64,000 bases of DNA, from assembly GCF_000220525.1 (NCBI RefSeq), contig NZ_AFPK01000062.1, positions 1-64,000 on the forward strand, read 5' to 3'. The notes under the pieces are model-generated. The model did not search any database. It had not been told where the DNA came from and worked only from the letters and a program-made list of their open reading frames with translations. This DNA comes from Ochrovirga pacifica (GTDB taxonomy: Bacteria; Bacteroidota; Bacteroidia; Flavobacteriales; Flavobacteriaceae). Below, in pieces: positions 1 to 64,000 of this stretch. The position numbers and the translations under genes were made by a program. Each line of letters opens with the position of its first letter. Position 1 is the first letter of the stretch.

Positions 1-1160
1 TATTAATTCTATCTTCTGCTCTACTATGTTTATAATTAGGAGGTGTATTTTTAAATTTAATCGTCTTTTGACCGTCTATATGTGTTTTTTGAAACTCTCT
101 TAATTCTTTTAAATTAACTTCATCATATAATACAACAGAATTTATACCTCCCTTTAATCTTATGATATCTTTAATTTCAGTTCTAGATGGCTTTGTAATT
201 CTTGAATCTCCAAAATCAGAACTATTCACTTGTACAAAATAACAATGTACATCACGACTAATCGTTTCTGTTATATTAGAAAAATAATTAATGTCTTTAT
301 TGTATTCAGAAGCAAATAATAAATCTACTTCAGAACGAAAAATAGATCGGTGAGTTATATCAGCCAACTCATAACAATTATATACACTAAAATGAATATT
401 CTTCCAGATAAATTTATTGTATGTATATGGAGAAGGTACTGGAACAATTTTATTTTGATTTCTTATTGACTTAGATTCATGAGGTGAATAGTGATTTTTT
501 AAACGAAATACCGTGATTACATCTTTTATACCATTTCTTTCAACTGGCAGACAGGTTACCATAATATTATAACAAATATTATTGATTCTAATATGTTCCA
601 AACCACCTATTATAACTCTCTGTTTTCTTCTTGATTCATCTGCAATTAAAGGTAACCATTGATATGGTATACTTACCTCAGGAAGTACTAGAAAATCAGC
701 CTTACAATTTTCTGTTTGATTTAATATATCAATAAAGTTTTTTCTTCTATCTGTTGATAAAATAGGCTTATAAAATAAAGATGCTTGAATATTTTCTTTA
801 TACACTATCATGTTAGCAACAGCTATTTTAACAATATCTTTTTGTTCTTGATTACTGCATGACACCTCATCATATTTGATAGTATCAGCATGATTATGTT
901 TAAGTGTATTTTTAAAATATGCAGATTTGATACTTTCAAATTCTAGTTGATTAAATGTACCTGAATTCCTTAGTTCATAGTTGAATTTATAATATAATTT
1001 TAAAGCATCCTCTATAATTTTGTTTGATGAATAATTTGTTATATTTTCATTATTATCCACTACTTTTTCTTCTTCTAAAAACAGATTTTCTATTAAAACA
1101 GTATTATTTACTTCATTAATATTTTGTGATGAATTATATAATTTTTGAAAAGTCAAAAAA
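1..1160 (-). pseudogene. DRT1-type reverse transcriptase, C-terminal nitrilase-like domain (fragment, runs off window)
   Basis: An open minus-strand frame of about 386 codons runs from about 1160 to the window edge. It is not headed by its own start and continues the RT gene upstream after a frameshift. I translated it by eye. It carries a nitrilase/carbon-nitrogen hydrolase pattern: Glu in VLPEVSIP (codon 677-679), Lys in RLKNHYSP (codon 497-499) and Cys in YNCYELAD (codon 374-376), the expected order of the Glu-Lys-Cys triad. An RT followed by a nitrilase-like domain is the known architecture of DRT type 1 (UG1) antiphage proteins, which are about 1,100-1,300 residues long. The fragments here sum to over 1,000 residues before the edge. 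The triad is intact, but the gene upstream is interrupted by an IS30 element and two frameshifts, so I infer it is not functional as a full-length protein. Confidence 0.7.
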
Positions 1161-1590
1161 ATGTACAATCTCATGTAGATAGATATATCTAGGAGCATAT
1201 TTAAAATTATCATTTGACAATTTTAAATCTTTATATTTTTGAATATCAAATTTTAATAAATTCGTTTCTAAATTAAAAATCGCAAAATTTAATAAAGGTT
1301 GAATTACAAAATAATGTCTAAAAAGATTTGTGTTTTTATAATTTAATATTATTTGATCTAAACGCTCTACAGTAATAATTTCGTTTTCTAAACGATCAAT
1401 ATGTGACTTAATATCTTTGTTTAAAAACTTTGGATTTAAACATAACGATAGTGCTATTGAATTGAATAAATAACTATATTGACTTTCACGAAGTTTGTTT
1501 ATATTACAAGACTTTTCTAATTCAATTACTTTTATTTTCTTTATTGATTTATGAGTTTCATTAATAAACTCTATAAAAAGCTTTGGTGTT
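1134..1590 (-). pseudogene. DRT1-type reverse transcriptase, middle segment in a shifted frame
   Basis: Just past the stop that ends the RT frame at 1561, a second frame is open from about 1590 to the stop at 1134-1136. It begins ITPKLFIEFINETHK and ends HEIVHFFDFSKII, with the composition of the neighbouring segments. It joins the RT frame by a one-base shift somewhere in 1561-1590. It joins the nitrilase frame by another one-base shift at or near a run of seven A on the plus strand (T on the coding strand, about 1155-1161). No catalytic motif was recognised; it would be the linker or thumb region between RT and nitrilase. Either two real lesions or two sequencing indels would explain the pattern. 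Confidence 0.6.
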
Positions 1591-2556
1591 ATTTTGAATT
1601 ATAAAATAGGTAAGTGCTTTTTCCCAAATTGAATTAAATTCTAAATTTATACGCCCTTTAAAAAAGGTTAAAATTTGTTTGGTTGTTTTTAAATCTTTCT
1701 TATCATCTGATAATAAAGCTAATTTTATTTTTTTTGCTAAATAAATTGAAGCACCGTATTTACTCTGTTTAATTTCACTGATACTCCTTAATTTATTAGA
1801 AGTATCAGAATAAGTTAACTCATATACATTATCATCAAAATCTTCATCTGCATTTTCTTCATCTGGTAAAAACCAAAAGGCACTACTATTTTTTTCTATA
1901 TTTTTTTTAAACTTTTCTAATACTGCATGTGATTCTTTACTGTCAAATGCATATACAGTTGTTTTATCTTTCTGTAGTATTATATTTTCATCATCTGAAT
2001 AGCTATAAACATTTGGAGTTTCTTCTTTATTAATTAGTATGTTTCGATCTATAAAAAACTTTTTTAAGATTGCTGATTTGGGCTTCTTTTCATTTTCATT
2101 AACAGAGGCATTTGATAAAACAATAATAATGTCATCAACATACCTACCATAATACACAGGTGATAAGTTATCTATTATTTTTAAATCTAAATCTTTTAAA
2201 AACCAATTCCCTATTATACCTGATGATAATAAACCTATTGGAATACAATTTTTGTAATCAATATTGTTAGGTATATTATCTTTTAACTTTAATTGATACA
2301 CTTCATGTATTTTTAAAAGCATACTTGTTAATGGTAAACTTTTATTCGAAGATTTTTTTTTAAGGTCTTTTTTAAAATTTGATAACTTATTAGTTAAATT
2401 AATATTATAAAAATATTGCTTTACATCAACACTTATCATAAGTATATCCGTTCCTTCTTCTATAAAGTTTTGAGCTTTATTTATAGCATTATCTCTCCAC
2501 TTTTGATATTGCTCGAAATAAGGTTTAAATAAACGTAAACCATTAACTAGCTGCAT
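1561..2556 (-). pseudogene. DRT1-type reverse transcriptase, RT palm domain fragment
   Basis: This frame encodes 331 residues of a reverse transcriptase. A first catalytic Asp lies in ISVDVKQYF (D44), a motif B-like stretch in IGLLSSGIIGN (about 107-117), and the YVDD box at 139-142. The apparent ATG at 2556-2554 is made by the terminal bases of the IS30 inverted repeat, so it is a junction artefact and not the native start. The missing N-terminus lies beyond the IS at 3651-4118. The frame stops at 1561 and continues one base out of phase. RTs of this kind belong to the UG/Abi defence group and not to retrons or group II introns: no maturase or ncRNA pattern is seen, and the C-terminal partner is a nitrilase-like domain. 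The catalytic residues look intact. Confidence 0.75.
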
Positions 2557-2577
2557 TCAATGTTGTAACGCAACAAA
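2555..2577. repeat. IS30 terminal inverted repeat (3' end of transposase)
   Basis: ATTCAAT, then four unmatched bases, then TAACGCAACAAA. This matches the reverse complement of 3628-3650 at 19 of 23 positions. Its first two bases help create the spurious ATG of the RT fragment. Confidence 0.8.
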
Positions 2578-2599
2578 CGTTGCCTTTTTTAGTTTGATA

Positions 2600-3604
2600 C
2601 TAAGCTACATTTTTTAGTTCAAAATCCATAATTTCATTAGGCGTTTTATAACCAATTATTTTTCGAGGTCTATTGTTAAGTTTATCTTGAATTTTGAGGA
2701 GTAATTTTTCATCAATTAGATTAAAATCTGTTCCTTTTGGGAGGTATCTTCTGATGAGTCCATTAGTGTTTTCATTAGTACCTCTTTCCCATGAAGAGTA
2801 GGGGTGAGCAAAGTATATTTTCATACCTGTATTACGTGTTATTTTTTCGTGTCTAGCCATTTCAATTCCGTTGTCATAAGTCATCGTTTTTTTGAATATA
2901 GGGTTTAGTTTATTTAATATTCTGGAAAACATTTTCTCAACTTCTTTTGAATTTCTAGCTTTTAGTTTTACGATTAAAGTATACCTAGATTTTCGTTCTA
3001 CAATGGTTCCAATAGCAGATTTTTGATTTTTACCAATCATTAAATCACCTTCCCAGTGTCCTATTTCTTCTCTAAGTTCAATATGCTTAGGTCTATTGTC
3101 AATACTGACTTGGTTGATTATTTTACTACCAGTTCCACGTTTCTTTTTAACAGGTCTACGTCTTGTTTTTTTACGCACTAGTAGTTTGATAAGTTTTTTG
3201 TTTAAACTAGCTTGTGGTCTAGTGTAAATGTGTCTATAAATGGCTTCATGAGAAATAGACATGATAGGATCATTAGGATAAAGTTCCTTAATTCTTCCAG
3301 CAATTTGCTCAGGAGTCCATTCAGACAAAAGACCTTTATATACAAAATATTTTAAAGGTTTATGTGTACTGATTTTATCTAGATTTCTTTTGTTTAAGTA
3401 ATCATCTTTAGCGCACCAATGAGATAAATGAGCATCATATTTATCATTAGAATTAATAACTAATTTATTTACTTCTCTGGTGATTGTTGATCTTGATCTA
3501 TTGAGCTGTTTAGCGATGTAAGCTTTGGATCTATTTTCATTTAAAAGAGTCTCAATTTGGACCCTTTCTTTTAAGGTAAGTCTTCTATGTTTTTTTACTT
3601 CCAT
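2600..3604 (-). CDS. IS30-family transposase
   Basis: A 334-residue DDE transposase, full length for IS30. Residues 6-50 form an N-terminal helix-turn-helix region typical of IS30 (LTLKERVQIETLL, then AKQLNRSRSTITREV). The integrase core shows Asp187 (HWEGDLM), Asp244 (MTYDNG) and Glu278 (ERGTNEN). The D-D spacing is 57 and the D-E spacing is 34, as expected for the family. The ATG at 3604 lies 24 bp inside the nearer inverted repeat. The frame is intact with all three acidic residues, so the element may still be able to move. No second copy is in this window. Confidence 0.95.
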   Translation of the reverse strand: MEVKKHRRLTLKERVQIETLLNENRSKAYIAKQLNRSRSTITREVNKLVINSNDKYDAHLSHWCAKDDYLNKRNLDKISTHKPLKYFVYKGLLSEWTPEQIAGRIKELYPNDPIMSISHEAIYRHIYTRPQASLNKKLIKLLVRKKTRRRPVKKKRGTGSKIINQVSIDNRPKHIELREEIGHWEGDLMIGKNQKSAIGTIVERKSRYTLIVKLKARNSKEVEKMFSRILNKLNPIFKKTMTYDNGIEMARHEKITRNTGMKIYFAHPYSSWERGTNENTNGLIRRYLPKGTDFNLIDEKLLLKIQDKLNNRPRKIIGYKTPNEIMDFELKNVA

Positions 3605-3627
3605 TATAACAAATCTATAAAATTAGA

Positions 3628-3650
3628 TTTGTTGCGTTAAGTTATTGAAT
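3628..3650. repeat. IS30 terminal inverted repeat (5' end of transposase)
   Basis: TTTGTTGCGTTA, four bases, then ATTGAAT, the mirror of 2555-2577. It supplies the in-frame TAA that ends the upstream DRT1 fragment. Confidence 0.8.
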
Positions 3651-4118
3651 AGAGCCTACTTTACTTTTCGACTCATCTAACTCTAAAGCATATGCGTAAT
3701 TATTTTTTTTATATGTATCATTTAAACACACCCCTTCATTTAATATCCATAATAATGAAACTAGGTGAATCTCTATTGGTGCATCAATCAAGTAATTACA
3801 AGATTCAACATTATAGTGTTCATTAGAAAATTTATTTGTAATAATAAAATCTTCTGAATCATCAATTTTATCATGCTCAAACTTTTTTGGAATTACAACA
3901 TAGTCTATATTAGAAAGTAATTCCTTAAAATAATTTGATTCCTCAAGAGGAGTATTTGTGTTTAAAAAAGCTACTAATTCATCTAATTTAGACTCAAAAT
4001 TATTTTCTGCTTCAAAAGAAGCTATACGTTCTCTTAAAAAAAGGAAAAAGTTGTCGTAGTATGAATAACTTTTTAATTTTCTAAATACCTTTTCAATCTC
4101 TTTTTTAGTGTATTTCAT
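3642..4118 (-). pseudogene. DRT1-type reverse transcriptase, N-terminal fragment
   Basis: The ATG at 4118 opens a 158-codon frame. Its last three residues (SIQ) and stop lie in the IS30 inverted repeat, so the natural gene continued past 3651. The tail reads ILNEGVCLNDTYKKNNYAYALELDES, which resembles the segment just before the first RT motifs in Abi/UG reverse transcriptases, and the RT fragment resumes on the other side of the IS with LRLFKPYFEQ. The start is credible: ATG follows an A/T-rich 65-bp gap after hsdR, so the gene was the last member of the hsd operon or lay directly downstream. Alone, this fragment has no catalytic residues. Confidence 0.7.
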
Positions 4119-4183
4119 TTTTATTTTTTTTAACCATGTGCTAAATCAAATCCATTCCCTATAATCACTAATCTATTCATTCC

Positions 4184-7100
4184 TTACCTTCTAAATTCTT
4201 GATATACTTTTTTGAGCATGTAATTTTTAACAATGTTTCCAAACTCTTTGTCGTTCATCATTTTAGTAAAAATGTCTTGATTTTGTTCCATGCGGTTGAT
4301 GGTTGTATCTAAGAATTTGTCATCAAAACCAAACTTAAAATTATCCATTGAATTAGATTTTGCTTGTACAGCTAAATCGGCATCACCTATCAACTCTTCA
4401 TATATTTGGTCAAAGAATAATTTATCAGCATCGCTAAACTCTGTCCCAAAACGTTTGTTTAACACGTTGATAATTTCTGATAAAGCCGTTTCTTCTTCTT
4501 TTGTCATTCTTATACCTGCTTCACCCCCGCTATCTAACTCATAAACACTACTATCCTCTAGCACAATATTTTGTTCTGAAATTTTTTGAAGTCTATAATA
4601 CTCTAAAGAAACCTCATCTCCTAACTTGAACTTGTCATCTTGACTTGTTCTAGGAAGCTTTTTGATTAAAAAGCGAGCATAGGTAAACAATTTCTCTAAA
4701 TCTACATCTGTAAAAGGCATGATTTGCGTTAGGAAAGAATATGCTCTGGTAAATACTTGTAAGGTATGTTTTAAATCTTCTTGAGTTACCACCGTTCCTA
4801 TAGTATCTTCTTTTGTATTTTCTTTAGGTAATTGTTTGAATCTTTCTACTGCAGGATCTATGAAAGCATTTAATTTTCCTTGTTGAGAAGCCGTTAGGGT
4901 TTTTACAGATTTAAAATAGATATTACAAAAATTATCTACTTCGGACGGCCAAATGATTTGAGCTACTTCTATTTGTACTTTTAAATCGTATAAATGGTTG
5001 GGGTCTGAATTTTCGGATATGGATGTTTGTTCGTAATAAGGCTGAAAAGCATTTAATATTTCTTCTGTATCATTTGCAAAATCTAAGACAAAAGTATCAT
5101 CTTTTCCCGCACACATACGGTTTAAACGAGATAAGGTCTGTACTGCTTTTACTCCAGAAAGTTTTTTATCTACATACATGGTATGTAGTAAAGGTTGGTC
5201 AAAACCTGTTTGATATTTGTCTGCTACTAATAGTAGTTGATAATCATTGGAAGCAAATTTTTTGGGCACTTCTTTTTCAGCAAAGCCATTTAACTCCACT
5301 TCTGTAACACCTTCTGGTGCATTGCTATGTATTACTTTTCCTGAAAAGGCTACTATTGTTTTGATATCCTTGTACCCTTTTTCTTGGATGTATTTATCAA
5401 ATTCTTCTTTGTAACGTACGGCATGTAACCTAGAACTACTCACAACCATTGCTTTGGCTTTACCACCAATTTTATTAGTAACTACTTGACGGAAATGCTC
5501 TACCATTACTTCGGTTTTTTGAGCTAAATTATGCGGATGTAAAGACATAAATCGACCAATAGCTCTGGCTGCTTTTTTCTTATTTACTTTAGGGTCATCT
5601 TCAATTTGTTTGGACAGTTTGTAATAGGTTTTATAAGTGGTGTAATTCTTTAGCACATCTAAAATAAATCCTTCTTCTATGGCTTGTTTCATAGAATATA
5701 AATGGAAAGGAACTGGCTTTCCATTGGCTCCTTTGGTACCAAAGACTTCTACTGTTTTTGGTTTTGGAGTCGCTGTAAAACCAAAAAAACTTAAATTCTC
5801 TTGTTTCCCACGTGCTAACATCGATTTTCTGATTTCATCCTCTGCATCTTCTTCTAAGCCTGACTCATTTTCTTCTAGTTCTGCTGATTCTAATGATTTT
5901 GCAGACAGTACTTCTTTCATTTTTTTTGTTGCTTCACCACCTTGAGAAGAATGTGCTTCGTCTATGATGACGGCATACTTTTTAGCAGGGATTTCGTCAA
6001 TTTTCTCTAATATGAACGGGAATTTTTGAAGTGTGGTAATGATGATGTTTGATCCTGAGGCTAAAGCATCTGCTAATTGTTGAGAATTTTTGTCAATTTT
6101 TTGAACCACACCTTCTTTGTGTTCAAATTGATATATGGTATTTTGTAACTGAGTATCTAATACTTTTCTATCTGTAATTACAATTACAGAATCGAATATT
6201 CTTTCATTTTTAGTATTGTGTAAACTCGATAATCTATAAGACAGCCAGGCAATGGAATTTGATTTTCCAGAACCTGCAGAATGTTGTATTAAATAGTTTT
6301 TACCCACTCCATGCAACCTAGCATCTTCGGTAGCTTTACGAACTACTTGCATTTGATGAAAACGAGGAAAAATAATGGTTTCTTTTTTCTTTTTTACACC
6401 ATTTAGCTCAAATTCTTCAACACTTAAGTGTAAGAATTTACCAATAATGTCCATAAAACTATCTTTGGCCCACACTTGTTCCCACAGATAAGCTGTTTTG
6501 TATCCCTTTTTATTTGGAGGATTTCCTGCTCCGTTGTTATGTCCTAAATTAAAAGGAAGATATCTTGTGTTTTTTCCTGCTAATTTAGTGGTCATATAAC
6601 ATTCATCTGTGTCTACTGCAAAATGAACTAAGGCTCGCTTTTTAAATTTAAAAATAGGCTCATTCGGTTCTCGATCGTACACATATTGTTTTTTTGCATT
6701 GTCTACCGATTGACCTGAAAATTGATTTTTAAGTTCAATGGTTGCTATGGGCATTCCATTTAGAGCCAAAACCATGTCTAAAGAGTTTTTTCCCACTCTC
6801 TCGTAATATACTTGCCTAGTTACGGTTAAGTTATTGGCTGCATATAATTTTTCGGCTTCGGGATTTAACGTACTTTCAGGTTTGAAAAAAGCCATTTGAA
6901 ATTTTACTCCATAATCTGTAAATCCTTTACGAATGACATCTAAGACACCACGCAGCTCTATTTCTTTGATTAATCTGGTAATGACCTTTTTTTCTACCTC
7001 TTCTTTGTGAATGGTCTCTAGTTTTTTCCACAGTAGAGGTTGAGAAGATTTTAGAAAATTAGTGACCTCATTAGGAAACAAGCCCAAATCTGCATTAAAG

Positions 7101-7195
7101 TCTTTTGCTATTCCTTTTGTGTATCCTCCATTTTGGAGTAAAGCTTCTTCTATTGCTACTTCAAAAGTTAATTCTGTATGTATTCCTTTTGCCAT
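4184..7195 (-). CDS. hsdR: Type I restriction enzyme, R (endonuclease/translocase) subunit
   Basis: A 1003-residue HsdR subunit, normal length. It combines the nuclease and the ATP-driven DNA translocase that cuts DNA lacking the cognate m6A mark. The N-terminal PD-(D/E)xK nuclease shows D140, then E154-x-K156 (ATIELKNQ). The SF2 motor shows Walker A at about 305-312 (QHSAGSGKS), a DEAH box (IIDEAHSSQ), motif III (FGFTATPK) and motif VI (QTLSRLNRM). The C-terminus (about 850-1003) is helical, as needed for docking on HsdM. It is the last intact gene of the hsdM-hsdS-AlbA_2-hsdR unit, with a 72-bp gap before it. All catalytic motifs are present, so restriction is probably active. Confidence 0.97.
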   Translation of the reverse strand: MAKGIHTELTFEVAIEEALLQNGGYTKGIAKDFNADLGLFPNEVTNFLKSSQPLLWKKLETIHKEEVEKKVITRLIKEIELRGVLDVIRKGFTDYGVKFQMAFFKPESTLNPEAEKLYAANNLTVTRQVYYERVGKNSLDMVLALNGMPIATIELKNQFSGQSVDNAKKQYVYDREPNEPIFKFKKRALVHFAVDTDECYMTTKLAGKNTRYLPFNLGHNNGAGNPPNKKGYKTAYLWEQVWAKDSFMDIIGKFLHLSVEEFELNGVKKKKETIIFPRFHQMQVVRKATEDARLHGVGKNYLIQHSAGSGKSNSIAWLSYRLSSLHNTKNERIFDSVIVITDRKVLDTQLQNTIYQFEHKEGVVQKIDKNSQQLADALASGSNIIITTLQKFPFILEKIDEIPAKKYAVIIDEAHSSQGGEATKKMKEVLSAKSLESAELEENESGLEEDAEDEIRKSMLARGKQENLSFFGFTATPKPKTVEVFGTKGANGKPVPFHLYSMKQAIEEGFILDVLKNYTTYKTYYKLSKQIEDDPKVNKKKAARAIGRFMSLHPHNLAQKTEVMVEHFRQVVTNKIGGKAKAMVVSSSRLHAVRYKEEFDKYIQEKGYKDIKTIVAFSGKVIHSNAPEGVTEVELNGFAEKEVPKKFASNDYQLLLVADKYQTGFDQPLLHTMYVDKKLSGVKAVQTLSRLNRMCAGKDDTFVLDFANDTEEILNAFQPYYEQTSISENSDPNHLYDLKVQIEVAQIIWPSEVDNFCNIYFKSVKTLTASQQGKLNAFIDPAVERFKQLPKENTKEDTIGTVVTQEDLKHTLQVFTRAYSFLTQIMPFTDVDLEKLFTYARFLIKKLPRTSQDDKFKLGDEVSLEYYRLQKISEQNIVLEDSSVYELDSGGEAGIRMTKEEETALSEIINVLNKRFGTEFSDADKLFFDQIYEELIGDADLAVQAKSNSMDNFKFGFDDKFLDTTINRMEQNQDIFTKMMNDKEFGNIVKNYMLKKVYQEFRR

Positions 7196-7267
7196 TTTTA
7201 ATCTGTTAACCTGTCTAATTTTCTATAAGTATAACTAAAGTATAACTAAAAAGTATTGTAGTTTTAG

Positions 7268-8938
7268 TTATACTTTTTGCCATTTAGGGTACCTTGTAGT
7301 CCCTTTATTTACAATGGTTTGGTCTTTTTTAGACATTGCGTAAATAATATTTCTGACTTTGTTTGCTTTCTTTTGTTCATCTAAAATATCGGGAAGTATA
7401 TCTAAAATTAACTTTTCAATATCTTGTTTAGAAGCCGTGTTGTATTTTTCAAGATACTCTAAAATCATTTTTTTGTAATGCTCGTCTTTAAAACCTCTTA
7501 ATTTTATATAATCCGATTTTTCTCCAGTCACATTAGCAACCAATTCTGAGATGTACAAATTGGGTTTTCTCCCCTCTATTAATTTTTGTTTTTTTAGAAA
7601 ACGGATTTCTATATCCTTTAGCGGTAAGCCTTTTTGTACTCTATCTAACAAAACCACTGTTTTTAAATCCAAGTCTGTTTTGCTCATTAACAACTTGGTG
7701 TAATTTTCATCCCAAATTCTTCCTGGAATTTTTACAATTACTTTGTTGGCATCCGATAAATCAAAATCGGGCATTGGGAAGAAACGTTCTTTTTGTTTTA
7801 AAAACATACGTTTGATCCCACTTCCTATGGTGTCTATCATGTTTAGATTGACCATTGCATCGGCCAGAAAAGCATTTCTATAATATTCTGGCGGAGCATC
7901 TTGCTCTATCACTGTTTCTACATTTTGTGGTAAAAAAGCACCTAAGTTAGAAAACACCAGTTCGTCTGATTTTTCTACTACTGTTATTTTGCCTTGTAAA
8001 CTATAGTCTTGATGCGCAATACAGTTGTGTAAAGCTTCACGAATTACAAAAGCATCGTACATTTTAATTTCTGTAGGAAACAAAGAATTGTCTTTGATGT
8101 AACGGTAGGTTAGATTTCTTATTCTAGAAAAAACTTCAGAAGAGTTTAGCACAAAAGGAACGGTAAAGTGTTCGTAATCTAATTCTACATTGTTTTTATC
8201 TTTTAAAATCCATGAGATTTTTGCCACGGCAGGATTTAGAAAATGTACTGCTTCCTCTTTTCCCAACAATAAAATAGTGGTGTTGGTTATATTACCTTGG
8301 ATGGTGATTTTTGCTTTGTTTAAAAAAGTACTATCGTTCCAAGTATCACATTCGGTAGCTCTTCTAGGGTTTTTCTCTTTGTACTCTTCACGTGCTTTGG
8401 TAATTGCCTTGGGGTCTAAATCTTGTAGTGTTGCTGTAGGAATGATTTGAGCAGACCAATCTACTTTGTTGCTTTGGTTTCTGATGGTTTCTACTTCTAC
8501 CAAATTTAAAGCTCCTATTTCTTCACCATCACGACCGTAGTAATGTCCTTCCCAAGCAATGGGAATTCCTTTAGGAGCAGGAGGAATTTGAAAAGCTACT
8601 ACTCTTCCTTCGGGATAAGTAAGTTCGTGAATTTCGGTAAAGGTAATTCTGTTGGTTGTTTTGTTTGCGATTTCGGCTTTTAAGCTATGTAAATCTGCTC
8701 TGTTATTACGGTAAGTAGTTCCTACAATAGGTCTAGGAACAGGTTTGTCTTTAATTCCAAAAAGCAACCAAGCAGCGGGCTGATGTTTTAAGTTGGCTTC
8801 GTTGGCCAAGGCAGAAAAATACTTTCCTAATTTTCTGGTATCAAAATTAGTTTTGGCTTCTTTAAACTCTACACATTCTGTTTCCGAAATTAAATTACGA
8901 AAATGATTTATTTGTGTTTTTAGCTCTGCTTGTGTCAT
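7268..8938 (-). CDS. AlbA_2 (Schlafen-type) and HATPase_c_4-type protein within the hsd operon
   Basis: A 556-residue protein. Residues about 10-160 match the Schlafen AlbA_2 domain pattern (ETECVEFKEAKTNFD at the start, later GHYYGRDGEE and a GIKD loop). The middle third has the ATP-binding-fold pattern found with it in COG2865-type proteins: EALHNCIAHQDYS, then DELVFSNLGAFLP and GSGIKRMF. The C-terminus looks like a winged-helix tail. Proteins of this type are often encoded between hsdS and hsdR or beside other defence genes. They are described as putative transcriptional regulators or helicase-related, but their role in type I restriction is not settled. It lies 7 bp after hsdS and is clearly co-transcribed. 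No transmembrane or signal sequence is seen. Confidence 0.85.
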   Translation of the reverse strand: MTQAELKTQINHFRNLISETECVEFKEAKTNFDTRKLGKYFSALANEANLKHQPAAWLLFGIKDKPVPRPIVGTTYRNNRADLHSLKAEIANKTTNRITFTEIHELTYPEGRVVAFQIPPAPKGIPIAWEGHYYGRDGEEIGALNLVEVETIRNQSNKVDWSAQIIPTATLQDLDPKAITKAREEYKEKNPRRATECDTWNDSTFLNKAKITIQGNITNTTILLLGKEEAVHFLNPAVAKISWILKDKNNVELDYEHFTVPFVLNSSEVFSRIRNLTYRYIKDNSLFPTEIKMYDAFVIREALHNCIAHQDYSLQGKITVVEKSDELVFSNLGAFLPQNVETVIEQDAPPEYYRNAFLADAMVNLNMIDTIGSGIKRMFLKQKERFFPMPDFDLSDANKVIVKIPGRIWDENYTKLLMSKTDLDLKTVVLLDRVQKGLPLKDIEIRFLKKQKLIEGRKPNLYISELVANVTGEKSDYIKLRGFKDEHYKKMILEYLEKYNTASKQDIEKLILDILPDILDEQKKANKVRNIIYAMSKKDQTIVNKGTTRYPKWQKV

Positions 8939-8945
8939 CTTTATT

Positions 8946-10370
8946 TTAGTTTAAAACAACGTTTCTTATATCTACTTTACCTGTTACTACCTCGCTAATT
9001 AAAGCTGTTTTGTATTCTTTTAACAAGGCTATTTCTTGTTGGGTTTTGGTGATGATGGTGTTTATTCTAATTTCTTCACTCTCAATAAAATTGATTATTT
9101 GTTTTTGTTCTTCAATTGGAGGTAATCCAAATAAGAATCTTTTTAATTGTTCGAAATTCAAAGCTTCTCTATTACCTCCTGTTTGACACAAATCTATTTG
9201 TAATTGACCTATTTTCGAACTCAAAATATAATATATAAATTCAGTTGATATTCTTTCATTAGGTCTAACTATGCAAACATGTTGATTTACATTAGCTTCA
9301 TTAAACTCATCTGTAACAAAATAGCACCTTCCTATAGAACCTCCTGTAATATTTAATAAAACATCACCTCTTAAAACCTTACTATTAATCATTAGGTTGT
9401 GAACATCCTTAGTAATATACGCTACATTTTCTAATTTAAATCCGTCAAAATATACATTCTGACTTCTTATAAGTGGAACCCCTGAAGATCTATAAACCTC
9501 AGCACCACCACGAGGAGTAACACCACTACCTATTTTCTGAGTAACATTTTTAATTTTACAAAACTCCCAATGTTTCGGAATTTGACCTAACCATTCTATG
9601 CCAGAGTCCTTCATCTCGACTCCGCTCGATAACCCCATCTCGACTCCGCTCGATAACCCCATCTCGACTCCGCTCGATGACCACGTCTCGACTCCGCTTC
9701 GACTAAACTCAGTGACCACGCTCGATGACCTGCTTTGGGGAATTCCTTTGGTTACCGCTAGGTTGATGATGGCCGTACGTTCTTCTTGTAGTAATTTTAT
9801 GAGTTGCTCTTTTTTAGCTACTAAACGGTCTATTTGTGTGGTTTTATAGTCTAGATAGTTAGCAATTTGGTTTTGTTCATCTTTAGATGGAATCACTAAT
9901 TTGGCAGCCTTAATTAATTCCTGGTTTAATATTTTAGCACCGTAAATATTTTCGTTAGAATTGTGGATTAAAATTCTATCTAATAAATAATAATAATAAT
10001 TTAAGTTAATATTATCATTTGGAAATATTGAGAAAATAGCTTCGTTTGTATATAAATCCTTAATGGCAAAAGCCATTTGTCCAACACTTAATTTAAAACT
10101 ATATAGTAATGACCCTTTAGGAACTTTTGTCTTTCCTCTTACAGCTAAGTCTGTTAGTTTAGTTTTAGAATCAGATACATATTTCCCCTCTAAATCCCTA
10201 ATGGTAATCCAAACGTGTTGACCATCTTTATAATAACCATCATTTCCTGTTGGAGGAGTAAAACCCGTATTTATTTTAAATAAACGATTGATTTTGTCAA
10301 GTTTCCAATGCTCAGGAATTTCCCCAATCCATTCAATACCAGAATCTTTGTAATTTTTATATTTTTCCAT
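8946..10370 (-). CDS. hsdS: Type I restriction enzyme, S (specificity) subunit with expanded linker
   Basis: A 474-residue HsdS with two target-recognition domains, each opened by the conserved phrase (KDSGIEWIGEIPEHW at about 10 and KDSGIEWLGQIPKHW at about 255) and closed by a coiled-coil spacer (ANYLDYKTTQIDRLVAKKEQ and INFIESEEIRINTIITKTQQ). It sets the bipartite DNA sequence recognised by the methylase and nuclease. The unusual part is residues about 214-253 between the halves: near-identical copies of GLSSGVEM, encoded by 24-bp tandem DNA repeats that resemble an intergenic repeat upstream of hsdM. The ATG overlaps the hsdM stop by one base (TAATG), so translation is probably coupled. 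Confidence 0.95.
   Translation of the reverse strand: MEKYKNYKDSGIEWIGEIPEHWKLDKINRLFKINTGFTPPTGNDGYYKDGQHVWITIRDLEGKYVSDSKTKLTDLAVRGKTKVPKGSLLYSFKLSVGQMAFAIKDLYTNEAIFSIFPNDNINLNYYYYLLDRILIHNSNENIYGAKILNQELIKAAKLVIPSKDEQNQIANYLDYKTTQIDRLVAKKEQLIKLLQEERTAIINLAVTKGIPQSRSSSVVTEFSRSGVETWSSSGVEMGLSSGVEMGLSSGVEMKDSGIEWLGQIPKHWEFCKIKNVTQKIGSGVTPRGGAEVYRSSGVPLIRSQNVYFDGFKLENVAYITKDVHNLMINSKVLRGDVLLNITGGSIGRCYFVTDEFNEANVNQHVCIVRPNERISTEFIYYILSSKIGQLQIDLCQTGGNREALNFEQLKRFLFGLPPIEEQKQIINFIESEEIRINTIITKTQQEIALLKEYKTALISEVVTGKVDIRNVVLN
9613..9730. repeat. 24-bp in-frame tandem repeats plus REP-like sequence inside hsdS
   Basis: Units at 9613-9636, 9637-9660 and 9661-9684 begin ATCTCGACTCCGCTCGAT and differ only near the ends. 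A fourth, longer degenerate unit continues to 9730. Units are 24 bp (8 codons), so changes in copy number keep the hsdS frame. The stretch 9686-9730 matches intergenic 12247-12291 at about 41 of 45 positions. This suggests that a mobile or dispersed repeat was captured in the gene and then expanded by slippage. Confidence 0.9.
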
Positions 10371-12097
10371 TATGCAATTACCTGTTTAAGTAAGCCTTCT
10401 GTTTCTTGCTCAATGGCCATAATGTCTTTACGGATTTCTTCTAAAGAACGTAAAGGTTTGTATTGGTAAAAATATTTGGTAAAGTTAATTTCGTAGCCTA
10501 TGTTGGTTTTGTTAGGATCTACCCAAGCATCTGGTACATGAGGCAATACCTCTTTTTGCATGTACTCTTGAATATCCATAGTTAAAGGAATATTTTCAGT
10601 ATCACGTAAAGAAGCATCTGGTTTTGGGTTTCCTTTTTTGTCTGTTATTATGTCTCCATTTTTATCTCTAGCAGGTCTTTCTACGGTTACTTTGGCATAA
10701 CCAAAGTCTTTGTTGTTAAAAATTTTGGAATAATCATTATTTGTAAAAGCTCCATAGGTGTTGGTGATTTCTGCAATGTGCTCCTCGGACAATTCGTTAC
10801 GTTTGTCTCCCAAAGATTTGCTCATTTTTTTGTAGAAATCTACTCCATTAATTAGTTGTACTTTTCCTTTTCGTTCCTTGGGTTTGTGGTTAGAAATTAC
10901 CCAAATATAGGTAGCAATACCCGTGTTGTAAAACAACTGATTTGGCAATGCTATGACCGCTTCTAGCAAGTCGTTTTCTATGATCCATTGACGAATGCTA
11001 CTTTCGTTTTTAGATTTACTAGGAGCCCCCGAAAACAAAGGAGAACCATTAAAGACCAAAGCCAAACGAGAACCGCCTTGTTCTTTTGGTTTCATTTTGC
11101 TCATTAAGTGCATTAAAAACAAAAAAGAACCATCACTCACAGAGGGTAATCCTGCTCCAAAACGACCTCCATGACCTAAACTGGCATGTTCTTCTTTGAC
11201 TAATTTTTCTATCTTTTTCCATTTTACACCAAAAGGAGGATTGGTAATTAGATAATCAAATTTTTGATGTTCTAATTGATCGTCAGAAATACTATTTCCT
11301 TTTTTAATGTTGGCTGCATTTTGTCCTTTGATGATTAAATCTGACTTGCAAATGGCATAAGACTCTGGGTTTAATTCTTGCCCAAATACTTCTAATCGTG
11401 CCTCTGGGTTTAACTCTACCAAATATTCTTCGGCTACAGAAAGCATTCCCCCTGTACCTGCACAACAATCGTAAATGGTTTTGGTAATTCCCTTTTTGGT
11501 TAAAATCTCTCTATCGTTTAAGAATAGAATGTTTACCATTAATTTGATGACTTCACGAGGGGTAAAGTGTTCCCCAGCTGTTTCGTTAGAAATTTCTGCA
11601 AACTTACGGATGAGTTCTTCAAACATATATCCCATTTCCATACTAGAAATATTATTGGGATGTAATTCGACCTCTTGAAAGCGTTTTACTACCATGAACA
11701 ACAAATTGTTGTCGTCCATTTTATTTATTTGATTGTCAAATTCAAATTGCTCTATAATTTCCCTTGCATCTTCTGAAAATCCATTGATGTAGTTTCTAAG
11801 GTTTAGGGCAATATTATTAGGGTCTGCTATTAATTTTTGGAAATCAAAATTACTTCTGTTGTGAAATTTGTATCCCGATACTTTGTTTAACAAAACATCT
11901 ACATCTTCTATATCTGTAAGCTTTAATTGCTCGTATTTTTTTAATACATCTTTTTTGGTACTATGTAACACACAATCTAATCTACGAAGTACTGTTAACG
12001 GAAGTATTACTTTACCATAATCACTTTGTTTGTAATCTCCTCTTAACAAATCGGCTATAGACCATATAAAATTTGCAGATTCTTTAACGTTCTTCAT
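10370..12097 (-). CDS. hsdM: Type I restriction enzyme, M (adenine-N6 methyltransferase) subunit
   Basis: A 575-residue HsdM that transfers methyl from S-adenosylmethionine to adenine in the site chosen by HsdS. The N-terminal HsdM helical domain covers about 1-150 (IWSIADLLRGDYKQSDYGKVILPL). The SAM-binding motif is DCCAGTGGML (about 210-219) and the catalytic motif is NPPF at 286-289, the gamma-class N6-adenine order. Length is typical. It is the first gene of the operon; 452 bp of repeat-bearing non-coding DNA lie upstream, with a 22-bp inverted repeat 48 bp before the ATG. The stop codon overlaps the hsdS start by one base. Confidence 0.97.
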   Translation of the reverse strand: MKNVKESANFIWSIADLLRGDYKQSDYGKVILPLTVLRRLDCVLHSTKKDVLKKYEQLKLTDIEDVDVLLNKVSGYKFHNRSNFDFQKLIADPNNIALNLRNYINGFSEDAREIIEQFEFDNQINKMDDNNLLFMVVKRFQEVELHPNNISSMEMGYMFEELIRKFAEISNETAGEHFTPREVIKLMVNILFLNDREILTKKGITKTIYDCCAGTGGMLSVAEEYLVELNPEARLEVFGQELNPESYAICKSDLIIKGQNAANIKKGNSISDDQLEHQKFDYLITNPPFGVKWKKIEKLVKEEHASLGHGGRFGAGLPSVSDGSFLFLMHLMSKMKPKEQGGSRLALVFNGSPLFSGAPSKSKNESSIRQWIIENDLLEAVIALPNQLFYNTGIATYIWVISNHKPKERKGKVQLINGVDFYKKMSKSLGDKRNELSEEHIAEITNTYGAFTNNDYSKIFNNKDFGYAKVTVERPARDKNGDIITDKKGNPKPDASLRDTENIPLTMDIQEYMQKEVLPHVPDAWVDPNKTNIGYEINFTKYFYQYKPLRSLEEIRKDIMAIEQETEGLLKQVIA

Positions 12098-12144
12098 GTA
12101 TGTTTTTTTAAACGGCTTGTGTAATGTTTGTGAATTGTTTTGCT

Positions 12145-12166
12145 ATTAATGTTAGCAAACATTAAT
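12145..12166. promoter_or_regulatory. Inverted repeat upstream of hsdM, candidate operator
   Basis: ATTAATGTT, four bases (AGCA), AACATTAAT: a perfect 9-bp dyad centred about 58 bp before the hsdM ATG. No T-run follows in the minus direction, so a protein-binding site is more likely than a terminator. No C-protein gene is nearby. Confidence 0.35.
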
Positions 12167-12246
12167 GATGGATAAATATACAAAGTCCTTTGGTATGTTT
12201 TTAGGGTTTTGGGTTATTTGTTGGTAATAGGCAATTGGTTGGTGCA

Positions 12247-12291
12247 TCTCGACTTCACTTCGACTATGCTCAGTGACCACGCTCGATGACC
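12247..12291. repeat. REP-like element shared with hsdS linker
   Basis: The 45-bp stretch matches 9686-9730 with about four mismatches. It contains the core CTTCGACTA and CTCAGTGACCACGCTCGATG. It is GC-richer than its surroundings and resembles the dispersed palindromic repeats (cttcgact...cagtgacc type) seen between genes in many Flavobacteriia. Confidence 0.7.
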
Positions 12292-12390
12292 GATAACCGT
12301 TGATCGATATTCGGTGAGTAGTGAGTAAAATTAAATATTATAGAGTAGGATACTATTTCTCGATACAAAATACTACACTACGTTTCGTAT

Positions 12391-12527
12391 TTCACTCGAA
12401 ATGACAATTGTTGGTAAAAAGTAGCAAGTATCTAATATTGAGTAGAGCATAAAAAGTAACAGGTAAAAGTTTTATTAGGAACATATTCGTTGCACTCATT
12501 CGATTTCTCTCGAAACGACAGTTGTTG
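12391..12527. repeat. Pair of short dispersed repeats
   Basis: 12391-12413 and 12505-12527 are 23-bp direct copies with three differences (core CTCGAAA.GACA.TTGTTG). They lie between the hsd operon and the next gene and contain no coding signal. Confidence 0.55.
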
Positions 12528-12549
12528 ATGAAAGTCTAAAAGAATTGAA

Positions 12550-13497
12550 TTATTTTAAACATAGTTTAAAAGCTTCTTCGGTGACTTTGTAAACTAAGGT
12601 ATAATGCATTCCATCTTCTCCAAACTTATTCATATTTAACTTGTAGTCTGAAACCAAAACAATGAGCATTTTTTGAGACATGGTCTTGATATAGAGTATA
12701 TAGTTTTGAAATGCTTGATTTACCATATCATCTTCTTTGCCACCAAAAGATAAATTTACTGTATCATTTTTATTAAAATTTAAAGACTGGGTAACTGTTG
12801 AGTGGAGCTCCGCATGTACCGCTTTGGATGTTTGACTATAGAAATCTTTTCTTAATTTAAAGAAAGTCTCGTAAAATTGATTTTTATCTAAATTTTTAAA
12901 TCTACGCTCAATGATTTTACACGTTTTAGAAGGCTTGGTTTTGTTCCAAATTTCTAAGCTCTCTTCATGAGATGTTGTTTGGGTTGTGTACGCTTTGTAA
13001 TATTCATCATCTATTAAAATAGCTAATCCCTTTTCTGAAGTTTCCATAAAATTTCTAAATAGCACATCAGATGACTGTGTTAAGCCTTTTTCTAATAAAA
13101 GTAATATTGATTTTAAACCATTAATTTGATTGTTTAGCAATAACAAAAAGTTATTCAATCGAATTTTTGTTTCAGAAGTTAAATCAATCTTTATTTTTTC
13201 TTGCCAGGTAGGTTGACTTATTAAATACTGAAGTACAAAATATTCATAGATTAATAATTCAAATACTTTTTTAGACAGATAAAGTTCTCCATTTAGTTTT
13301 TTTGTATTTTCCTTGTTATTGTATAATAGCTCTACCATTTCATTAGCATCCTCTATCAAATTAACTTCTTCAATTTTTATATCAAAATTTAAAGAGTTTA
13401 GTTCCTTTGTTTTTACCTCAACTAAACTTTTTAATAAGCGATCTACATTTTTTTGAAGCTTTTTTCTTAGTTTTTTTATTTCTTTTTTTTTACTCAA
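12550..13497 (-). CDS. Hypothetical alpha-helical protein in defence island
   Basis: A 315-residue soluble protein I do not recognise with confidence. Residues 1-50 are lysine-rich and coiled-coil-like. The middle (about 80-180) is leucine-rich and helical (FELLIYEYFVLQYLISQ, LNNFLLLLNNQINGLKSILLLLEKG). A conserved-looking segment follows (VLFRNFMETSEKGLAILIDDEYY, then SKAVHAELHS), reminiscent of DUF5677-type proteins with an H-x-x-x-H pattern. The frame opens with TTG at 13497; no ATG is found before residue about 54, so either TTG is used or the N-terminus is shorter. It lies 40 bp after the AbiTii-like gene and is probably co-transcribed. No signal peptide. Function unknown; its neighbours suggest defence. 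Confidence 0.7.
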   Translation of the reverse strand: MSKKKEIKKLRKKLQKNVDRLLKSLVEVKTKELNSLNFDIKIEEVNLIEDANEMVELLYNNKENTKKLNGELYLSKKVFELLIYEYFVLQYLISQPTWQEKIKIDLTSETKIRLNNFLLLLNNQINGLKSILLLLEKGLTQSSDVLFRNFMETSEKGLAILIDDEYYKAYTTQTTSHEESLEIWNKTKPSKTCKIIERRFKNLDKNQFYETFFKLRKDFYSQTSKAVHAELHSTVTQSLNFNKNDTVNLSFGGKEDDMVNQAFQNYILYIKTMSQKMLIVLVSDYKLNMNKFGEDGMHYTLVYKVTEEAFKLCLK

Positions 13498-13536
13498 TTG
13501 TAGTAGGAGATTTATTTATAAAAAGATAAAAAAGTT

Positions 13537-14415
13537 TTAGGTAGCTTGATCTAAAACTCTAAATAAATAACTTAAAAAATAAAGTTGTTCTATGCATTCT
13601 TGTTTAGTCATATTAGGATTTAACTTGTGTGCATTAACATTTCTTAATGTCATCACTGCTCCAGAAAACAACCACATAAACCCTAATTGTAAATCTTTAT
13701 CGTTTGAAAGTTTTATGATGGGATTGTTTTGAGAGAAAGACTTTTGTATTAATGGTGTATTGTCTAATGTCTCAATTCCTGATTTTTGTTTTACTTGATT
13801 GACTAATTCAATTGTAGCATCTAACACTGCTTGTCTGTAATGTTTGTTTCTAAAAAGCTGAGATGATAGTTTTACCACTGTATGATGCAATGAATTGATT
13901 TCATCATCGGTATCCTCTTTATATACGGGTAATTCTTTGTCTACTTCTTTTAAGAGTATCTGTTTTAATTTTAATATTGATGGTTTTACATCACTCGCAA
14001 AATATTGAAAACTATGTGCTTCTTGAATCTGCCCATTTACCTCGACCTCAAAAGGTTCTCGAAGTGCTATTATTGAGGTTATTCCTGTTTCAATTGCTAA
14101 TCTTTCAAATTTTTCAATAGGCCCTTTATGATGAAAGCGCTTTTTATGAAAAATTTGATTTGCTGTTATTATACTTCCTTGTGGATATAGTCTAATTTCT
14201 TTTTGGGATTTATTATAAAAGGTAACAGGTATTTTTCTGTAATCGGGTAATTCTTCCTCTTCTGAATATCCATACAATTCATTTATACATCTTTTTTTTA
14301 GGACATTGTTTTTAGTACGTTCAGCATATTCAAGTATTTCAGGAATTGTTATTCGTAAATCTTGAATATTTATCTTTTGAACAATTGAAGTTTTTAATTC
14401 TTGAATGCTTTTCAT
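13537..14415 (-). CDS. AbiTii-domain / TIGR02391-family protein
   Basis: A 292-residue protein. Residues 1-100 resemble the AbiTii domain (helical start, then ELYGYSEEEELPDYRKIPV). Residues about 170-290 match the TIGR02391 (Ymh) pattern: LHHTVVKLSSQLFRNKHYRQAVLDA, then LWFLFSGA-like GFMWLFSGAVMTLRN and NAHKLN, ending ECIEQLYFLSYLFRVLD. Both domains occur in abortive-infection and other defence-associated genes; their biochemical activity is unknown. The C-terminal half has the RN...NAHK motif shared with HEPN-like helical domains, which would suggest RNA binding or cleavage, but that is inference. Start is ATG at 14415. Confidence 0.75.
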   Translation of the reverse strand: MKSIQELKTSIVQKINIQDLRITIPEILEYAERTKNNVLKKRCINELYGYSEEEELPDYRKIPVTFYNKSQKEIRLYPQGSIITANQIFHKKRFHHKGPIEKFERLAIETGITSIIALREPFEVEVNGQIQEAHSFQYFASDVKPSILKLKQILLKEVDKELPVYKEDTDDEINSLHHTVVKLSSQLFRNKHYRQAVLDATIELVNQVKQKSGIETLDNTPLIQKSFSQNNPIIKLSNDKDLQLGFMWLFSGAVMTLRNVNAHKLNPNMTKQECIEQLYFLSYLFRVLDQAT

Positions 14416-14436
14416 CCACTTGTTTCATGAAGTAAT

Positions 14437-14547
14437 TTAATTCTCGTTATCACTTCTGTAATTTCCTAAATCATCTTGTATTAATACCTCTTGTACTGTT
14501 GGCACATTTTCTAATGAAATTAGTATCTGTACACTTCCATAAATCAT
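14437..14547 (-). other. Small ORF or gene remnant (36 residues)
   Basis: ATG at 14547 to TAA at 14437. The product begins MIYGSVQILISLENVPTVQ and ends with an acidic tail. It reads like the end of a larger protein and has no recognised relatives that I can name. It could be a real small gene, a remnant, or chance. Confidence 0.25.
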
Positions 14548-14677
14548 ATGAATAGGTTTAATTTCTATTTACTTTCCCCTAATTTTAACCAGCTATTTTT
14601 CTGATTTTCAAAAAACTATTAGTAGTAAAAACAACAAGCATAAAAACTTCGTCTTTTCTCTTTTCATAGCTGAAAAA

Positions 14678-16930
14678 TTACTTATTCAACTCCTTTAAGG
14701 TCCAATAGTCTTTCCTCTTATTGTTCACTTTTATTTTTCCTACCTCATGTCCTTTTACAACACCTTTACCGTTCATTGCCCTTATATAACTTAACACATC
14801 TGCAATCCATCCATTGTGATTATCTTTTAAAGACATCATTACTCCATAATCAACTCCATCTACCTCTCCTATTAACCCATTTAAAACCAGTTTAACCAAG
14901 CGTTTTTTATCGCCTTTAACACGTTTACTTCCAACTAATGGAGGAGCAACCAACGAGCCATCTTCATTAGGTACCCCTTTTAAATCAGCCCCATGACAAG
15001 TAATACATAATCCATTATAAATATTATAACCTCTAATAATACTTGATTTATCTCCTGGTGCCCAACCTTTAATTTTATTTTGTAGTGCTAAAAGTGCTAA
15101 ATCATCTTTCTTTAAACTTTCTTTTGCTGAATGAGATATCACTATATTATCTTGATACTGATTTTTTATTTTTTTCAATAAAGAACTAGCTTGTTTCGTA
15201 TCGCTATACCTTAAACTTAAAGCCAGTTGATTTATAACCTCAATAGAAGCATCCTCCGATAAAATTTTATATTCACTAAACAAATCTATCTCTTCGTTTT
15301 TTATAAAACATTCGCTTAACCTTATGGCATTCATACGAACTCTTGGATCTTCATCTTTGAATTTCTCTATTATAAAATCTTTTTCTACAACACCTAGTCC
15401 TTCTAAAGTCCATAAAGCGTGAATTCTTTCTAACCCATAATCCTTTTTGTCATCTCCAAACCATTTAGACCATACACTCTGATTTTGAGTAGCAATTTCT
15501 TTTAATAGAGGAACCACTGACAAATCCTCTTTTAGTATAATTAGCTTTTGAGCAGTATTCCTATACCAACCATTACGGTGACCTAAGTACGGAATTAACT
15601 CTTTAGCTGATTTATTTAATAGTTGTGGCTGATCATCTGGTTTAAAATCCTCATGAACAATTCTATAAATTCTTCCTCTCCCAATATTCTTATCTAACTT
15701 TTTACGCTTAATTACAGGTCTAATTTTACTTCCTTTTCTTGTCCAATTACTCTCTTGAATAATACCTCTATACATATCTACTATATACAAGGTTCCATCT
15801 GGGCCCGTTTTAGACCAAACAGGTCTAAAGTTTAAATCTGTAGATGCTAAAAATTCTGTTTGGTAATAAGCATTCTCCAAAACCCTTAGACCTTCTATAT
15901 TTTTTACCTTAGCCCTTCTTATAAATCTACCCACTGGCTCTGGTATAAATAAATCTCCATACGTATTTTCTGGTAGTCTGTGACCTCTATATATTTCTTG
16001 CCCAGCAACTCCTGTAAAGTGATTTAATGTTCCGTCTTCTTTTAATCTTCTAGGGCCTCCTTGTACATCTGGAGTACCTACAATTGGCCAAGTTTCATTA
16101 AAACCTTTTTCTAATCTTTCTTTAGGACTAAAATCTCCATATTGCGCATGTTGACCAAAACCATAAGCTGGATTTTCACCACCAGCTGCAGAGTAATACA
16201 TTATCCCCATATCGTCTTGTGTTAACCCCCATTGTCCAGATGGCATATAGTCTAAAGTATCTACCTCTACTACTCCACCTTTTTTAAATTTAAACCTCAT
16301 TGGATTGTATGTAGTATAGACATAATTGTCTAGATTCCATAACAAACCACTTTGCTGATGCTCTAAATTTCCTCCTCTACGTTTAGGTACATAATAAACT
16401 CTTTTCTTTGTATCTGCTACTCCATCTTTATCAGTGTCTTTGTACAACCACAAATCGTAAGAGTAGGTTTCATTTACAATTAATTCTCCATCTTCTAGTG
16501 GTAAAATCATTCTAGGAAGTAATAAACTATCTATAAAAACAGTACTCTTATCCATTTTACCATCTCCATCAGTATCAACTAATTGTTTTATTTTACTAAT
16601 AGATCTATTCGTTCCTGTACCATCCACATCCTGCATATAGGTATTCATTTCAGCTACATACATTTTTCCATCACCATCCCAAGCTAGAGTTACAGGTTCA
16701 TCTATCATAGGCTCACTTGCTACCAACTCAATTTTATACCCTTTTGGCAAATAGAAGCTTTTTAAACTTTCCTCTGGTGGATGAACCGTAGAAGGAGCTT
16801 CCTTCACAATTTCAGGTTTTGTATACTTAGTATCGAAATATTTTCTTCCTTCCTTTTTACAAGCTACAGCAGTAATAGCTAAACTGATTATTATAACTAC
16901 TTTATTTCTATTTAAATTCATTGTCATCAT
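14678..16930 (-). CDS. PVC-type sugar-dehydrogenase-like lipoprotein with HEAT and cytochrome c domains
   Basis: About 750 residues. A lipobox (AITAVAC-K) gives an outer lipoprotein. Residues about 50-430 are a beta-propeller like the PVC-type membrane-bound dehydrogenase domain (LPKGYKIELVASEPMIDEPV, WDGDGKMYVAEM, GPDGTLYIVDMYRGIIQE). Two acidic EF-hand-like loops lie in it (DTDGDGKMD, DTDKDGVAD). A HEAT-like helical stretch covers about 450-600. A cytochrome c domain starts at the CITCH haem motif (about residue 642, codons 14993-15007). The frame extends to a TTG at 16948, but ATGs at 16930, 16927 and 16921 are better starts. It is the last gene of the redox unit that begins at 26482. Substrate unknown; oxidation of a sugar with electrons passed to haem is the family-based guess. 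Confidence 0.85.
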   Translation of the reverse strand: MMTMNLNRNKVVIIISLAITAVACKKEGRKYFDTKYTKPEIVKEAPSTVHPPEESLKSFYLPKGYKIELVASEPMIDEPVTLAWDGDGKMYVAEMNTYMQDVDGTGTNRSISKIKQLVDTDGDGKMDKSTVFIDSLLLPRMILPLEDGELIVNETYSYDLWLYKDTDKDGVADTKKRVYYVPKRRGGNLEHQQSGLLWNLDNYVYTTYNPMRFKFKKGGVVEVDTLDYMPSGQWGLTQDDMGIMYYSAAGGENPAYGFGQHAQYGDFSPKERLEKGFNETWPIVGTPDVQGGPRRLKEDGTLNHFTGVAGQEIYRGHRLPENTYGDLFIPEPVGRFIRRAKVKNIEGLRVLENAYYQTEFLASTDLNFRPVWSKTGPDGTLYIVDMYRGIIQESNWTRKGSKIRPVIKRKKLDKNIGRGRIYRIVHEDFKPDDQPQLLNKSAKELIPYLGHRNGWYRNTAQKLIILKEDLSVVPLLKEIATQNQSVWSKWFGDDKKDYGLERIHALWTLEGLGVVEKDFIIEKFKDEDPRVRMNAIRLSECFIKNEEIDLFSEYKILSEDASIEVINQLALSLRYSDTKQASSLLKKIKNQYQDNIVISHSAKESLKKDDLALLALQNKIKGWAPGDKSSIIRGYNIYNGLCITCHGADLKGVPNEDGSLVAPPLVGSKRVKGDKKRLVKLVLNGLIGEVDGVDYGVMMSLKDNHNGWIADVLSYIRAMNGKGVVKGHEVGKIKVNNKRKDYWTLKELNK

Positions 16931-16961
16931 TTTCAATATATTATTCAAAAAGACAAGAGAC

Positions 16962-18911
16962 TTACTTTTGTTCTAATTCAATCCCTAAAACCTTATTTAC
17001 TTTTCCAGGTTGCCCCAACCACTCACCAAAACCAAAATACCCTCCTCCTGAGCCTACAATAATTGGTTTCATTTTCTTTATATCCACTTTATTTTTTTTA
17101 TTTCCTATTAACAAACCTTCGTTTACCTTGGTATCTATTACCTCACCTATAAACTGAGTATGTCTTCCTAACTTTTCTATTTTTATGACCTTTAGCTCTA
17201 CTACTACAGGAAATTCTTTTACATAAGGAGCATTTACTATTGAGGACTTAATAGGAGTTAAATTCAAAGTTTTAAACTTATTATAATCTTTACCAGAATG
17301 TTCACCAACCCAATCTACATAGGGTAATAAATCCTCACTTGCATAGTTTAAAGTGAACGCTTTAGACTCCATTACATTCTTATATGTTTGTGTGGCTTCT
17401 CGTAAAGAAACACTCATACTTAAGGGGCTGGAATTCACGATTCCGCTCCAAGAAGCTGTCATTATGTTGGGAGTACCATCTTTTGAATAAGAACCAATAA
17501 CAACAGCTGGTAAAGGAAACATAGTAGGTCTCTTTCCTATAGATTTCTTTTCTGTACTTGTTATACTATCCTTAGGTTGTACTATTTTTTCAGGGTTGGT
17601 ATTGTGATGATCTAGCTTATCTGTAGTTTTTGGATCAATCTTTAATAGTAAAATGATGATTACTAAAATCAACAAGAGGTTCATAATTTCACTTTTCTTC
17701 ATATTTAATAAGATTATTTTATCAGATGATTTGGTTTGTTTTTTACAGGAATCAAATATGAACCCTGTAGGACATATTCTACACCAAGGTTTAGAATAAA
17801 AGAAGGATAGAATAATAAAAATAACTCCAAAGACTATCATTGCCCAAGAAACTATTTCATACGAAAAGGAGGTAAAAGGTTCTATAAAAGATAATTCTGG
17901 AAAGAAACCTATTAGTAACCCTACTAATAGTAGGGTAAAAAGAATTGTTTGAATTTCTATACCTTTCCATTTTAACCATTTTAAAGATTTTTTCTTTTTA
18001 ATTGGTGAAATTTTACCTGCCAATTCTTGAACAGCCCCATACGGACACATATAATGGCAATAGAATTGTTTTTTTGTTGTAAAAGGAAGTACAATGCACA
18101 ACAGTAACAGCAATATTATTACTGGACTATTATTCCATGGTAAGCCATTAACAAGCCATCCATATAGCAATGCTACAGATAGCATGGTTTTATATAAAAA
18201 CCCCATTACTAATGCCACTGCAATTAGCATGTAAGTTCTATATTGTTTTAAACTCTTAACATAACATACTAACAAAGCAAATAGTATTGTTACTAAAGTT
18301 AGTATATACTGAATAATTTCTTTCAAACTTAAAGCTTGTCCTAAGCTTGCATTCTCTGTTAAATAGGACAATGTATTATTGACTCCTTGGATAATAGCAT
18401 GACTCGTTTCGGTTGCTGCAGTAATAGCATCTACCTTAGTTTGATATGCTTGCTCTATGGTATTGGCATTCCACTTATACAAAAGCTTATCATCTATAAT
18501 ATATTCCATATACTCTTGCGACTCATGATGCTTTAAAAGTGTAGTTCCTTTAATAATGTTATTTTTATCTATACCTATTAGTACTGGAACGTATCCTGCA
18601 AAACCTTTTATATTTTTGGCATAAGCAAAAGAAGAAATTACTTTCCCGATGGTATCATTTTTACTTGAGAATACAAATTGAAATCCTTTTTTATTCTTTA
18701 CAGAGAAACTATGAGCCAATGGAAAAATGTCCTTAATATGACTTAATTCTACGCTAGGCTCAGTTTTTAATTTGTTATTAAAAAATGTAAAATCTTTTCC
18801 TCCTTGAATAGCAATAGCTATTAATAAGAGAAATATTAGAGAGACTTTGTAGGTGTTTGGATTATTATAAAAATTTAACACCTTCTTTTTAATGCCTTTC
18901 AAATCTTTCAT
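16962..18911 (-). CDS. Membrane flavin/Fe-S protein: FMN-binding, NapH-like and flavin-reductase fusion
   Basis: A 649-residue fusion. TM helix at about 21-37. An extracytoplasmic FMN-binding domain follows (about 55-190) with the covalent-flavin motif DAITAATETS (161-170; T168 is the likely attachment residue for ApbE). A multi-helix membrane region (198-371) carries NapH/NosR-like cysteines C285, C289, C377, C380 and C389, fewer than two full 4Fe-4S sets. A last TM at about 408-424 leads to a flavin-reductase-like split-barrel domain (about 462-649; FPLPAVVIGSYSKDGTPN, TASWSGIVNSSP). FMN-binding plus NapH is known in electron-transfer proteins such as NosR; the added flavin-reductase domain is unusual. 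It lies 6 bp after the haem protein gene upstream and 32 bp before the dehydrogenase. Confidence 0.85.
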   Translation of the reverse strand: MKDLKGIKKKVLNFYNNPNTYKVSLIFLLLIAIAIQGGKDFTFFNNKLKTEPSVELSHIKDIFPLAHSFSVKNKKGFQFVFSSKNDTIGKVISSFAYAKNIKGFAGYVPVLIGIDKNNIIKGTTLLKHHESQEYMEYIIDDKLLYKWNANTIEQAYQTKVDAITAATETSHAIIQGVNNTLSYLTENASLGQALSLKEIIQYILTLVTILFALLVCYVKSLKQYRTYMLIAVALVMGFLYKTMLSVALLYGWLVNGLPWNNSPVIILLLLLCIVLPFTTKKQFYCHYMCPYGAVQELAGKISPIKKKKSLKWLKWKGIEIQTILFTLLLVGLLIGFFPELSFIEPFTSFSYEIVSWAMIVFGVIFIILSFFYSKPWCRICPTGFIFDSCKKQTKSSDKIILLNMKKSEIMNLLLILVIIILLLKIDPKTTDKLDHHNTNPEKIVQPKDSITSTEKKSIGKRPTMFPLPAVVIGSYSKDGTPNIMTASWSGIVNSSPLSMSVSLREATQTYKNVMESKAFTLNYASEDLLPYVDWVGEHSGKDYNKFKTLNLTPIKSSIVNAPYVKEFPVVVELKVIKIEKLGRHTQFIGEVIDTKVNEGLLIGNKKNKVDIKKMKPIIVGSGGGYFGFGEWLGQPGKVNKVLGIELEQK

Positions 18912-18916
18912 TCAAT

Positions 18917-21900
18917 CTATTTCTTATAAAACTTAAGTGTATATACCTTCTCTTTATTTTCAATATTTACAATATAAATTCCTGAAGATAGCTTAGATAC
19001 ATCCAATAATTCATCCTCAACAATTAATACAGTATTTATTTGTCTTCTTCCTAAGAAATCGTAAACGTGTACTTTTGTACTACCAAAGAGTCCGTTAATT
19101 TTTAAAGTATTTATTACTGAGTTTGGAGACACATAAACTAATTGATTATAAGAATTTTGTTCCTCGTTAGATAAAGAATTATTTATTTTTTCTATGGTAA
19201 ATATTTCATTGTCACTAATTAAATCGGCATTAAATCTCATGTTATTTTCTCCGTTTACTACAGATAAATATTTATCATTGTTCCCTTTTAATCCATATTC
19301 ATTACCTCCTAGGTTTACTAAAGAAATTAACTCCCACACTCCTTTATTGGTTCTATTCACTTTAATAGGGTTGTTTCCATTCTCAGAGCTCATGTATAAA
19401 TTATTCATCCCTTTTATATTATAACCATTCCCATTTACTTCTAAAAGAAAGGCTTCGTTATGTGTAGGCTCCTCATTCTCCGACAAACTAGCTAAAATTC
19501 CATTTTCTATACTTATATACTCATTTAAGCTCTTCGATTTTAAAGAAACCATATCTCCATCAATAAAACTAGCAGCAGAACAACTTATCAAAATATTATC
19601 CCAACTTATTGTCTCTGTAGATTGTACTACGTTATTATGCTGTACAATCAATTCGTTAATGTTAGGCCAAGCTTCTTTTGCCCAATCTTTAACCTGATAT
19701 AAAATTTCACAGTCTACTCCTAAATTCTGAGCTTCTTTCAACATCCAATACATATGATCTGCATACATAGGTTCTTTTGTATTTACAGATTTTGTTACAT
19801 CATAAATTTGTGTTTTATACCACGAGTCTAAATTTTGCGAACCATTCTGCCCTCTTAAATTGTTGGCATTACTTGGAACTTCAGGTAATAAATTGTCATA
19901 CCTCCACCAATTTTCATTGGAACTAGAAAAATCATTATCACTCAAATAAAATTTATTCTGAGGCTTGTTTACTTCTTTTAAAAACTGCTTAAACTGAGCG
20001 TTTAAAACATATTTCAACAAATTAGAATCGTAATCATTTAAAGACTTTATAAATTCCAATGGTTGAAAACCTGCTAGTTGAGAGGCTCCTGCATCTGCTT
20101 CTTTTCCTAGAAAATACCACGGCCCCATGACTCTTATTCTAAAACCATTGGCATCATTAGGATTTGTATCTCCAGACCATGTTTTTGTCTGATACATATT
20201 GTTAATAGTATGAACGTATCTTAATGGCTGCATAATACCCGATGACTTACTTGAACTTAAAATAAATTCTGGCTGATAATTAAAGTCTACAGGTCCATTG
20301 TGTGAATTTACTCCATAGCCTGGTGTTAACACCATCTGTAATTGATACCAGTTTGTTGATTCATATTGTCCCGTTTCTTTAGGTTGTCCTAAAAAATTTT
20401 GACAATTACCATCTTGACATCCTGTAATATGAGCAGGTATCTCAAATACATGTTTTCCATCCTCATCAGAAAGAAACCATTGTCTGCTTGAGGGTTTATC
20501 GATAGGATTTAAATAATTAGGAGCTTGATCTTGAAGTCCAAACTCATTCATAAATTCAAAGTTTTTTACCGCCATTAGCCTCGCCAAACTTGTTGCTGCA
20601 AAAACCTGAGGAACTCCTGTTGTAACTGCATTAAGTCCATCACCTGTATCTGTTCTCCAATGCCCCCCCATATCCTCAGTATCACTACTTAAAACTTGTG
20701 CTTGAAAAAATCGATAATGTAGTCTTTGCTCTATGTGTCCCTCCTTTAACAAATCAATATCTGAACTTGGTAAATTCTTCAAATTAACTTTACCATTGGC
20801 ATCTACATAACTCAACAATAAATCTCTATACTTCTCATACCCTTTTTGGGGGTTTAAAAAACTCTTTTTAATACTTACAAAAGGTGTTTTATCCTCATAG
20901 GTTCTTTGGTAAAAATTGTCTTTAGAATAGGCATCCATTGGGTGAATCATTGGTAGCCAATGTTTCCAATCTGGAAATTGTATTGGTAATTTTAACGTAA
21001 ATGTCTCTGGAGACTTATCAGAATCGAAATAAGTATCCATATCCTCTTGTGTAAAACCTGATGTTTTTCCAAAAAGTTGGATTGCCATATCTTTGTCGTC
21101 TTCCAAAACAGCTTCCAAGCCTGCACCGGCAGACCACTCTTCGACAGACTTTGTTTCCAAATCTGGCCCTGGTTGGTAAGGTGGGTTCCATGGTCTACCA
21201 TATCTATGAATATTCCCTTTATCTCCATCTTTGTCTGATAAAGACCTTATATATGCTGCTATCAGCTTACCTTCTTCTTCTGTTAGTCTATGAAATTTAG
21301 CTCTTTCTATAATTGAAAAGTTTGAATAACTAAAAATTTCTAAATCTCTACCGTCTTGTGTATGACAATGTGTACATTTAGCCGATATTAGTTTTGGACC
21401 TCCTAAATTGTAACCATACCAAAATCCCTCTTGTCCTTCGGGTATAACACTATTCCACATATCTTGCCCCATCGTTTTTGATTCAAAATCTCCACCCCTT
21501 CCATAATACCATAAATCCTTTCCTTTATTAATACTATCATTTAATTGAGAACTAGTTAATACAACTCCATCCTCTGTATATGGATCTTTCCATTCTTCTG
21601 GGTTATCTTCTGTATAATAACTTACATTTGGTTGCTGATCTGCTAATGCTGTTTTATTAGCTGGTAAATAATAAGAGTTTCCCTTTAAAATTCTATTTCC
21701 GGAATGATCTAAAATATCCAAATCAATTATTCTAAAACCACTAGAGATACCATCTGTTTTTTCAAAACGAAAACGTATTTTATTCTGTCCAACCTTAAAA
21801 GCATTACTTGTAAACTTTAATCTAATTGTATTATAGCCCCCATGTACCATACCTCCTCTAGCCATTTCTTGTGGATAAATCTCTGTATTGCTATGATTTA

Positions 21901-22201
21901 AACTTTCAAAAGCCGCTGTATTTACACTAACAGCTATTTTATCTTGGTAACTAGCGTTATTTATTTGTAAATACAAATTATCAACAACACCAATGTTATT
22001 AAACATCGTTTCGTCTATGGTAAACCTTCTTTCTGACACACCTAACTTTAAGCCTAAGCCTTGTAATTCTGGTGTATTGACTGAAATGTTTGCAGGCAAG
22101 CCAAAAACCTCTATTGGTAATTTTACTTTTTGTGCGTGCACCATAGTTACAAACAAAACAAAATCCCAAAAAACCACTCTTATAATTTTCCATATTGACA
22201 A
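18917..22201 (-). CDS. T9SS-secreted single-haem protein, paralogue 1 (fascin-like tail)
   Basis: A 1094-residue secreted protein of a family I cannot name. After a signal peptide (FWDFVLFVTMVHAQ) comes a beta domain with RGGMVHGGYNTIR, then a c-type haem site CTHCH at 276-280 followed by TQDGRDLEIFSYSN and RPWNPPYQPG. A long conserved region runs to about residue 850 (FPDWKHWLPMIHPMDA, TSLARLMAV, GQPKETGQYESTNWYQLQ, RIRVMGPWYFLGKEADAG). Residues about 890-1010 look like a beta-trefoil/fascin fold and the last 75 are a T9SS type A sorting domain. Start is TTG at 22201; the next Met would remove the signal peptide. The nearby 60-bp gap holds a hairpin. Paralogues are at 22262-26482 and 47197-49884. 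The single haem suggests electron transfer or oxidation; substrate unknown. Confidence 0.85.
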   Translation of the reverse strand: MSIWKIIRVVFWDFVLFVTMVHAQKVKLPIEVFGLPANISVNTPELQGLGLKLGVSERRFTIDETMFNNIGVVDNLYLQINNASYQDKIAVSVNTAAFESLNHSNTEIYPQEMARGGMVHGGYNTIRLKFTSNAFKVGQNKIRFRFEKTDGISSGFRIIDLDILDHSGNRILKGNSYYLPANKTALADQQPNVSYYTEDNPEEWKDPYTEDGVVLTSSQLNDSINKGKDLWYYGRGGDFESKTMGQDMWNSVIPEGQEGFWYGYNLGGPKLISAKCTHCHTQDGRDLEIFSYSNFSIIERAKFHRLTEEEGKLIAAYIRSLSDKDGDKGNIHRYGRPWNPPYQPGPDLETKSVEEWSAGAGLEAVLEDDKDMAIQLFGKTSGFTQEDMDTYFDSDKSPETFTLKLPIQFPDWKHWLPMIHPMDAYSKDNFYQRTYEDKTPFVSIKKSFLNPQKGYEKYRDLLLSYVDANGKVNLKNLPSSDIDLLKEGHIEQRLHYRFFQAQVLSSDTEDMGGHWRTDTGDGLNAVTTGVPQVFAATSLARLMAVKNFEFMNEFGLQDQAPNYLNPIDKPSSRQWFLSDEDGKHVFEIPAHITGCQDGNCQNFLGQPKETGQYESTNWYQLQMVLTPGYGVNSHNGPVDFNYQPEFILSSSKSSGIMQPLRYVHTINNMYQTKTWSGDTNPNDANGFRIRVMGPWYFLGKEADAGASQLAGFQPLEFIKSLNDYDSNLLKYVLNAQFKQFLKEVNKPQNKFYLSDNDFSSSNENWWRYDNLLPEVPSNANNLRGQNGSQNLDSWYKTQIYDVTKSVNTKEPMYADHMYWMLKEAQNLGVDCEILYQVKDWAKEAWPNINELIVQHNNVVQSTETISWDNILISCSAASFIDGDMVSLKSKSLNEYISIENGILASLSENEEPTHNEAFLLEVNGNGYNIKGMNNLYMSSENGNNPIKVNRTNKGVWELISLVNLGGNEYGLKGNNDKYLSVVNGENNMRFNADLISDNEIFTIEKINNSLSNEEQNSYNQLVYVSPNSVINTLKINGLFGSTKVHVYDFLGRRQINTVLIVEDELLDVSKLSSGIYIVNIENKEKVYTLKFYKK

Positions 22202-22211
22202 AATAATACGT

Positions 22212-22249
22212 ACTGTATTAATACAATCTTAAGAATTGATTAATACAGT
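22212..22249. promoter_or_regulatory. Inverted repeat between two haem-protein genes
   Basis: ACTGTATTAAT (22212-22222) pairs exactly with ATTAATACAGT (22239-22249). The loop is itself partly self-complementary. There is no T-run, and the structure ends only 10 bp before the TTG start of the downstream haem gene, so it may affect its translation or be a weak stabilising stem. Confidence 0.4.
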
Positions 22250-22261
22250 GACGATTGCTTA

Positions 22262-25200
22262 TTATTCTTTAATAATTTTAAAGACCACTGTACTATTATC
22301 GTCCTGAATCCTAAGAAGGTAAACTCCAGAATTAAAACTTGACATATCTATTTGAGAACTCGATTTTTTTATTTCTTTATCTATATGTACTTTGCCGTAC
22401 ATATCGTATATCACAAATTGATAGGTTTCATCAGTCATCCCATTTATTTTCAAAACATTACCAAAAGGATTATTCTGTATGGAAATTTCCGTTCCCTCTA
22501 CTTCAGGAGTACTTAAATCTTTGTTATATTTTATTTGCAGACTAAATACCTGAGGATTCGTTAAACAATTAGGATCCGTTAGTATATGTAGTTTCCATTC
22601 ACCTAAATAGTCACTATCCTCATCGATTATAGAAAATATTTCTGGGTCTTTATTATACGCTAATTTATCCCCCCTAGGTGTTTCCCATTGATACCTTCCT
22701 TCTAAAATATAATTTGGTTTTAATGTAATTTGGGTTTCTGTATCTAAAATAATTTCATCAGAAGTATTAAATATCCCATTGTCTATTCTGTATTTGATAA
22801 AATTTTCTTCCATATTCTGACTATTAGATATACTAACTATTTTACTTACTGTATCAGAACAGGCTAATTTGGAAAATGTAAACTTTCCAAATTTGTTGGA
22901 TTCATCTAATTTTATTGTATGATTTAAGTTATTATTATTCAATAAAACTGTAGTTCCATCAGGTTGTTCTAAAGAAATATCTAATGGTGAGTGTTTTTTA
23001 TACACATGCTCTAAAGGTAACTCTTGTGACATTCTCCACTTATGAGCCAAATACCCCTCTAGATAAGTTTGATGATTTTTTGGAATACTGTAATCAAACA
23101 CCAATACTTCTGAAATAGGTCCTTTATGATACCAATTAGCATTTGCATTTCCTCCTGATATTTGACCTAAATAAAAAGCTCTAGAGGTTCTCATATTGGT
23201 ATTATCTATTTTAAAATCCTCTTCCAATTTTCCATTAATAAAAACCTGAACTCTATCTCCTTTTTTAACTGTAGTAATAATAAAATTATTTCCATCTTTA
23301 AAATACTTCCCATAATGTTTCTCGTCATTATAAACAGTCTGACTTCTACCGTCTTTACTAAACTTAAACCCAAACCCTTTATTGTTCGTAAAATTCCCCA
23401 TTAAATCTCCCCATTTATTTGACACTCTATACCCTTTACCTGTAACTATCATCGTCCAGTCATTATTTAGAAACTCATCATTTGATGTAGAAAACAATTC
23501 TAGACCATCTGCATTACGTTCTCCAAATACAACAGCAGGCAAACCATTCAACCCTTCATTATCATACCTTGGTCTTAGATTATTATTAGTAAGCACTGGT
23601 ATAGCGTAACCATTATTTGCTTTATTGTACCAATGATTTACAAATGATCTATTAGTAGGCTCATTCGTCTCTTTCACCTTTGTTGCATCAAGCCATAACA
23701 ACGGTTGGGTAGAAGCTTCTAATTTTAGCTCAAAAACATCATCAAGACAAGCAATATTATTTTTAAAATCTAACCATTCACCAGCATTCTTCTTCATTTT
23801 AATGTTCAGTCCCTCAGATGGTAAAATAAAGTTGTTTTCTGCCCAATTATTTAGCGTACAAACGGCATCTTTTAAAGTTACCCTACACTTTACTCGGGCT
23901 CCTGTATTTATATTCTCTGTAGACAATTTATTGGTGTTATTTTCTATTTCTTGGTCATCTATCCACCATTCGTACTTTAAATTTTCTACATCTCCAGTTG
24001 TTTGAGCTATCAGCACATTCTGATTGGTGTTACACTCGCTTTGATCTTCCAAATCAATCAATAGCTTTAATTCCGTTGTATTTCTATACTTTTCAAAGTC
24101 TATATTAGGCCAAGCTTTTTTAGACCATGAAATTAAGTCCTCTATAATATTACAATCTACTCCTAGATCTATAAATTGAGGTATTAAATAATACATCTTA
24201 TCTGCCCAGTAATCTAAACCTACAAAAGTGTCCATATCCGTTTTTAAATCACTCGTTTTTTTACTAACAGCATCTAAGCCATCGCTACTACCATTTTCAG
24301 ATCTTTCAAACTTTTCTATGCTATTCACAGGACTATTTACTGCTTCTAAAAATTGTTTTAACTGTGCATTTAAGATCCAAACAGATAAACCAGGTTGAAT
24401 CTTGTCTAAAAACTTTGGCCAAGCATTCTCTGGTATTTTATTTAATTGATGGCTATCAGACCTTCCTATAATATGCCAAGGCCCTTGTACTCTAATTCTA
24501 AAGCCTTTACTGTCATTATTTGGTCCTCCTGCATCTTCCCAATCTCTTATTTGGTATTTAGCATTCATAGAGTGATAATATCTTAAGGGTTCATAAATCC
24601 CCGAAGAAGAACTCGCTTTCATTATAAAATCTGGATGGTAATTATAATCAGTTGGTCCATTACCTTGAACAAAACCTCCTTCTCCACCATTTAAAACTAG
24701 CTGTAAATGATACCAATTTGTCGACTCAAATTGGCCAACTTCTTCAGGCTGCCCATGAAAAAATTGACAGTTTCCAATTATTTTTTCACCTTCAGGGGTA
24801 TAAGTATCTTTTACACATGCTTGGAAATGAGGAGGGACTTCAAACACCTGATAATCTTTACCAAACCACTGTCTATTGTTGGGGTTAGGTTTGTAGCCAT
24901 CTACCTGATCGGGTCTCATAAATTTTTTTGCTTTGTCTTGTAGGTCAAATTCATTGTACAATTCAAAAAACTGAACCGCCATTAACCTAGCTAAACTAGT
25001 CCCTGCTAATTCTCTAGGAACCCCCTCTCCTAAACTCTTAGTTGCTTCTCCATCGGAAGTTCTCCAATGTGGAAATTCATCACTAGCTGTCCCTTGTACC
25101 AAAAAACCTCTGTAATGATGATGAAATAACTGATTCCATTTATGCAATAATTGATAATCATCTAGTGTTTTCGCTGATTTAGAAAAATTGTTTTCTAAGT

Positions 25201-26482
25201 AATCTCTATAATCTTCGTATCCTTTTTTGGGATTAAAAAAATCCTCATCTCTTGGAAATCTATCAAAAGCTTTTAACGTTCTTTTTGTAACACTTGCAAA
25301 AGGATTGTTCCAAAAATCATTCTTTGTGTATGCATCCATTGGGTGTATTATGGGCAACCAATGTTTCCAGTCTGGAAATTGAATAGCCAATGGAATTAAA
25401 GTTCGGTCATACATTTTTTTAGAATCAAACCTTTTGTACACCTCTTCTTGATTGACACCATTAGGAAACATATGTTCTAACATATCTGCATCTTTTTCCA
25501 ATACTGCATCTAAACCAGCTCCGGCAGACCATTGTTCAATAGGTTTATCCTTTAATTGTTGTCCTGGTTGATAAGGTGGATTCCATGGTCTACCATACCT
25601 ATGAATCTTACCTCCCGTAGTATTTCCATCTGAATTGGATAAAGACCTTATATAAGCTGCTATCAACTTACCTTCTTCTTTAGTTAAACTATGAAATTCA
25701 GATCGTTGAATAATAGATTCATTGGAATACGAAAAAATCTCTAAGTCTCTACCATCTTGTGTATGACAGCTAGCACATTTTGCGCTAATCGTTTTTCTCT
25801 TCCCTAAATTATGTCCATACCAGAAACCATCTCTAGTTGACGGTAAATAATTACTCCATAAGTCTTGTCCCATTTTCTTTGTTTCAAAATCTCCTCCTCT
25901 TCCATAATACCAAAGACTTTTTCCTTTACTTACACTATCTTTTAACTGATTTATTGTTAAGGCTTCTCCATCCTCCGTATAAGGATCTGTCCATAGTTCT
26001 GGATCATCTTCTTCGAACACGCTTTCTTCTAGAATATCATTTTTATTAACATCCAACAAGTTAAATCTCACTACCCTATAACCATTGGAAATTCCATCAG
26101 ACAAATCAAATCTGAATTTAATGTTGTTTACCCCTTCTAATAAACCTTCAGCAGGTATGGTAAATCGAATTGTATTATGTCCTCCATGTACCATTCCTCC
26201 TCTTTCTTTCTCTGGACTTAGAATAGCACAGTTCGTGTGGTTCAAGGAAATCCAATCTTCGTTGTTAATTTGAATAGACCCTTTATTTTGATAGCTCAAA
26301 TTATTTATCTGAAACCATACTTTGTTTACTAAACTTACTTGCTGGTTGCTTAAATAAAATTGCCTCTCTTTTACCACTCCTTCTTGTCCTAAAACTTCCA
26401 CAGGTAAGACTATATTTTGGGCATTAACACTCACATATGCAAACCAAAATATTAATAATAAAGAAAGACTAATTTTATTCAT
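22262..26482 (-). CDS. T9SS-secreted single-haem protein, paralogue 2 (LamG-like tail)
   Basis: The largest paralogue, about 1,406 residues from the ATG at 26482. The frame extends to a TTG at 26509, which I judge less likely. Signal peptide ISLSLLLIFWFAYVSVNAQ. The core matches the other two copies: RGGMVHGGHNTIR, haem site CASCH (245-249 in the longer numbering) followed by TQDGRDLEIFSYSN, then RPWNPPYQPG, FPDWKHWLPIIHPMDA, TSLARLMAVQFFELYNEF and GQPEEVGQFESTNWYHLQ. After about residue 850 it diverges: an Ig-like stretch, a concanavalin/LamG-like domain (about 990-1190; LPAVVFGERNADGLELF, VFINGKLEEDF, ISEVLVFDYSIP), another beta region and a T9SS sorting domain. It opens the redox operon, downstream of the manA terminator. 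Function unknown; the LamG-like part may bind polysaccharide. Confidence 0.85.
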   Translation of the reverse strand: MNKISLSLLLIFWFAYVSVNAQNIVLPVEVLGQEGVVKERQFYLSNQQVSLVNKVWFQINNLSYQNKGSIQINNEDWISLNHTNCAILSPEKERGGMVHGGHNTIRFTIPAEGLLEGVNNIKFRFDLSDGISNGYRVVRFNLLDVNKNDILEESVFEEDDPELWTDPYTEDGEALTINQLKDSVSKGKSLWYYGRGGDFETKKMGQDLWSNYLPSTRDGFWYGHNLGKRKTISAKCASCHTQDGRDLEIFSYSNESIIQRSEFHSLTKEEGKLIAAYIRSLSNSDGNTTGGKIHRYGRPWNPPYQPGQQLKDKPIEQWSAGAGLDAVLEKDADMLEHMFPNGVNQEEVYKRFDSKKMYDRTLIPLAIQFPDWKHWLPIIHPMDAYTKNDFWNNPFASVTKRTLKAFDRFPRDEDFFNPKKGYEDYRDYLENNFSKSAKTLDDYQLLHKWNQLFHHHYRGFLVQGTASDEFPHWRTSDGEATKSLGEGVPRELAGTSLARLMAVQFFELYNEFDLQDKAKKFMRPDQVDGYKPNPNNRQWFGKDYQVFEVPPHFQACVKDTYTPEGEKIIGNCQFFHGQPEEVGQFESTNWYHLQLVLNGGEGGFVQGNGPTDYNYHPDFIMKASSSSGIYEPLRYYHSMNAKYQIRDWEDAGGPNNDSKGFRIRVQGPWHIIGRSDSHQLNKIPENAWPKFLDKIQPGLSVWILNAQLKQFLEAVNSPVNSIEKFERSENGSSDGLDAVSKKTSDLKTDMDTFVGLDYWADKMYYLIPQFIDLGVDCNIIEDLISWSKKAWPNIDFEKYRNTTELKLLIDLEDQSECNTNQNVLIAQTTGDVENLKYEWWIDDQEIENNTNKLSTENINTGARVKCRVTLKDAVCTLNNWAENNFILPSEGLNIKMKKNAGEWLDFKNNIACLDDVFELKLEASTQPLLWLDATKVKETNEPTNRSFVNHWYNKANNGYAIPVLTNNNLRPRYDNEGLNGLPAVVFGERNADGLELFSTSNDEFLNNDWTMIVTGKGYRVSNKWGDLMGNFTNNKGFGFKFSKDGRSQTVYNDEKHYGKYFKDGNNFIITTVKKGDRVQVFINGKLEEDFKIDNTNMRTSRAFYLGQISGGNANANWYHKGPISEVLVFDYSIPKNHQTYLEGYLAHKWRMSQELPLEHVYKKHSPLDISLEQPDGTTVLLNNNNLNHTIKLDESNKFGKFTFSKLACSDTVSKIVSISNSQNMEENFIKYRIDNGIFNTSDEIILDTETQITLKPNYILEGRYQWETPRGDKLAYNKDPEIFSIIDEDSDYLGEWKLHILTDPNCLTNPQVFSLQIKYNKDLSTPEVEGTEISIQNNPFGNVLKINGMTDETYQFVIYDMYGKVHIDKEIKKSSSQIDMSSFNSGVYLLRIQDDNSTVVFKIIKE

Positions 26483-26562
26483 TTCACATTTTTTTAACTT
26501 CAAAAACAAATAAAACGCTACACACTTAATTTTTAATTAAAAAAAAATTAATCTCATAAAAA

Positions 26563-26594
26563 AAGAAACTCTTACGTTAACGTAAGAGTTTCTT
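26563..26594 (-). terminator. Intrinsic terminator after manA
   Basis: A perfect 32-bp palindrome, each arm AAGAAACTCTTACGTT or its complement, followed in the minus direction by a run of T. It separates the manA unit from the haem/redox unit. Confidence 0.9.
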
Positions 26595-26616
26595 AGAAGT
26601 TTAATAGTTTCTAGTC

Positions 26617-27588
26617 TTAATAATATACTTCTAATATTTTTGCTTTATTGGATGACAAGCTAATCTTATTTAACTCATTTGGAATTAATATTGTCTCCCC
26701 CTTTTTAATTACTATAGTATCTTCTTCTGTTTCCACAGCCAACACTCCATCAACACATATGTAAATTACAAATGAATCTATTTTAGCGTAATCCTTTTTA
26801 ACAACACCCTCTATATCTAGAATATTAGATTTAAAGTAAGGAGTATGTACCAATTTGTTTGATACATTTTTATCTAGTTTGTATTCTGTTTTATAGTTAT
26901 CCTGTACCTTAAAGTCTAAAACATCTAAGGCTAAGTCATTATGTAGCTCTCTCTTTGCTCCAGTTTTAGCATCTACTCTATCATAATCATAAATTCTATA
27001 AGTTACGTCTGATGTTTGTTGAATTTCAGCCAATAAAACCCCAGCTCCAATAGCATGTACTCGTCCTGTAGGAATATAGAACGTATCTCCACTTTCTACT
27101 TTTTCGTGATGCATTACATCTAAAACTGTATTGTTATTTAAATGCTTGGTATACTCTTCTTTTGTTAACTCAGATGAAAAACCCGCAATTAACTCAGCAC
27201 CTTTATCTGCCTGCATTACGTACCACATTTCGTTTTTTCCAAAAGAATTATGTCTTTCCTTGGCTATCTCATTACTTGGGTGTACTTGAATAGAAAGTGG
27301 AGTCTTAGCATCTATAAACTTAATTAATAGAGGAAATTCTTCTCCAAAAATGTCATACACTAAATCTCCAACAAGATCCCCCCTATACTTTTTAGTTAGC
27401 TCTCTTAAACTTAGTCCTGCAAATTCTCCATTTGCAATTAACGTTTTATCACCTTTGACATCAGAAATCTCCCAAGATTCTCCTATATTTTCTTCTTGAT
27501 ATTCTTTGTTTAATGTTTTTTTTAATTTTTCTCCTCCCCAAATTCTATATTTAAATAAAGGATTAAATTTTAATGGATATAATTTCAT
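26617..27588 (-). CDS. manA: Mannose-6-phosphate isomerase, class I type
   Basis: A 323-residue cupin-type, zinc-dependent isomerase that interconverts mannose 6-phosphate and fructose 6-phosphate in the cytoplasm. The zinc ligands are visible: Q101 and H103 in SIQVHPSNE, E120 in KNEMWYVM, and H178 in TGRVHAIGAG. The length fits the short bacterial class I form. No signal peptide. It is the last gene of the transporter-sulfatase unit, 10 bp after the SDR gene, and is followed by a strong terminator. Its presence in the PUL is the best single indication that mannose is released from the substrate, in line with three GH92 enzymes. Confidence 0.95.
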   Translation of the reverse strand: MKLYPLKFNPLFKYRIWGGEKLKKTLNKEYQEENIGESWEISDVKGDKTLIANGEFAGLSLRELTKKYRGDLVGDLVYDIFGEEFPLLIKFIDAKTPLSIQVHPSNEIAKERHNSFGKNEMWYVMQADKGAELIAGFSSELTKEEYTKHLNNNTVLDVMHHEKVESGDTFYIPTGRVHAIGAGVLLAEIQQTSDVTYRIYDYDRVDAKTGAKRELHNDLALDVLDFKVQDNYKTEYKLDKNVSNKLVHTPYFKSNILDIEGVVKKDYAKIDSFVIYICVDGVLAVETEEDTIVIKKGETILIPNELNKISLSSNKAKILEVYY

Positions 27589-27598
27589 ATTTAATAAT

Positions 27599-28387
27599 TT
27601 AAAAAACGCTTCTTACTAACCCTCCATCAACTCTTATATTTGATCCATTAATAGCTGAAGCAATATTGCTAGAAATAAAAACAACTGTATTTGCTATTTC
27701 ATTTGGATTTATAAAGCGTTGTATTAATGAGGTTGGTCTATTTTCTTCTATAAATTTTTTCTCAGCTTCTTCTTGAGATAATTCAGGAAACAAATCTCCC
27801 ACAAATTTTTCTACATTACTTGTTTTTGTAGGCCCTGGTAATACACTGTTTACTGTAACTCCTGTATTTTTAGTCATTTCAGCTAAAGCTCTAGAGATAC
27901 TTAATTGCATCGTTTTTGTAGCACTATAATGAACCATTTCTGGAGCTGGAGAAATAGCCGATTCACTTGAAATAAACACAATTCGTCCTTTCTTTTTCAC
28001 CAACATTGATTTTAAATAATGTCTTGCCAAACGTACTCCACTCATTACGTTAGTTTCAAAAAGATTTTGCCAATTTTCATCCATTTCATTAAAAAAACCT
28101 GGGGCTTCGTAAATACCTAAGCAGTTTACTAAAATATCTATCTCTGGAAATTTAGCAATTGTTTTATCACATCCTTCTTTGGTGGCATTATTTGCTACTA
28201 AAGAAACTAACTGAGCATTGGGTACTTCTTTTTTTATAGAAAGAATTGCATTTTCTACCTTTTCAGTAGTTCTTCCGTTTACAATAACTTTTGCACCTTC
28301 TTCCGCAAATGTAGTAGCTATTGCTTGGCCTATGCCTCCTGAAGAGGCTGTTACTAAAACTAATTTATCTTGTAAACCTAAATCCAT
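27599..28387 (-). CDS. Short-chain dehydrogenase/reductase
   Basis: A 262-residue classical SDR. The NAD(P) glycine motif is TASSGGIG (13-20), with NCLG at about 88, Ser140-Ser141 and the catalytic YSATK (Y154, K158). Cytoplasmic. The substrate cannot be read from the sequence. Beside the SMP-30-like and TIM-barrel genes, a sugar-oxidising role, such as L-fucose dehydrogenase in an oxidative fucose route, is plausible but not shown; the following lactonase-like protein carries a signal peptide, which does not fit a simple cytoplasmic pathway. It lies 5 bp from the upstream gene and 10 bp before manA. Confidence 0.9.
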
Positions 28388-28392
28388 AATAC

Positions 28393-29253
28393 TTAAAGTT
28401 TAATAAATAACACTTGATTAGTTCCATGTTGTGGAAAACCTAAAACATTCAGTTCTTCTGAGTAGTTAGGATCCGTAGGGTGACTCAAACCACTGATAAA
28501 AACTTCAACGGTTTTCTTCTTTGCATCTACTTTTAGCACTTTTCCAGAAGCCCAATCTGTTATATAATAATGTTTTCCGGATTTGGTAATCCCCTCAATA
28601 TTTCCGATTTCTTTTACTAATGATGTAATTTTTTTGGTTTTTAAATCTATACTCAATAAATCCCCAAACTTTGTCGTCTCAAAAGTATTAAGAGTCTTTA
28701 AAACACCCCATGAACCAACAATAAGCTTGTCTTTTTCCATGTATAAACCATCTGGAGATTCCAACCTTGAGGTTTCCAACCATACTTCAATCTCTTTTGT
28801 TTTTTCAGTTATCTTGTAAATTTTATTTCCGAAAAAATCAGACACGTACAAATCTCCATTTTTGGCTCTTACAATGTCATTAACAAACTTAGCCCCTTCT
28901 AACTTGTAAAACTCATCTACCTTTGCCTCTTTAATATTAATCTTGTAAACTCCATTTCTATCACACGCAAATAGATAATTTTTTGTAATTGTCATTCCAG
29001 ATATTGCATGCATCTTTTCTTTCTTTCCTATCCACACTTTATTCAAAACCTTACCATCTTTGTCAAGTCTAGTTATCCAAGCATTTTCATCCTCTGCTAA
29101 AGAAATTCCACCACCTAAATTAGATACAAACCACGTTTGTGATTGCTTGTGCCATACCACCTGATCTGGAGCATCGTATATCACATCCGTTTGTGAATAA
29201 ACTAAATTCACTGTTAAAAAAAACAGTATTGTACTTTTTCTAATCAATTCCAT
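28393..29253 (-). CDS. Exported SMP-30/gluconolactonase-like beta-propeller
   Basis: About 286 residues with an N-terminal signal peptide ([15 protein letters not shown]). Six-bladed propeller repeats of the SMP-30/NHL kind follow ([59 protein letters not shown]). SMP-30 proteins bind a metal and open sugar lactones. The Asn/Asp-rich turns are present, but I cannot confirm the full Glu-Asn-Asp metal site. The frame has a GTG at 29256 and an ATG at 29253; I use the ATG. It lies between the TIM-barrel lipoprotein (6 bp) and the SDR (5 bp). It acts outside the cytoplasm if the signal peptide is real, so it may work on lactones made by the secreted redox enzymes. Confidence 0.75.
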
Positions 29254-29259
29254 CACTAC

Positions 29260-30159
29260 TTAATTTAAATATTTCGATTCCCATTCTCTCCAAACTTTTA
29301 AAGACTTTGGTAAATAATCTTCAGGTTTACTTTTAATATTAAAGTTGATAAAACCAACAGGACCTTTGTACTTAATTTTTTTTAAAGCTTTCAAAAAAGG
29401 AGCATAATCAAATTTCCCTACTTCAAGTGGTTGTATTGTACTGCTATCCATAGTTCCAAAAGTTCGTCTGTCCACTGTTTTATCTGCTCCTGCAATTGTT
29501 ATGGCTCCAATATATTCTTTCACATTCATTACTACTTCATCTAGCCTGAATCCATTCCCAGCTCTCATCTCATGACAAGTATGCACTGCTAATTTCAAAT
29601 TTGGACTATTTATTTTTGAAACTAACGGCAATGCTTGTTCTGCAGCATAGAAATAACAGTTACTGTGAGGGTATAAAACAACAGTCACCCCCTTTTTTGT
29701 TGCATAATTTACCACTTCACGCAACTTTGCTTCTACAACCTCTTGATTAACACCTTGAATCATTTTTCCAAACACAAACCATAAATCAATATTTTTATTT
29801 TGTATTTTATCTATCACTAACTTCCAACTTTCTTTAAAACTTACTGGTTGATTGAAATTATATCTAAAAAAAACACTGTATATCTTAAAGTCTGCTAATG
29901 AATTTGCTTTAGGTATATATCTATCTAACTCTCTAATATCAGTTAAATTGGCTATAGGAAATGTAATTCCACTATAACCAAATCTATACAACGAGGTAAT
30001 TTGTTCTTCTGGAGTTTGTTTTTCTAACAACCCAAAATTATAAGCATAAAACGGCCTTTCTTCTTTTTCACTACTTATAATCTTTTCTTTTATTAAGGTA
30101 CAACTTGAAAAATTAAGTAATAAACCTATTACGAGACTTATTTTTTTTAGAGTATTCAT
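29260..30159 (-). CDS. Sugar phosphate isomerase/epimerase-like TIM-barrel lipoprotein
   Basis: A 299-residue protein with a lipobox (LLLNFSSC, Cys20) and a xylose-isomerase-like TIM-barrel pattern: YGFGL-type strands (FGLLEKQTPEEQI, SLYRFGYSGITFPI), VTVVLYPHSNCYF, LKLAVHTCHEMRAG and PVGFINFNIKSKPEDY near the end. Members of this superfamily act as sugar isomerases, epimerases or endonuclease IV-like enzymes. An export signal is common for the PUL-encoded, envelope-localised branch. The H...E...D metal residues cannot be assigned with certainty. It sits between the sulfatases and the SMP-30-like gene. Confidence 0.8.
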   Translation of the reverse strand: MNTLKKISLVIGLLLNFSSCTLIKEKIISSEKEERPFYAYNFGLLEKQTPEEQITSLYRFGYSGITFPIANLTDIRELDRYIPKANSLADFKIYSVFFRYNFNQPVSFKESWKLVIDKIQNKNIDLWFVFGKMIQGVNQEVVEAKLREVVNYATKKGVTVVLYPHSNCYFYAAEQALPLVSKINSPNLKLAVHTCHEMRAGNGFRLDEVVMNVKEYIGAITIAGADKTVDRRTFGTMDSSTIQPLEVGKFDYAPFLKALKKIKYKGPVGFINFNIKSKPEDYLPKSLKVWREWESKYLN

Positions 30160-30168
30160 TTTATATGG

Positions 30169-31749
30169 TTATGACTTAACTATAATTCTATCTTTTACTC
30201 CTTGGTAATTTTTAGATTTATTTTTCTTTAGCCACTCTAATAAATCACTTCTTAATTCCTCAACTTTTTCTTGATATTTAAATCTATCTGGGTTATTTCC
30301 TAACAAATTATTCATTTCATAAGGATCTTCTTTTAGATTATATAAAACATCTATTACATTAGAAGTTGATGTTTTGGGAATGTACATTTTCCAACCATCT
30401 TTTACAATCATGTAATTAGGAGAAACATCTCCTCTATAATCCCATTCTGTCACTACATATTTACCATGTTTCCTATCTGTACCTTCAATCAGTCCTCTTA
30501 AACTTTTCCCATCAGATGGATAGGTTCCCTCTATTTTTAAATAATCTAAAATTGTAGAAAACAAGTCAATTGTTGATACATATCCATCTACTCTTGTTTT
30601 AGGTTTTATGGACTGAGGATCTTTAATAATTAAAGGAATATGAGAAGACTCTTCATAAAAAACATTCTTTTCTCTCATTCCATGAGCCCCCAACATTTCT
30701 CCATGATCACTGGTGTATATAATCAAAGTATTCTCTGCAACACCTTCTTCGTCAAGCTTTTTAAAAATTTTACCTAACCAATCATCTAACTCTGAAATTA
30801 AACCATAATATTCTGAAATCATATGTTTAATTTTTTCTTTGTCAGCAAAAGAAGTTAACTGTTTTCTACCATTTGCATTACTGTATGGATTATTTTTCAT
30901 CGAATCGTTTATACTTACTGGAGGTTCCATGTCTTTTGCAGGATATTTGCTATAGTATGGTTCAGATACAATCATTGGTGCATGGGGAAAATGAAAAGAA
31001 ACTGTTATATTAAACGGTTTATCTTTTAAACGCTCAATAGCATTGATTGTTTGTTTGGCTTGATAAGCTGTTAAGGTATGTTCTTTCGGAATTAATGACT
31101 TACCATGATAGTTTGGTTGAGACTGTTTATTATCGGAATGTTGATATTCTAGATTATAATTAATATCCATTTGATTTGGAATGTATGCTCTATTGGTAAA
31201 TTTATCTAAATGCTCTCCTTTTTTTAATTTCCTTTTTGGATAATTTTTATTTAAATAATCTGCATACATGTGACTTTGTCCACCATGCTCAAACATCGAT
31301 TTTCCATTAGAAGCTACTTTCTTTGGATTTTTATACACTTTGGTGTGATTTGTCATCGAATGCCACTTTCCATAATATTCACTGTGATATCCATTCTTAG
31401 CTAAAATTTCATCAAATGTTAAGGAGGTCATTACTGGTTCTTTGTCGTAGAAGTACGTTTTATCATTGGTGTTTACCCCTGTATTTTCAACTGTCATACC
31501 TGTTAAAATAGATGATCTAGCAGGACCACAAACAGCCATTGGTGTATATGCATTTCTAAAATAAGCACCTTCTTTTGCTAAACGATCTAAATTAGGTGTT
31601 TTTAACACTTTATTTCCAGCAAAACTTAAAGCATCGGACCTTTGTTGATCCACAATGATAAAAAGTAAATTTTTCTTCTGTTGTGCTTTTGAGTTTACGG
31701 GAAAAATTAAGCCTACTATAGTTAATAGGAAAAAAATTGTTTGTCTCAT
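30169..31749 (-). CDS. S1-family sulfatase (CGPAR)
   Basis: A 526-residue sulfatase with signal peptide (IVGLIFPVNSKAQ). The formylglycine site is C74 in CGPARSSILTG. The metal Asp of the N-terminal strand is in FIIVDQQRSD and the second metal site is IYTSDHGEMLGAHGM. Sulfate esters on sugars are hydrolysed after Cys is matured to formylglycine by an enzyme not encoded here. It is the last of three consecutive sulfatases in the operon downstream of the FucP-type transporter. The overall pattern (GEMLGAHGMREKN, HSM, EWDYRG) resembles the choline/N-sulfoglucosamine branch more than arylsulfatases. Substrate position unknown. Confidence 0.92.
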   Translation of the reverse strand: MRQTIFFLLTIVGLIFPVNSKAQQKKNLLFIIVDQQRSDALSFAGNKVLKTPNLDRLAKEGAYFRNAYTPMAVCGPARSSILTGMTVENTGVNTNDKTYFYDKEPVMTSLTFDEILAKNGYHSEYYGKWHSMTNHTKVYKNPKKVASNGKSMFEHGGQSHMYADYLNKNYPKRKLKKGEHLDKFTNRAYIPNQMDINYNLEYQHSDNKQSQPNYHGKSLIPKEHTLTAYQAKQTINAIERLKDKPFNITVSFHFPHAPMIVSEPYYSKYPAKDMEPPVSINDSMKNNPYSNANGRKQLTSFADKEKIKHMISEYYGLISELDDWLGKIFKKLDEEGVAENTLIIYTSDHGEMLGAHGMREKNVFYEESSHIPLIIKDPQSIKPKTRVDGYVSTIDLFSTILDYLKIEGTYPSDGKSLRGLIEGTDRKHGKYVVTEWDYRGDVSPNYMIVKDGWKMYIPKTSTSNVIDVLYNLKEDPYEMNNLLGNNPDRFKYQEKVEELRSDLLEWLKKNKSKNYQGVKDRIIVKS

Positions 31750-31754
31750 TTATT

Positions 31755-33389
31755 TTATTTTTTCATTTTATTAATAAATTCTCCAAAAGGTCTATCAGGA
31801 AATGTTACCAATTTTTCTAGCAACTTCTTTTTCATTTCGTCAGCTTTTTTACTATTTATATTGTATAAATTTTTGGTTTCCTCTGGATCAGTAACCCTAT
31901 TAAACAACTGATTTTTATCAAAGTAAAGAGGATGATCTTTGGCACCATAATATCCTAAATGTCCATTTCTTACATAATGTGGTAATTTATGATCATGACC
32001 TTTATATCCTTTAAACATTTTTCCTGAATCTACGATTCTTTGGCTTGCTTCGTCATATCGAACGGCAATGTATTTCCAATCTTTTGTTCTAACCCCTCTA
32101 GCTAAACCTATTTCAAAGAATAAATAATCACGTATTTCTTTTTTTTCTTTTCCAGCTAAAACATTTGTTAAACTAAGACCATCTATTGAATCTTTTACTT
32201 TTGTAACCCCTGCTAGTTCTAAAAATGTAGGTGTAAAGTCAATATTTTGCACCATCCCATCGTAAGTAGAATTAGGCTTAATTCCATTTGGCCAGTGCAT
32301 TGCTAACGGTACCTCTAAACCACCTTCATATAAAGTTGCCTTTTCATAATCAAAATTTCCGTGATCTGAAGTAATTACAATTAACGTGTTCTCATATACT
32401 CCTTTTTCTTTTAATTTTTTTACTACAGCACCCACTGCATAATCAAACCAAGTTAACCATGCATGATCAACATCTTTATTAAGCCTTTTTACCTCTTCTT
32501 TTATTTTATCTCTAGATGGTAAATAGCTATAATCATTATTATCATACCCCTCTCCATTGAAAGAAGGATTTGAATCCAAACCGTAAGGATATTTACCCCC
32601 TCTTCTAATCCATGGGGCAGGTCCATGAGGAATGGTTTCACTGTAATACAAGAAAAAAGGTTCTTCTTTATCTACTTGATCTATAAAATCTAATGCAGCT
32701 TTGTTCTTCCACTCAACATTATGTACATTTATAGAGTCATTGAATAGTTCTCTTAAATTGGCTGCGTATACACCATTGGCATAATCAAAACCAAAATCTT
32801 GAATTCTTTTACACCAAATCTCATGATTGTGATGTATTGCTTTATTTACCTCTGGGTCTTTTGGATTCGCCTTTTTATCATAACTTTTAAAAGGAGGCAA
32901 TTGCTTTTCTTGTTTGTGCAACAAATTATGATCTATAATATGGCTCTTACCTACAAAACCTGTTTTGTAACCCGCCTTTTGTAATAACTTAGCAAGGTTG
33001 TCTTGGTCTTCTTCAAGTTCAACATTATTTTCTACTCTTGTCATTTTCCCTTTAGGGTGTAATTTCATAAAAACACTTCCCTTAGATCTTCCTGCATAAC
33101 GTCCTGTTAAAATAGAATATCTACTTGCTGAACACACTGGTGTTGAAACTGTTGCGTTGGAAAAAATCATCCCATTTTTAGCTAATTCATCTATTATAGG
33201 TGTATGTACATATTTATCCCCATTAAAACCAAAAGGTCGAGACTCACCAGCTGAATGTGGTTTGTTAATAGGTATTGAACTTTGGTCATCTGTTAAAATG
33301 AATACAATATTTGGTTTTTTATTATTTTGTGAAAAAGCACTTATTGATATGAACAGTGCCAATAATTGGTATTTTATATTTAGTTTCAT
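31755..33389 (-). CDS. S1-family sulfatase (CSASR)
   Basis: About 544 residues from the ATG at 33389. An upstream in-frame start at 33413 would overlap the preceding stop at 33401, and the signal peptide (LNIKYQLLALFISISAFSQ) begins at the later Met, so I use 33389. The metal motif is FILTDDQSS and the formylglycine site is C86 in CSASRYSILTG, where Ala stands in place of the usual Pro; this C-x-A-x-R form is tolerated by maturases. Second metal site ITSDHGNFDYEKA. It is the middle of three tandem sulfatases. Sequence is well diverged from its neighbours, so a different sulfate position is likely. Confidence 0.9.
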   Translation of the reverse strand: MKLNIKYQLLALFISISAFSQNNKKPNIVFILTDDQSSIPINKPHSAGESRPFGFNGDKYVHTPIIDELAKNGMIFSNATVSTPVCSASRYSILTGRYAGRSKGSVFMKLHPKGKMTRVENNVELEEDQDNLAKLLQKAGYKTGFVGKSHIIDHNLLHKQEKQLPPFKSYDKKANPKDPEVNKAIHHNHEIWCKRIQDFGFDYANGVYAANLRELFNDSINVHNVEWKNKAALDFIDQVDKEEPFFLYYSETIPHGPAPWIRRGGKYPYGLDSNPSFNGEGYDNNDYSYLPSRDKIKEEVKRLNKDVDHAWLTWFDYAVGAVVKKLKEKGVYENTLIVITSDHGNFDYEKATLYEGGLEVPLAMHWPNGIKPNSTYDGMVQNIDFTPTFLELAGVTKVKDSIDGLSLTNVLAGKEKKEIRDYLFFEIGLARGVRTKDWKYIAVRYDEASQRIVDSGKMFKGYKGHDHKLPHYVRNGHLGYYGAKDHPLYFDKNQLFNRVTDPEETKNLYNINSKKADEMKKKLLEKLVTFPDRPFGEFINKMKK

Positions 33390-33400
33390 TGTTCTTAAAT

Positions 33401-34852
33401 TTATTTTTTCCAAATACCTTTTGATGGTGTATTTATTACTTTTTCTAAATACCCTTTTGCTTTGTTTGTTATTTTTTCTTGTGTATCAATCACATTTGTA
33501 GCTTCACCAGCATCTGTAGAAAGATTGAATAACATTTGTTCTCTTATATCCATAGGTCCTCCATTAGCAGATTCTATATATTTCCAATCCCCAAAACGAA
33601 TCGCCTTTCTACCCGAGGCATCTCTATGTACCAATGGGGGTCTTTCATAAAATTTTGTAGGTTTTAAAACTGCTTTTTTAAAACTGTAACTATCAGGAGC
33701 ATCCTTTTTTTCTAACCCTTTATTATTTCCAATGTAGTCAGCTAAAAACCCATAAATATCTACGGTAGACACAGTAACATTTGATATTTCATTCCCTTTT
33801 AATACATTAGGATGGTTAACAATGAAAGGAATTCTGAATCCTCCATCCCAAATAGTATGCTTATCACCTTTATAATCACCATTAATTTTTAATCCTTTGT
33901 TTACAGCAAAATTTTCTGGCATTATGTCTTTTTTATTAGGAATATCTCCTCCGTTATCACTCGCAAAAACAATAATTGTATTCTCTCTAATACCTTTCTC
34001 TTCTAGGAATTGGATTAAGTCACCTAGGGACCTATCAATATCTTGAATAAAGTCTCCATAGGCTCCAGCATTGCTCTTCCCTCTCATTTTTGGGCTAGGA
34101 ACAATTGGATGATGCACCGCAGCAGCAGCATAATACAAGAAAAAAGGTTCGTCTTTTTTTACTGTTCCCAACCACTCTAGAGCTTTGTTTGTTAAATCAT
34201 CAGTTACATTTTCTGTAACTCTTTGAGGTGCATCATACCCCGTGTATTGCTTTCCATAAAACGATTTCCCATATGCGCATATTTTATCCGATCTTAAACC
34301 GTATATTTTATTGTTTTCAATATACACCTTGTGTCCATCATCAAGATTGTTTGGGAGTGCAAATGAATAATCGAACCCATAATCAGTTGGAGCTGGATAA
34401 ATGGTTCCCAATAAGTTTTCGAATTGCTTTTCTTTAAAACCTAGATGCCACTTACCAACCATTGCTGTTTGATACCCTAATGATTTCATATATTTAGGTA
34501 ACGTTTTTTTATTCACGTCAATTAAGGCTGGATCATTCATATTTACAACACCTTTCTTTAACTTTGACCTCCAAGAATATTCACCTGTCATAAATGCATA
34601 ACGTGTTGGTGTACATACAGATCCTGTTGTATATGCATTGGTAAACCTTACACCTTGATCTGCTAACTTATTGATATTTGGTGTTTTTATTAATTCTTTA
34701 GATGCTCCATACACATTTGTTGAACCAAAACCAAAATCATCCGCTATGAAAACGATTACATTTGGTTTTTTAGATTGTGAATTCGCCTTACTATATACCA
34801 ACCCAATACAAACTATAAGAATTAGTCCTTTTATTAATCTATTAATTTTCAT
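33401..34852 (-). CDS. S1-family sulfatase, arylsulfatase A-like (CTPTR)
   Basis: A 483-residue sulfatase with signal peptide (ILIVCIGLVYSKANSQ). N-terminal metal motif FIADDFGFG, formylglycine site C80 in CTPTRYAFMTG, HLGFKEKQ after the WHLG motif and second metal site FASDNGGDIPN, the pattern of arylsulfatase A/N-acetylgalactosamine-6-sulfatase-like enzymes. It is the first sulfatase of the operon, 12 bp after the transporter. Extracytoplasmic. Confidence 0.92.
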   Translation of the reverse strand: MKINRLIKGLILIVCIGLVYSKANSQSKKPNVIVFIADDFGFGSTNVYGASKELIKTPNINKLADQGVRFTNAYTTGSVCTPTRYAFMTGEYSWRSKLKKGVVNMNDPALIDVNKKTLPKYMKSLGYQTAMVGKWHLGFKEKQFENLLGTIYPAPTDYGFDYSFALPNNLDDGHKVYIENNKIYGLRSDKICAYGKSFYGKQYTGYDAPQRVTENVTDDLTNKALEWLGTVKKDEPFFLYYAAAAVHHPIVPSPKMRGKSNAGAYGDFIQDIDRSLGDLIQFLEEKGIRENTIIVFASDNGGDIPNKKDIMPENFAVNKGLKINGDYKGDKHTIWDGGFRIPFIVNHPNVLKGNEISNVTVSTVDIYGFLADYIGNNKGLEKKDAPDSYSFKKAVLKPTKFYERPPLVHRDASGRKAIRFGDWKYIESANGGPMDIREQMLFNLSTDAGEATNVIDTQEKITNKAKGYLEKVINTPSKGIWKK

Positions 34853-34864
34853 TATTCTCTATTT

Positions 34865-36178
34865 TTATTTTTCTGTTAAAAAAGTTTTATTCATTAAATT
34901 ACCATACCATGCAATAAACAAGAAGCATATAAAAGGTAATACAAAAGAAATATTTACCTCTGAAACCCCCATAACTGTTGTGTCTGCAACACCTGACCCA
35001 CCTATATCTATTATTTTTCCTTGTAATTTCGGCATCAAAGCCCCACCTACAATTGCCATAACCAAACCTGCAGATCCAACCTTGGACTGTTCTTCTGTTA
35101 AATCTCCTAAAGCAATACCATAAATTGTTGGGAACATTAAAGACATAAAAAAAGAAACACCTACCAAACAATACAAACCTGTAACATTCTGAATAAAGAT
35201 AGTTCCTAAGACACATGCCATAGCTAGTAATGCAAACATCATTAACAACATACCAGAACTCATAAATCTCAATAAATAAGTTCCTACAGCCCTACCCACT
35301 GTAAACAATATAAAAGCAACCATTTGATAATAACCAGCTGTCACACTATCAACCCCAATTCCTTCTGCATACTGATAAATATAAGTCCAACACATAATTT
35401 GACCACCTACATATAAGACTTGAGATACCACACCAAGTACATACTTTTTATTTTTTCCTAAAACCGAAAAAGTTTCACCTATCTTAGGCATCCCCCCTTC
35501 CTCTTTAGACTGTGGCATTTTACTAATTAGAAACAATACAAAAACACCTATTATCACCAATCCTAAAACTACATACGGATTTCTAATTACCATTAAATCT
35601 GATGTTTTTATTAAAATTTTAGAAGCTTCTTCTAATGAAGAAAAGTCTTCAATATCATCTGATTGTAAGTTTTTTAACACAAACTGTTGTGCTACAAACA
35701 ACCCTCCAATTAACCCCACAGGATTAAACGCTTGAGCTAAATTTAAACGTTGTGTAGCCGTTTCTTTTGCTCCCATAGCCAATGCATATGGATTTGCTGC
35801 TGTTTCTAAAAAAGCTAGACCAAATGTAAGTATGTATAAACCCATACAAAAAAACCAAAATTCTTCTGTTATAGCAGCAGGATAAAACAGTAAAGCTCCT
35901 ACAGAATACAATCCTAATCCTATTAGAATTCCTACTTTATAGGAAAACTTTCTCATGAACATTGCTGCAGGCAATGCCATACAAAAATAGCCTCCATAGA
36001 ATGCCATTTGTACCCAAGCCGCTTCTGAATTTGATAACTCTAATACTTTTTTAAAAGCTTGTACCATAGGGTCTGTAACAGCATTTGCAAACCCCCATAA
36101 TGCAAACAATGAAGTTATTAAGATAAAAGGAACTAAATCTTTTTTAGCTACCACTGGTATTTTTTTCTGATTTTTCAT
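34865..36178 (-). CDS. fucP: FucP-type sugar:H+ symporter (major facilitator family)
   Basis: A 437-residue, 12-TM inner-membrane transporter. The FucP signature is present: FALWGFANAVTDPMVQAFKK near the start, YGGYFCMALPAAMFMRKFSYKVGI, and the ETAANPYALAMGAKETATQRLNLAQAFNPVG stretch. FucP proteins import L-fucose, and also L-galactose or D-arabinose, with protons. It is the first gene of the unit running to manA. A GH95 fucosidase/galactosidase elsewhere in the locus fits fucose or L-galactose import. A candidate promoter lies about 190-220 bp upstream, which would leave a long leader. The symbol is family-based; the actual substrate is inferred. Confidence 0.85.
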   Translation of the reverse strand: MKNQKKIPVVAKKDLVPFILITSLFALWGFANAVTDPMVQAFKKVLELSNSEAAWVQMAFYGGYFCMALPAAMFMRKFSYKVGILIGLGLYSVGALLFYPAAITEEFWFFCMGLYILTFGLAFLETAANPYALAMGAKETATQRLNLAQAFNPVGLIGGLFVAQQFVLKNLQSDDIEDFSSLEEASKILIKTSDLMVIRNPYVVLGLVIIGVFVLFLISKMPQSKEEGGMPKIGETFSVLGKNKKYVLGVVSQVLYVGGQIMCWTYIYQYAEGIGVDSVTAGYYQMVAFILFTVGRAVGTYLLRFMSSGMLLMMFALLAMACVLGTIFIQNVTGLYCLVGVSFFMSLMFPTIYGIALGDLTEEQSKVGSAGLVMAIVGGALMPKLQGKIIDIGGSGVADTTVMGVSEVNISFVLPFICFLFIAWYGNLMNKTFLTEK

Positions 36179-36369
36179 TTGTGTTAATTGTAATTTGTAA
36201 TGTCTTTTTTAATTATTTCTTTAAAATTTAGTTTAATAAAATGGTTTCTTAGACCTAAAATTATCTTAGCAATATTAAGAGCGTTGGTTAATTTTTTATT
36301 AAAATTTCCATAATCTTTAGTGTTAATTAAGGATTCATCATTATTATCTCCCAAGCTTAAAACTATTCA

Positions 36370-36401
36370 CAAACACTATCTGTCAACACATTAGCAAACA
36401 A
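36370..36401 (-). promoter_or_regulatory. Candidate promoter of the fucP unit
   Basis: Read on the minus strand, TTG is followed after 20 bp by TAGTGTTTG, one base longer than the Bacteroidota TANNTTTG -7 element. It lies about 190 bp before the transporter ATG and just downstream of the previous terminator. The fit is imperfect. Confidence 0.3.
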
Positions 36402-36445
36402 CTACTAACTCTTATACCCTTACTAATAAAATTATCCCATAAAAA

Positions 36446-36469
36446 AAGGAGAGCTTTAACACTCTCCTT
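36446..36469 (-). terminator. Intrinsic terminator after the GH71/99-like gene
   Basis: Arms AAGGAGAG and CTCTCCTT with an 8-base loop, followed in the minus direction by a run of T. It lies 32 bp after the stop of the gene at 36501. Confidence 0.88.
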
Positions 36470-36500
36470 CCTCACTAAAATTCAAAAAATCTTTAGATAT

Positions 36501-37793
36501 CTATCTTTTAGGCATCTCAAACTGAACTGGAATTTCATTTCTTAACATTTTAGCTCCTAAACCTGTTAGCCATAAATAATGATCAGAAGGCATATCATCA
36601 TTGTTGATAAAATGAGCTTTATCGCTATTAGGAGGTGTATTAGAAACTTTAAAAATTGCTGTCCCTTCATCCACCTCATCAAACATTGCAACATAAATCA
36701 TTTTTGAACCGGCACTAATTGCAGTGGTCATTTGATCCCAATAAAACCTACCTCCCAATCTTGGAATAGCTCCATAGGCAGTATATTTTGCTAAATCAGG
36801 ATGGTTTAACGATAAATTTCTCCAGCTAAAACCTGGTGTAATTACTGGAACATAGTCTAAATTACGTTCTTTTGTCCATTTGATATCTTCTATAATATGA
36901 TCTCTTAAATGATCTGTTACATTATGTACCAAAGGAGTAAAACGTTGCACCATCCATGGCAATACAATATCTACAGACTCTATAATTTCATGAAGATATG
37001 GATCTGGCAAACAATCTTTATTCAACTCCCTAAAGTAAGTTGGAACCCCTAATAAAACAGAACATCCACCATAAAAAGGATCATTTTTTAAGAAATCAAT
37101 CAATTTATTAATTCCTATTTTTCTAGTATCATAAGGTCTATCAGGAAAACCAACCCCCCAAATAGCGACAAGAGGCTTGTTATTATGGTATAAATATGTT
37201 TGCCCTTCTCCTTGATTTGTTATTTTCAGCTTATCAACCAACATTTTCCAATCTTCAATCACACTAGAACAGTCTTCTCCTGGTTGGAGCCCTGACAAAT
37301 CGTACATTAAAGAAATAGCTCTCCCATTCTTTTTAGCCTCTACCAAAGCATTTTTTAAGATTATATCTTGTGGTTTACTGGTATTCTTATTTTTAGTTAC
37401 TCCAAAAAATCGTTGCATAAAAACTCCATCCACCCCATAATCTTTCATCCATTTAAAATGTAATTCTGTGGTACTTTTATCTACAGAACTAAATACCTCT
37501 GCTGACTTTCCATTTTTATAGTTAAACTCTGTTTTATAAGTCTTTTTGTATTCACTAACATCTGGCCAAATGTCTATGGTATTGTTATCTGCATTAAACT
37601 TATTACCATTTCCATAATGTCCCCAGCCTTTATTTACAGGATCACCTTTAGCTCTAAACCATCCTTGGTAACCTGCCATTACCAAACCTTTGTAACTTTT
37701 ATACTTACTAGTTACACCATGTTTAGTTTGGGCTGATAGTGTTGTTACTAAACATAACACAACACCTGATACTACTAATTTCTTTAATTTCAT
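36501..37793 (-). CDS. GH71/GH99-like secreted glycoside hydrolase
   Basis: A 430-residue exported protein (signal peptide VVLCLVTTLSAQ). It has the pattern of proteins annotated as glycoside hydrolase family 71/99-like: VMAGYQGWFRAKGD near the start, WPDVSEYKKTY, FKWMKDYGVDGVFMQRF, VAIWGVGFPDR, PGFSWRNL and the C-terminal VAMFDEVDEGTAIFKV. Family GH99 cuts inside alpha-mannans. Acidic candidates are the Glu/Asp pair in MFDEVDEGT and Asp in YDLSG. A relative with the same motifs is at 62365-63708. It is the last gene of a unit with the sulfatase upstream (6 bp). Activity on sulfated mannan is inferred. Confidence 0.75.
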   Translation of the reverse strand: MKLKKLVVSGVVLCLVTTLSAQTKHGVTSKYKSYKGLVMAGYQGWFRAKGDPVNKGWGHYGNGNKFNADNNTIDIWPDVSEYKKTYKTEFNYKNGKSAEVFSSVDKSTTELHFKWMKDYGVDGVFMQRFFGVTKNKNTSKPQDIILKNALVEAKKNGRAISLMYDLSGLQPGEDCSSVIEDWKMLVDKLKITNQGEGQTYLYHNNKPLVAIWGVGFPDRPYDTRKIGINKLIDFLKNDPFYGGCSVLLGVPTYFRELNKDCLPDPYLHEIIESVDIVLPWMVQRFTPLVHNVTDHLRDHIIEDIKWTKERNLDYVPVITPGFSWRNLSLNHPDLAKYTAYGAIPRLGGRFYWDQMTTAISAGSKMIYVAMFDEVDEGTAIFKVSNTPPNSDKAHFINNDDMPSDHYLWLTGLGAKMLRNEIPVQFEMPKR

Positions 37794-37799
37794 TTTTAA

Positions 37800-39383
37800 T
37801 TAATTTGCGGGTTCAACTTTATATCTTCTCTTAATTCTTGCATCTGTCATTAATCTGAGCTCGTCTAAACTTTTATTCATACCTACTTCTTCTCTTAGGA
37901 TTTTTAGTCTTTTTTTCAAGCTTTTTACTAACTGTACATTCTCTTTTTTATCGTAAATGTTTTCAAGTTCATTAGGATCCTTTTTCAAATCATAAAGTTC
38001 CCACCTATCCATATCATAATAAAAGTGAATTAATTTATATCTGGATGTTCTCATTCCGTAATGTGGCTGAACATGATGCCAATACGGGTATTCATAATAA
38101 TGGTAATACACAGCATCTCTTATCTCCTCTTCTGGATTAGACAAAAGCTTTGTAAAACTTTTCCCTTGTATATTTTTAGGGACTTCCACACCTGCTAAGT
38201 CCAATAAAGTAGGGGAAAAATCTATGTTAGAGACTAGTTTATCACTACTGAGTCCAGGTTTTATTTTTTTAGGATATCTCATTAATAATGGCATGTGTAA
38301 AGACTCTTCATAAATAAAGCGTTTATCAAACCAACCATGTTCTCCTACATAAAAACCTTGATCTGAAGTATAAACCACAATAGTGTTTTCTGCCAAACCA
38401 CTCTCATCTAAATAATTCAACATCTCACCTATAGCATCGTCTACTCCTTTTACGCATCTTAAATAGTCCTTTACATAACGTTGGTACTTCCAGTTTTTCC
38501 TTTCCTGATCACTCATTGAATCATCTGGTGTCCAAAACTCTCCATCTTCATTACCATACTTGTTCCAATCAATTAACTCTTGTTCTGTAAGGCTTTTTGG
38601 TGGTTTAATCTTAACATCTTTCCTATTCATATGACCATCAATTCTCATCCAGGCTTCTTCTGCAGCTCTTCTTCCTTTGTAATCATCATTAAAAGTTGTT
38701 GGATAAGGAATCTCCACATCCTTTAAATAATCTTCATATCCTGGTCCTGGTTCCCATGGCCTATGCGGTGCTTTAAACTGGTACAATAACATAAAAGGTT
38801 CTTTGGCATCCTTTTGCTTTTTTAACCAAGAAATAGCATTATTCTTTATTACAGTTGTGGAATATTTACCTTCTTCTTTTACTAGTTTATTACCTGTAGT
38901 TTCGAAAACAGGATTGTAATAAGAACCCTGCCCTTCCTTATTAAACAGCACCTTATAATAGTCAAACCCTGTTGGAGCAGTTCCTAAATGCCATTTTCCG
39001 ATAACTGCTGTTTTATAACCTGCTTTTTGAAATAGTTTAGGAAACGTTTGTTGATTTTCATTAAAATCTCCTCCTCCTTCGTTTTTGTAAAAACCATTTA
39101 TATGACTATAATTCCCTGTTAAAATTGATGCTCTAGAAGGTCCGCATATAGCATTGGTACACAGCATATTCTTAAATAATATTCCCTCATTTGCTATCCT
39201 ATCTATATTGGGAGTAGGTGCTACTTTTGCCAAAAAACCATTGTATGCACTTATAGCAGAGAGTGCATGGTCATCTGTCATAATGAATAGGATATTGGGT
39301 TTCTCTATTGTTTTTTCTTTGGTTGTTTTACAATTAACGAAACTGATGCTAATAACTATTAGTAATAATAACCTCTTTATCAT
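37800..39383 (-). CDS. S1-family sulfatase lipoprotein (CGPSR)
   Basis: A 527-residue sulfatase anchored as a lipoprotein (ISISFVNC-K, Cys18). Metal motif FIMTDDHALS, formylglycine site C80 in CGPSRASILTG, WHLGTAPTGFDYY, and second metal site TSDQGFYVGEHGWFDKR. The sequence DQGFYVGEHGWFDK is typical of the heparan/mucin-desulfating branch often found in algal PULs. It is first in a two-gene unit with the GH71/99-like protein. Confidence 0.92.
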   Translation of the reverse strand: MIKRLLLLIVISISFVNCKTTKEKTIEKPNILFIMTDDHALSAISAYNGFLAKVAPTPNIDRIANEGILFKNMLCTNAICGPSRASILTGNYSHINGFYKNEGGGDFNENQQTFPKLFQKAGYKTAVIGKWHLGTAPTGFDYYKVLFNKEGQGSYYNPVFETTGNKLVKEEGKYSTTVIKNNAISWLKKQKDAKEPFMLLYQFKAPHRPWEPGPGYEDYLKDVEIPYPTTFNDDYKGRRAAEEAWMRIDGHMNRKDVKIKPPKSLTEQELIDWNKYGNEDGEFWTPDDSMSDQERKNWKYQRYVKDYLRCVKGVDDAIGEMLNYLDESGLAENTIVVYTSDQGFYVGEHGWFDKRFIYEESLHMPLLMRYPKKIKPGLSSDKLVSNIDFSPTLLDLAGVEVPKNIQGKSFTKLLSNPEEEIRDAVYYHYYEYPYWHHVQPHYGMRTSRYKLIHFYYDMDRWELYDLKKDPNELENIYDKKENVQLVKSLKKRLKILREEVGMNKSLDELRLMTDARIKRRYKVEPAN

Positions 39384-39738
39384 ATTATTTATTTAAAAGT
39401 CTTTCTATTTAATCACGTCTTTGATATAGAGTTCTAAATATTTGTAACACGTCGAAAAAATGAATCAACTAATGTTATTGTAAACTATTTAGCACAGGAA
39501 GCTAAATAATCACAACAGGGTTAATTTTAAATTAATAATCAATTAATTACTTAAGAAGGGTAAATACTACTTACTGTATAAAGTTTTTAAAGTTCTGAAA
39601 TAGTGTGTTTTCAATAAGTAAACAGAAGTTATTACTATAAAAAAAGAGGTTATCTAAATATTTAAGACAACCTCTTTTATGAATCTAATTAGAATACAAT
39701 TCATATTCTACTAGGTTATTTTAATGGTTATACAACCA
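39384..39738. other. Intergenic region with GH95-unit terminator
   Basis: 355 bp. It holds the hairpin at 39642-39678; the rest is AT-rich with no gene. It must contain the sulfatase promoter, but I see no clear -33/-7 pair. Confidence 0.6.
39642..39678 (-). terminator. Intrinsic terminator after GH95
   Basis: Perfect 10-bp arms AAAAGAGGTT and AACCTCTTTT (39642-39651, 39669-39678), with T-rich sequence following on the minus strand. It ends the GH92-GH3-GH95 unit. Confidence 0.88.
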
Positions 39739-42120
39739 TTATTTTTTAAAATCATTAGGACTAAAAGTTAAAACATCACCTCTATTTGTATTTTTTGTGA
39801 TAACATTTTTTTTGTATCGTAGGTTCAACTTCCCCCCATTAATTGACTTTACTACTACCTTGCTTAATTCTCTTTCTTTCCATAAAATAGAAACTTCAAA
39901 ATTCCCCCTGGCTTTTAATCCAAAAATTTCCCCCTTTGAAATTCTGGATGGTAAAGCAGGAAGTATATCAATGATTGTTTCTCCCTTACTGTTTTTTAAA
40001 TGATTTTGTAAAATCATTTCTGTAATTCCAGATGTAATCCCAAAATTTCCATCTATTTGAAAAGGTGGATGTGCATCAAACAGGTTCAGATATAATCCTC
40101 CTTTTTTATTCTTATCTACCGATTTTTTTACAGGTACAACTAACTCTTTTAATAATTGAAAAGAATGATCTCCGTCTAAAAGTCTTGCCCAAAAATTTAT
40201 TTTCCATGCTTTTGACCAGCCAGTTCCACCATCACCTCTATTCTGCAAAGTAATTTTACAGGCTTCTGCCAGTTCAGGTGTGGTTAATGGATGAATTTCA
40301 CTACCTGGATGTAATCCCCACAAATGAGAAATATGTCTATGCTTATCCTTAGGGTTATCAATATCCTTAACCCATTCTTGTAATTGACCATGCTTACCTA
40401 TTTTATTAGGCATAATTCTGTTCATTTTTTTTTCTAATTTCATTCTAAACCCTCTATCAACATTCAGTATTTTAGAAGCTTCTATGGTCACCCTAAATAA
40501 ATTTCTTATAATCTGATGATCCATTGTTGGTCCCATAACCAGCCCTCCATGCTCTGGGCTATTACTTGGCCCACTAATTAACAATTCTTTATTATCTGGA
40601 AACTCTAAAAGATAATTAGAGAAAAACAAAGATGCCTTCTTTAAAATAGGATAAGCCATTTTCTTTAAAAAATCCTTGTTCTGAGTAAATTCATAATGCC
40701 ACCACAAATGTTGAGACAACCAAGCTCCACCTGTTGGCCAAATTCCATGATTCGATCTATTAATTGGTGCTGCTCCTCTCCATATATCTGTATTATGATG
40801 TGCTACCCATCCTGGCATATTATAATGCTCTTTAGCAATTTTTTCACCCGTATTAGATAAATCATCAATCAACTTGATAAGTGGCTCTGATAACTCCGAT
40901 AAATTTGTTACTTCTGTTATCCAATAATTCATTTCAAGATTGATATTAAGGGTATACTTACTCCCCCAAGGTGGACTTATTCTATCGTTCCATATACCTT
41001 GTAAGTTTGCTGGTTGTGTTCCTTTTCTAGATGAAGAAATCAACAGATACCTCCCATATTGATATAGTAAAGCAACTAGATTTGGATCCATGTCTTGAGA
41101 GAAAGACATCAACCTTTCGTTTGTAGGTCTTCTGGAAATCTTGGTTTCTCCTAAATCTATATGCAATCGATTAAAATATTTTTGAAAATCTTTTATATGG
41201 TTTTCTTTGACTAAATTGTATGGTTTGTTATTTAGTTTTTTAAAATATTCTTTACACCTTTTATGTGGATTTCCACTTATATCTTTAAAATTGACAAAGT
41301 TTGTTGCTCCAACTAAATAGCATGTTACCTCAGTAGCGTTTTTAATTGTTACCTTATTATTTTTGGAGATTAATTCCCCTCCTTTTTGCACTAATTTTAA
41401 ACGAGCCTCAAACTTAATCTTACTTAACGGGAACTTATTTTTATTTATATCTAGATCGCGTTTAAAGTTATCTGCCTTACCTTTTATAACTATCTCGTTC
41501 TCTTCAATAGAAACCTTATAATCAGAATGATTAGAATCTAAAGTAATATCAAAATTTAGAATTCCTTTAACACTTGATGTAAGATGAACAACTATAACCT
41601 GATCTGGATGAGAAGCAAAAACCTCTCTTTTAATAACAGCTTTATCTAATTTATACACTGTTGATGCAATGGCTCTTTCTAAATCTAAACTTCTCTTATA
41701 ATCTGTTACATTGCTATGATTTTTAAAATCAATCAATACATTCGCAAAGCTCTGATAGCTAGACTGATTTATAGGATTAGACATGAATTTCTTATTCGCA
41801 ATTTCTTCTGCTTCTTTACGTTTACCATCCCATAAGCTGTTTTTAATCTTAGCCAAGCTTTTAAAAGCTCTACGATTAACATAATCATGAGGTTGACCAG
41901 ACCAAAGTGTTTCCTCATTAAATTGAATAACCTCTTTTGTTTTTCCTCCGTAAACCATTGCCCCTAACCTTCCGTTACCTACAGGTAAAGCATCGTTCCA
42001 TGTATTTGAAGGTTGATTATACCATAAAGTCAATGAAGGATCAGACAAAGTCTGCCCCTTCATTGATAATGTTATAAAAATAATACATATCAAACTATTG
42101 AATCTTGATTTAATCAACAT
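39739..42120 (-). CDS. GH95 alpha-L-fucosidase / alpha-L-galactosidase
   Basis: A 793-residue inverting glycosidase, normal length for GH95, with signal peptide (ICIIFITLSMKGQ). The N-terminal GH95 signature is SLTLWYNQPSNTWNDALPVGNGRLGAMVYGG. The catalytic region has NLQGIWND...NINLEMNYW (about 380-400, the Asn pair), SGPSNSPEHG (about 520), GLHPGSE and FQIDGNFGITSGITEM. GH95 removes alpha-L-fucose, and some members alpha-L-galactose; the sequence does not decide. Its ATG overlaps the GH3 stop by 11 bp, so it is probably translationally coupled. The FucP-type transporter fits the released sugar. Confidence 0.93.
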   Translation of the reverse strand: MLIKSRFNSLICIIFITLSMKGQTLSDPSLTLWYNQPSNTWNDALPVGNGRLGAMVYGGKTKEVIQFNEETLWSGQPHDYVNRRAFKSLAKIKNSLWDGKRKEAEEIANKKFMSNPINQSSYQSFANVLIDFKNHSNVTDYKRSLDLERAIASTVYKLDKAVIKREVFASHPDQVIVVHLTSSVKGILNFDITLDSNHSDYKVSIEENEIVIKGKADNFKRDLDINKNKFPLSKIKFEARLKLVQKGGELISKNNKVTIKNATEVTCYLVGATNFVNFKDISGNPHKRCKEYFKKLNNKPYNLVKENHIKDFQKYFNRLHIDLGETKISRRPTNERLMSFSQDMDPNLVALLYQYGRYLLISSSRKGTQPANLQGIWNDRISPPWGSKYTLNINLEMNYWITEVTNLSELSEPLIKLIDDLSNTGEKIAKEHYNMPGWVAHHNTDIWRGAAPINRSNHGIWPTGGAWLSQHLWWHYEFTQNKDFLKKMAYPILKKASLFFSNYLLEFPDNKELLISGPSNSPEHGGLVMGPTMDHQIIRNLFRVTIEASKILNVDRGFRMKLEKKMNRIMPNKIGKHGQLQEWVKDIDNPKDKHRHISHLWGLHPGSEIHPLTTPELAEACKITLQNRGDGGTGWSKAWKINFWARLLDGDHSFQLLKELVVPVKKSVDKNKKGGLYLNLFDAHPPFQIDGNFGITSGITEMILQNHLKNSKGETIIDILPALPSRISKGEIFGLKARGNFEVSILWKERELSKVVVKSINGGKLNLRYKKNVITKNTNRGDVLTFSPNDFKK

Positions 42121-44695
42121 ACAATTCTGTTTTTAATTTAATATCTGATGAAGATGTTCCTACCATAATTTCAAAATCTCCGGATTCCACTTTCCAACTC
42201 TTTTGAATATCATCCCAAAAAGCAAAGGCCTCATCGGTAAGTTTAAATTTTACAGTTTTCAACTCTCCTTTCTTTAGAAAAACCTTCTTAAAATCTTTTA
42301 ATTCTTTTAAAGGTCTATCTACAGAAGATTTTACATCTCTTACATATAACTGGATTACCTCTGCTCCATCATAAGCTCCCGTATTTTTAATGGTTACGGT
42401 TACCTCTCTTTTTAAAGAATTCACTTTAATTTTTTTATACTTAAAAGTTGTATAACTCAAACCATGACCAAATGGAAATAAAGGCTCTTTCTTATATTTA
42501 TCAAAATACCTATACCCTACATAAATACCCTCTTTGTACTGACTTTCAACCCCTCTCGTATGAAAATCACTTGGGTATTGATCTAATGACTTAGGAAATG
42601 TAATTGGTAATTTTGCACTAGGATTTACCTTTCCAAATAAAACATCTGCCAAAGCATTACCTCCTTGTTCTCCAGGATACCATCCCATTAAAATAGAAGG
42701 TACACTATCCATCCAGTTACGCATATCTATAGCTCCTCCTGCTATTACAGTAACTGCTGTATTTTTATTTGCTTTGGCTACTTTATTTATTAATTGTTCT
42801 TGTGCAGGAAACAATCTTAAATGATTTCTATCCCCAGCTTCTCTTTCTCCCATATGACCAGAAAGACCAACTGTTAAAATTACCGCATCGGATTCCTTTG
42901 CTAGCTTAACCGCTTTTTTTAACCAAGCTACGTTTTCGTAATCCCAAGACAATCTAAAGTCGGCTCTCCCTCCTGTTTTAGCATATTGAGCTTTAATACT
43001 ATATGATTTTCCCGCTTCTAAAACAATGCTTCCCATAGCATTCCAATCCAGCCAATTTCCGTTTTTATTAGAAGCAATTAGCTTATCATTTATGTACAGT
43101 TTGGCTGCTCCTGAATAATTTCTAATACTAAAAGTATACTCTCTAGTCTCCGGAGCTTTTAAACTACCCGTCCATTCAACAGAAAAACGAGACAAATCGT
43201 CCTTTTCATTTCCAGCTTCTGGAATATCAATTTCTCCAATCCATTCTTCAGAAATCACTTTATCTATTTCTGTTTTCACCACTTTTTTATTCGCATTGTT
43301 ATTATTGTAGTAGGTAGCTAACAACCCTTCTTTACCGGATGGTGTTCTTAAATATTTAGAAGGAATTACCCCACAACCAGATTCGGCATAACTACCAGGT
43401 AAATAAGTTACTTTTACACCATTAGGAACATTGTTTTTTATTCCCTGAAAAGGTGTTACTATTTGATTCTTTTTAACATTTACAAAAGCACTTCCTCCTC
43501 CTTGAAATAAGTGTGGATCAAATTTTCCATTGTTGTAATGTTTACCATAATTTCCGTTGGGACCAATAACCGCAATTTTCTTAACCTTCTTTAAATCAAA
43601 AGGCAACACATTTTCTTCATTCTTTAGCAATACCATTCCATTTGCAGCAGCTTCTCTTGCTACTTTTAAATGCTTTTTGCTATGCAATAAAGATTTATCC
43701 AAAGAAGGTTTTTCATCAAATGCACCAGACCAAAACATTCCTCTTAATAAATTACCTGTCATTTTATTTATAGTTTCTTCAGAAACCTCCCCTTTACTAA
43801 CTGCCTTTAGCAACTTCTTACCATACCATCTTTCATTAGGCATTTCTAAATCTAAACCTGCGTTTGCAGAGGCAGCTGTAGAATGAGTTCCTGCCCAATC
43901 TGACAAAACAAAACCTTTAAAGCCCCAATCTTCTCTTAAAACTTTGGTTAATAAAAATGGATTTTCACAACTATACACACCATTTAACTTATTATAAGCT
44001 CCCATTACACTCCATGCACCTCCTTTTTGAATGGCTTTTTTAAATCCAGGTAAATAGATTTCTCTAAGCGTTCTCTCGTCTGCAATAATGTTAATTCTAT
44101 GCCTATTATACTCCTGATTATTACATAAGTAATGTTTTAGATTTGCCATTACTCTCTCACTCTGCAACCCTTTTGTATAAGCAGCAGCCACCTCTCCATT
44201 TAGGTAAGGATCTTCAGTAAAATATTCAAAACTCCTACCTCCCCTTGGGTCTCTAATAATATTCATTGCTGGCCCAGCATTGGCTTGTCCACCAGAAGCC
44301 TTCATCTCTTTTGCCATGGTCGCATTTACCTTCTCTATTAAAGCTTTGTCCCAAGTACTGGCTTGTGCTATAGAAACAGGAAAATAGGTTCCCATCTCCT
44401 TAGGTTCACCTCCAGCAAACCATCCTTTAAAAGCATATGGCCCATGCTCTATTTTAAATCCAGGCACCCCTAACCTTGGTATTCCCTCCGAACCAATAAC
44501 CCCTTTTTTAGGAATTTTATCTCCTGTAACCAATGCTATTTTTTCCTTAAGAGTCATTCTTTGTAACAAGTCTTCTACTCTAGACTCTATTGGAGCCTCT
44601 GGATTTTTGTAAGTTATTTTCTGTGAATTTGCTGTTTGTACCATTAAGTACAATGCAAAAACAAAAAGCTTTTTTACGCTAAAATTTAGTTTCAT
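42110..44695 (-). CDS. GH3 beta-glycosidase with inserted PA14 domain
   Basis: An 861-residue exported GH3 enzyme (signal peptide LFVFALYLMVQTANSQ). The TIM-barrel domain shows NLKHYLCNNQE (KH motif) and the nucleophile D266 in VLSDWAGTHS. A PA14 domain is inserted in the second domain (about 455-587: GLLATYYNNNN to FRLSWDYENV). It ends with a fibronectin-III-like domain (GLSYTTFKYKKI). GH3 removes beta-linked glucose, xylose or related sugars from non-reducing ends; PA14 insertions often shape the active site. It lies 24 bp after GH92 and before GH95. Substrate in this locus is inferred only as a beta-linked side chain. Confidence 0.93.
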   Translation of the reverse strand: MKLNFSVKKLFVFALYLMVQTANSQKITYKNPEAPIESRVEDLLQRMTLKEKIALVTGDKIPKKGVIGSEGIPRLGVPGFKIEHGPYAFKGWFAGGEPKEMGTYFPVSIAQASTWDKALIEKVNATMAKEMKASGGQANAGPAMNIIRDPRGGRSFEYFTEDPYLNGEVAAAYTKGLQSERVMANLKHYLCNNQEYNRHRINIIADERTLREIYLPGFKKAIQKGGAWSVMGAYNKLNGVYSCENPFLLTKVLREDWGFKGFVLSDWAGTHSTAASANAGLDLEMPNERWYGKKLLKAVSKGEVSEETINKMTGNLLRGMFWSGAFDEKPSLDKSLLHSKKHLKVAREAAANGMVLLKNEENVLPFDLKKVKKIAVIGPNGNYGKHYNNGKFDPHLFQGGGSAFVNVKKNQIVTPFQGIKNNVPNGVKVTYLPGSYAESGCGVIPSKYLRTPSGKEGLLATYYNNNNANKKVVKTEIDKVISEEWIGEIDIPEAGNEKDDLSRFSVEWTGSLKAPETREYTFSIRNYSGAAKLYINDKLIASNKNGNWLDWNAMGSIVLEAGKSYSIKAQYAKTGGRADFRLSWDYENVAWLKKAVKLAKESDAVILTVGLSGHMGEREAGDRNHLRLFPAQEQLINKVAKANKNTAVTVIAGGAIDMRNWMDSVPSILMGWYPGEQGGNALADVLFGKVNPSAKLPITFPKSLDQYPSDFHTRGVESQYKEGIYVGYRYFDKYKKEPLFPFGHGLSYTTFKYKKIKVNSLKREVTVTIKNTGAYDGAEVIQLYVRDVKSSVDRPLKELKDFKKVFLKKGELKTVKFKLTDEAFAFWDDIQKSWKVESGDFEIMVGTSSSDIKLKTELYVD

Positions 44696-44719
44696 TTTTT
44701 CTATAATTTTGATTCAGTA

Positions 44720-46957
44720 TTATTTAATTATTCCCCATTTCTTATTCGGCTTTTCATCAAGTATTAGTTCTAATATTCCTCCTTTTATGATTTCTTTGTT
44801 ATGTATAAAAGGGGTAAAAATTTCTTTTCCGTTTAAAAATGCCTTTTGAATGTATTTTCTTCTTTTACTAGCTCCTTTTGCAACTACTGTAAAGGTTTTT
44901 CCGTTTTTTAAGTTAATTGATGATTTTTCAAAAACAGGGCTTGTTATGTTGTACACCGGAATACCAGGAGTAACCGGATACAATCCTAAGGATGTAAAGA
45001 CAACAAAGGCACTCATTCCTCCTCCATCTTCATCTCCGGGAATTCCATGAATATCATCCTGAAACCATACATCTAATAAAAAACGAGTCTTTTTTTGTGT
45101 TTTCCAGGGTGCACCAAAATAATTGTAGAGATATGGAATATGAAAAGATGGCTCATTTCCCATAGAAAATTGCCCAACCATTCCTGTAGAATTAGAACCA
45201 TCTATAAAAAATTGACTTTTTCTTTTCCCCAAAGGCTCTCTAAATAATTGATCTAACCTTTTTTCAGCATTTTTTTTACCTCCCAATAATTGAATTAACC
45301 CCTCTATATCGTGCTGTACATCCCAAGCATAGGTCCAACCATTATTTTCATCATAATACTCTCTGTACCCTCTGCCTCCAGAAGATTTAGGATCAATATC
45401 CAACCACTTACCTTGACTATCCTTAGGTATGAATAACAATTTATCTGGATGCCAAAGTTTCTTATAACCCTCTGCTACTTTTTTATAAGCTTTTGATTCT
45501 TGTTCTTTACCTAATTCAGAAGCAAATTCAGACAAGGTCCAAAAATCATAGCTCATTCCTAAGGTTACAGGAACTGGTTGTCTTTTTTCAAAACTATCCA
45601 CCAAACTAACTTTCTCAGTTTCTCCAATAGCCAAAGAAGGAAAGTACCCTTCTTTATGATAAAAATTATCTAATGCCACCTTAGGTAATCCTTGTCTCCA
45701 TGGAATTAAAGTTCCTTGAGTTAAATTCTTTTTAATTCCTTCGTAGGCATTTTTAACATCATAATCTCTTAGTCCTTTTCTGTAACCGTCAATAAAAATA
45801 GCTGAAGAATGATAGGCATTCATACACATATGATTTCCATGAACCTGAGGGAATGTTGGTAACCATCCGCTTTGTTTGTACATTTCTACATAGGAATTCA
45901 ATATATCATTTTCAATCTTAGGACTTAATATAGTCCTTAAAGGATGTTGAGCTCTATAGGTATCCCATATCCAATCATCTACATAAAAGGCTCTTTTTGA
46001 TTTATGTACTTTTTGATCATAACCACTATAGTATTCACCATATTCGTTTATGTCCACCATCCGCTCGTAAGTACGATAAAGAGAAGTATAGAATGTTCTT
46101 AATTGAGTACTAGTACCTCCTTTAACCTGTATTTGGTTAATTACCTCTTTCCAAGTTTGCTTCCCATTAATGATCAAATCTTCAAAACTATTCTTAGCTA
46201 GTTCTTTCTTAAAATTATCCCTAGCTTTATCAACGTTTATGTATGAGACAGCATATTTTAGAAATACCTTTTTGTTCTTAAATGAAAACAATAAACGTCC
46301 GTCATTCAATTTTAAATGTGATAAGTCTATTTCATGATCATTTTCATCCACAAACTTTGCAAATACATATACGTACATTTCTCTAGTAATAGGTTCCGTT
46401 CCTCTTGTTGTATAACTAACTTTTTCTTTAAAAGAAAACCCTCCTTTTTTAAGTTGATTCGCTTTTAAATTGGAACTACCAGTAATTAAAATGTTTTTTA
46501 GCTGTTTATCATTGTTAAACTCGAACTTATAAATTGCAGACTTTTTATGTGGAGTAAAACTTACAGTTATGTCATCATCTATTAGGTAGGTACTATACAA
46601 CCAAGGTTTTATATCTTCTAAATCATGATCTATTGCCATTTTAGAATTCCAAGAACTAGCGGTTATATTACCTTCTTTTACTTTTATTTTAAAAAGTCCT
46701 GTTCTTCTATGGGAATGCACCTGCATGGGAAAAGAATTTACCTGATCTGATATATAATCTACCTTATCAGGAAACATCCTTAACATTTGGTTTGGCAAAT
46801 GCATAGTGGGGTAAGTGGGTACCAAGAACTTTGACACATTTCCTATAGTAGGATCTATATACTGCGTAAAGTCTTTTTGCGAATACAAGCTTCTATTTGC
46901 AATAACTACAAACAAAATTGATAACAGAAAAAATTTTCTATGGAATTTAAAGGGCAT
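44720..46957 (-). CDS. GH92-family alpha-mannosidase, divergent subgroup
   Basis: A 745-residue exported GH92-type enzyme (signal peptide FFLLSILFVVIANRSLYSQ). GH92 is calcium-dependent and inverting. Conserved positions: FTQYIDPTIGN at the start, DENNGWTYAWDVQHD (about 541; carrying the catalytic-acid Glu), SMGNEPSFH (about 605) and GDEDGGGMSAFVV (about 645), where the classic motif is GNDDCGQMSAW. It shares these deviations with the gene at 60154, so the two form a subgroup. It opens the GH92-GH3-GH95 unit. Substrate preference differs, perhaps, from the canonical 57859 enzyme. Confidence 0.9.
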   Translation of the reverse strand: MPFKFHRKFFLLSILFVVIANRSLYSQKDFTQYIDPTIGNVSKFLVPTYPTMHLPNQMLRMFPDKVDYISDQVNSFPMQVHSHRRTGLFKIKVKEGNITASSWNSKMAIDHDLEDIKPWLYSTYLIDDDITVSFTPHKKSAIYKFEFNNDKQLKNILITGSSNLKANQLKKGGFSFKEKVSYTTRGTEPITREMYVYVFAKFVDENDHEIDLSHLKLNDGRLLFSFKNKKVFLKYAVSYINVDKARDNFKKELAKNSFEDLIINGKQTWKEVINQIQVKGGTSTQLRTFYTSLYRTYERMVDINEYGEYYSGYDQKVHKSKRAFYVDDWIWDTYRAQHPLRTILSPKIENDILNSYVEMYKQSGWLPTFPQVHGNHMCMNAYHSSAIFIDGYRKGLRDYDVKNAYEGIKKNLTQGTLIPWRQGLPKVALDNFYHKEGYFPSLAIGETEKVSLVDSFEKRQPVPVTLGMSYDFWTLSEFASELGKEQESKAYKKVAEGYKKLWHPDKLLFIPKDSQGKWLDIDPKSSGGRGYREYYDENNGWTYAWDVQHDIEGLIQLLGGKKNAEKRLDQLFREPLGKRKSQFFIDGSNSTGMVGQFSMGNEPSFHIPYLYNYFGAPWKTQKKTRFLLDVWFQDDIHGIPGDEDGGGMSAFVVFTSLGLYPVTPGIPVYNITSPVFEKSSINLKNGKTFTVVAKGASKRRKYIQKAFLNGKEIFTPFIHNKEIIKGGILELILDEKPNKKWGIIK

Positions 46958-46977
46958 CTCTTTAATTAGTTTAATTA

Positions 46978-46985
46978 CAAAACTA
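46978..46985 (-). promoter_or_regulatory. Candidate -7 promoter element before GH92
   Basis: TAGTTTTG on the minus strand fits the Bacteroidota TANNTTTG -7 consensus, 21 bp before the ATG. A matching -33 TTG is not evident. Confidence 0.25.
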
Positions 46986-47107
46986 AGTAACGAGACTAGG
47001 CTTAATATTGACTTAATTAAGAGTTAATAAAGCTATGATTTATAATAATAACTCAAAAAAAACTACAAATCAGCAAATTATACCACTAAATTATGATGAC
47101 AATTAAA

Positions 47108-47134
47108 AAGCCAAAGAGTACTACTCTTTGGCTT
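47108..47134 (-). terminator. Intrinsic terminator after haem paralogue 3
   Basis: A 13-bp perfect stem: AAGCCAAAGAGTA (47108-47120), one base, TACTCTTTGGCTT (47122-47134). A T-rich stretch follows on the minus strand. Confidence 0.88.
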
Positions 47135-47196
47135 AACGAATCTTGACATATTAAAATATCATTAATTCTCTATAAACAACTAACTTAAAAACTCTT

Positions 47197-49884
47197 CTAT
47201 TTTTTATAGACCTTAATAACCTCTCTCTCTCCATTACCTTCTACTGTTATAATGTAAAGTCCATAAGGAAGTTCTGAAATATCTATATCCTTTACGCTAT
47301 CTCCCTCAAATTGAGTTGTTATATATTTTTTTCCTGTTATATCATATACATTCACAATATATTGATTCTTTGTCAACCCTTGAATATGTAAATTTTCACC
47401 TTCTTGATTTAAAAATGCTTTTAAACTCAATAAAGCTTCATTATTGATTACCGCACCATTTGTAGAAGTTAATGCATCCCAATTTATATTTGGCCAAGCT
47501 GCTTTGGACCAATTAATTAATCTTATAATTTTATTATTATTAATATTAAAATGTATAGCCTCTCCAATAGTCCAATACATATGATCTGCGTACAAAGGAT
47601 CTGCACTTGTTCCTCCTGTTGTAACATCTACCACACTGCTTTTGGTTTTAAAATCTAAAAATTGTGATTTGTTATTGGTTACACCATTGTCTGGTAAAGA
47701 ACTATCGTAACGTTTCCAATAATTACTTCCATCTAAATTATATAACCTGTTTTTTCCTTCGTTATACTTGTTTGTATCTGTATCTATACTCGGTGCATCT
47801 TCTACGGCATTTAAAAAACGTTCTACAAATACATTTAATACTTTGTTTCGTAACCCAGGCTCTACACTTTCTAACTTGTTAGGCCATTCTCTTGGAGCAA
47901 AACTATGGAACTGTGAACTACCAGCATCTGCTTCTTTTCCAAAAAAGTACCAAGGCCCCATTACCCTTATTCTAAAAGCTTTTTGGCTATTTGGTCCTAA
48001 ATCTGAAAACGAACCAGACTTGGTTTGATACATAGTATTTAAAACATAATAATAACGTAAAGGCTCGTCTACACCCGATGATTTACTTGCTTTTAATACA
48101 AACTCTGGACTGTAATTATAATCTACTGGCGAGTTATGATTCATTAAACCATCTCCATCATTTAAAACTGCTTGTAATTGATACCAATTTGAAGATTCAA
48201 ACTGACCAGTTTCTTTAGGCTGTCCTTCAAAATACTGCCCTTTACTATCTCCTGTTTTAGTAATAGTTCCATCCGGACTTGTTACACTTGCGTTAAAGTG
48301 TGCAGGAACTTCAAAAACTTGATATTCATCTCCAGGCCATTGCCATCTATTTCCTTCAGCTGCTGTGTTGGTAAACTTATCTGCCTTGTCTTGCAAAGCA
48401 AACTCTTGCATTACTTCAAAATACTTAACAGCCATTAACCTTGCCAAACTTGTAGCTGCAAATTCTCTCATTACATAATTTGGCTGTCCATTAACCTCCA
48501 TTAACTTACTCTCTGCCGTTCCATTTAATGATCTCCAATGATTATTGACAGGTGCTCCTTCTGCTAGAAAAAATCTAAAATGTCTATGAAACTCTCTACT
48601 TTCATCTAAAAACTGTGTAGCTAGTGTAGACGAAATTGTTCCATTTCTAAGATCTGTTTTATTTAACTCTAAAAAGTCTCTAAAATCTTCATAAGCTTGT
48701 TTAGGGTTAAATGTTTTACTCATACTATTCCAATAATCATCTTTTGTAAATGCATCCATTGGGTGAATCATCGGTAACCAGTGTTTCCAGTCTGGTAACT
48801 GAATTGCTAACGGCATGGTAGTTTGGTCTACTTTTTTAGTTGGATTAATTATTTGAGCAGCTTTTGTTTGAGTAATCGTTTCACTATTATTTGTTAATTC
48901 AAACAAATGTTCTTTCATAGCACTATCGCTCCCCAAAACAGCTCCTAAACCAGCTCCTGCTGCCCACTTATCTACAGTTCTTGTTTCTAAATTTTTACCT
49001 GGTTGATATGGTGGGTTCCAAGGTCTACCAAACCTTCCAATATTTGTACCCGGATCCATTTCATCTTTAAGAGAACGAATATAGGTTGCTATTAAATTCC
49101 CTTCATGTTGGGTTAAACCATGAAATTTAGCTCGCTGTGCAATGGAAAAATTAGAGTATGCAAATATTTCTAAATCTCTACCATCTTTGGTATGGCAAGA
49201 GGCACATTTTGCATTTATTGGTTGACTCCCTTTTATTTTTAAATCCTGTCCATACCAATGAACATTTCTAGTTGGTGGTAAATAATTATTTAACAAAACT
49301 TTATTGGCTGATCCATCCTCTGTTTTACCCTCCCAAAGATTTTTCCCTTTAGTAATTGCATTTGGATCACTAAAAACCCCAGTCCATAAGGCAGGATCAT
49401 CGTTAACAAAAGTACTGCTTGGTAATAAATTAGTTCCAGAAGAAGATGGTCTAAGATTCATTGCAATCACCCTGTAACCATTTGAAATTCCGTCAGACTC
49501 ATTAAACTTAAATTTAATGGTATTTAGCCCCACAACTAATCCGTTTGTTGGAACATCTACCAAAAGTCTAATTGTATTGTGCCCACCATGAGTCATTCCT
49601 CCCCTTTGTTTACCAGGGTATAATATATTAGTATTGCTATGTTCTAAAGAAATCCAGTCTGTAGTATTAAACTTTACAGAAGCTTTATTTTCATAGCTTA
49701 AATTGTTAACTTGAATCCATAGCCTCCCAGCTTGACTTTGCTGACTAGCATCCAAATTAAACTGAACTTCTTTTACATAACCTTCGGGTCCTAAAACCTC
49801 TATAGGCAATGTAATTGTTTGTGAAAAAGCACTATTTACCTTCAGTAAGAAAACAAACAGTAATAGAAAATGTAATTTTTTCAT
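47197..49884 (-). CDS. T9SS-secreted single-haem protein, paralogue 3
   Basis: An 895-residue member of the same family as the proteins at 18917 and 22262, and the shortest. Signal peptide LLLFVFLLKVNSAFSQ. The core is conserved: QRGGMTHGGHNTIR, haem site CASCH (227-231) followed by TKDGRDLEIFAYSNFSIAQRAKFH, RPWNPPYQPG, LPDWKHWLPMIHPMDA, TSLARLMAVKYFEV, GQPKETGQFESSNWYQLQ and RIRVMGPWYFFGKEADAG. The core is followed directly by a T9SS sorting domain (last 75), without the tails of the others, so this copy shows the minimal unit. It is transcribed alone. Only one CxxCH is seen. Function unknown. Confidence 0.88.
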   Translation of the reverse strand: MKKLHFLLLFVFLLKVNSAFSQTITLPIEVLGPEGYVKEVQFNLDASQQSQAGRLWIQVNNLSYENKASVKFNTTDWISLEHSNTNILYPGKQRGGMTHGGHNTIRLLVDVPTNGLVVGLNTIKFKFNESDGISNGYRVIAMNLRPSSSGTNLLPSSTFVNDDPALWTGVFSDPNAITKGKNLWEGKTEDGSANKVLLNNYLPPTRNVHWYGQDLKIKGSQPINAKCASCHTKDGRDLEIFAYSNFSIAQRAKFHGLTQHEGNLIATYIRSLKDEMDPGTNIGRFGRPWNPPYQPGKNLETRTVDKWAAGAGLGAVLGSDSAMKEHLFELTNNSETITQTKAAQIINPTKKVDQTTMPLAIQLPDWKHWLPMIHPMDAFTKDDYWNSMSKTFNPKQAYEDFRDFLELNKTDLRNGTISSTLATQFLDESREFHRHFRFFLAEGAPVNNHWRSLNGTAESKLMEVNGQPNYVMREFAATSLARLMAVKYFEVMQEFALQDKADKFTNTAAEGNRWQWPGDEYQVFEVPAHFNASVTSPDGTITKTGDSKGQYFEGQPKETGQFESSNWYQLQAVLNDGDGLMNHNSPVDYNYSPEFVLKASKSSGVDEPLRYYYVLNTMYQTKSGSFSDLGPNSQKAFRIRVMGPWYFFGKEADAGSSQFHSFAPREWPNKLESVEPGLRNKVLNVFVERFLNAVEDAPSIDTDTNKYNEGKNRLYNLDGSNYWKRYDSSLPDNGVTNNKSQFLDFKTKSSVVDVTTGGTSADPLYADHMYWTIGEAIHFNINNNKIIRLINWSKAAWPNINWDALTSTNGAVINNEALLSLKAFLNQEGENLHIQGLTKNQYIVNVYDITGKKYITTQFEGDSVKDIDISELPYGLYIITVEGNGEREVIKVYKK

Positions 49885-50223
49885 AATAGGTTAATATTTG
49901 ATTAGTTAATTTTAGTTACAGCACATTTAAGATTATTAATAAAAACACCCAAAAAATACTGTATCATCAAATAAACGAACACTATATTAACACATGATTA
50001 AAAAACAATTAACTCCAATAGGAAAATCATTTTTAACTATTTAAAAACTAAACTTAGCCTTAGTAAAGACTAGGGTTTATTTTTAAAAAAATAATAGAAC
50101 TAAACCTCTAGTTACGAGCTATTTTTATTTCTAAGGTCTTGAAAAAAGTTATTTTAATAAAAAAAGAGAAAAAACATTTCTGTTAATTCTCTTTAAACAT
50201 ATTTAAATTGATTGTACAACAAC
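49885..50223. other. Intergenic region downstream of the esterase gene
   Basis: 339 bp without a gene. It holds the terminator at 50163-50194 and the start region of the haem gene. I see no clean promoter. Confidence 0.6.
50163..50194 (-). terminator. Intrinsic terminator after the esterase gene
   Basis: Arms AAAGAGAA and TTCTCTTT separated by 16 bases, followed by T-rich sequence in the minus direction. It lies 30 bp after the stop at 50224. Confidence 0.75.
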
Positions 50224-51390
50224 TTAAACTTTTCTATAATTAAATCTTCTTCCTTTTATACGAGACTGTTGTAAAATTTGCTCATAAATTACTTTATTAT
50301 TTTTCCTCATATAAAAAACTCTTACTCCCTTTTTTCCCTTTAACAACAAACATCCCTCTTTTTTAGTATAGGTAAAAGTTTGTTTTTGTTTCCCTTGCTT
50401 GTTAACATAAGAACAAGTGTTATCTTCTTTAAATGTAAAAGTTCCTCTTTTATCTTTCCATGATCCTACTATCATTTCTAAAGGAAAATTCTCATGTGGA
50501 TAATTCTTTTTAAGAGCATTGAACAGCTGTTTTTCAATCGCTTTAAAATCAATACCCTTAAGATGAAACTCATTTGTAAAATGATGAGCAATTTCTATTA
50601 CACTATTCTTAAAGACCTCGGGGTAATTGGGGTTTAAGCAGGTGTGATTGATACTATCGTAATAAACAACTTTACTTTTTCCTCCTGAGTTCTTTATCTT
50701 ATCTGCAAATTTTTTGCTTTGAGAATAATGACACAGCCAATCTTGTTTTCCTTGTAACAATAAAGTTGCTGGTGGATTTTTCCTTAGATTATAATAAGCG
50801 GATGCTTCTTTTCTAGATACAAGATCTGATAACCCATAATCCGCTCTTGATTTTGCATCAGGAAAATGAGATAACGTTTCATCTAAATCTACCACATTAT
50901 ACATTCCTTCATTTCCTATATAAAGCTTACAATTTTTGTACTTCTGTGCCATTACAGAAGATAAGGTAGAACCTGCTGAAGAACCTCCAAAACCAATTCT
51001 AGTTGTATCTGCATCAAAGGATTCAGCTCTGTCTAAAAACCATTTTACCGAAGTCTCTAAATCTGAAATTGCTTTTTTAAAAGTTCCATCATTCCCTTTG
51101 CACCTATACGCTAGACCAACATAGATAATCCCCAACCTGTCACATAAGTAATTTGCATCCCCTGAAATGGTTGCAGGAGGAACCTCTGTTTTAGTTCCTC
51201 CATTCCAACCACCACCATGTATATAAAAATGGATTGGATGTTTATCAGATGTGTTTTCAGGCAAATATATCTTTATAGGTATCTTATATCCATCTACCTC
51301 TAAAGCAATAGCTTCTACAATTTTGAATGCATAGGTATTTAAACTCAAACAGAATAATAGTAAAACAAAAGTATACTTACCACTATACAT
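50224..51390 (-). CDS. Exported alpha/beta-hydrolase, acetylesterase-like, with C-terminal beta domain
   Basis: A 388-residue serine hydrolase with a signal peptide (FVLLLFCLSLNTYAF). The oxyanion loop is FYIHGGGWNGG (about 55-65), the nucleophile S138 is in FGGSSAGS, Asp is in LLQGKQDWLCHYS and His in YDSINHTCLNP. This is the BD-FAE/acetyl-esterase pattern, so it probably removes acetyl or other esters from the polysaccharide. Residues about 290-388 form a small lipocalin-like beta domain (GTFTFKEDNTCSYVNKQGK), an addition to the family core. It overlaps nothing and lies 4 bp after the gene for the small exported protein. Confidence 0.82.
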   Translation of the reverse strand: MYSGKYTFVLLLFCLSLNTYAFKIVEAIALEVDGYKIPIKIYLPENTSDKHPIHFYIHGGGWNGGTKTEVPPATISGDANYLCDRLGIIYVGLAYRCKGNDGTFKKAISDLETSVKWFLDRAESFDADTTRIGFGGSSAGSTLSSVMAQKYKNCKLYIGNEGMYNVVDLDETLSHFPDAKSRADYGLSDLVSRKEASAYYNLRKNPPATLLLQGKQDWLCHYSQSKKFADKIKNSGGKSKVVYYDSINHTCLNPNYPEVFKNSVIEIAHHFTNEFHLKGIDFKAIEKQLFNALKKNYPHENFPLEMIVGSWKDKRGTFTFKEDNTCSYVNKQGKQKQTFTYTKKEGCLLLKGKKGVRVFYMRKNNKVIYEQILQQSRIKGRRFNYRKV

Positions 51391-51393
51391 AAC

Positions 51394-51732
51394 TTATTTT
51401 TTTGATTTTGTATACTCATTCCACTTTTTTCGTTGTTCTGGTGTAGAGAACTCAACAATAAACTTATTGTAACTTTTTTGAATTACTTTAATCTCTGTTT
51501 TAAATTCCTCTGAACCTGCTCCATATTTGTCATGAAGTTTTTGAATGTTCATAAAATGTTCATTCTGTTTTTTAGTTAAGGCTTTTACCTGCTCTTTATT
51601 TAAGTCCATATGTTCTGTTCTTTCTGCAATAATTGCTTTAGCTCTTTTTACAAAATGAGGTTTTAACTCCTGAGCATTTGCACTTAAAATTCCGCACAAC
51701 AAAACTGTTAATGTGATGATAATTTTTTTCAT
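51394..51732 (-). CDS. Small exported helical protein, Spy/LTXXQ-like
   Basis: A 112-residue protein with a signal peptide (IIITLTVLLCGILSANAQ). The mature part is helical and charged, with HMDLNKEQVKALTKKQNEHF and FSTPEQRKKWNEYT, reminiscent of periplasmic Spy/CpxP-type proteins that hold unfolded proteins. No motif makes this certain. It is the first gene of the two-gene unit with the esterase, 3 bp upstream of it. Confidence 0.65.
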   Translation of the reverse strand: MKKIIITLTVLLCGILSANAQELKPHFVKRAKAIIAERTEHMDLNKEQVKALTKKQNEHFMNIQKLHDKYGAGSEEFKTEIKVIQKSYNKFIVEFSTPEQRKKWNEYTKSKK

Positions 51733-51897
51733 TATTTAATTAAAATTTTAGTTAATAGTAACTACAAACTAAAGACCTCTACGTTAATAAAATCTAAATT
51801 TTTAATTAACAACTTCTAAAAACATATGAATTACACAAGTATTCCCCTATTTCACAAACTAATTATCAATTAATTTGTCAAAAAAAATAAAAGATTG

Positions 51898-52201
51898 CTA
51901 ATTCTTAGAAACTTTATTTACCCAAGACGTTAATTGCTTTTTTAAACTTTTAGATAATTTAGGCTGCTCTTTTTTTAAATTTATTCTCCCCCCATTCTCA
52001 GCCAATTTATCTATAATGAGGTGTTTTGGCATAAGGGTGCCCTGTAACATGCAAATCACCAACTCCTAAATCATCTGCCAATATTAAAATTACATTGGGT
52101 TGTTGTTCGTTCTGACTATGCGATTTCTGAAAAGAAAGTGAATAAATCAAAGCATATTCGATTGCTCTTAGATAGCTTGTTTTGTTCATAAATAATATCA
52201 T
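51898..52201 (-). pseudogene. Sulfatase remnant
   Basis: The ATG at 52201 opens a frame that reads PNVILILADDLGVGDLH then YAKTPH, the N-terminus of an S1 sulfatase. A one-base insertion (an extra T) breaks it after 64 residues. In the next frame it continues IDKLAENGG, then jumps to LKKQLTSWVNKVSKN and stops at 51898-51900, which looks like a sulfatase C-terminus. The whole catalytic centre, including the formylglycine Cys, is missing, so an internal deletion joined the two ends. It is 21 bp after the beta-helix gene. Confidence 0.8.
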
Positions 52202-52222
52202 TTTATAATGGATTTGGAAGTT

Positions 52223-54139
52223 TTACCAAACTTTTATTTTTTGTATTCCTTTTTTTAAGTGTTGAAAAGGCCCTGCATACACATGCTTTTTGCTGATTTT
52301 ATTTCCTAGATAATCTTGATCAATCACCAAATTGCTGCCATCTTTGTTTTCAAAACGTTGTTGAGTAACGGATGCTTTTCCAAGCTTTTTGGAATTGACG
52401 ATTTTATTATTATCAAGTTTTTTTGGAGAAATGTTAAACGTTAAATAGACACCTTCTTTTTCTTCTGTTAACTTGTATTGTGGATTTTCGTCTAAAACAA
52501 TTGCTTTTTCTTTATCTTGAGGAAGTGCTTTGTTAAAATATACATTCCCTTCAGTTGTGGCAAGTTGAGGTCTGAAGTTGTAACATTGCAAGCCATAACT
52601 AAAATAAAAGGTTTTCTTTTTCTTAGGTTTTTCTATAGTTTCTAGTACGTCTTTTGCATTTCCATTACCTACAAAAATATTGTTCATAAATCTATCGTCT
52701 CCAATAGTTATTTTATGATCGTCTACTTTAATGGTAGAGTGAGGTTTAAAATAAGGGGTTTCTCTATAATCAATCCAATTCCCCCATTTGTTTACAAATA
52801 AATTGTGTACAAATGCTCCTCCTTGTGATAAGTGTCTGCTTTTTGGAGATAAGCAAATATTATTGTCTACTAAATAAGGACCATGGTTTACCTCAAAGTA
52901 CAAATCCATCCCATTTTTGTAGAATAGGTTTGCACTAACTCTTGTTCCTTGTGTCATCCAATCCAACCACAAGGCCAAACTCGTGTGATGAATCCTGTTT
53001 CCTTTGATAAGCATATCTACGGGGGCATGGAATTTAATTCCAGCCATTTCTGCTCCAGCAAATCTTCTTTGCGTGTGTATGTGATGTATATGGTTGCCAA
53101 TAATAGTGCTAAAAGAGGCTCCCATACTACCTACTATACCTACTTGTTCGCAATAAGCAATTTCGTTATTTCTTACAATATGAGAACCAATATGTTTTTC
53201 ATTCCATTTCATCTCATTGCGTGCTCTTTCAATAGAAGCAATATAGTAAGACTTCATACCTGGAGTTTTTCTTTTTACTTTATTATAAGCTTTTCTAGAG
53301 TTGTCGTATTTGTCTCCATATTTACCCAAAGAAACCCCTGCGTTTATAGAGTGAGTAATAGTATTGTTTTCAATAATCCATCCTTTGCTCCAGTGTGTAC
53401 CAATTAATCCCATTTGTTCTGCAGTAGGAGGAGCCCATTTTGGAGCAGCATGCATCAAATGGAAGCCGCTTATGGTAATGTAATTGGTAAAAGGTTTTCT
53501 AGGGTAGAATACTGTTTGTCTTACATTAATTTCTGTTAGGGTTTGGTTAGGGTTTTTGGTTCCAAATTGAGCCCAAATAGTAGTAGTTGTATCATTTACA
53601 GAAGCAAACCAACTAGTATATTCCTTATTGGTTTTGCTTTTGGGTAAATAAACATCTTCTTTTTTTTCTGCCTCTATCATCCATATCCCTTCAGAGTAAA
53701 CGGTTCCTGTATGATGCTTTCTTTTTTTACCATCAAACCAATCCCCAATAACTTCATCTGCATAAGGATTAAATTTACCAAAGAATGTATTTGGAACCTC
53801 AGCCTTCCAAACTCCTTTTTCTAAAGGTTGCCAGTTGTTAATAATTTCTGAACCTTTAATGTACACCTTTTCGTTTAAGGCCGCTTGATACGTAATTCTG
53901 TTTGTATTTGAGGTCCCTCCATGTATAGGGTTAACTTCTTCTCTGTATGTTCCTCCATGTACGATAACAAGATCTCCTGCTTTGGCAATAGTAGCTGCTT
54001 TTTGAATGGTAAGAAAAGGAGTACTTAAGCTTCCGTTGTTACTATCTTTTCCTTTTTTTGATACGTGATATTCGGTAGCAAAAATATTAAGCGTAGTTAA
54101 TGTAAGAGCTACTAAAAAAAAGTTGCGAAAATATTTCAT
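52223..54139 (-). CDS. Secreted right-handed parallel beta-helix protein (possible GH141-like or lyase)
   Basis: A 638-residue exported protein (signal peptide FFLVALTLTTLNIFAT). The opening YHVSKKGKDSNNGSLSTPFLTIQKAA and GDLVIVHGGTYRE is the DUF1565/beta-helix start seen in PUL enzymes. Further turns follow: GTHWSKGWIIENNTITHSINAGVSLG, GSHIVRNNEIAYCEQVGIVGSMG and KGNRIHHTSLALWLDWM. Such helices include polysaccharide lyases, GH141 and others; a catalytic pair cannot be fixed from sequence alone. It is flanked by a decayed copy of itself (54158-54842) and a decayed sulfatase (51898-52201). Confidence 0.75.
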   Translation of the reverse strand: MKYFRNFFLVALTLTTLNIFATEYHVSKKGKDSNNGSLSTPFLTIQKAATIAKAGDLVIVHGGTYREEVNPIHGGTSNTNRITYQAALNEKVYIKGSEIINNWQPLEKGVWKAEVPNTFFGKFNPYADEVIGDWFDGKKRKHHTGTVYSEGIWMIEAEKKEDVYLPKSKTNKEYTSWFASVNDTTTTIWAQFGTKNPNQTLTEINVRQTVFYPRKPFTNYITISGFHLMHAAPKWAPPTAEQMGLIGTHWSKGWIIENNTITHSINAGVSLGKYGDKYDNSRKAYNKVKRKTPGMKSYYIASIERARNEMKWNEKHIGSHIVRNNEIAYCEQVGIVGSMGASFSTIIGNHIHHIHTQRRFAGAEMAGIKFHAPVDMLIKGNRIHHTSLALWLDWMTQGTRVSANLFYKNGMDLYFEVNHGPYLVDNNICLSPKSRHLSQGGAFVHNLFVNKWGNWIDYRETPYFKPHSTIKVDDHKITIGDDRFMNNIFVGNGNAKDVLETIEKPKKKKTFYFSYGLQCYNFRPQLATTEGNVYFNKALPQDKEKAIVLDENPQYKLTEEKEGVYLTFNISPKKLDNNKIVNSKKLGKASVTQQRFENKDGSNLVIDQDYLGNKISKKHVYAGPFQHLKKGIQKIKVW

Positions 54140-54157
54140 AATATTATTTAAAAATTA

Positions 54158-54842
54158 GTGTATTTGTACCTGTTTATAAAAGTTCATAAGAGCCTACTTT
54201 GGGCTTTTGATGATTTCTTTGCGTTCCAAAACAGTCTTTGTTTAGTTCATAAAAATCACGGTTGTTTTTTCGTTGACTTCTGCATACCATCCATAGGTAG
54301 ATGCTTTTTTGTCAAAAGCGAGTTTGTGTTCTTTAGCGTTGATGACTGCTTGCAAACTATTTTGTTCAAACAAAGATTTTCTATTGATGTAGATTTCCCT
54401 TGTATGATGTTTTATTTTATTTGGGTTAAACCACTCTCCAGCAACCAAATCAGTATAAGGGACTGTATCTACCAAATATGCTATTGTTAGCATTAGTTTT
54501 CCATACAGTTCCTTCTACTTTTTTTTCTTTTTTTGATGACTTCTGAACCTTTTATAATTACATTTTCGTTTTGTGCTGCTCTGTAAACAATTAGTGAAAG
54601 ATGATTTAATCCACCTCTTTTAAGAGTAATTTGTTCTATATAGATTCCAGAATGTACAGTATAATAACATCGCCAGCTTTGGCAATATTTGCAGCTTTTT
54701 GAATGATAAGAAAGGGTTGCTCTAATGTACCTTTTATTTTTTATTCTTTATTTTTGTTATATCCTTTTTTTGATACTTGGTATTCTTTTGCGTAAAGAAA
54801 AGTTATATGAAACAGAAATAGTAAAAAAATATTTTTCCCATT
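54158..54842 (-). pseudogene. Decayed copy of the beta-helix gene
   Basis: Translated by eye, the minus strand near 54842 reads YAKEYQVSKKGYNKNKE, then a stop, then GTLEQPFLIIQKAANIAKAGDVIIL, another frame change, and RAAQNENVIIKGSEVI. The 83-codon frame at 54242-54493 then reads TDLVAGEWFNPNKIKHHTREIYINRKS. All match the first 200 residues of the intact protein at 52223 in order (VSKKGKDSN, TPFLTIQKAATIAKAGD, KGSEII, DWFDGKKRKHHTG). The rest of the gene is absent. At least three lesions are present, so it is a clear dead partial duplicate. Confidence 0.85.
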
Positions 54843-54863
54843 TTTAGACTTAATTATCAAAAC

Positions 54864-56402
54864 TTATAAATTCATTTGTGGTTTTCCTCCTTTTTTACTC
54901 TCCCAATGATACGAAGTTCCTTCAAAAATTAATTTTAAAGATCTTTTTGGAGTAGCCGATTTTCTAAAATGCTTAGGAACTGCTTGTTTCATTTTATTTA
55001 TGATTGGCCTGTATTCTTCTTTACTTGCTAAATTGTACCACTCATTAGGGTCTTCTTTTATATTATAAAACTCTTCACCTCCATCTTTTTTATAATATAT
55101 GTATCTATAATTCTGATTAACGACTGAATAATTTCCTCTTTCATGTGACGGTATAAATAAATCCCTATCTTTTTTGGTTGAAGAAAGCATTAAAGGAACT
55201 AAAGACTCTCCATCTAATTTATGCTGCTTTGGTAAGTTACATAAGTCAACAAATGTGGGATAGATATCTATTAACCCTACTGTATTTTTCACTTTTTTAT
55301 TTTTTGGTATGGACGGACCCGAAACAATGAATGGTACGCGAGAAGTTTCACTCCATAAGGTATGCTTTCCCCAATTTCCTTTCTCCCCTAAATGATACCC
55401 TTGATCACTCCACAACATAACAATCGTGTTATTTTTGTATCTACTTTGTTCCAAAGCATCCAAAACCTCTCCTAACAACTCATCTGCATAAGACACTGCC
55501 GCAAGATATGCTCTAACAGCTTCTTTTACCGCTCCAATGTCTTCTAAGGTTTTTTGAATTTTACTTCTGTTTGTCATTCGTCTTTTTACACCCTGTGGTA
55601 AATCCTCTAAATCATTTTTCCCTAAATCTGGAACCACAATTTTATCTAAATCATACATGTCAAAAAACTTTTTGGGAGCGTAATTAGGGAAGTGAGGAGT
55701 GTATAAACCTAGTGCCATAAAAAAGGGATCTTTATGTTTCTTTTGTAACATTTTACAAATCCACTTTGTACGCTTAACTCCCATCATTTTATCTACGTCT
55801 TTCCCTTCTATAGGTCCCCATTCTAAAAATTTCCCTCCTGTTATTTTTTTGTTTGTCTTTCTATAATACGGACTGTATGGGTAAGGCTTAGGAAGAGGTA
55901 GATCGTCTCCATGATATCCTGTTTCATAACCTACATCTACTATTTCATTATTACGTGCATAGTATTTATCCCATCCTTTCATATCAATAAAACCTGCTCT
56001 ATGGTGAAATAATTTACCCGCTCCAAACGTTTTATATCCTCCTTTTTGAAAAGCTTGATTCATAGATACTAAATCTGGATAATCATAAAAATAAACTTCA
56101 TCTCTATAACAGCCTGTTGTAGTTGCCTGTAAACCTGTCCATATTGCCGTTCTAGAAGGAGCGCAATATGGTGCTGGTGAGTGTGCGTTTGTAAAAAGCA
56201 CCCCTTTTTTAGCCAACCTGTCCATATTTGGAGTTTTAGCTTGGTTATAGCCTAGTGGATTTATGAAATCATTCATATCATCCACCGCAAAAAATATTAC
56301 ATTAGGTTTGCTTTTATTTGTTTTTTCACTTTTAGGCTTAACTGTTGCTTGACTTTGTAAAGTCAAAACCAAACTTATCATTAGTAATTTATACTTCCTC
56401 AT
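54864..56402 (-). CDS. S1-family sulfatase, iduronate-2-sulfatase-like (CAPSR)
   Basis: A 512-residue exported sulfatase (signal peptide LMISLVLTLQSQAT). Metal motif FFAVDDMNDFINPLG, formylglycine site C80 in CAPSRTAIWTG, and second metal site LWSDQGYHLGEKGNWGKHTLWSE, the arrangement of iduronate-2-sulfatase-like enzymes. It lies 28 bp after the TSP3 lipoprotein gene and is the last gene of that unit. Substrate position not readable. Confidence 0.92.
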   Translation of the reverse strand: MRKYKLLMISLVLTLQSQATVKPKSEKTNKSKPNVIFFAVDDMNDFINPLGYNQAKTPNMDRLAKKGVLFTNAHSPAPYCAPSRTAIWTGLQATTTGCYRDEVYFYDYPDLVSMNQAFQKGGYKTFGAGKLFHHRAGFIDMKGWDKYYARNNEIVDVGYETGYHGDDLPLPKPYPYSPYYRKTNKKITGGKFLEWGPIEGKDVDKMMGVKRTKWICKMLQKKHKDPFFMALGLYTPHFPNYAPKKFFDMYDLDKIVVPDLGKNDLEDLPQGVKRRMTNRSKIQKTLEDIGAVKEAVRAYLAAVSYADELLGEVLDALEQSRYKNNTIVMLWSDQGYHLGEKGNWGKHTLWSETSRVPFIVSGPSIPKNKKVKNTVGLIDIYPTFVDLCNLPKQHKLDGESLVPLMLSSTKKDRDLFIPSHERGNYSVVNQNYRYIYYKKDGGEEFYNIKEDPNEWYNLASKEEYRPIINKMKQAVPKHFRKSATPKRSLKLIFEGTSYHWESKKGGKPQMNL

Positions 56403-56430
56403 TGTTATTATTTTTAAATTATTTTATTTT

Positions 56431-57555
56431 TTACTCATTACATACTATTTCACTAACAGGAATAATATCTGATTTAGCTATATTTTGATTTACACCAGCT
56501 TTCATCAATATAAACTGATCCAACCCGTTATATGTAGACCTCATAGAAACTTCCATTGTATATATACCCGGAGCATTAAAAACTACATAAACTCCGTAAC
56601 CAGGACCATCGTTTGTAGTTCCTGAATATTTCCAAATATCTACGTTTTTTATATAAACTTTCATCCAACCATCCTTACTAGAGCCTTTAGGGTAAGGAGT
56701 ACTTCCATTTTTATTACCTCTAGGATAGATAGTTGTTGGATTTTGACCAGCGTTATAACCATAAAAATCATCTGCATCGTTAAAACGTAACCAACTATCG
56801 TTATGCTCACTATTTCCATCTATATTATTGATGATAATAGACTTCCATTGAAAACGATATACTCCAGTATTTGATATTTTAATTTTATAAGTCAGTACAT
56901 TTACTCCAGGATTCCCAAAATGTTGCCCTTGATCTTTATTGTAAATATAACCTTGCCCAGAATAGCCCGATAAATTAGCAGCTGATGAGAATTTACTAGT
57001 AACTTCTGCAAACCTAGTTACATCTGTAAAAGTCCATTTTTTTAAATCCTTTGCACTTTCCATTTCTCCCTTAACAATACCATCTTTCTCTACATAAAGA
57101 ATATCTGTACAAGCTAACAACTCTCCGTTATCTCCTATTCCATTTCCGTTTTTATCTTCTGTCTCAGTTGCATCCAAAGGAAAAGCATCGTCTACATCTA
57201 ATACTCCATCATCGTCATCATCGGTATCTTCATTATTACCTATACCATCATTATCTGTATCTAAAGACTCATTTTCATTTAATGGAAAAGCATCATTTAC
57301 ATCTAACACTCCATCATTATCATCATCAGTGTCTTCATTATTACCAATATCATCTCCATCTGTATCTACAGATTCATTCTTATTAAAAGGAAAAGCATCA
57401 TCTACATCTAACACCCCATCATTATCGTCATCGGTATCTACTGAATCTTCTATTCCATCATTATCAAAATCTATTTTCTCAACACTATCTTTTGAACAAC
57501 TGTTTATAAAAAACATCAAACATAAAAAAGTAAGAACTCGTAATATTTTATTCAT
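56431..57555 (-). CDS. Surface lipoprotein with thrombospondin type 3 repeats and a C-terminal beta domain
   Basis: A 374-residue lipoprotein (FFINSC, Cys20). Residues about 28-145 are acidic calcium-binding TSP3 repeats (DTDDDNDGVLDVDDAFPFN repeated three times). The C-terminal 220 residues form a beta-rich domain I cannot place; FRWQWKS-like YRFQWKSIIINN, SWLRFNDADDFYGYN and PGIYTMEVSMRSTYNGLDQFILMK look like a carbohydrate-binding module. It probably sits at the outer surface and binds polysaccharide near the sulfatase encoded after it. Confidence 0.8.
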   Translation of the reverse strand: MNKILRVLTFLCLMFFINSCSKDSVEKIDFDNDGIEDSVDTDDDNDGVLDVDDAFPFNKNESVDTDGDDIGNNEDTDDDNDGVLDVNDAFPLNENESLDTDNDGIGNNEDTDDDDDGVLDVDDAFPLDATETEDKNGNGIGDNGELLACTDILYVEKDGIVKGEMESAKDLKKWTFTDVTRFAEVTSKFSSAANLSGYSGQGYIYNKDQGQHFGNPGVNVLTYKIKISNTGVYRFQWKSIIINNIDGNSEHNDSWLRFNDADDFYGYNAGQNPTTIYPRGNKNGSTPYPKGSSKDGWMKVYIKNVDIWKYSGTTNDGPGYGVYVVFNAPGIYTMEVSMRSTYNGLDQFILMKAGVNQNIAKSDIIPVSEIVCNE

Positions 57556-57858
57556 CTTTAACTGCTATTAATTAATACAATAACAAAAAAAGGAGCACAG
57601 CTTTAAAATTTCATTAAAATTAAATTAAAATCAATGATTTTATACTAAAAAAGGCAACCTGCTACAGATTGCCTTTGACTTAATTAATACAACTAACACT
57701 TATAAATAGTATCTAATCAAGTTTAGAGAGTTAAAAAAACACTTTTATTTATACATACTTAAACTCTTTATGATAAGTGTTGTTCATTCAGGAGCAAAGA
57801 AACCTGATAGGTTTAAAAAAAAATTAACTTTTAATTAACCCATGCTCTCTTTACAACA
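57556..57858. other. Intergenic region with GH92-unit terminator
   Basis: 303 bp without a gene. It holds the hairpin at 57650-57676; the start region of the TSP3 lipoprotein gene is AT-rich and shows no clear promoter. Confidence 0.6.
57650..57676 (-). terminator. Intrinsic terminator of the GH92 unit
   Basis: Arms AAAGGCAA and TTGCCTTT, 11-base loop, followed by T-rich minus-strand sequence. It is about 180 bp past the stop at 57859, leaving a long untranslated 3' part. Confidence 0.8.
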
Positions 57859-60138
57859 TTAATTATTTGTTTTACTCATTTCAAACACAATAGTAGAACC
57901 ATCCAATAAATCCTGATGTGAAATTTCCATCTTTTCTACTTTTTTACCATTAATAGATACTGATTTAATGTACTTATTCTCTGGAGAATTATTTTTTGCT
58001 ATTATTTTGGCTGTTTTACCACCTGCAACTTTAATCTCCACAGTATCAAAAATAGGCCTACCAATAGAATACTCTGGTTTTCCAGGACAAATAGGATAGA
58101 ATCCTATAGCATTTAACACATACCATGCAGACATTTGCCCACAATCTTCGTTCCCTGCCAAACCATTAGGGTTATTAAAATACATCTCTTTCATCACCTT
58201 ATCTGCATAATACTGTGTTAACCATGGTTTTGTGGAATGATTAAACAAATGAATAATATGATGACTCGGCTCATTTCCATGAACATATTGTCCTATTAAT
58301 CCAGAAATATCTCCTGGGACGTGTTCTCCTTCTTGTTTTGAACTAGTAGTAAATAAAGTTTCTAACCTTTCAGTAAACACATCTTTACCTCCCATGGTTT
58401 CTTGGAAACCTTTAATGTCGTGAGGCACAAACCAAGACCATTGCCAAGCATTTCCTTCACAATAATCCGTTTTCCAGTGTGATGAATTATTTGGATTGAA
58501 TGGTGTTCTCCAGGATTTATCAGACATTATACCTCTCATAAATTGAGTCTCTCTATCGTAATATTTTTGATAATACTTTGAACGCTCTATGTATTGATTG
58601 TAAAGATCTGTTTTACCTAAATCTTTAGCCATTTGAGCAATACACCAGTCGTTATATGCAAATTCTAAAGCCTTAGCAACAGAAGCCACAGTTTTATCTC
58701 CTGGTATATAACCTAGTTCCGCAACATATTTCTTACCTATTTCCATCACATTACCAGCTGCATTGTTATAACCTGACACTTTTAACATAGAAGGATCATA
58801 AACTGATGCTTCAATCATTGCCTGTAAAGCTTCTTCTGCATTGTAATCGGAAATTCCTTTTACATAAGCATCATAAATAACTGCTACAGAGTGGTAACCC
58901 AACATAGTCCCTGTATAATTAGAAGCCAACTCCCACTTTGGTAAAATTCCTCCTTCTTTTCTTTTTTGTAATAATGTTTTAATCAACTCATTATCTTTTT
59001 CAGGATTTATAATTGTTAACAATGGGTGTAAACCTCTAAACGTATCCCACAAAGAAAAAATAGTGTGGTTTGTAAACTCATCAGAAACATGAGGTTTTTG
59101 ATCCATTCCCATATACCCTCCATCTACATCCATTGCTGTGTTTGGGCTTAACATTGAATGGTACATTGCTGTATAGAAAATTGTTTGTTGATCTTTTGTT
59201 CCTCCAGCAGTATTTATTTTTGACAACTTTTGATTCCAAGCAACTTTACTTTCTGCAACTATTTGGTTAAAATTAAAATGAGGCAATTCTACTACCATGT
59301 TCATCTTTGCTCCTTCGCAACTCACGGGTGATAATGCTACTTTAACTTGAATTTTTTCATTAGCTTGGGTTTTAAAATTTAGTTTTGCTCTTAAATTTTT
59401 ACCTTTACTCCATTCTTTTAAATTAGGACGTAACTCGTTATTTACGTATAGTTCAGATGTAAAAGGTTTAGAAAACTTTGCATAGAAATAAATGGCCTGG
59501 TTAGTCGCCCAGCCTTTGGTTATTTTCATTCCCTCTATCTCTGTGTCACTAATAACCTTTATATACACCTTTTTATTTTCATGCATCTGTAAACTATGCG
59601 TTAAATCTACAATAATTGAAGCCTTATCTGTAGCAGGAAAAGTATACTGATGCATTCCTACTCTTGTTGTGGAAGTTAATTCAGCTTTTACTCCATAGTC
59701 TAACAAATCGGTAGCATAATAACCTACTTCTGCTTTTTCTGTTTTTTTATTGAACTTAGATATTATCCTTTTTTCATCGGAGAATTGAATATCACCTGTT
59801 GTTGGTAACAATAGAATATCTCCATAATCTCCAATACCAGTACCTGAAAGATGTGTATGGCTAAAACCGTAAACAGTATCATCACTATAATGATACCCTG
59901 AACAAGCATCCCATCCTTCTAATCTTGTATCTGGACTTAACTGAACCATTCCGTATGGCCTAGAAGGACCAGGATAGGTATGACCATGTCCTCCTGTACC
60001 AATAAAAGGATTTACATACTCCGTAAATACCTTTACGGGCAACTCTATTTCTGACTTTTCATTGTTACAAGAACAAAATAAAATAGCCAATCCTAGGACT
60101 ATTAATTTTGTCTTACTCATTAATTTACTCATATTCAT
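57859..60138 (-). CDS. GH92 alpha-mannosidase lipoprotein, canonical type
   Basis: A 759-residue lipoprotein (lipobox AILFCSC) with the classic GH92 pattern: YVNPFIGTGGHGHTYPG near the start, EGNAWQWSWFVPHD (about 566, catalytic acid Glu), VHGNEPSHH (about 616) and GNEDCGQMSAWYVLNAIGFYP (about 666). GNEPSHH is associated with exo-alpha-1,2-mannosidases in characterised enzymes. Calcium-dependent, inverting. It is the last gene of the unit with the gene at 60154 (16 bp upstream), probably at the outer membrane or periplasm. Confidence 0.93.
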   Translation of the reverse strand: MNMSKLMSKTKLIVLGLAILFCSCNNEKSEIELPVKVFTEYVNPFIGTGGHGHTYPGPSRPYGMVQLSPDTRLEGWDACSGYHYSDDTVYGFSHTHLSGTGIGDYGDILLLPTTGDIQFSDEKRIISKFNKKTEKAEVGYYATDLLDYGVKAELTSTTRVGMHQYTFPATDKASIIVDLTHSLQMHENKKVYIKVISDTEIEGMKITKGWATNQAIYFYAKFSKPFTSELYVNNELRPNLKEWSKGKNLRAKLNFKTQANEKIQVKVALSPVSCEGAKMNMVVELPHFNFNQIVAESKVAWNQKLSKINTAGGTKDQQTIFYTAMYHSMLSPNTAMDVDGGYMGMDQKPHVSDEFTNHTIFSLWDTFRGLHPLLTIINPEKDNELIKTLLQKRKEGGILPKWELASNYTGTMLGYHSVAVIYDAYVKGISDYNAEEALQAMIEASVYDPSMLKVSGYNNAAGNVMEIGKKYVAELGYIPGDKTVASVAKALEFAYNDWCIAQMAKDLGKTDLYNQYIERSKYYQKYYDRETQFMRGIMSDKSWRTPFNPNNSSHWKTDYCEGNAWQWSWFVPHDIKGFQETMGGKDVFTERLETLFTTSSKQEGEHVPGDISGLIGQYVHGNEPSHHIIHLFNHSTKPWLTQYYADKVMKEMYFNNPNGLAGNEDCGQMSAWYVLNAIGFYPICPGKPEYSIGRPIFDTVEIKVAGGKTAKIIAKNNSPENKYIKSVSINGKKVEKMEISHQDLLDGSTIVFEMSKTNN

Positions 60139-60153
60139 CTATTTGTGATTATT

Positions 60154-62364
60154 TTATTTTTTTACTCCCCATTTTTTATTAGGATAAGCACCCATTTCCA
60201 ACTCTAAAACTCCTCCGTTAATTAAATCGCTATGAGAAAACCATGGAGTATTTAATAGTTTTCCGTTTAGCTTAGCAGATTGGATATACTTATTCGTCTC
60301 ATTACATTTAGGAGCAGATATTATAAATTGCTTTCCATTAGGTAAATTCATTGTAATTTTAGAAAACAAGGGGCTACCAATAGTATATATAAGTTTTCCT
60401 GGTGTAATAGGATAAAATCCCATAGCAGAAAAAACAACAAAAGCAGACATACCTCCACCATCTTCATCTCCTGGAATTCCGAAAATATTGTCCTTAAACC
60501 AAGTGTTTAATAACATTCTTATCTTTTTTTGCGTCTTCCAAGGAGAATTTGTGTAATTGTATAAATAAGGAATGTGAAAACTTGGCTCATTACCCATAGA
60601 AAATTGTCCTACTATACCTGTAAAATCCGGAAAGCGAGCATTTAACTCATAAGTTGTTCTTCCCAAATCTTCTCTAAAATGTTGATCCAATCTTTCTTCA
60701 AAAGCCTTTGTTCCTCCCATTAACTCCTTTAAACCTTCAAGATCATGTTGAACGTTCCACAGATAGGTCCAGCCATTATTTTCATCGTAATAATCTCTAC
60801 CTCCCATTCCTCCATCAAACTTCGGATCAATGTCAATCCAGTTTCCATCTTTATCTTTAGGCATAAAAAAGCCTTTCTCTTTCCAATACAGGTTTTTGTA
60901 ATTTTTTGCTCTTTGTGAAAAAAGAAGGTAGTCCTTCTCTTTCCCTAATTCTTTAGCCAACTCTGCCAATGCCCAATCATCATACGAATGTGCTAAAGTT
61001 ACAGCTACTGCTTGCCTTTTTTCAAAATCATCAACCAAAGAGACAGTCTCTTTTTCTCCAGGATGTAAAGCAGGGAAATACCCTTTTTTTGCATAAAACG
61101 TATCTAATTCACATGCTGGTGCAGACTTCCAAGCAACCATAGTTTGCTGAAATGCATTTTTTCTTATTGCTTCATAAGCCATTTCAATATCAAAACCTCT
61201 AACTCCTTTTCTCCATGCATCCAAAATCATAATTGTAGAATGAAAACCATTCATAGGCCTTGTTTCACCATGCAGTTGCGGAAATTGTGGTAACCAGCCC
61301 CATTGTTCATACATTCTTACATATGAATCTATCATGTCTGACTCCATTTCTGGATTAAATATGTATCGTAAGGGATGTAAGGCTAAAAAAGTATCCCAAA
61401 CCCAATCATCCACATAAAAATCTTTTTCCCCCTGGTGTAATTTTCCATCGTAATTACTGTAATATTTACCGTCTTCAGAGATATTTACCATTCTTTCATA
61501 AGATCGGTAAAGTGCTGTATAAAAGGTTCTTTTGTATGCCTCTGTTCCTCCTTCTACTACAATTTGATTGGTGATTTTTGACCACTCTTTATGTCCTTCT
61601 TCTTTTACTTTATTAAAGTTCCAATGGGGAATTTCTTTATTTAAATTCTTTTTTGCTTGCTCAACACTTATAAAAGAAATTCCATATTTTAATGAAATTA
61701 TTTGCTCTGAATTGTTATCAAATTGAATCCATGAATTTAATATATCTCCACTCTTTACCTGTAAAAACTCTCCACTAGCACTCAATTCAGCATAAGCATA
61801 TGCTTTCATTCCTTCAAAAATTTCTACTCCTTGTATAGATCCATCCTTATTTCGTTCCCATTTGTCTCCACCTAGTAGATGTTTTAAGAACAATTGTTTA
61901 GACTCTGTATCCTCTTTAAAAGTAAACCTGAAAAAACCTGATTTTCTATGAGGTGAATATTCTACAGTAATATTGTAATCTTCTAACCAAGTAGAGTAAT
62001 AGTAAGGTTTAGCAACCTCTAACTCTTGATCCCATGCTGAGACAGGTTCTACTTGTTTATCCACATCACCACTTACAGGCAAAACATTAAAAATTGGATT
62101 TGCTCTATGTTTTCTGGTTGTAAATGGAAATGAACGAATTTGATCGTCTCTGTAATCTTTTCTATCAGGATACATTCTAACCATTGAATTTGGTCTGTGT
62201 ATTCTTGTTCTTGTAGGTTGTAAAAAAGGGGCTACTCCTCCTATTTGGGGATCTATATAGGTAACTAAATCTTTTTTGTTTTCCTGATTCTTGTCTAAAC
62301 AAGAAACCAATAAAACTGTTATTACAAGAAGTAAATACTTATAAAAGGGATTATTCATTTTCAT
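60154..62364 (-). CDS. GH92-family alpha-mannosidase lipoprotein, divergent subgroup
   Basis: A 736-residue lipoprotein (LLVSC, Cys22) with GH92 motifs in the same divergent form as the enzyme at 44720: DENNGWTYLWNVQHD (about 531), SMGNEPSFH (about 594) and GDEDGGGMSAFVVFSAMGFYP (about 634). The pair probably shares a different linkage or substituted-mannose preference from the canonical neighbour. It starts directly after the GH71/99-like gene (no gap) and lies 16 bp before the canonical GH92. Confidence 0.9.
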   Translation of the reverse strand: MKMNNPFYKYLLLVITVLLVSCLDKNQENKKDLVTYIDPQIGGVAPFLQPTRTRIHRPNSMVRMYPDRKDYRDDQIRSFPFTTRKHRANPIFNVLPVSGDVDKQVEPVSAWDQELEVAKPYYYSTWLEDYNITVEYSPHRKSGFFRFTFKEDTESKQLFLKHLLGGDKWERNKDGSIQGVEIFEGMKAYAYAELSASGEFLQVKSGDILNSWIQFDNNSEQIISLKYGISFISVEQAKKNLNKEIPHWNFNKVKEEGHKEWSKITNQIVVEGGTEAYKRTFYTALYRSYERMVNISEDGKYYSNYDGKLHQGEKDFYVDDWVWDTFLALHPLRYIFNPEMESDMIDSYVRMYEQWGWLPQFPQLHGETRPMNGFHSTIMILDAWRKGVRGFDIEMAYEAIRKNAFQQTMVAWKSAPACELDTFYAKKGYFPALHPGEKETVSLVDDFEKRQAVAVTLAHSYDDWALAELAKELGKEKDYLLFSQRAKNYKNLYWKEKGFFMPKDKDGNWIDIDPKFDGGMGGRDYYDENNGWTYLWNVQHDLEGLKELMGGTKAFEERLDQHFREDLGRTTYELNARFPDFTGIVGQFSMGNEPSFHIPYLYNYTNSPWKTQKKIRMLLNTWFKDNIFGIPGDEDGGGMSAFVVFSAMGFYPITPGKLIYTIGSPLFSKITMNLPNGKQFIISAPKCNETNKYIQSAKLNGKLLNTPWFSHSDLINGGVLELEMGAYPNKKWGVKK

Positions 62365-63708
62365 TTAAAAACTATTTAAATTGGGATATTGGGGTTGATT
62401 TATTGTTAAAGGAATTTCTTTTCTAAGCATCTCTCCTGCTTTTCCTGTTAACCATAAATAATAATCTGACGGTAAGCCTTCATAATCTAAAAAAGGGCTA
62501 TCTCCAATAGGAACATCATCAGTAACTTTAAAAATGCAAGTTCCTTCATCCATTTCATCAAACATAGCCACATACATGGTTTCAACGTTTTCTGATATTC
62601 CGTTGTAAAACTGCCTCCAAAGAAACTCTCCTTTTAATCTTGGAATAGACCCCAGATCTGCCTCTTCTCCTAAACCTTTCTTTAAGTTGTGCCAACTAAA
62701 ACCAGGGAATACTACGGGCATGTATAAAAGATCATTAGCATCGCACCAAGCCTTGTCGTTCTTAGTATAATTTTGTCTATGTTCATTAGCTTTATTCAAA
62801 CTATTATATCTACCAGGAGTCCAAGGATGAACAATATCTATGGATTTAATAAGTTCATGTAAAACCGGATCGTTAATACAATCTCTGGTTAAAGTTCTCC
62901 AACCTGTAGGAACTCCTAACAGGATAGAACAACCTCCATAAACAGGGTCATCTTTAAAGAATCTGATTAATTCTCTTACGTTTTCCAATGTATACTCTCT
63001 ATCCTTAAAACCTACTCCCCAAAGAGCTACAATAGGTTTGTTGTTATAGGTCAATAAATTTTTCTTGCTAGATTGGTTTATATTATATTTATCTACTAAT
63101 TGTTTCCAGTCTTTTATAGTATTCTCAACAATGTCTTGATTGCTACCTGAGAAATCATACATCACACTTATTAATCTATTATGATCTAATGAAGATTGAT
63201 AACAGTTATTAAAAACAGCATTTATATTATTGTGTGTTGTTTGATTTCTAACATTCGTCACAAACCTTTGTACAAAAACTCCATCAATACCATACTCTTC
63301 CATCCATTTAAAATGACGATCTACAGTTTTTGGATGTGTAGAAGAAAATACGTTAGCCTTTCTTCCATTTGAATGAATAAAAGAAGTTTCAAAGAGTTCT
63401 TTATCTGTAAACTCAGTCAAGTCTGGCCAATAATCAATAGAGCAAATACCTGGCTCAAATTTGCCTGATATCTTATAATGCTTCCAACCTAAATTATATC
63501 CATCAGTAGGAGTATTAAACCATCCTTGATATCCTGATAAGATTTTCCCTTTAACAGAGGTTACTTCATTTTGGCCGTTCTCATCAGAGTTTATATTATC
63601 CTCTATATTCACCTCTATCTTTTGACTAGAAGAAGTACTACAAGATAGTATTGCCCCCAAAAAAGGCACTAGAAGTATCTTATGCAAAAATCTAATTCTA
63701 CATTTCAT
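62365..63708 (-). CDS. GH71/GH99-like lipoprotein
   Basis: A 447-residue lipoprotein (AILSC, Cys23). It is a relative of the protein at 36501: ILSGYQGWFNTPTDGYNLGWKHY, WPDLTEF, FKWMEEYGIDGVFVQRF, VALWGVGFKDREY, PGFSWHNL and VAMFDEMDEGTCIFKV. A GH99-type endo-alpha-mannanase role is inferred from these annotations. It opens the unit with two GH92 enzymes and its stop codon abuts the start region of the gene at 62364. The two copies differ in anchoring: this one is a lipoprotein, the other has an ordinary signal peptide. Confidence 0.78.
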   Translation of the reverse strand: MKCRIRFLHKILLVPFLGAILSCSTSSSQKIEVNIEDNINSDENGQNEVTSVKGKILSGYQGWFNTPTDGYNLGWKHYKISGKFEPGICSIDYWPDLTEFTDKELFETSFIHSNGRKANVFSSTHPKTVDRHFKWMEEYGIDGVFVQRFVTNVRNQTTHNNINAVFNNCYQSSLDHNRLISVMYDFSGSNQDIVENTIKDWKQLVDKYNINQSSKKNLLTYNNKPIVALWGVGFKDREYTLENVRELIRFFKDDPVYGGCSILLGVPTGWRTLTRDCINDPVLHELIKSIDIVHPWTPGRYNSLNKANEHRQNYTKNDKAWCDANDLLYMPVVFPGFSWHNLKKGLGEEADLGSIPRLKGEFLWRQFYNGISENVETMYVAMFDEMDEGTCIFKVTDDVPIGDSPFLDYEGLPSDYYLWLTGKAGEMLRKEIPLTINQPQYPNLNSF

Positions 63709-63732
63709 AATTTTATTAAAATTTAGGTAGTA

Positions 63733-63768
63733 GTTTTCTATGCTTTATCTAGATAAAGCATAGAAAAC
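63733..63768. terminator. Perfect 36-bp palindrome between two PUL units
   Basis: Each 18-base arm begins GTTTTCTATGCTTTATCT or its complement, with no loop between. It lies 22 bp after the partial gene at 63791 and 24 bp before the ATG at 63708. There is no long T-run on either side, so termination or a processing barrier is likely but not certain. Confidence 0.6.
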
Positions 63769-63790
63769 CCATTATTTGACTCTTTTTTAG

Positions 63791-64000
63791 TTATTTAGCA
63801 ACCTTAAACTCTTCTTTTAATATTTTTAAATATTGATCACCATAAGCTGGAGTAACACCGTCTACCTTTAATTCATTAGACTCTTCTATTTGGGTACCAA
63901 TATTCCAATTATTAAAAGACTCTAGTAATACCATTTTAGACTCACCAACAGCACCACGAGCTGCATTACAAACCGACCTGAATAATTTCTCATTTTTTTC
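63791..64000 (-). CDS. C-terminus of a GH99-like protein (partial)
   Basis: The last 69 residues and TAA of a gene that begins beyond the window. The phrase VLLESFNNWNIGTQIEES followed by YGDQYLKILKEEF is the C-terminal pattern of GH99-like and related TIM-barrel proteins (usually SFNEWHEGTQIEP then YGDKYL). It is the likely endo-alpha-mannanase of this PUL, and is separated from the downstream unit by the 36-bp palindrome. Confidence 0.6.
   Translation of the reverse strand, partial: EKNEKLFRSVCNAARGAVGESKMVLLESFNNWNIGTQIEESNELKVDGVTPAYGDQYLKILKEEFKVAK

Follow-up and report, generated by a model that had tools for sequence, protein, structure and literature searches.

Oxidative attack on polysaccharides is known mainly from copper (LPMO), flavin or PQQ enzymes, and oxidation-elimination deglycosylation systems use flavin or NAD oxidoreductases; to our knowledge, none of the latter has a single-haem c protein. 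For Cbp2D/X183 of Cellvibrio, a CBM-bearing cytochrome passing electrons to an oxidative enzyme has been proposed (PMC8981238), and flavinylated NapH-like proteins connect extracytosolic oxidases to the respiratory chain (PMC8238504). PULs for diatom C6-sulfated alpha-mannan have been described in Polaribacter and Ochrovirga, in a text which names no haem or cytochrome (PMC13063451). In the literature on cytochrome c together with PUL, fucoidan or mannan, nothing was found on the single-haem protein family described here. The window used in the present analysis is a stretch of 64,000 nucleotides of Ochrovirga pacifica (contig NZ_AFPK01000062.1), in which three genes of this family have been found together with PUL-type genes.

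Three paralogues and their relationship

Three open reading frames, at 18917..22201 (paralogue 1, 1094 aa), 22262..26509 (paralogue 2, 1415 aa as listed) and 47197..49884 (paralogue 3, 895 aa), have in common a core of approximately 790 residues, for which the alignment gives 44-47% identity against the copy at 47197; these genes and all of the features within them are on the reverse strand. All motifs quoted in the first-pass annotation, a reading of the window made before this analysis, fall within the alignment, and its claim of three paralogues with a shared core holds. In a genome-wide search the copies matched with E-values of 7e-194 and 4e-173, which rules out chance similarity, and no members other than these three were found in the Ochrovirga pacifica genome. 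The description of the proteins as giant, with a 700-residue core, has been modified, because the real sizes are 895-1415 aa and the core starts with a CBM-like sandwich of approximately 130 residues, which is a domain of its own.

Paralogue 3 is composed of a signal peptide, this sandwich, the single-haem core and a T9SS tail. Paralogue 1 has the core, a DUF7910/fascin-like beta-trefoil (19175..19405), which is possibly a lectin, and a T9SS tail, and paralogue 2 has the core, a long C-terminal extension and a T9SS tail. The T9SS type A sorting domain (TIGR04183) was above the cut-off in all three, with profile matches at 18920..19129, 22265..22471 and 47200..47400 in paralogues 1, 2 and 3, respectively. 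For paralogue 2, the listed TTG start is probably wrong, and the in-frame ATG at 26482, which opens a normal signal peptide, is probably the true start.

In a maximum-likelihood tree, paralogue 1 clusters with Flammeovirga (support 100/96) and paralogue 2 with Polaribacter and Tamlana (support 100/99), and paralogue 3 has a long branch with no firm placement. Since the copies fall in separate places in the tree, a recent tandem duplication has been rejected, and the three are read as old paralogues. The earlier suggestion of distinct substrates for the three copies gains indirect support from their being old and separately related.

Anatomy of the core and its haem site

The core begins with the CBM-like beta-sandwich, which is followed by a haem segment and then by a helical region of approximately 430 residues. 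The N-terminal approximately 130 residues matched PF14683 (PL4 CBM-like domain III) in 29 of the 30 members, and in paralogue 3 this sandwich (core residues 1-130, at 49432..49821) is assigned as PL4 domain III/CBM35-like by PF14683 and by fold. The haem/helical part falls in no sequence family of Pfam, NCBIfam or PDB, and the haem segment weakly resembles Cytochrom_C in 16 of the 30 members (E 0.03 at best). A PDB sequence profile search with the core gave chance cadherin matches only, DUF1587 and DUF1592/1595/1588/1585 gave no match in a scan of 30 members with E values of up to 1 allowed, and neither a GMC nor a PQQ propeller domain was found in the core with Pfam and NCBIfam. The first-pass annotation had recognised no enzyme family, and none has emerged over the core from Pfam, NCBIfam or PDB sequences.

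The structure prediction and fold search proposed there have given a confident model with no convincing match in PDB. AlphaFold produced pLDDT 83.7 and pTM 0.88 for the whole core, and 81.9 and 0.88 for the haem/helical part alone. With the whole core, Foldseek matched the N-terminal sandwich only, with nothing at E<=0.001, and all VIA-align matches (Z up to 8.1) fell in residues 1-130, mostly to sugar-binding/jelly-roll domains (Z 6-8). For the haem/helical model, the best Foldseek E against PDB was 0.7 and the Z values of 6.5 or less were to unrelated helical-repeat proteins; no haem or sugar enzyme was prominent among the matches, and the class I cytochrome c fold and the CCP-like fold were absent among the top PDB fold matches listed. 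Judging from the model, the haem/helical part appears to have no convincing solved relative, and a missing match is no proof of a new fold or against either of the two known ones.

One haem site per protein had been claimed, and each of the three copies indeed has exactly one CxxCH and no CxxxCH or CxxxxCH in the motif scan: CTHCH at 21362..21376 in paralogue 1, CASCH at 25763..25777 in paralogue 2 and CASCH at 49192..49206 in paralogue 3 (core C206-H210). The motif is invariant in 44 of 44 members and in four distant Myxococcota homologues, and haem attachment is predicted from it and from a cytochrome c assembly gene in the genome. The best-conserved part of the protein consists of residues outside the sandwich. 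Invariant or nearly invariant in the 44 sequences are CxxCH, D216, F220, S223, Y247, R249 and RPW.PP.QPG, and further W286-AGAG, P343-D344, W348, P354 and D356; other strongly conserved features of the core are GRPWNPPYQPG (48997..49029 in paralogue 3), PDW..WLP..HP.D, W546, D567 and Y570.

The side of the haem opposite to His210 has been considered from conservation. His234 (49120..49122 in paralogue 3), a candidate distal haem ligand or catalytic residue, is kept in 42 of the 44 members, with Arg in the other two, and in all four distant Myxococcota homologues. Position 353, which lies in the motif PDWKHWLPMIHPMD (48754..48795 in paralogue 3), is occupied by His in 36 of the 44 and by Tyr in the remaining eight, which are members of one genus, and a universal His ligand at this position has been rejected for this reason. 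His234 and His/Tyr353 thus appear to be the best candidates for a distal ligand, neither being universal as a catalytic or ligand residue, and the distal side is possibly His/His, His/Tyr or open. The ordinary His/Met pattern of electron carriers is not supported for the family, because no Met is universally conserved among the 44 members and the best position keeps it in 34.

Relatives and gene neighbourhood

Approximately 45 relatives have been found in Bacteroidota, Myxococcota, Verrucomicrobiota, Bdellovibrionota and Gamma- and Betaproteobacteria, and the family is carried by only approximately 1.5-3% of the sampled genomes: 7 of 296 in Bacteroidota, 6 of 397 in Flavobacteriaceae and 8 of 237 in the Myxococcota sample, four of the last eight through the haem segment alone. 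A scan of genome contigs gave 34 loci, which belong to Polaribacter, Tamlana, Aquimarina, Tenacibaculum, Flammeovirga, Marinoscillum and Hymenobacter in Bacteroidota, and otherwise to Myxococcota, Bdellovibrionota, Verrucomicrobiota (Rubritalea) and Gammaproteobacteria (Marinibactrum); Betaproteobacteria are represented by Caballeronia plasmids. Broken members have also been noted, one in Aquimarina split over two frames (L033:9887-12882) and one short remnant in a flavobacterial MAG (L035:5872-6927). A cytochrome b561-like gene, recognised by eye from the sequence, lies near the Caballeronia member on the opposite strand (L074:12958-13521).

Extra modules vary among members and include CBM6/35, RicinB, B_lectin, H_lectin, Laminin_G, PA14 and F5/8. 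In distant Myxococcota proteins a related haem segment is fused to CBM2/CBM56, and two of these proteins have GH16 as well; homology is clear over the haem segment of approximately 72 columns only (95% probability). The two GH16 fusions (L066 and L067), of approximately 1400-1500 aa, combine CBM2, CBM56, a GH16 glucanase and a distant single-haem module, and in another distant member (L070) the haem module is preceded by a canonical cytochrome c domain. A tandem pair of family genes is situated within a conserved glycosyltransferase cluster of exopolysaccharide type in four GC-rich genomes of one genus, which we take to be Rhodothermus-like (L039-L042); in two of the first tandem copies, Arg is found at the equivalent of His234.

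The window contains three GH92, two GH99-like, GH95, GH3 and GH120-type genes, five sulfatases, a permease and a mannose-6-phosphate isomerase. One block of these PUL-type genes (30169..46957, reverse strand) has sulfatases at 30169, 31755, 33401 and 37800, an MFS permease at 34865, and GH99-like, GH95, GH3 and GH92 genes at 36501, 39739, 42110 and 44720, respectively. Another (52223..63708, reverse strand) has a GH120-type insertion domain at 52223, a sulfatase at 54864, GH92 at 57859 and 60154, and GH99 at 62365; a 374-residue protein located amid its GH92/GH99 genes (56431-57555) had no Pfam or PADLOC match. Because of this glycoside hydrolase and sulfatase content, the substrate of the locus is probably sulfated alpha-mannan or a fucose-containing algal glycan. 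A sulfatase, GH92, GH99 or the same permease was found within 10 kb in 9 of the 34 loci, and the clades of Aquimarina, Tenacibaculum, Hymenobacter and Myxococcota lie outside PULs. The frame of a marine Bacteroidota PUL, in which the first-pass annotation had placed the family, is thus too narrow, since relatives occur in Myxococcota, Verrucomicrobiota and Caballeronia and in a polysaccharide-biosynthesis cluster.

Only 5 bp downstream of paralogue 1 is the gene for a membrane protein (16962..18911, reverse strand) with an FMN_bind domain carrying the flavinylation motif DAITAATET, a NapH/NosR-like Fer4_5 domain and a flavin-reductase domain. A further 13 bp downstream, a gene at 14678..16948 (reverse strand) encodes a DUF7133 (PVC-type haem-binding, propeller), HEAT and cytochrome c domain protein. 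These two genes abut two of the three paralogues, ApbE and cytochrome c assembly genes have been found in the genome, and a redox gene adjoining the haem gene is absent in most relatives. A defence island (4184-14415) directly adjoins the haem operon; it contains a type I restriction-modification system, in which a Schlafen/AlbA_2 protein is encoded between the R and S genes, and then an AbiTii/Hypoth_ymh protein. Beside it, a UG5-nitrilase (DRT) defence-type reverse transcriptase gene is present in three pieces (2-4118), namely the N-terminal piece at 3642-4118, the RT piece at 1561-2556 and the nitrilase piece at 2-1213, the first two being split by an IS30-like transposase (2600-3604).

A secreted SMP-30-like beta-propeller (28393..29256) and a secreted AP_endonuc_2 TIM barrel, which is sugar isomerase/epimerase-like (29260..30159), both on the reverse strand, are kept next to the relatives of paralogue 2. 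In the window and in three loci of relatives (L005, L008 and L016), the haem gene has both of them beside it or nearby, with 50-73% identity, and in the sample of 397 Flavobacteriaceae genomes the close unfused pair was found only in genomes with the haem gene. A fused TIM-barrel/propeller ORF of approximately 560 residues was observed in G539, G669, G654, G620, G441 and G296, mostly without the haem gene. Since the two are a single fused ORF in these other Flavobacteriaceae, they probably act together.

Possible function and comparison with known systems

We tentatively favour, at somewhat less than an even chance, the reading that the proteins form a new enzyme family, with a single haem c, which is targeted to carbohydrates at the cell surface and oxidatively modifies polysaccharide. 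This reading is favoured by the approximately 430 further residues, whose conservation goes far beyond the needs of an electron carrier, by the absence of the conserved Met that class I electron carriers have, and by the recurrence of carbohydrate modules, namely the CBM-like domain, the varied lectin/CBM additions and the fusions with GH16, CBM2 and CBM56. It is also consistent with the lack of any other recognised cofactor domain in the core, the invariance of CxxCH, the PUL-type loci and the tandem pair in the glycosyltransferase cluster, and with the flavinylated membrane protein and DUF7133-cytochrome c protein downstream and the cytochrome c domain of L070. It is weakened by the scarcity of adjacent redox genes in relatives and by the replacements of His234 and His353, and an oxidase with a single haem and neither a flavin, PQQ nor Cu module would be unusual. 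For the Aquimarina, Tenacibaculum, Hymenobacter and Myxococcota clades, polysaccharide oxidation is suggested by the binding modules only, because of the position of their loci. The catalytic role beyond electron transfer, which the first-pass annotation had suggested, has become likelier in view of these conserved residues around one haem, with no universal Met and no obvious solved fold, and catalysis itself is what we infer from them. A more far-reaching form, in which the core represents a carbohydrate-active oxidoreductase of a new class, with a single covalent c-type haem and an unseen fold, sparse over phyla and sometimes GH-fused, that cleaves or oxidises surface polysaccharides, is regarded as doubtful.

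If the family consists of such enzymes, each copy would be exported by Sec, would gain one covalent haem in the periplasm and, as predicted from its domains, would reach the surface through the type IX system, where the CBM-like domain and the added lectin-like modules would hold it on polysaccharide. The haem would sit in the helical domain peculiar to the family, where His210 would be its proximal ligand and His234, His/Tyr353 or an open site would make up the distal side; it would catalyse oxidation or oxygenative cleavage of polysaccharide, here probably the algal glycan suggested by the PUL. Two of the three copies may exchange electrons with the downstream flavinylated membrane protein and cytochrome c-propeller protein, in either direction, the flavinylated partner feeding electrons out or taking them in; members without such neighbours would use O2, H2O2 or a diffusible donor. 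The three old paralogues would probably attack different linkages or decorations.

The chief alternative, which we consider rather unlikely, is a pure electron-transfer protein, whose haem would only connect the cell with another, oxidative enzyme (a dehydrogenase or LPMO-like) and whose helical domain would be a docking scaffold. CBM-linked c-type cytochrome domains feeding LPMOs are known (CjX183, PMC8981238), and both the adjacent electron-transfer genes in the window and the weak Cytochrom_C likeness of the haem segment agree with such a role; its haem is His/Met in CjX183, whereas the family has no conserved Met, and a conserved haem/helical core of approximately 650 residues far exceeds the needs of a carrier. 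Moreover, no match to AA10 LPMO (PF03067), the one LPMO family searched, was obtained in the Ochrovirga pacifica genome. The TIM barrel and propeller next to the haem gene, and their restriction as a close unfused pair to haem-gene genomes, would fit an arm of a 3-keto/lactone pathway, in which sugars are oxidised by the haem protein, with or without the help of the DUF7133-cytochrome c protein, and the TIM-barrel/SMP-30-like proteins process the product by beta-elimination, epimerisation or lactone opening. C3-oxidised glycosides are indeed cleaved by sugar-isomerase-like enzymes (PMC10628242), but these neighbours occur in one clade only, DUF1080 and GFO/IDH genes are both missing from the window, a dehydrogenase cofactor site is not recognised in the haem core and the role of the TIM barrel is putative; we regard this pathway as distinctly improbable. 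The many binding modules and the putative nature of the active site would also agree with a non-catalytic surface glycan-binding protein, having the haem as a structural element or as a haem/iron store; covalent haem c is costly, its CxxCH is invariant across phyla and the strongest conservation lies away from the sandwich, and we hold this to be very unlikely.

If haem c enzymes targeted to glycans do exist as we favour, they would represent new chemistry in carbohydrate breakdown and would help to explain the consumption of hard-to-degrade sulfated algal glycans. If the proteins carry electrons only, they would still be a new kind of glycan-anchored electron conduit.

Among known systems, the flavinylated NapH/NosR-like type (PMC8238504) is alike in that the product of 16962..18911 has its FMN_bind flavinylation motif and Fer4_5 domain; it covers the type of partner, and haem proteins such as these are not among its described members. 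Oxidation-elimination deglycosylation (AtOGE; PMC10628242) is comparable in that an oxidised sugar could be the substrate of the neighbouring isomerase/epimerase-like TIM barrel. As a GH92/sulfatase-rich marine flavobacterial locus, the window resembles the PULs described for diatom C6-sulfated alpha-mannan in Polaribacter and Ochrovirga (PMC13063451).

Cbp2D and Cbp2E of Cellvibrio japonicus (X158, X183 and X132; PMC8981238, PMC12542752) are likewise secreted multidomain proteins with CBM and single-CxxCH haem domains and with a link to polysaccharide breakdown, and X183-type features present in the family are the one CxxCH, the CBM-like domain in 29 of 30 members, and the export signals, namely signal peptide and T9SS tail. 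With its His/Met haem (Met66 in CjX183), X183 belongs to the small class I carriers, whereas the family has the far larger haem/helical part, and Cbp2D carries Pfam DUF1587, whereas the family core matches neither the X183 nor the DUF1587 type in Pfam (X132 was compared via Pfam only). RoxA/RoxB and the CCP/MauG group (PMC6797691) are also large secreted c-type haem proteins acting on a polymer outside the cell, and their open or His/Tyr-type distal sites resemble the candidates in the family; they carry two CxxCH haems against one in the family, and no sequence similarity was detected. Since it has no conserved Met and one haem instead of two, the family appears, on its sequence features, to stand outside both the CBM-linked cytochromes and RoxA, while it is partly like each of them.
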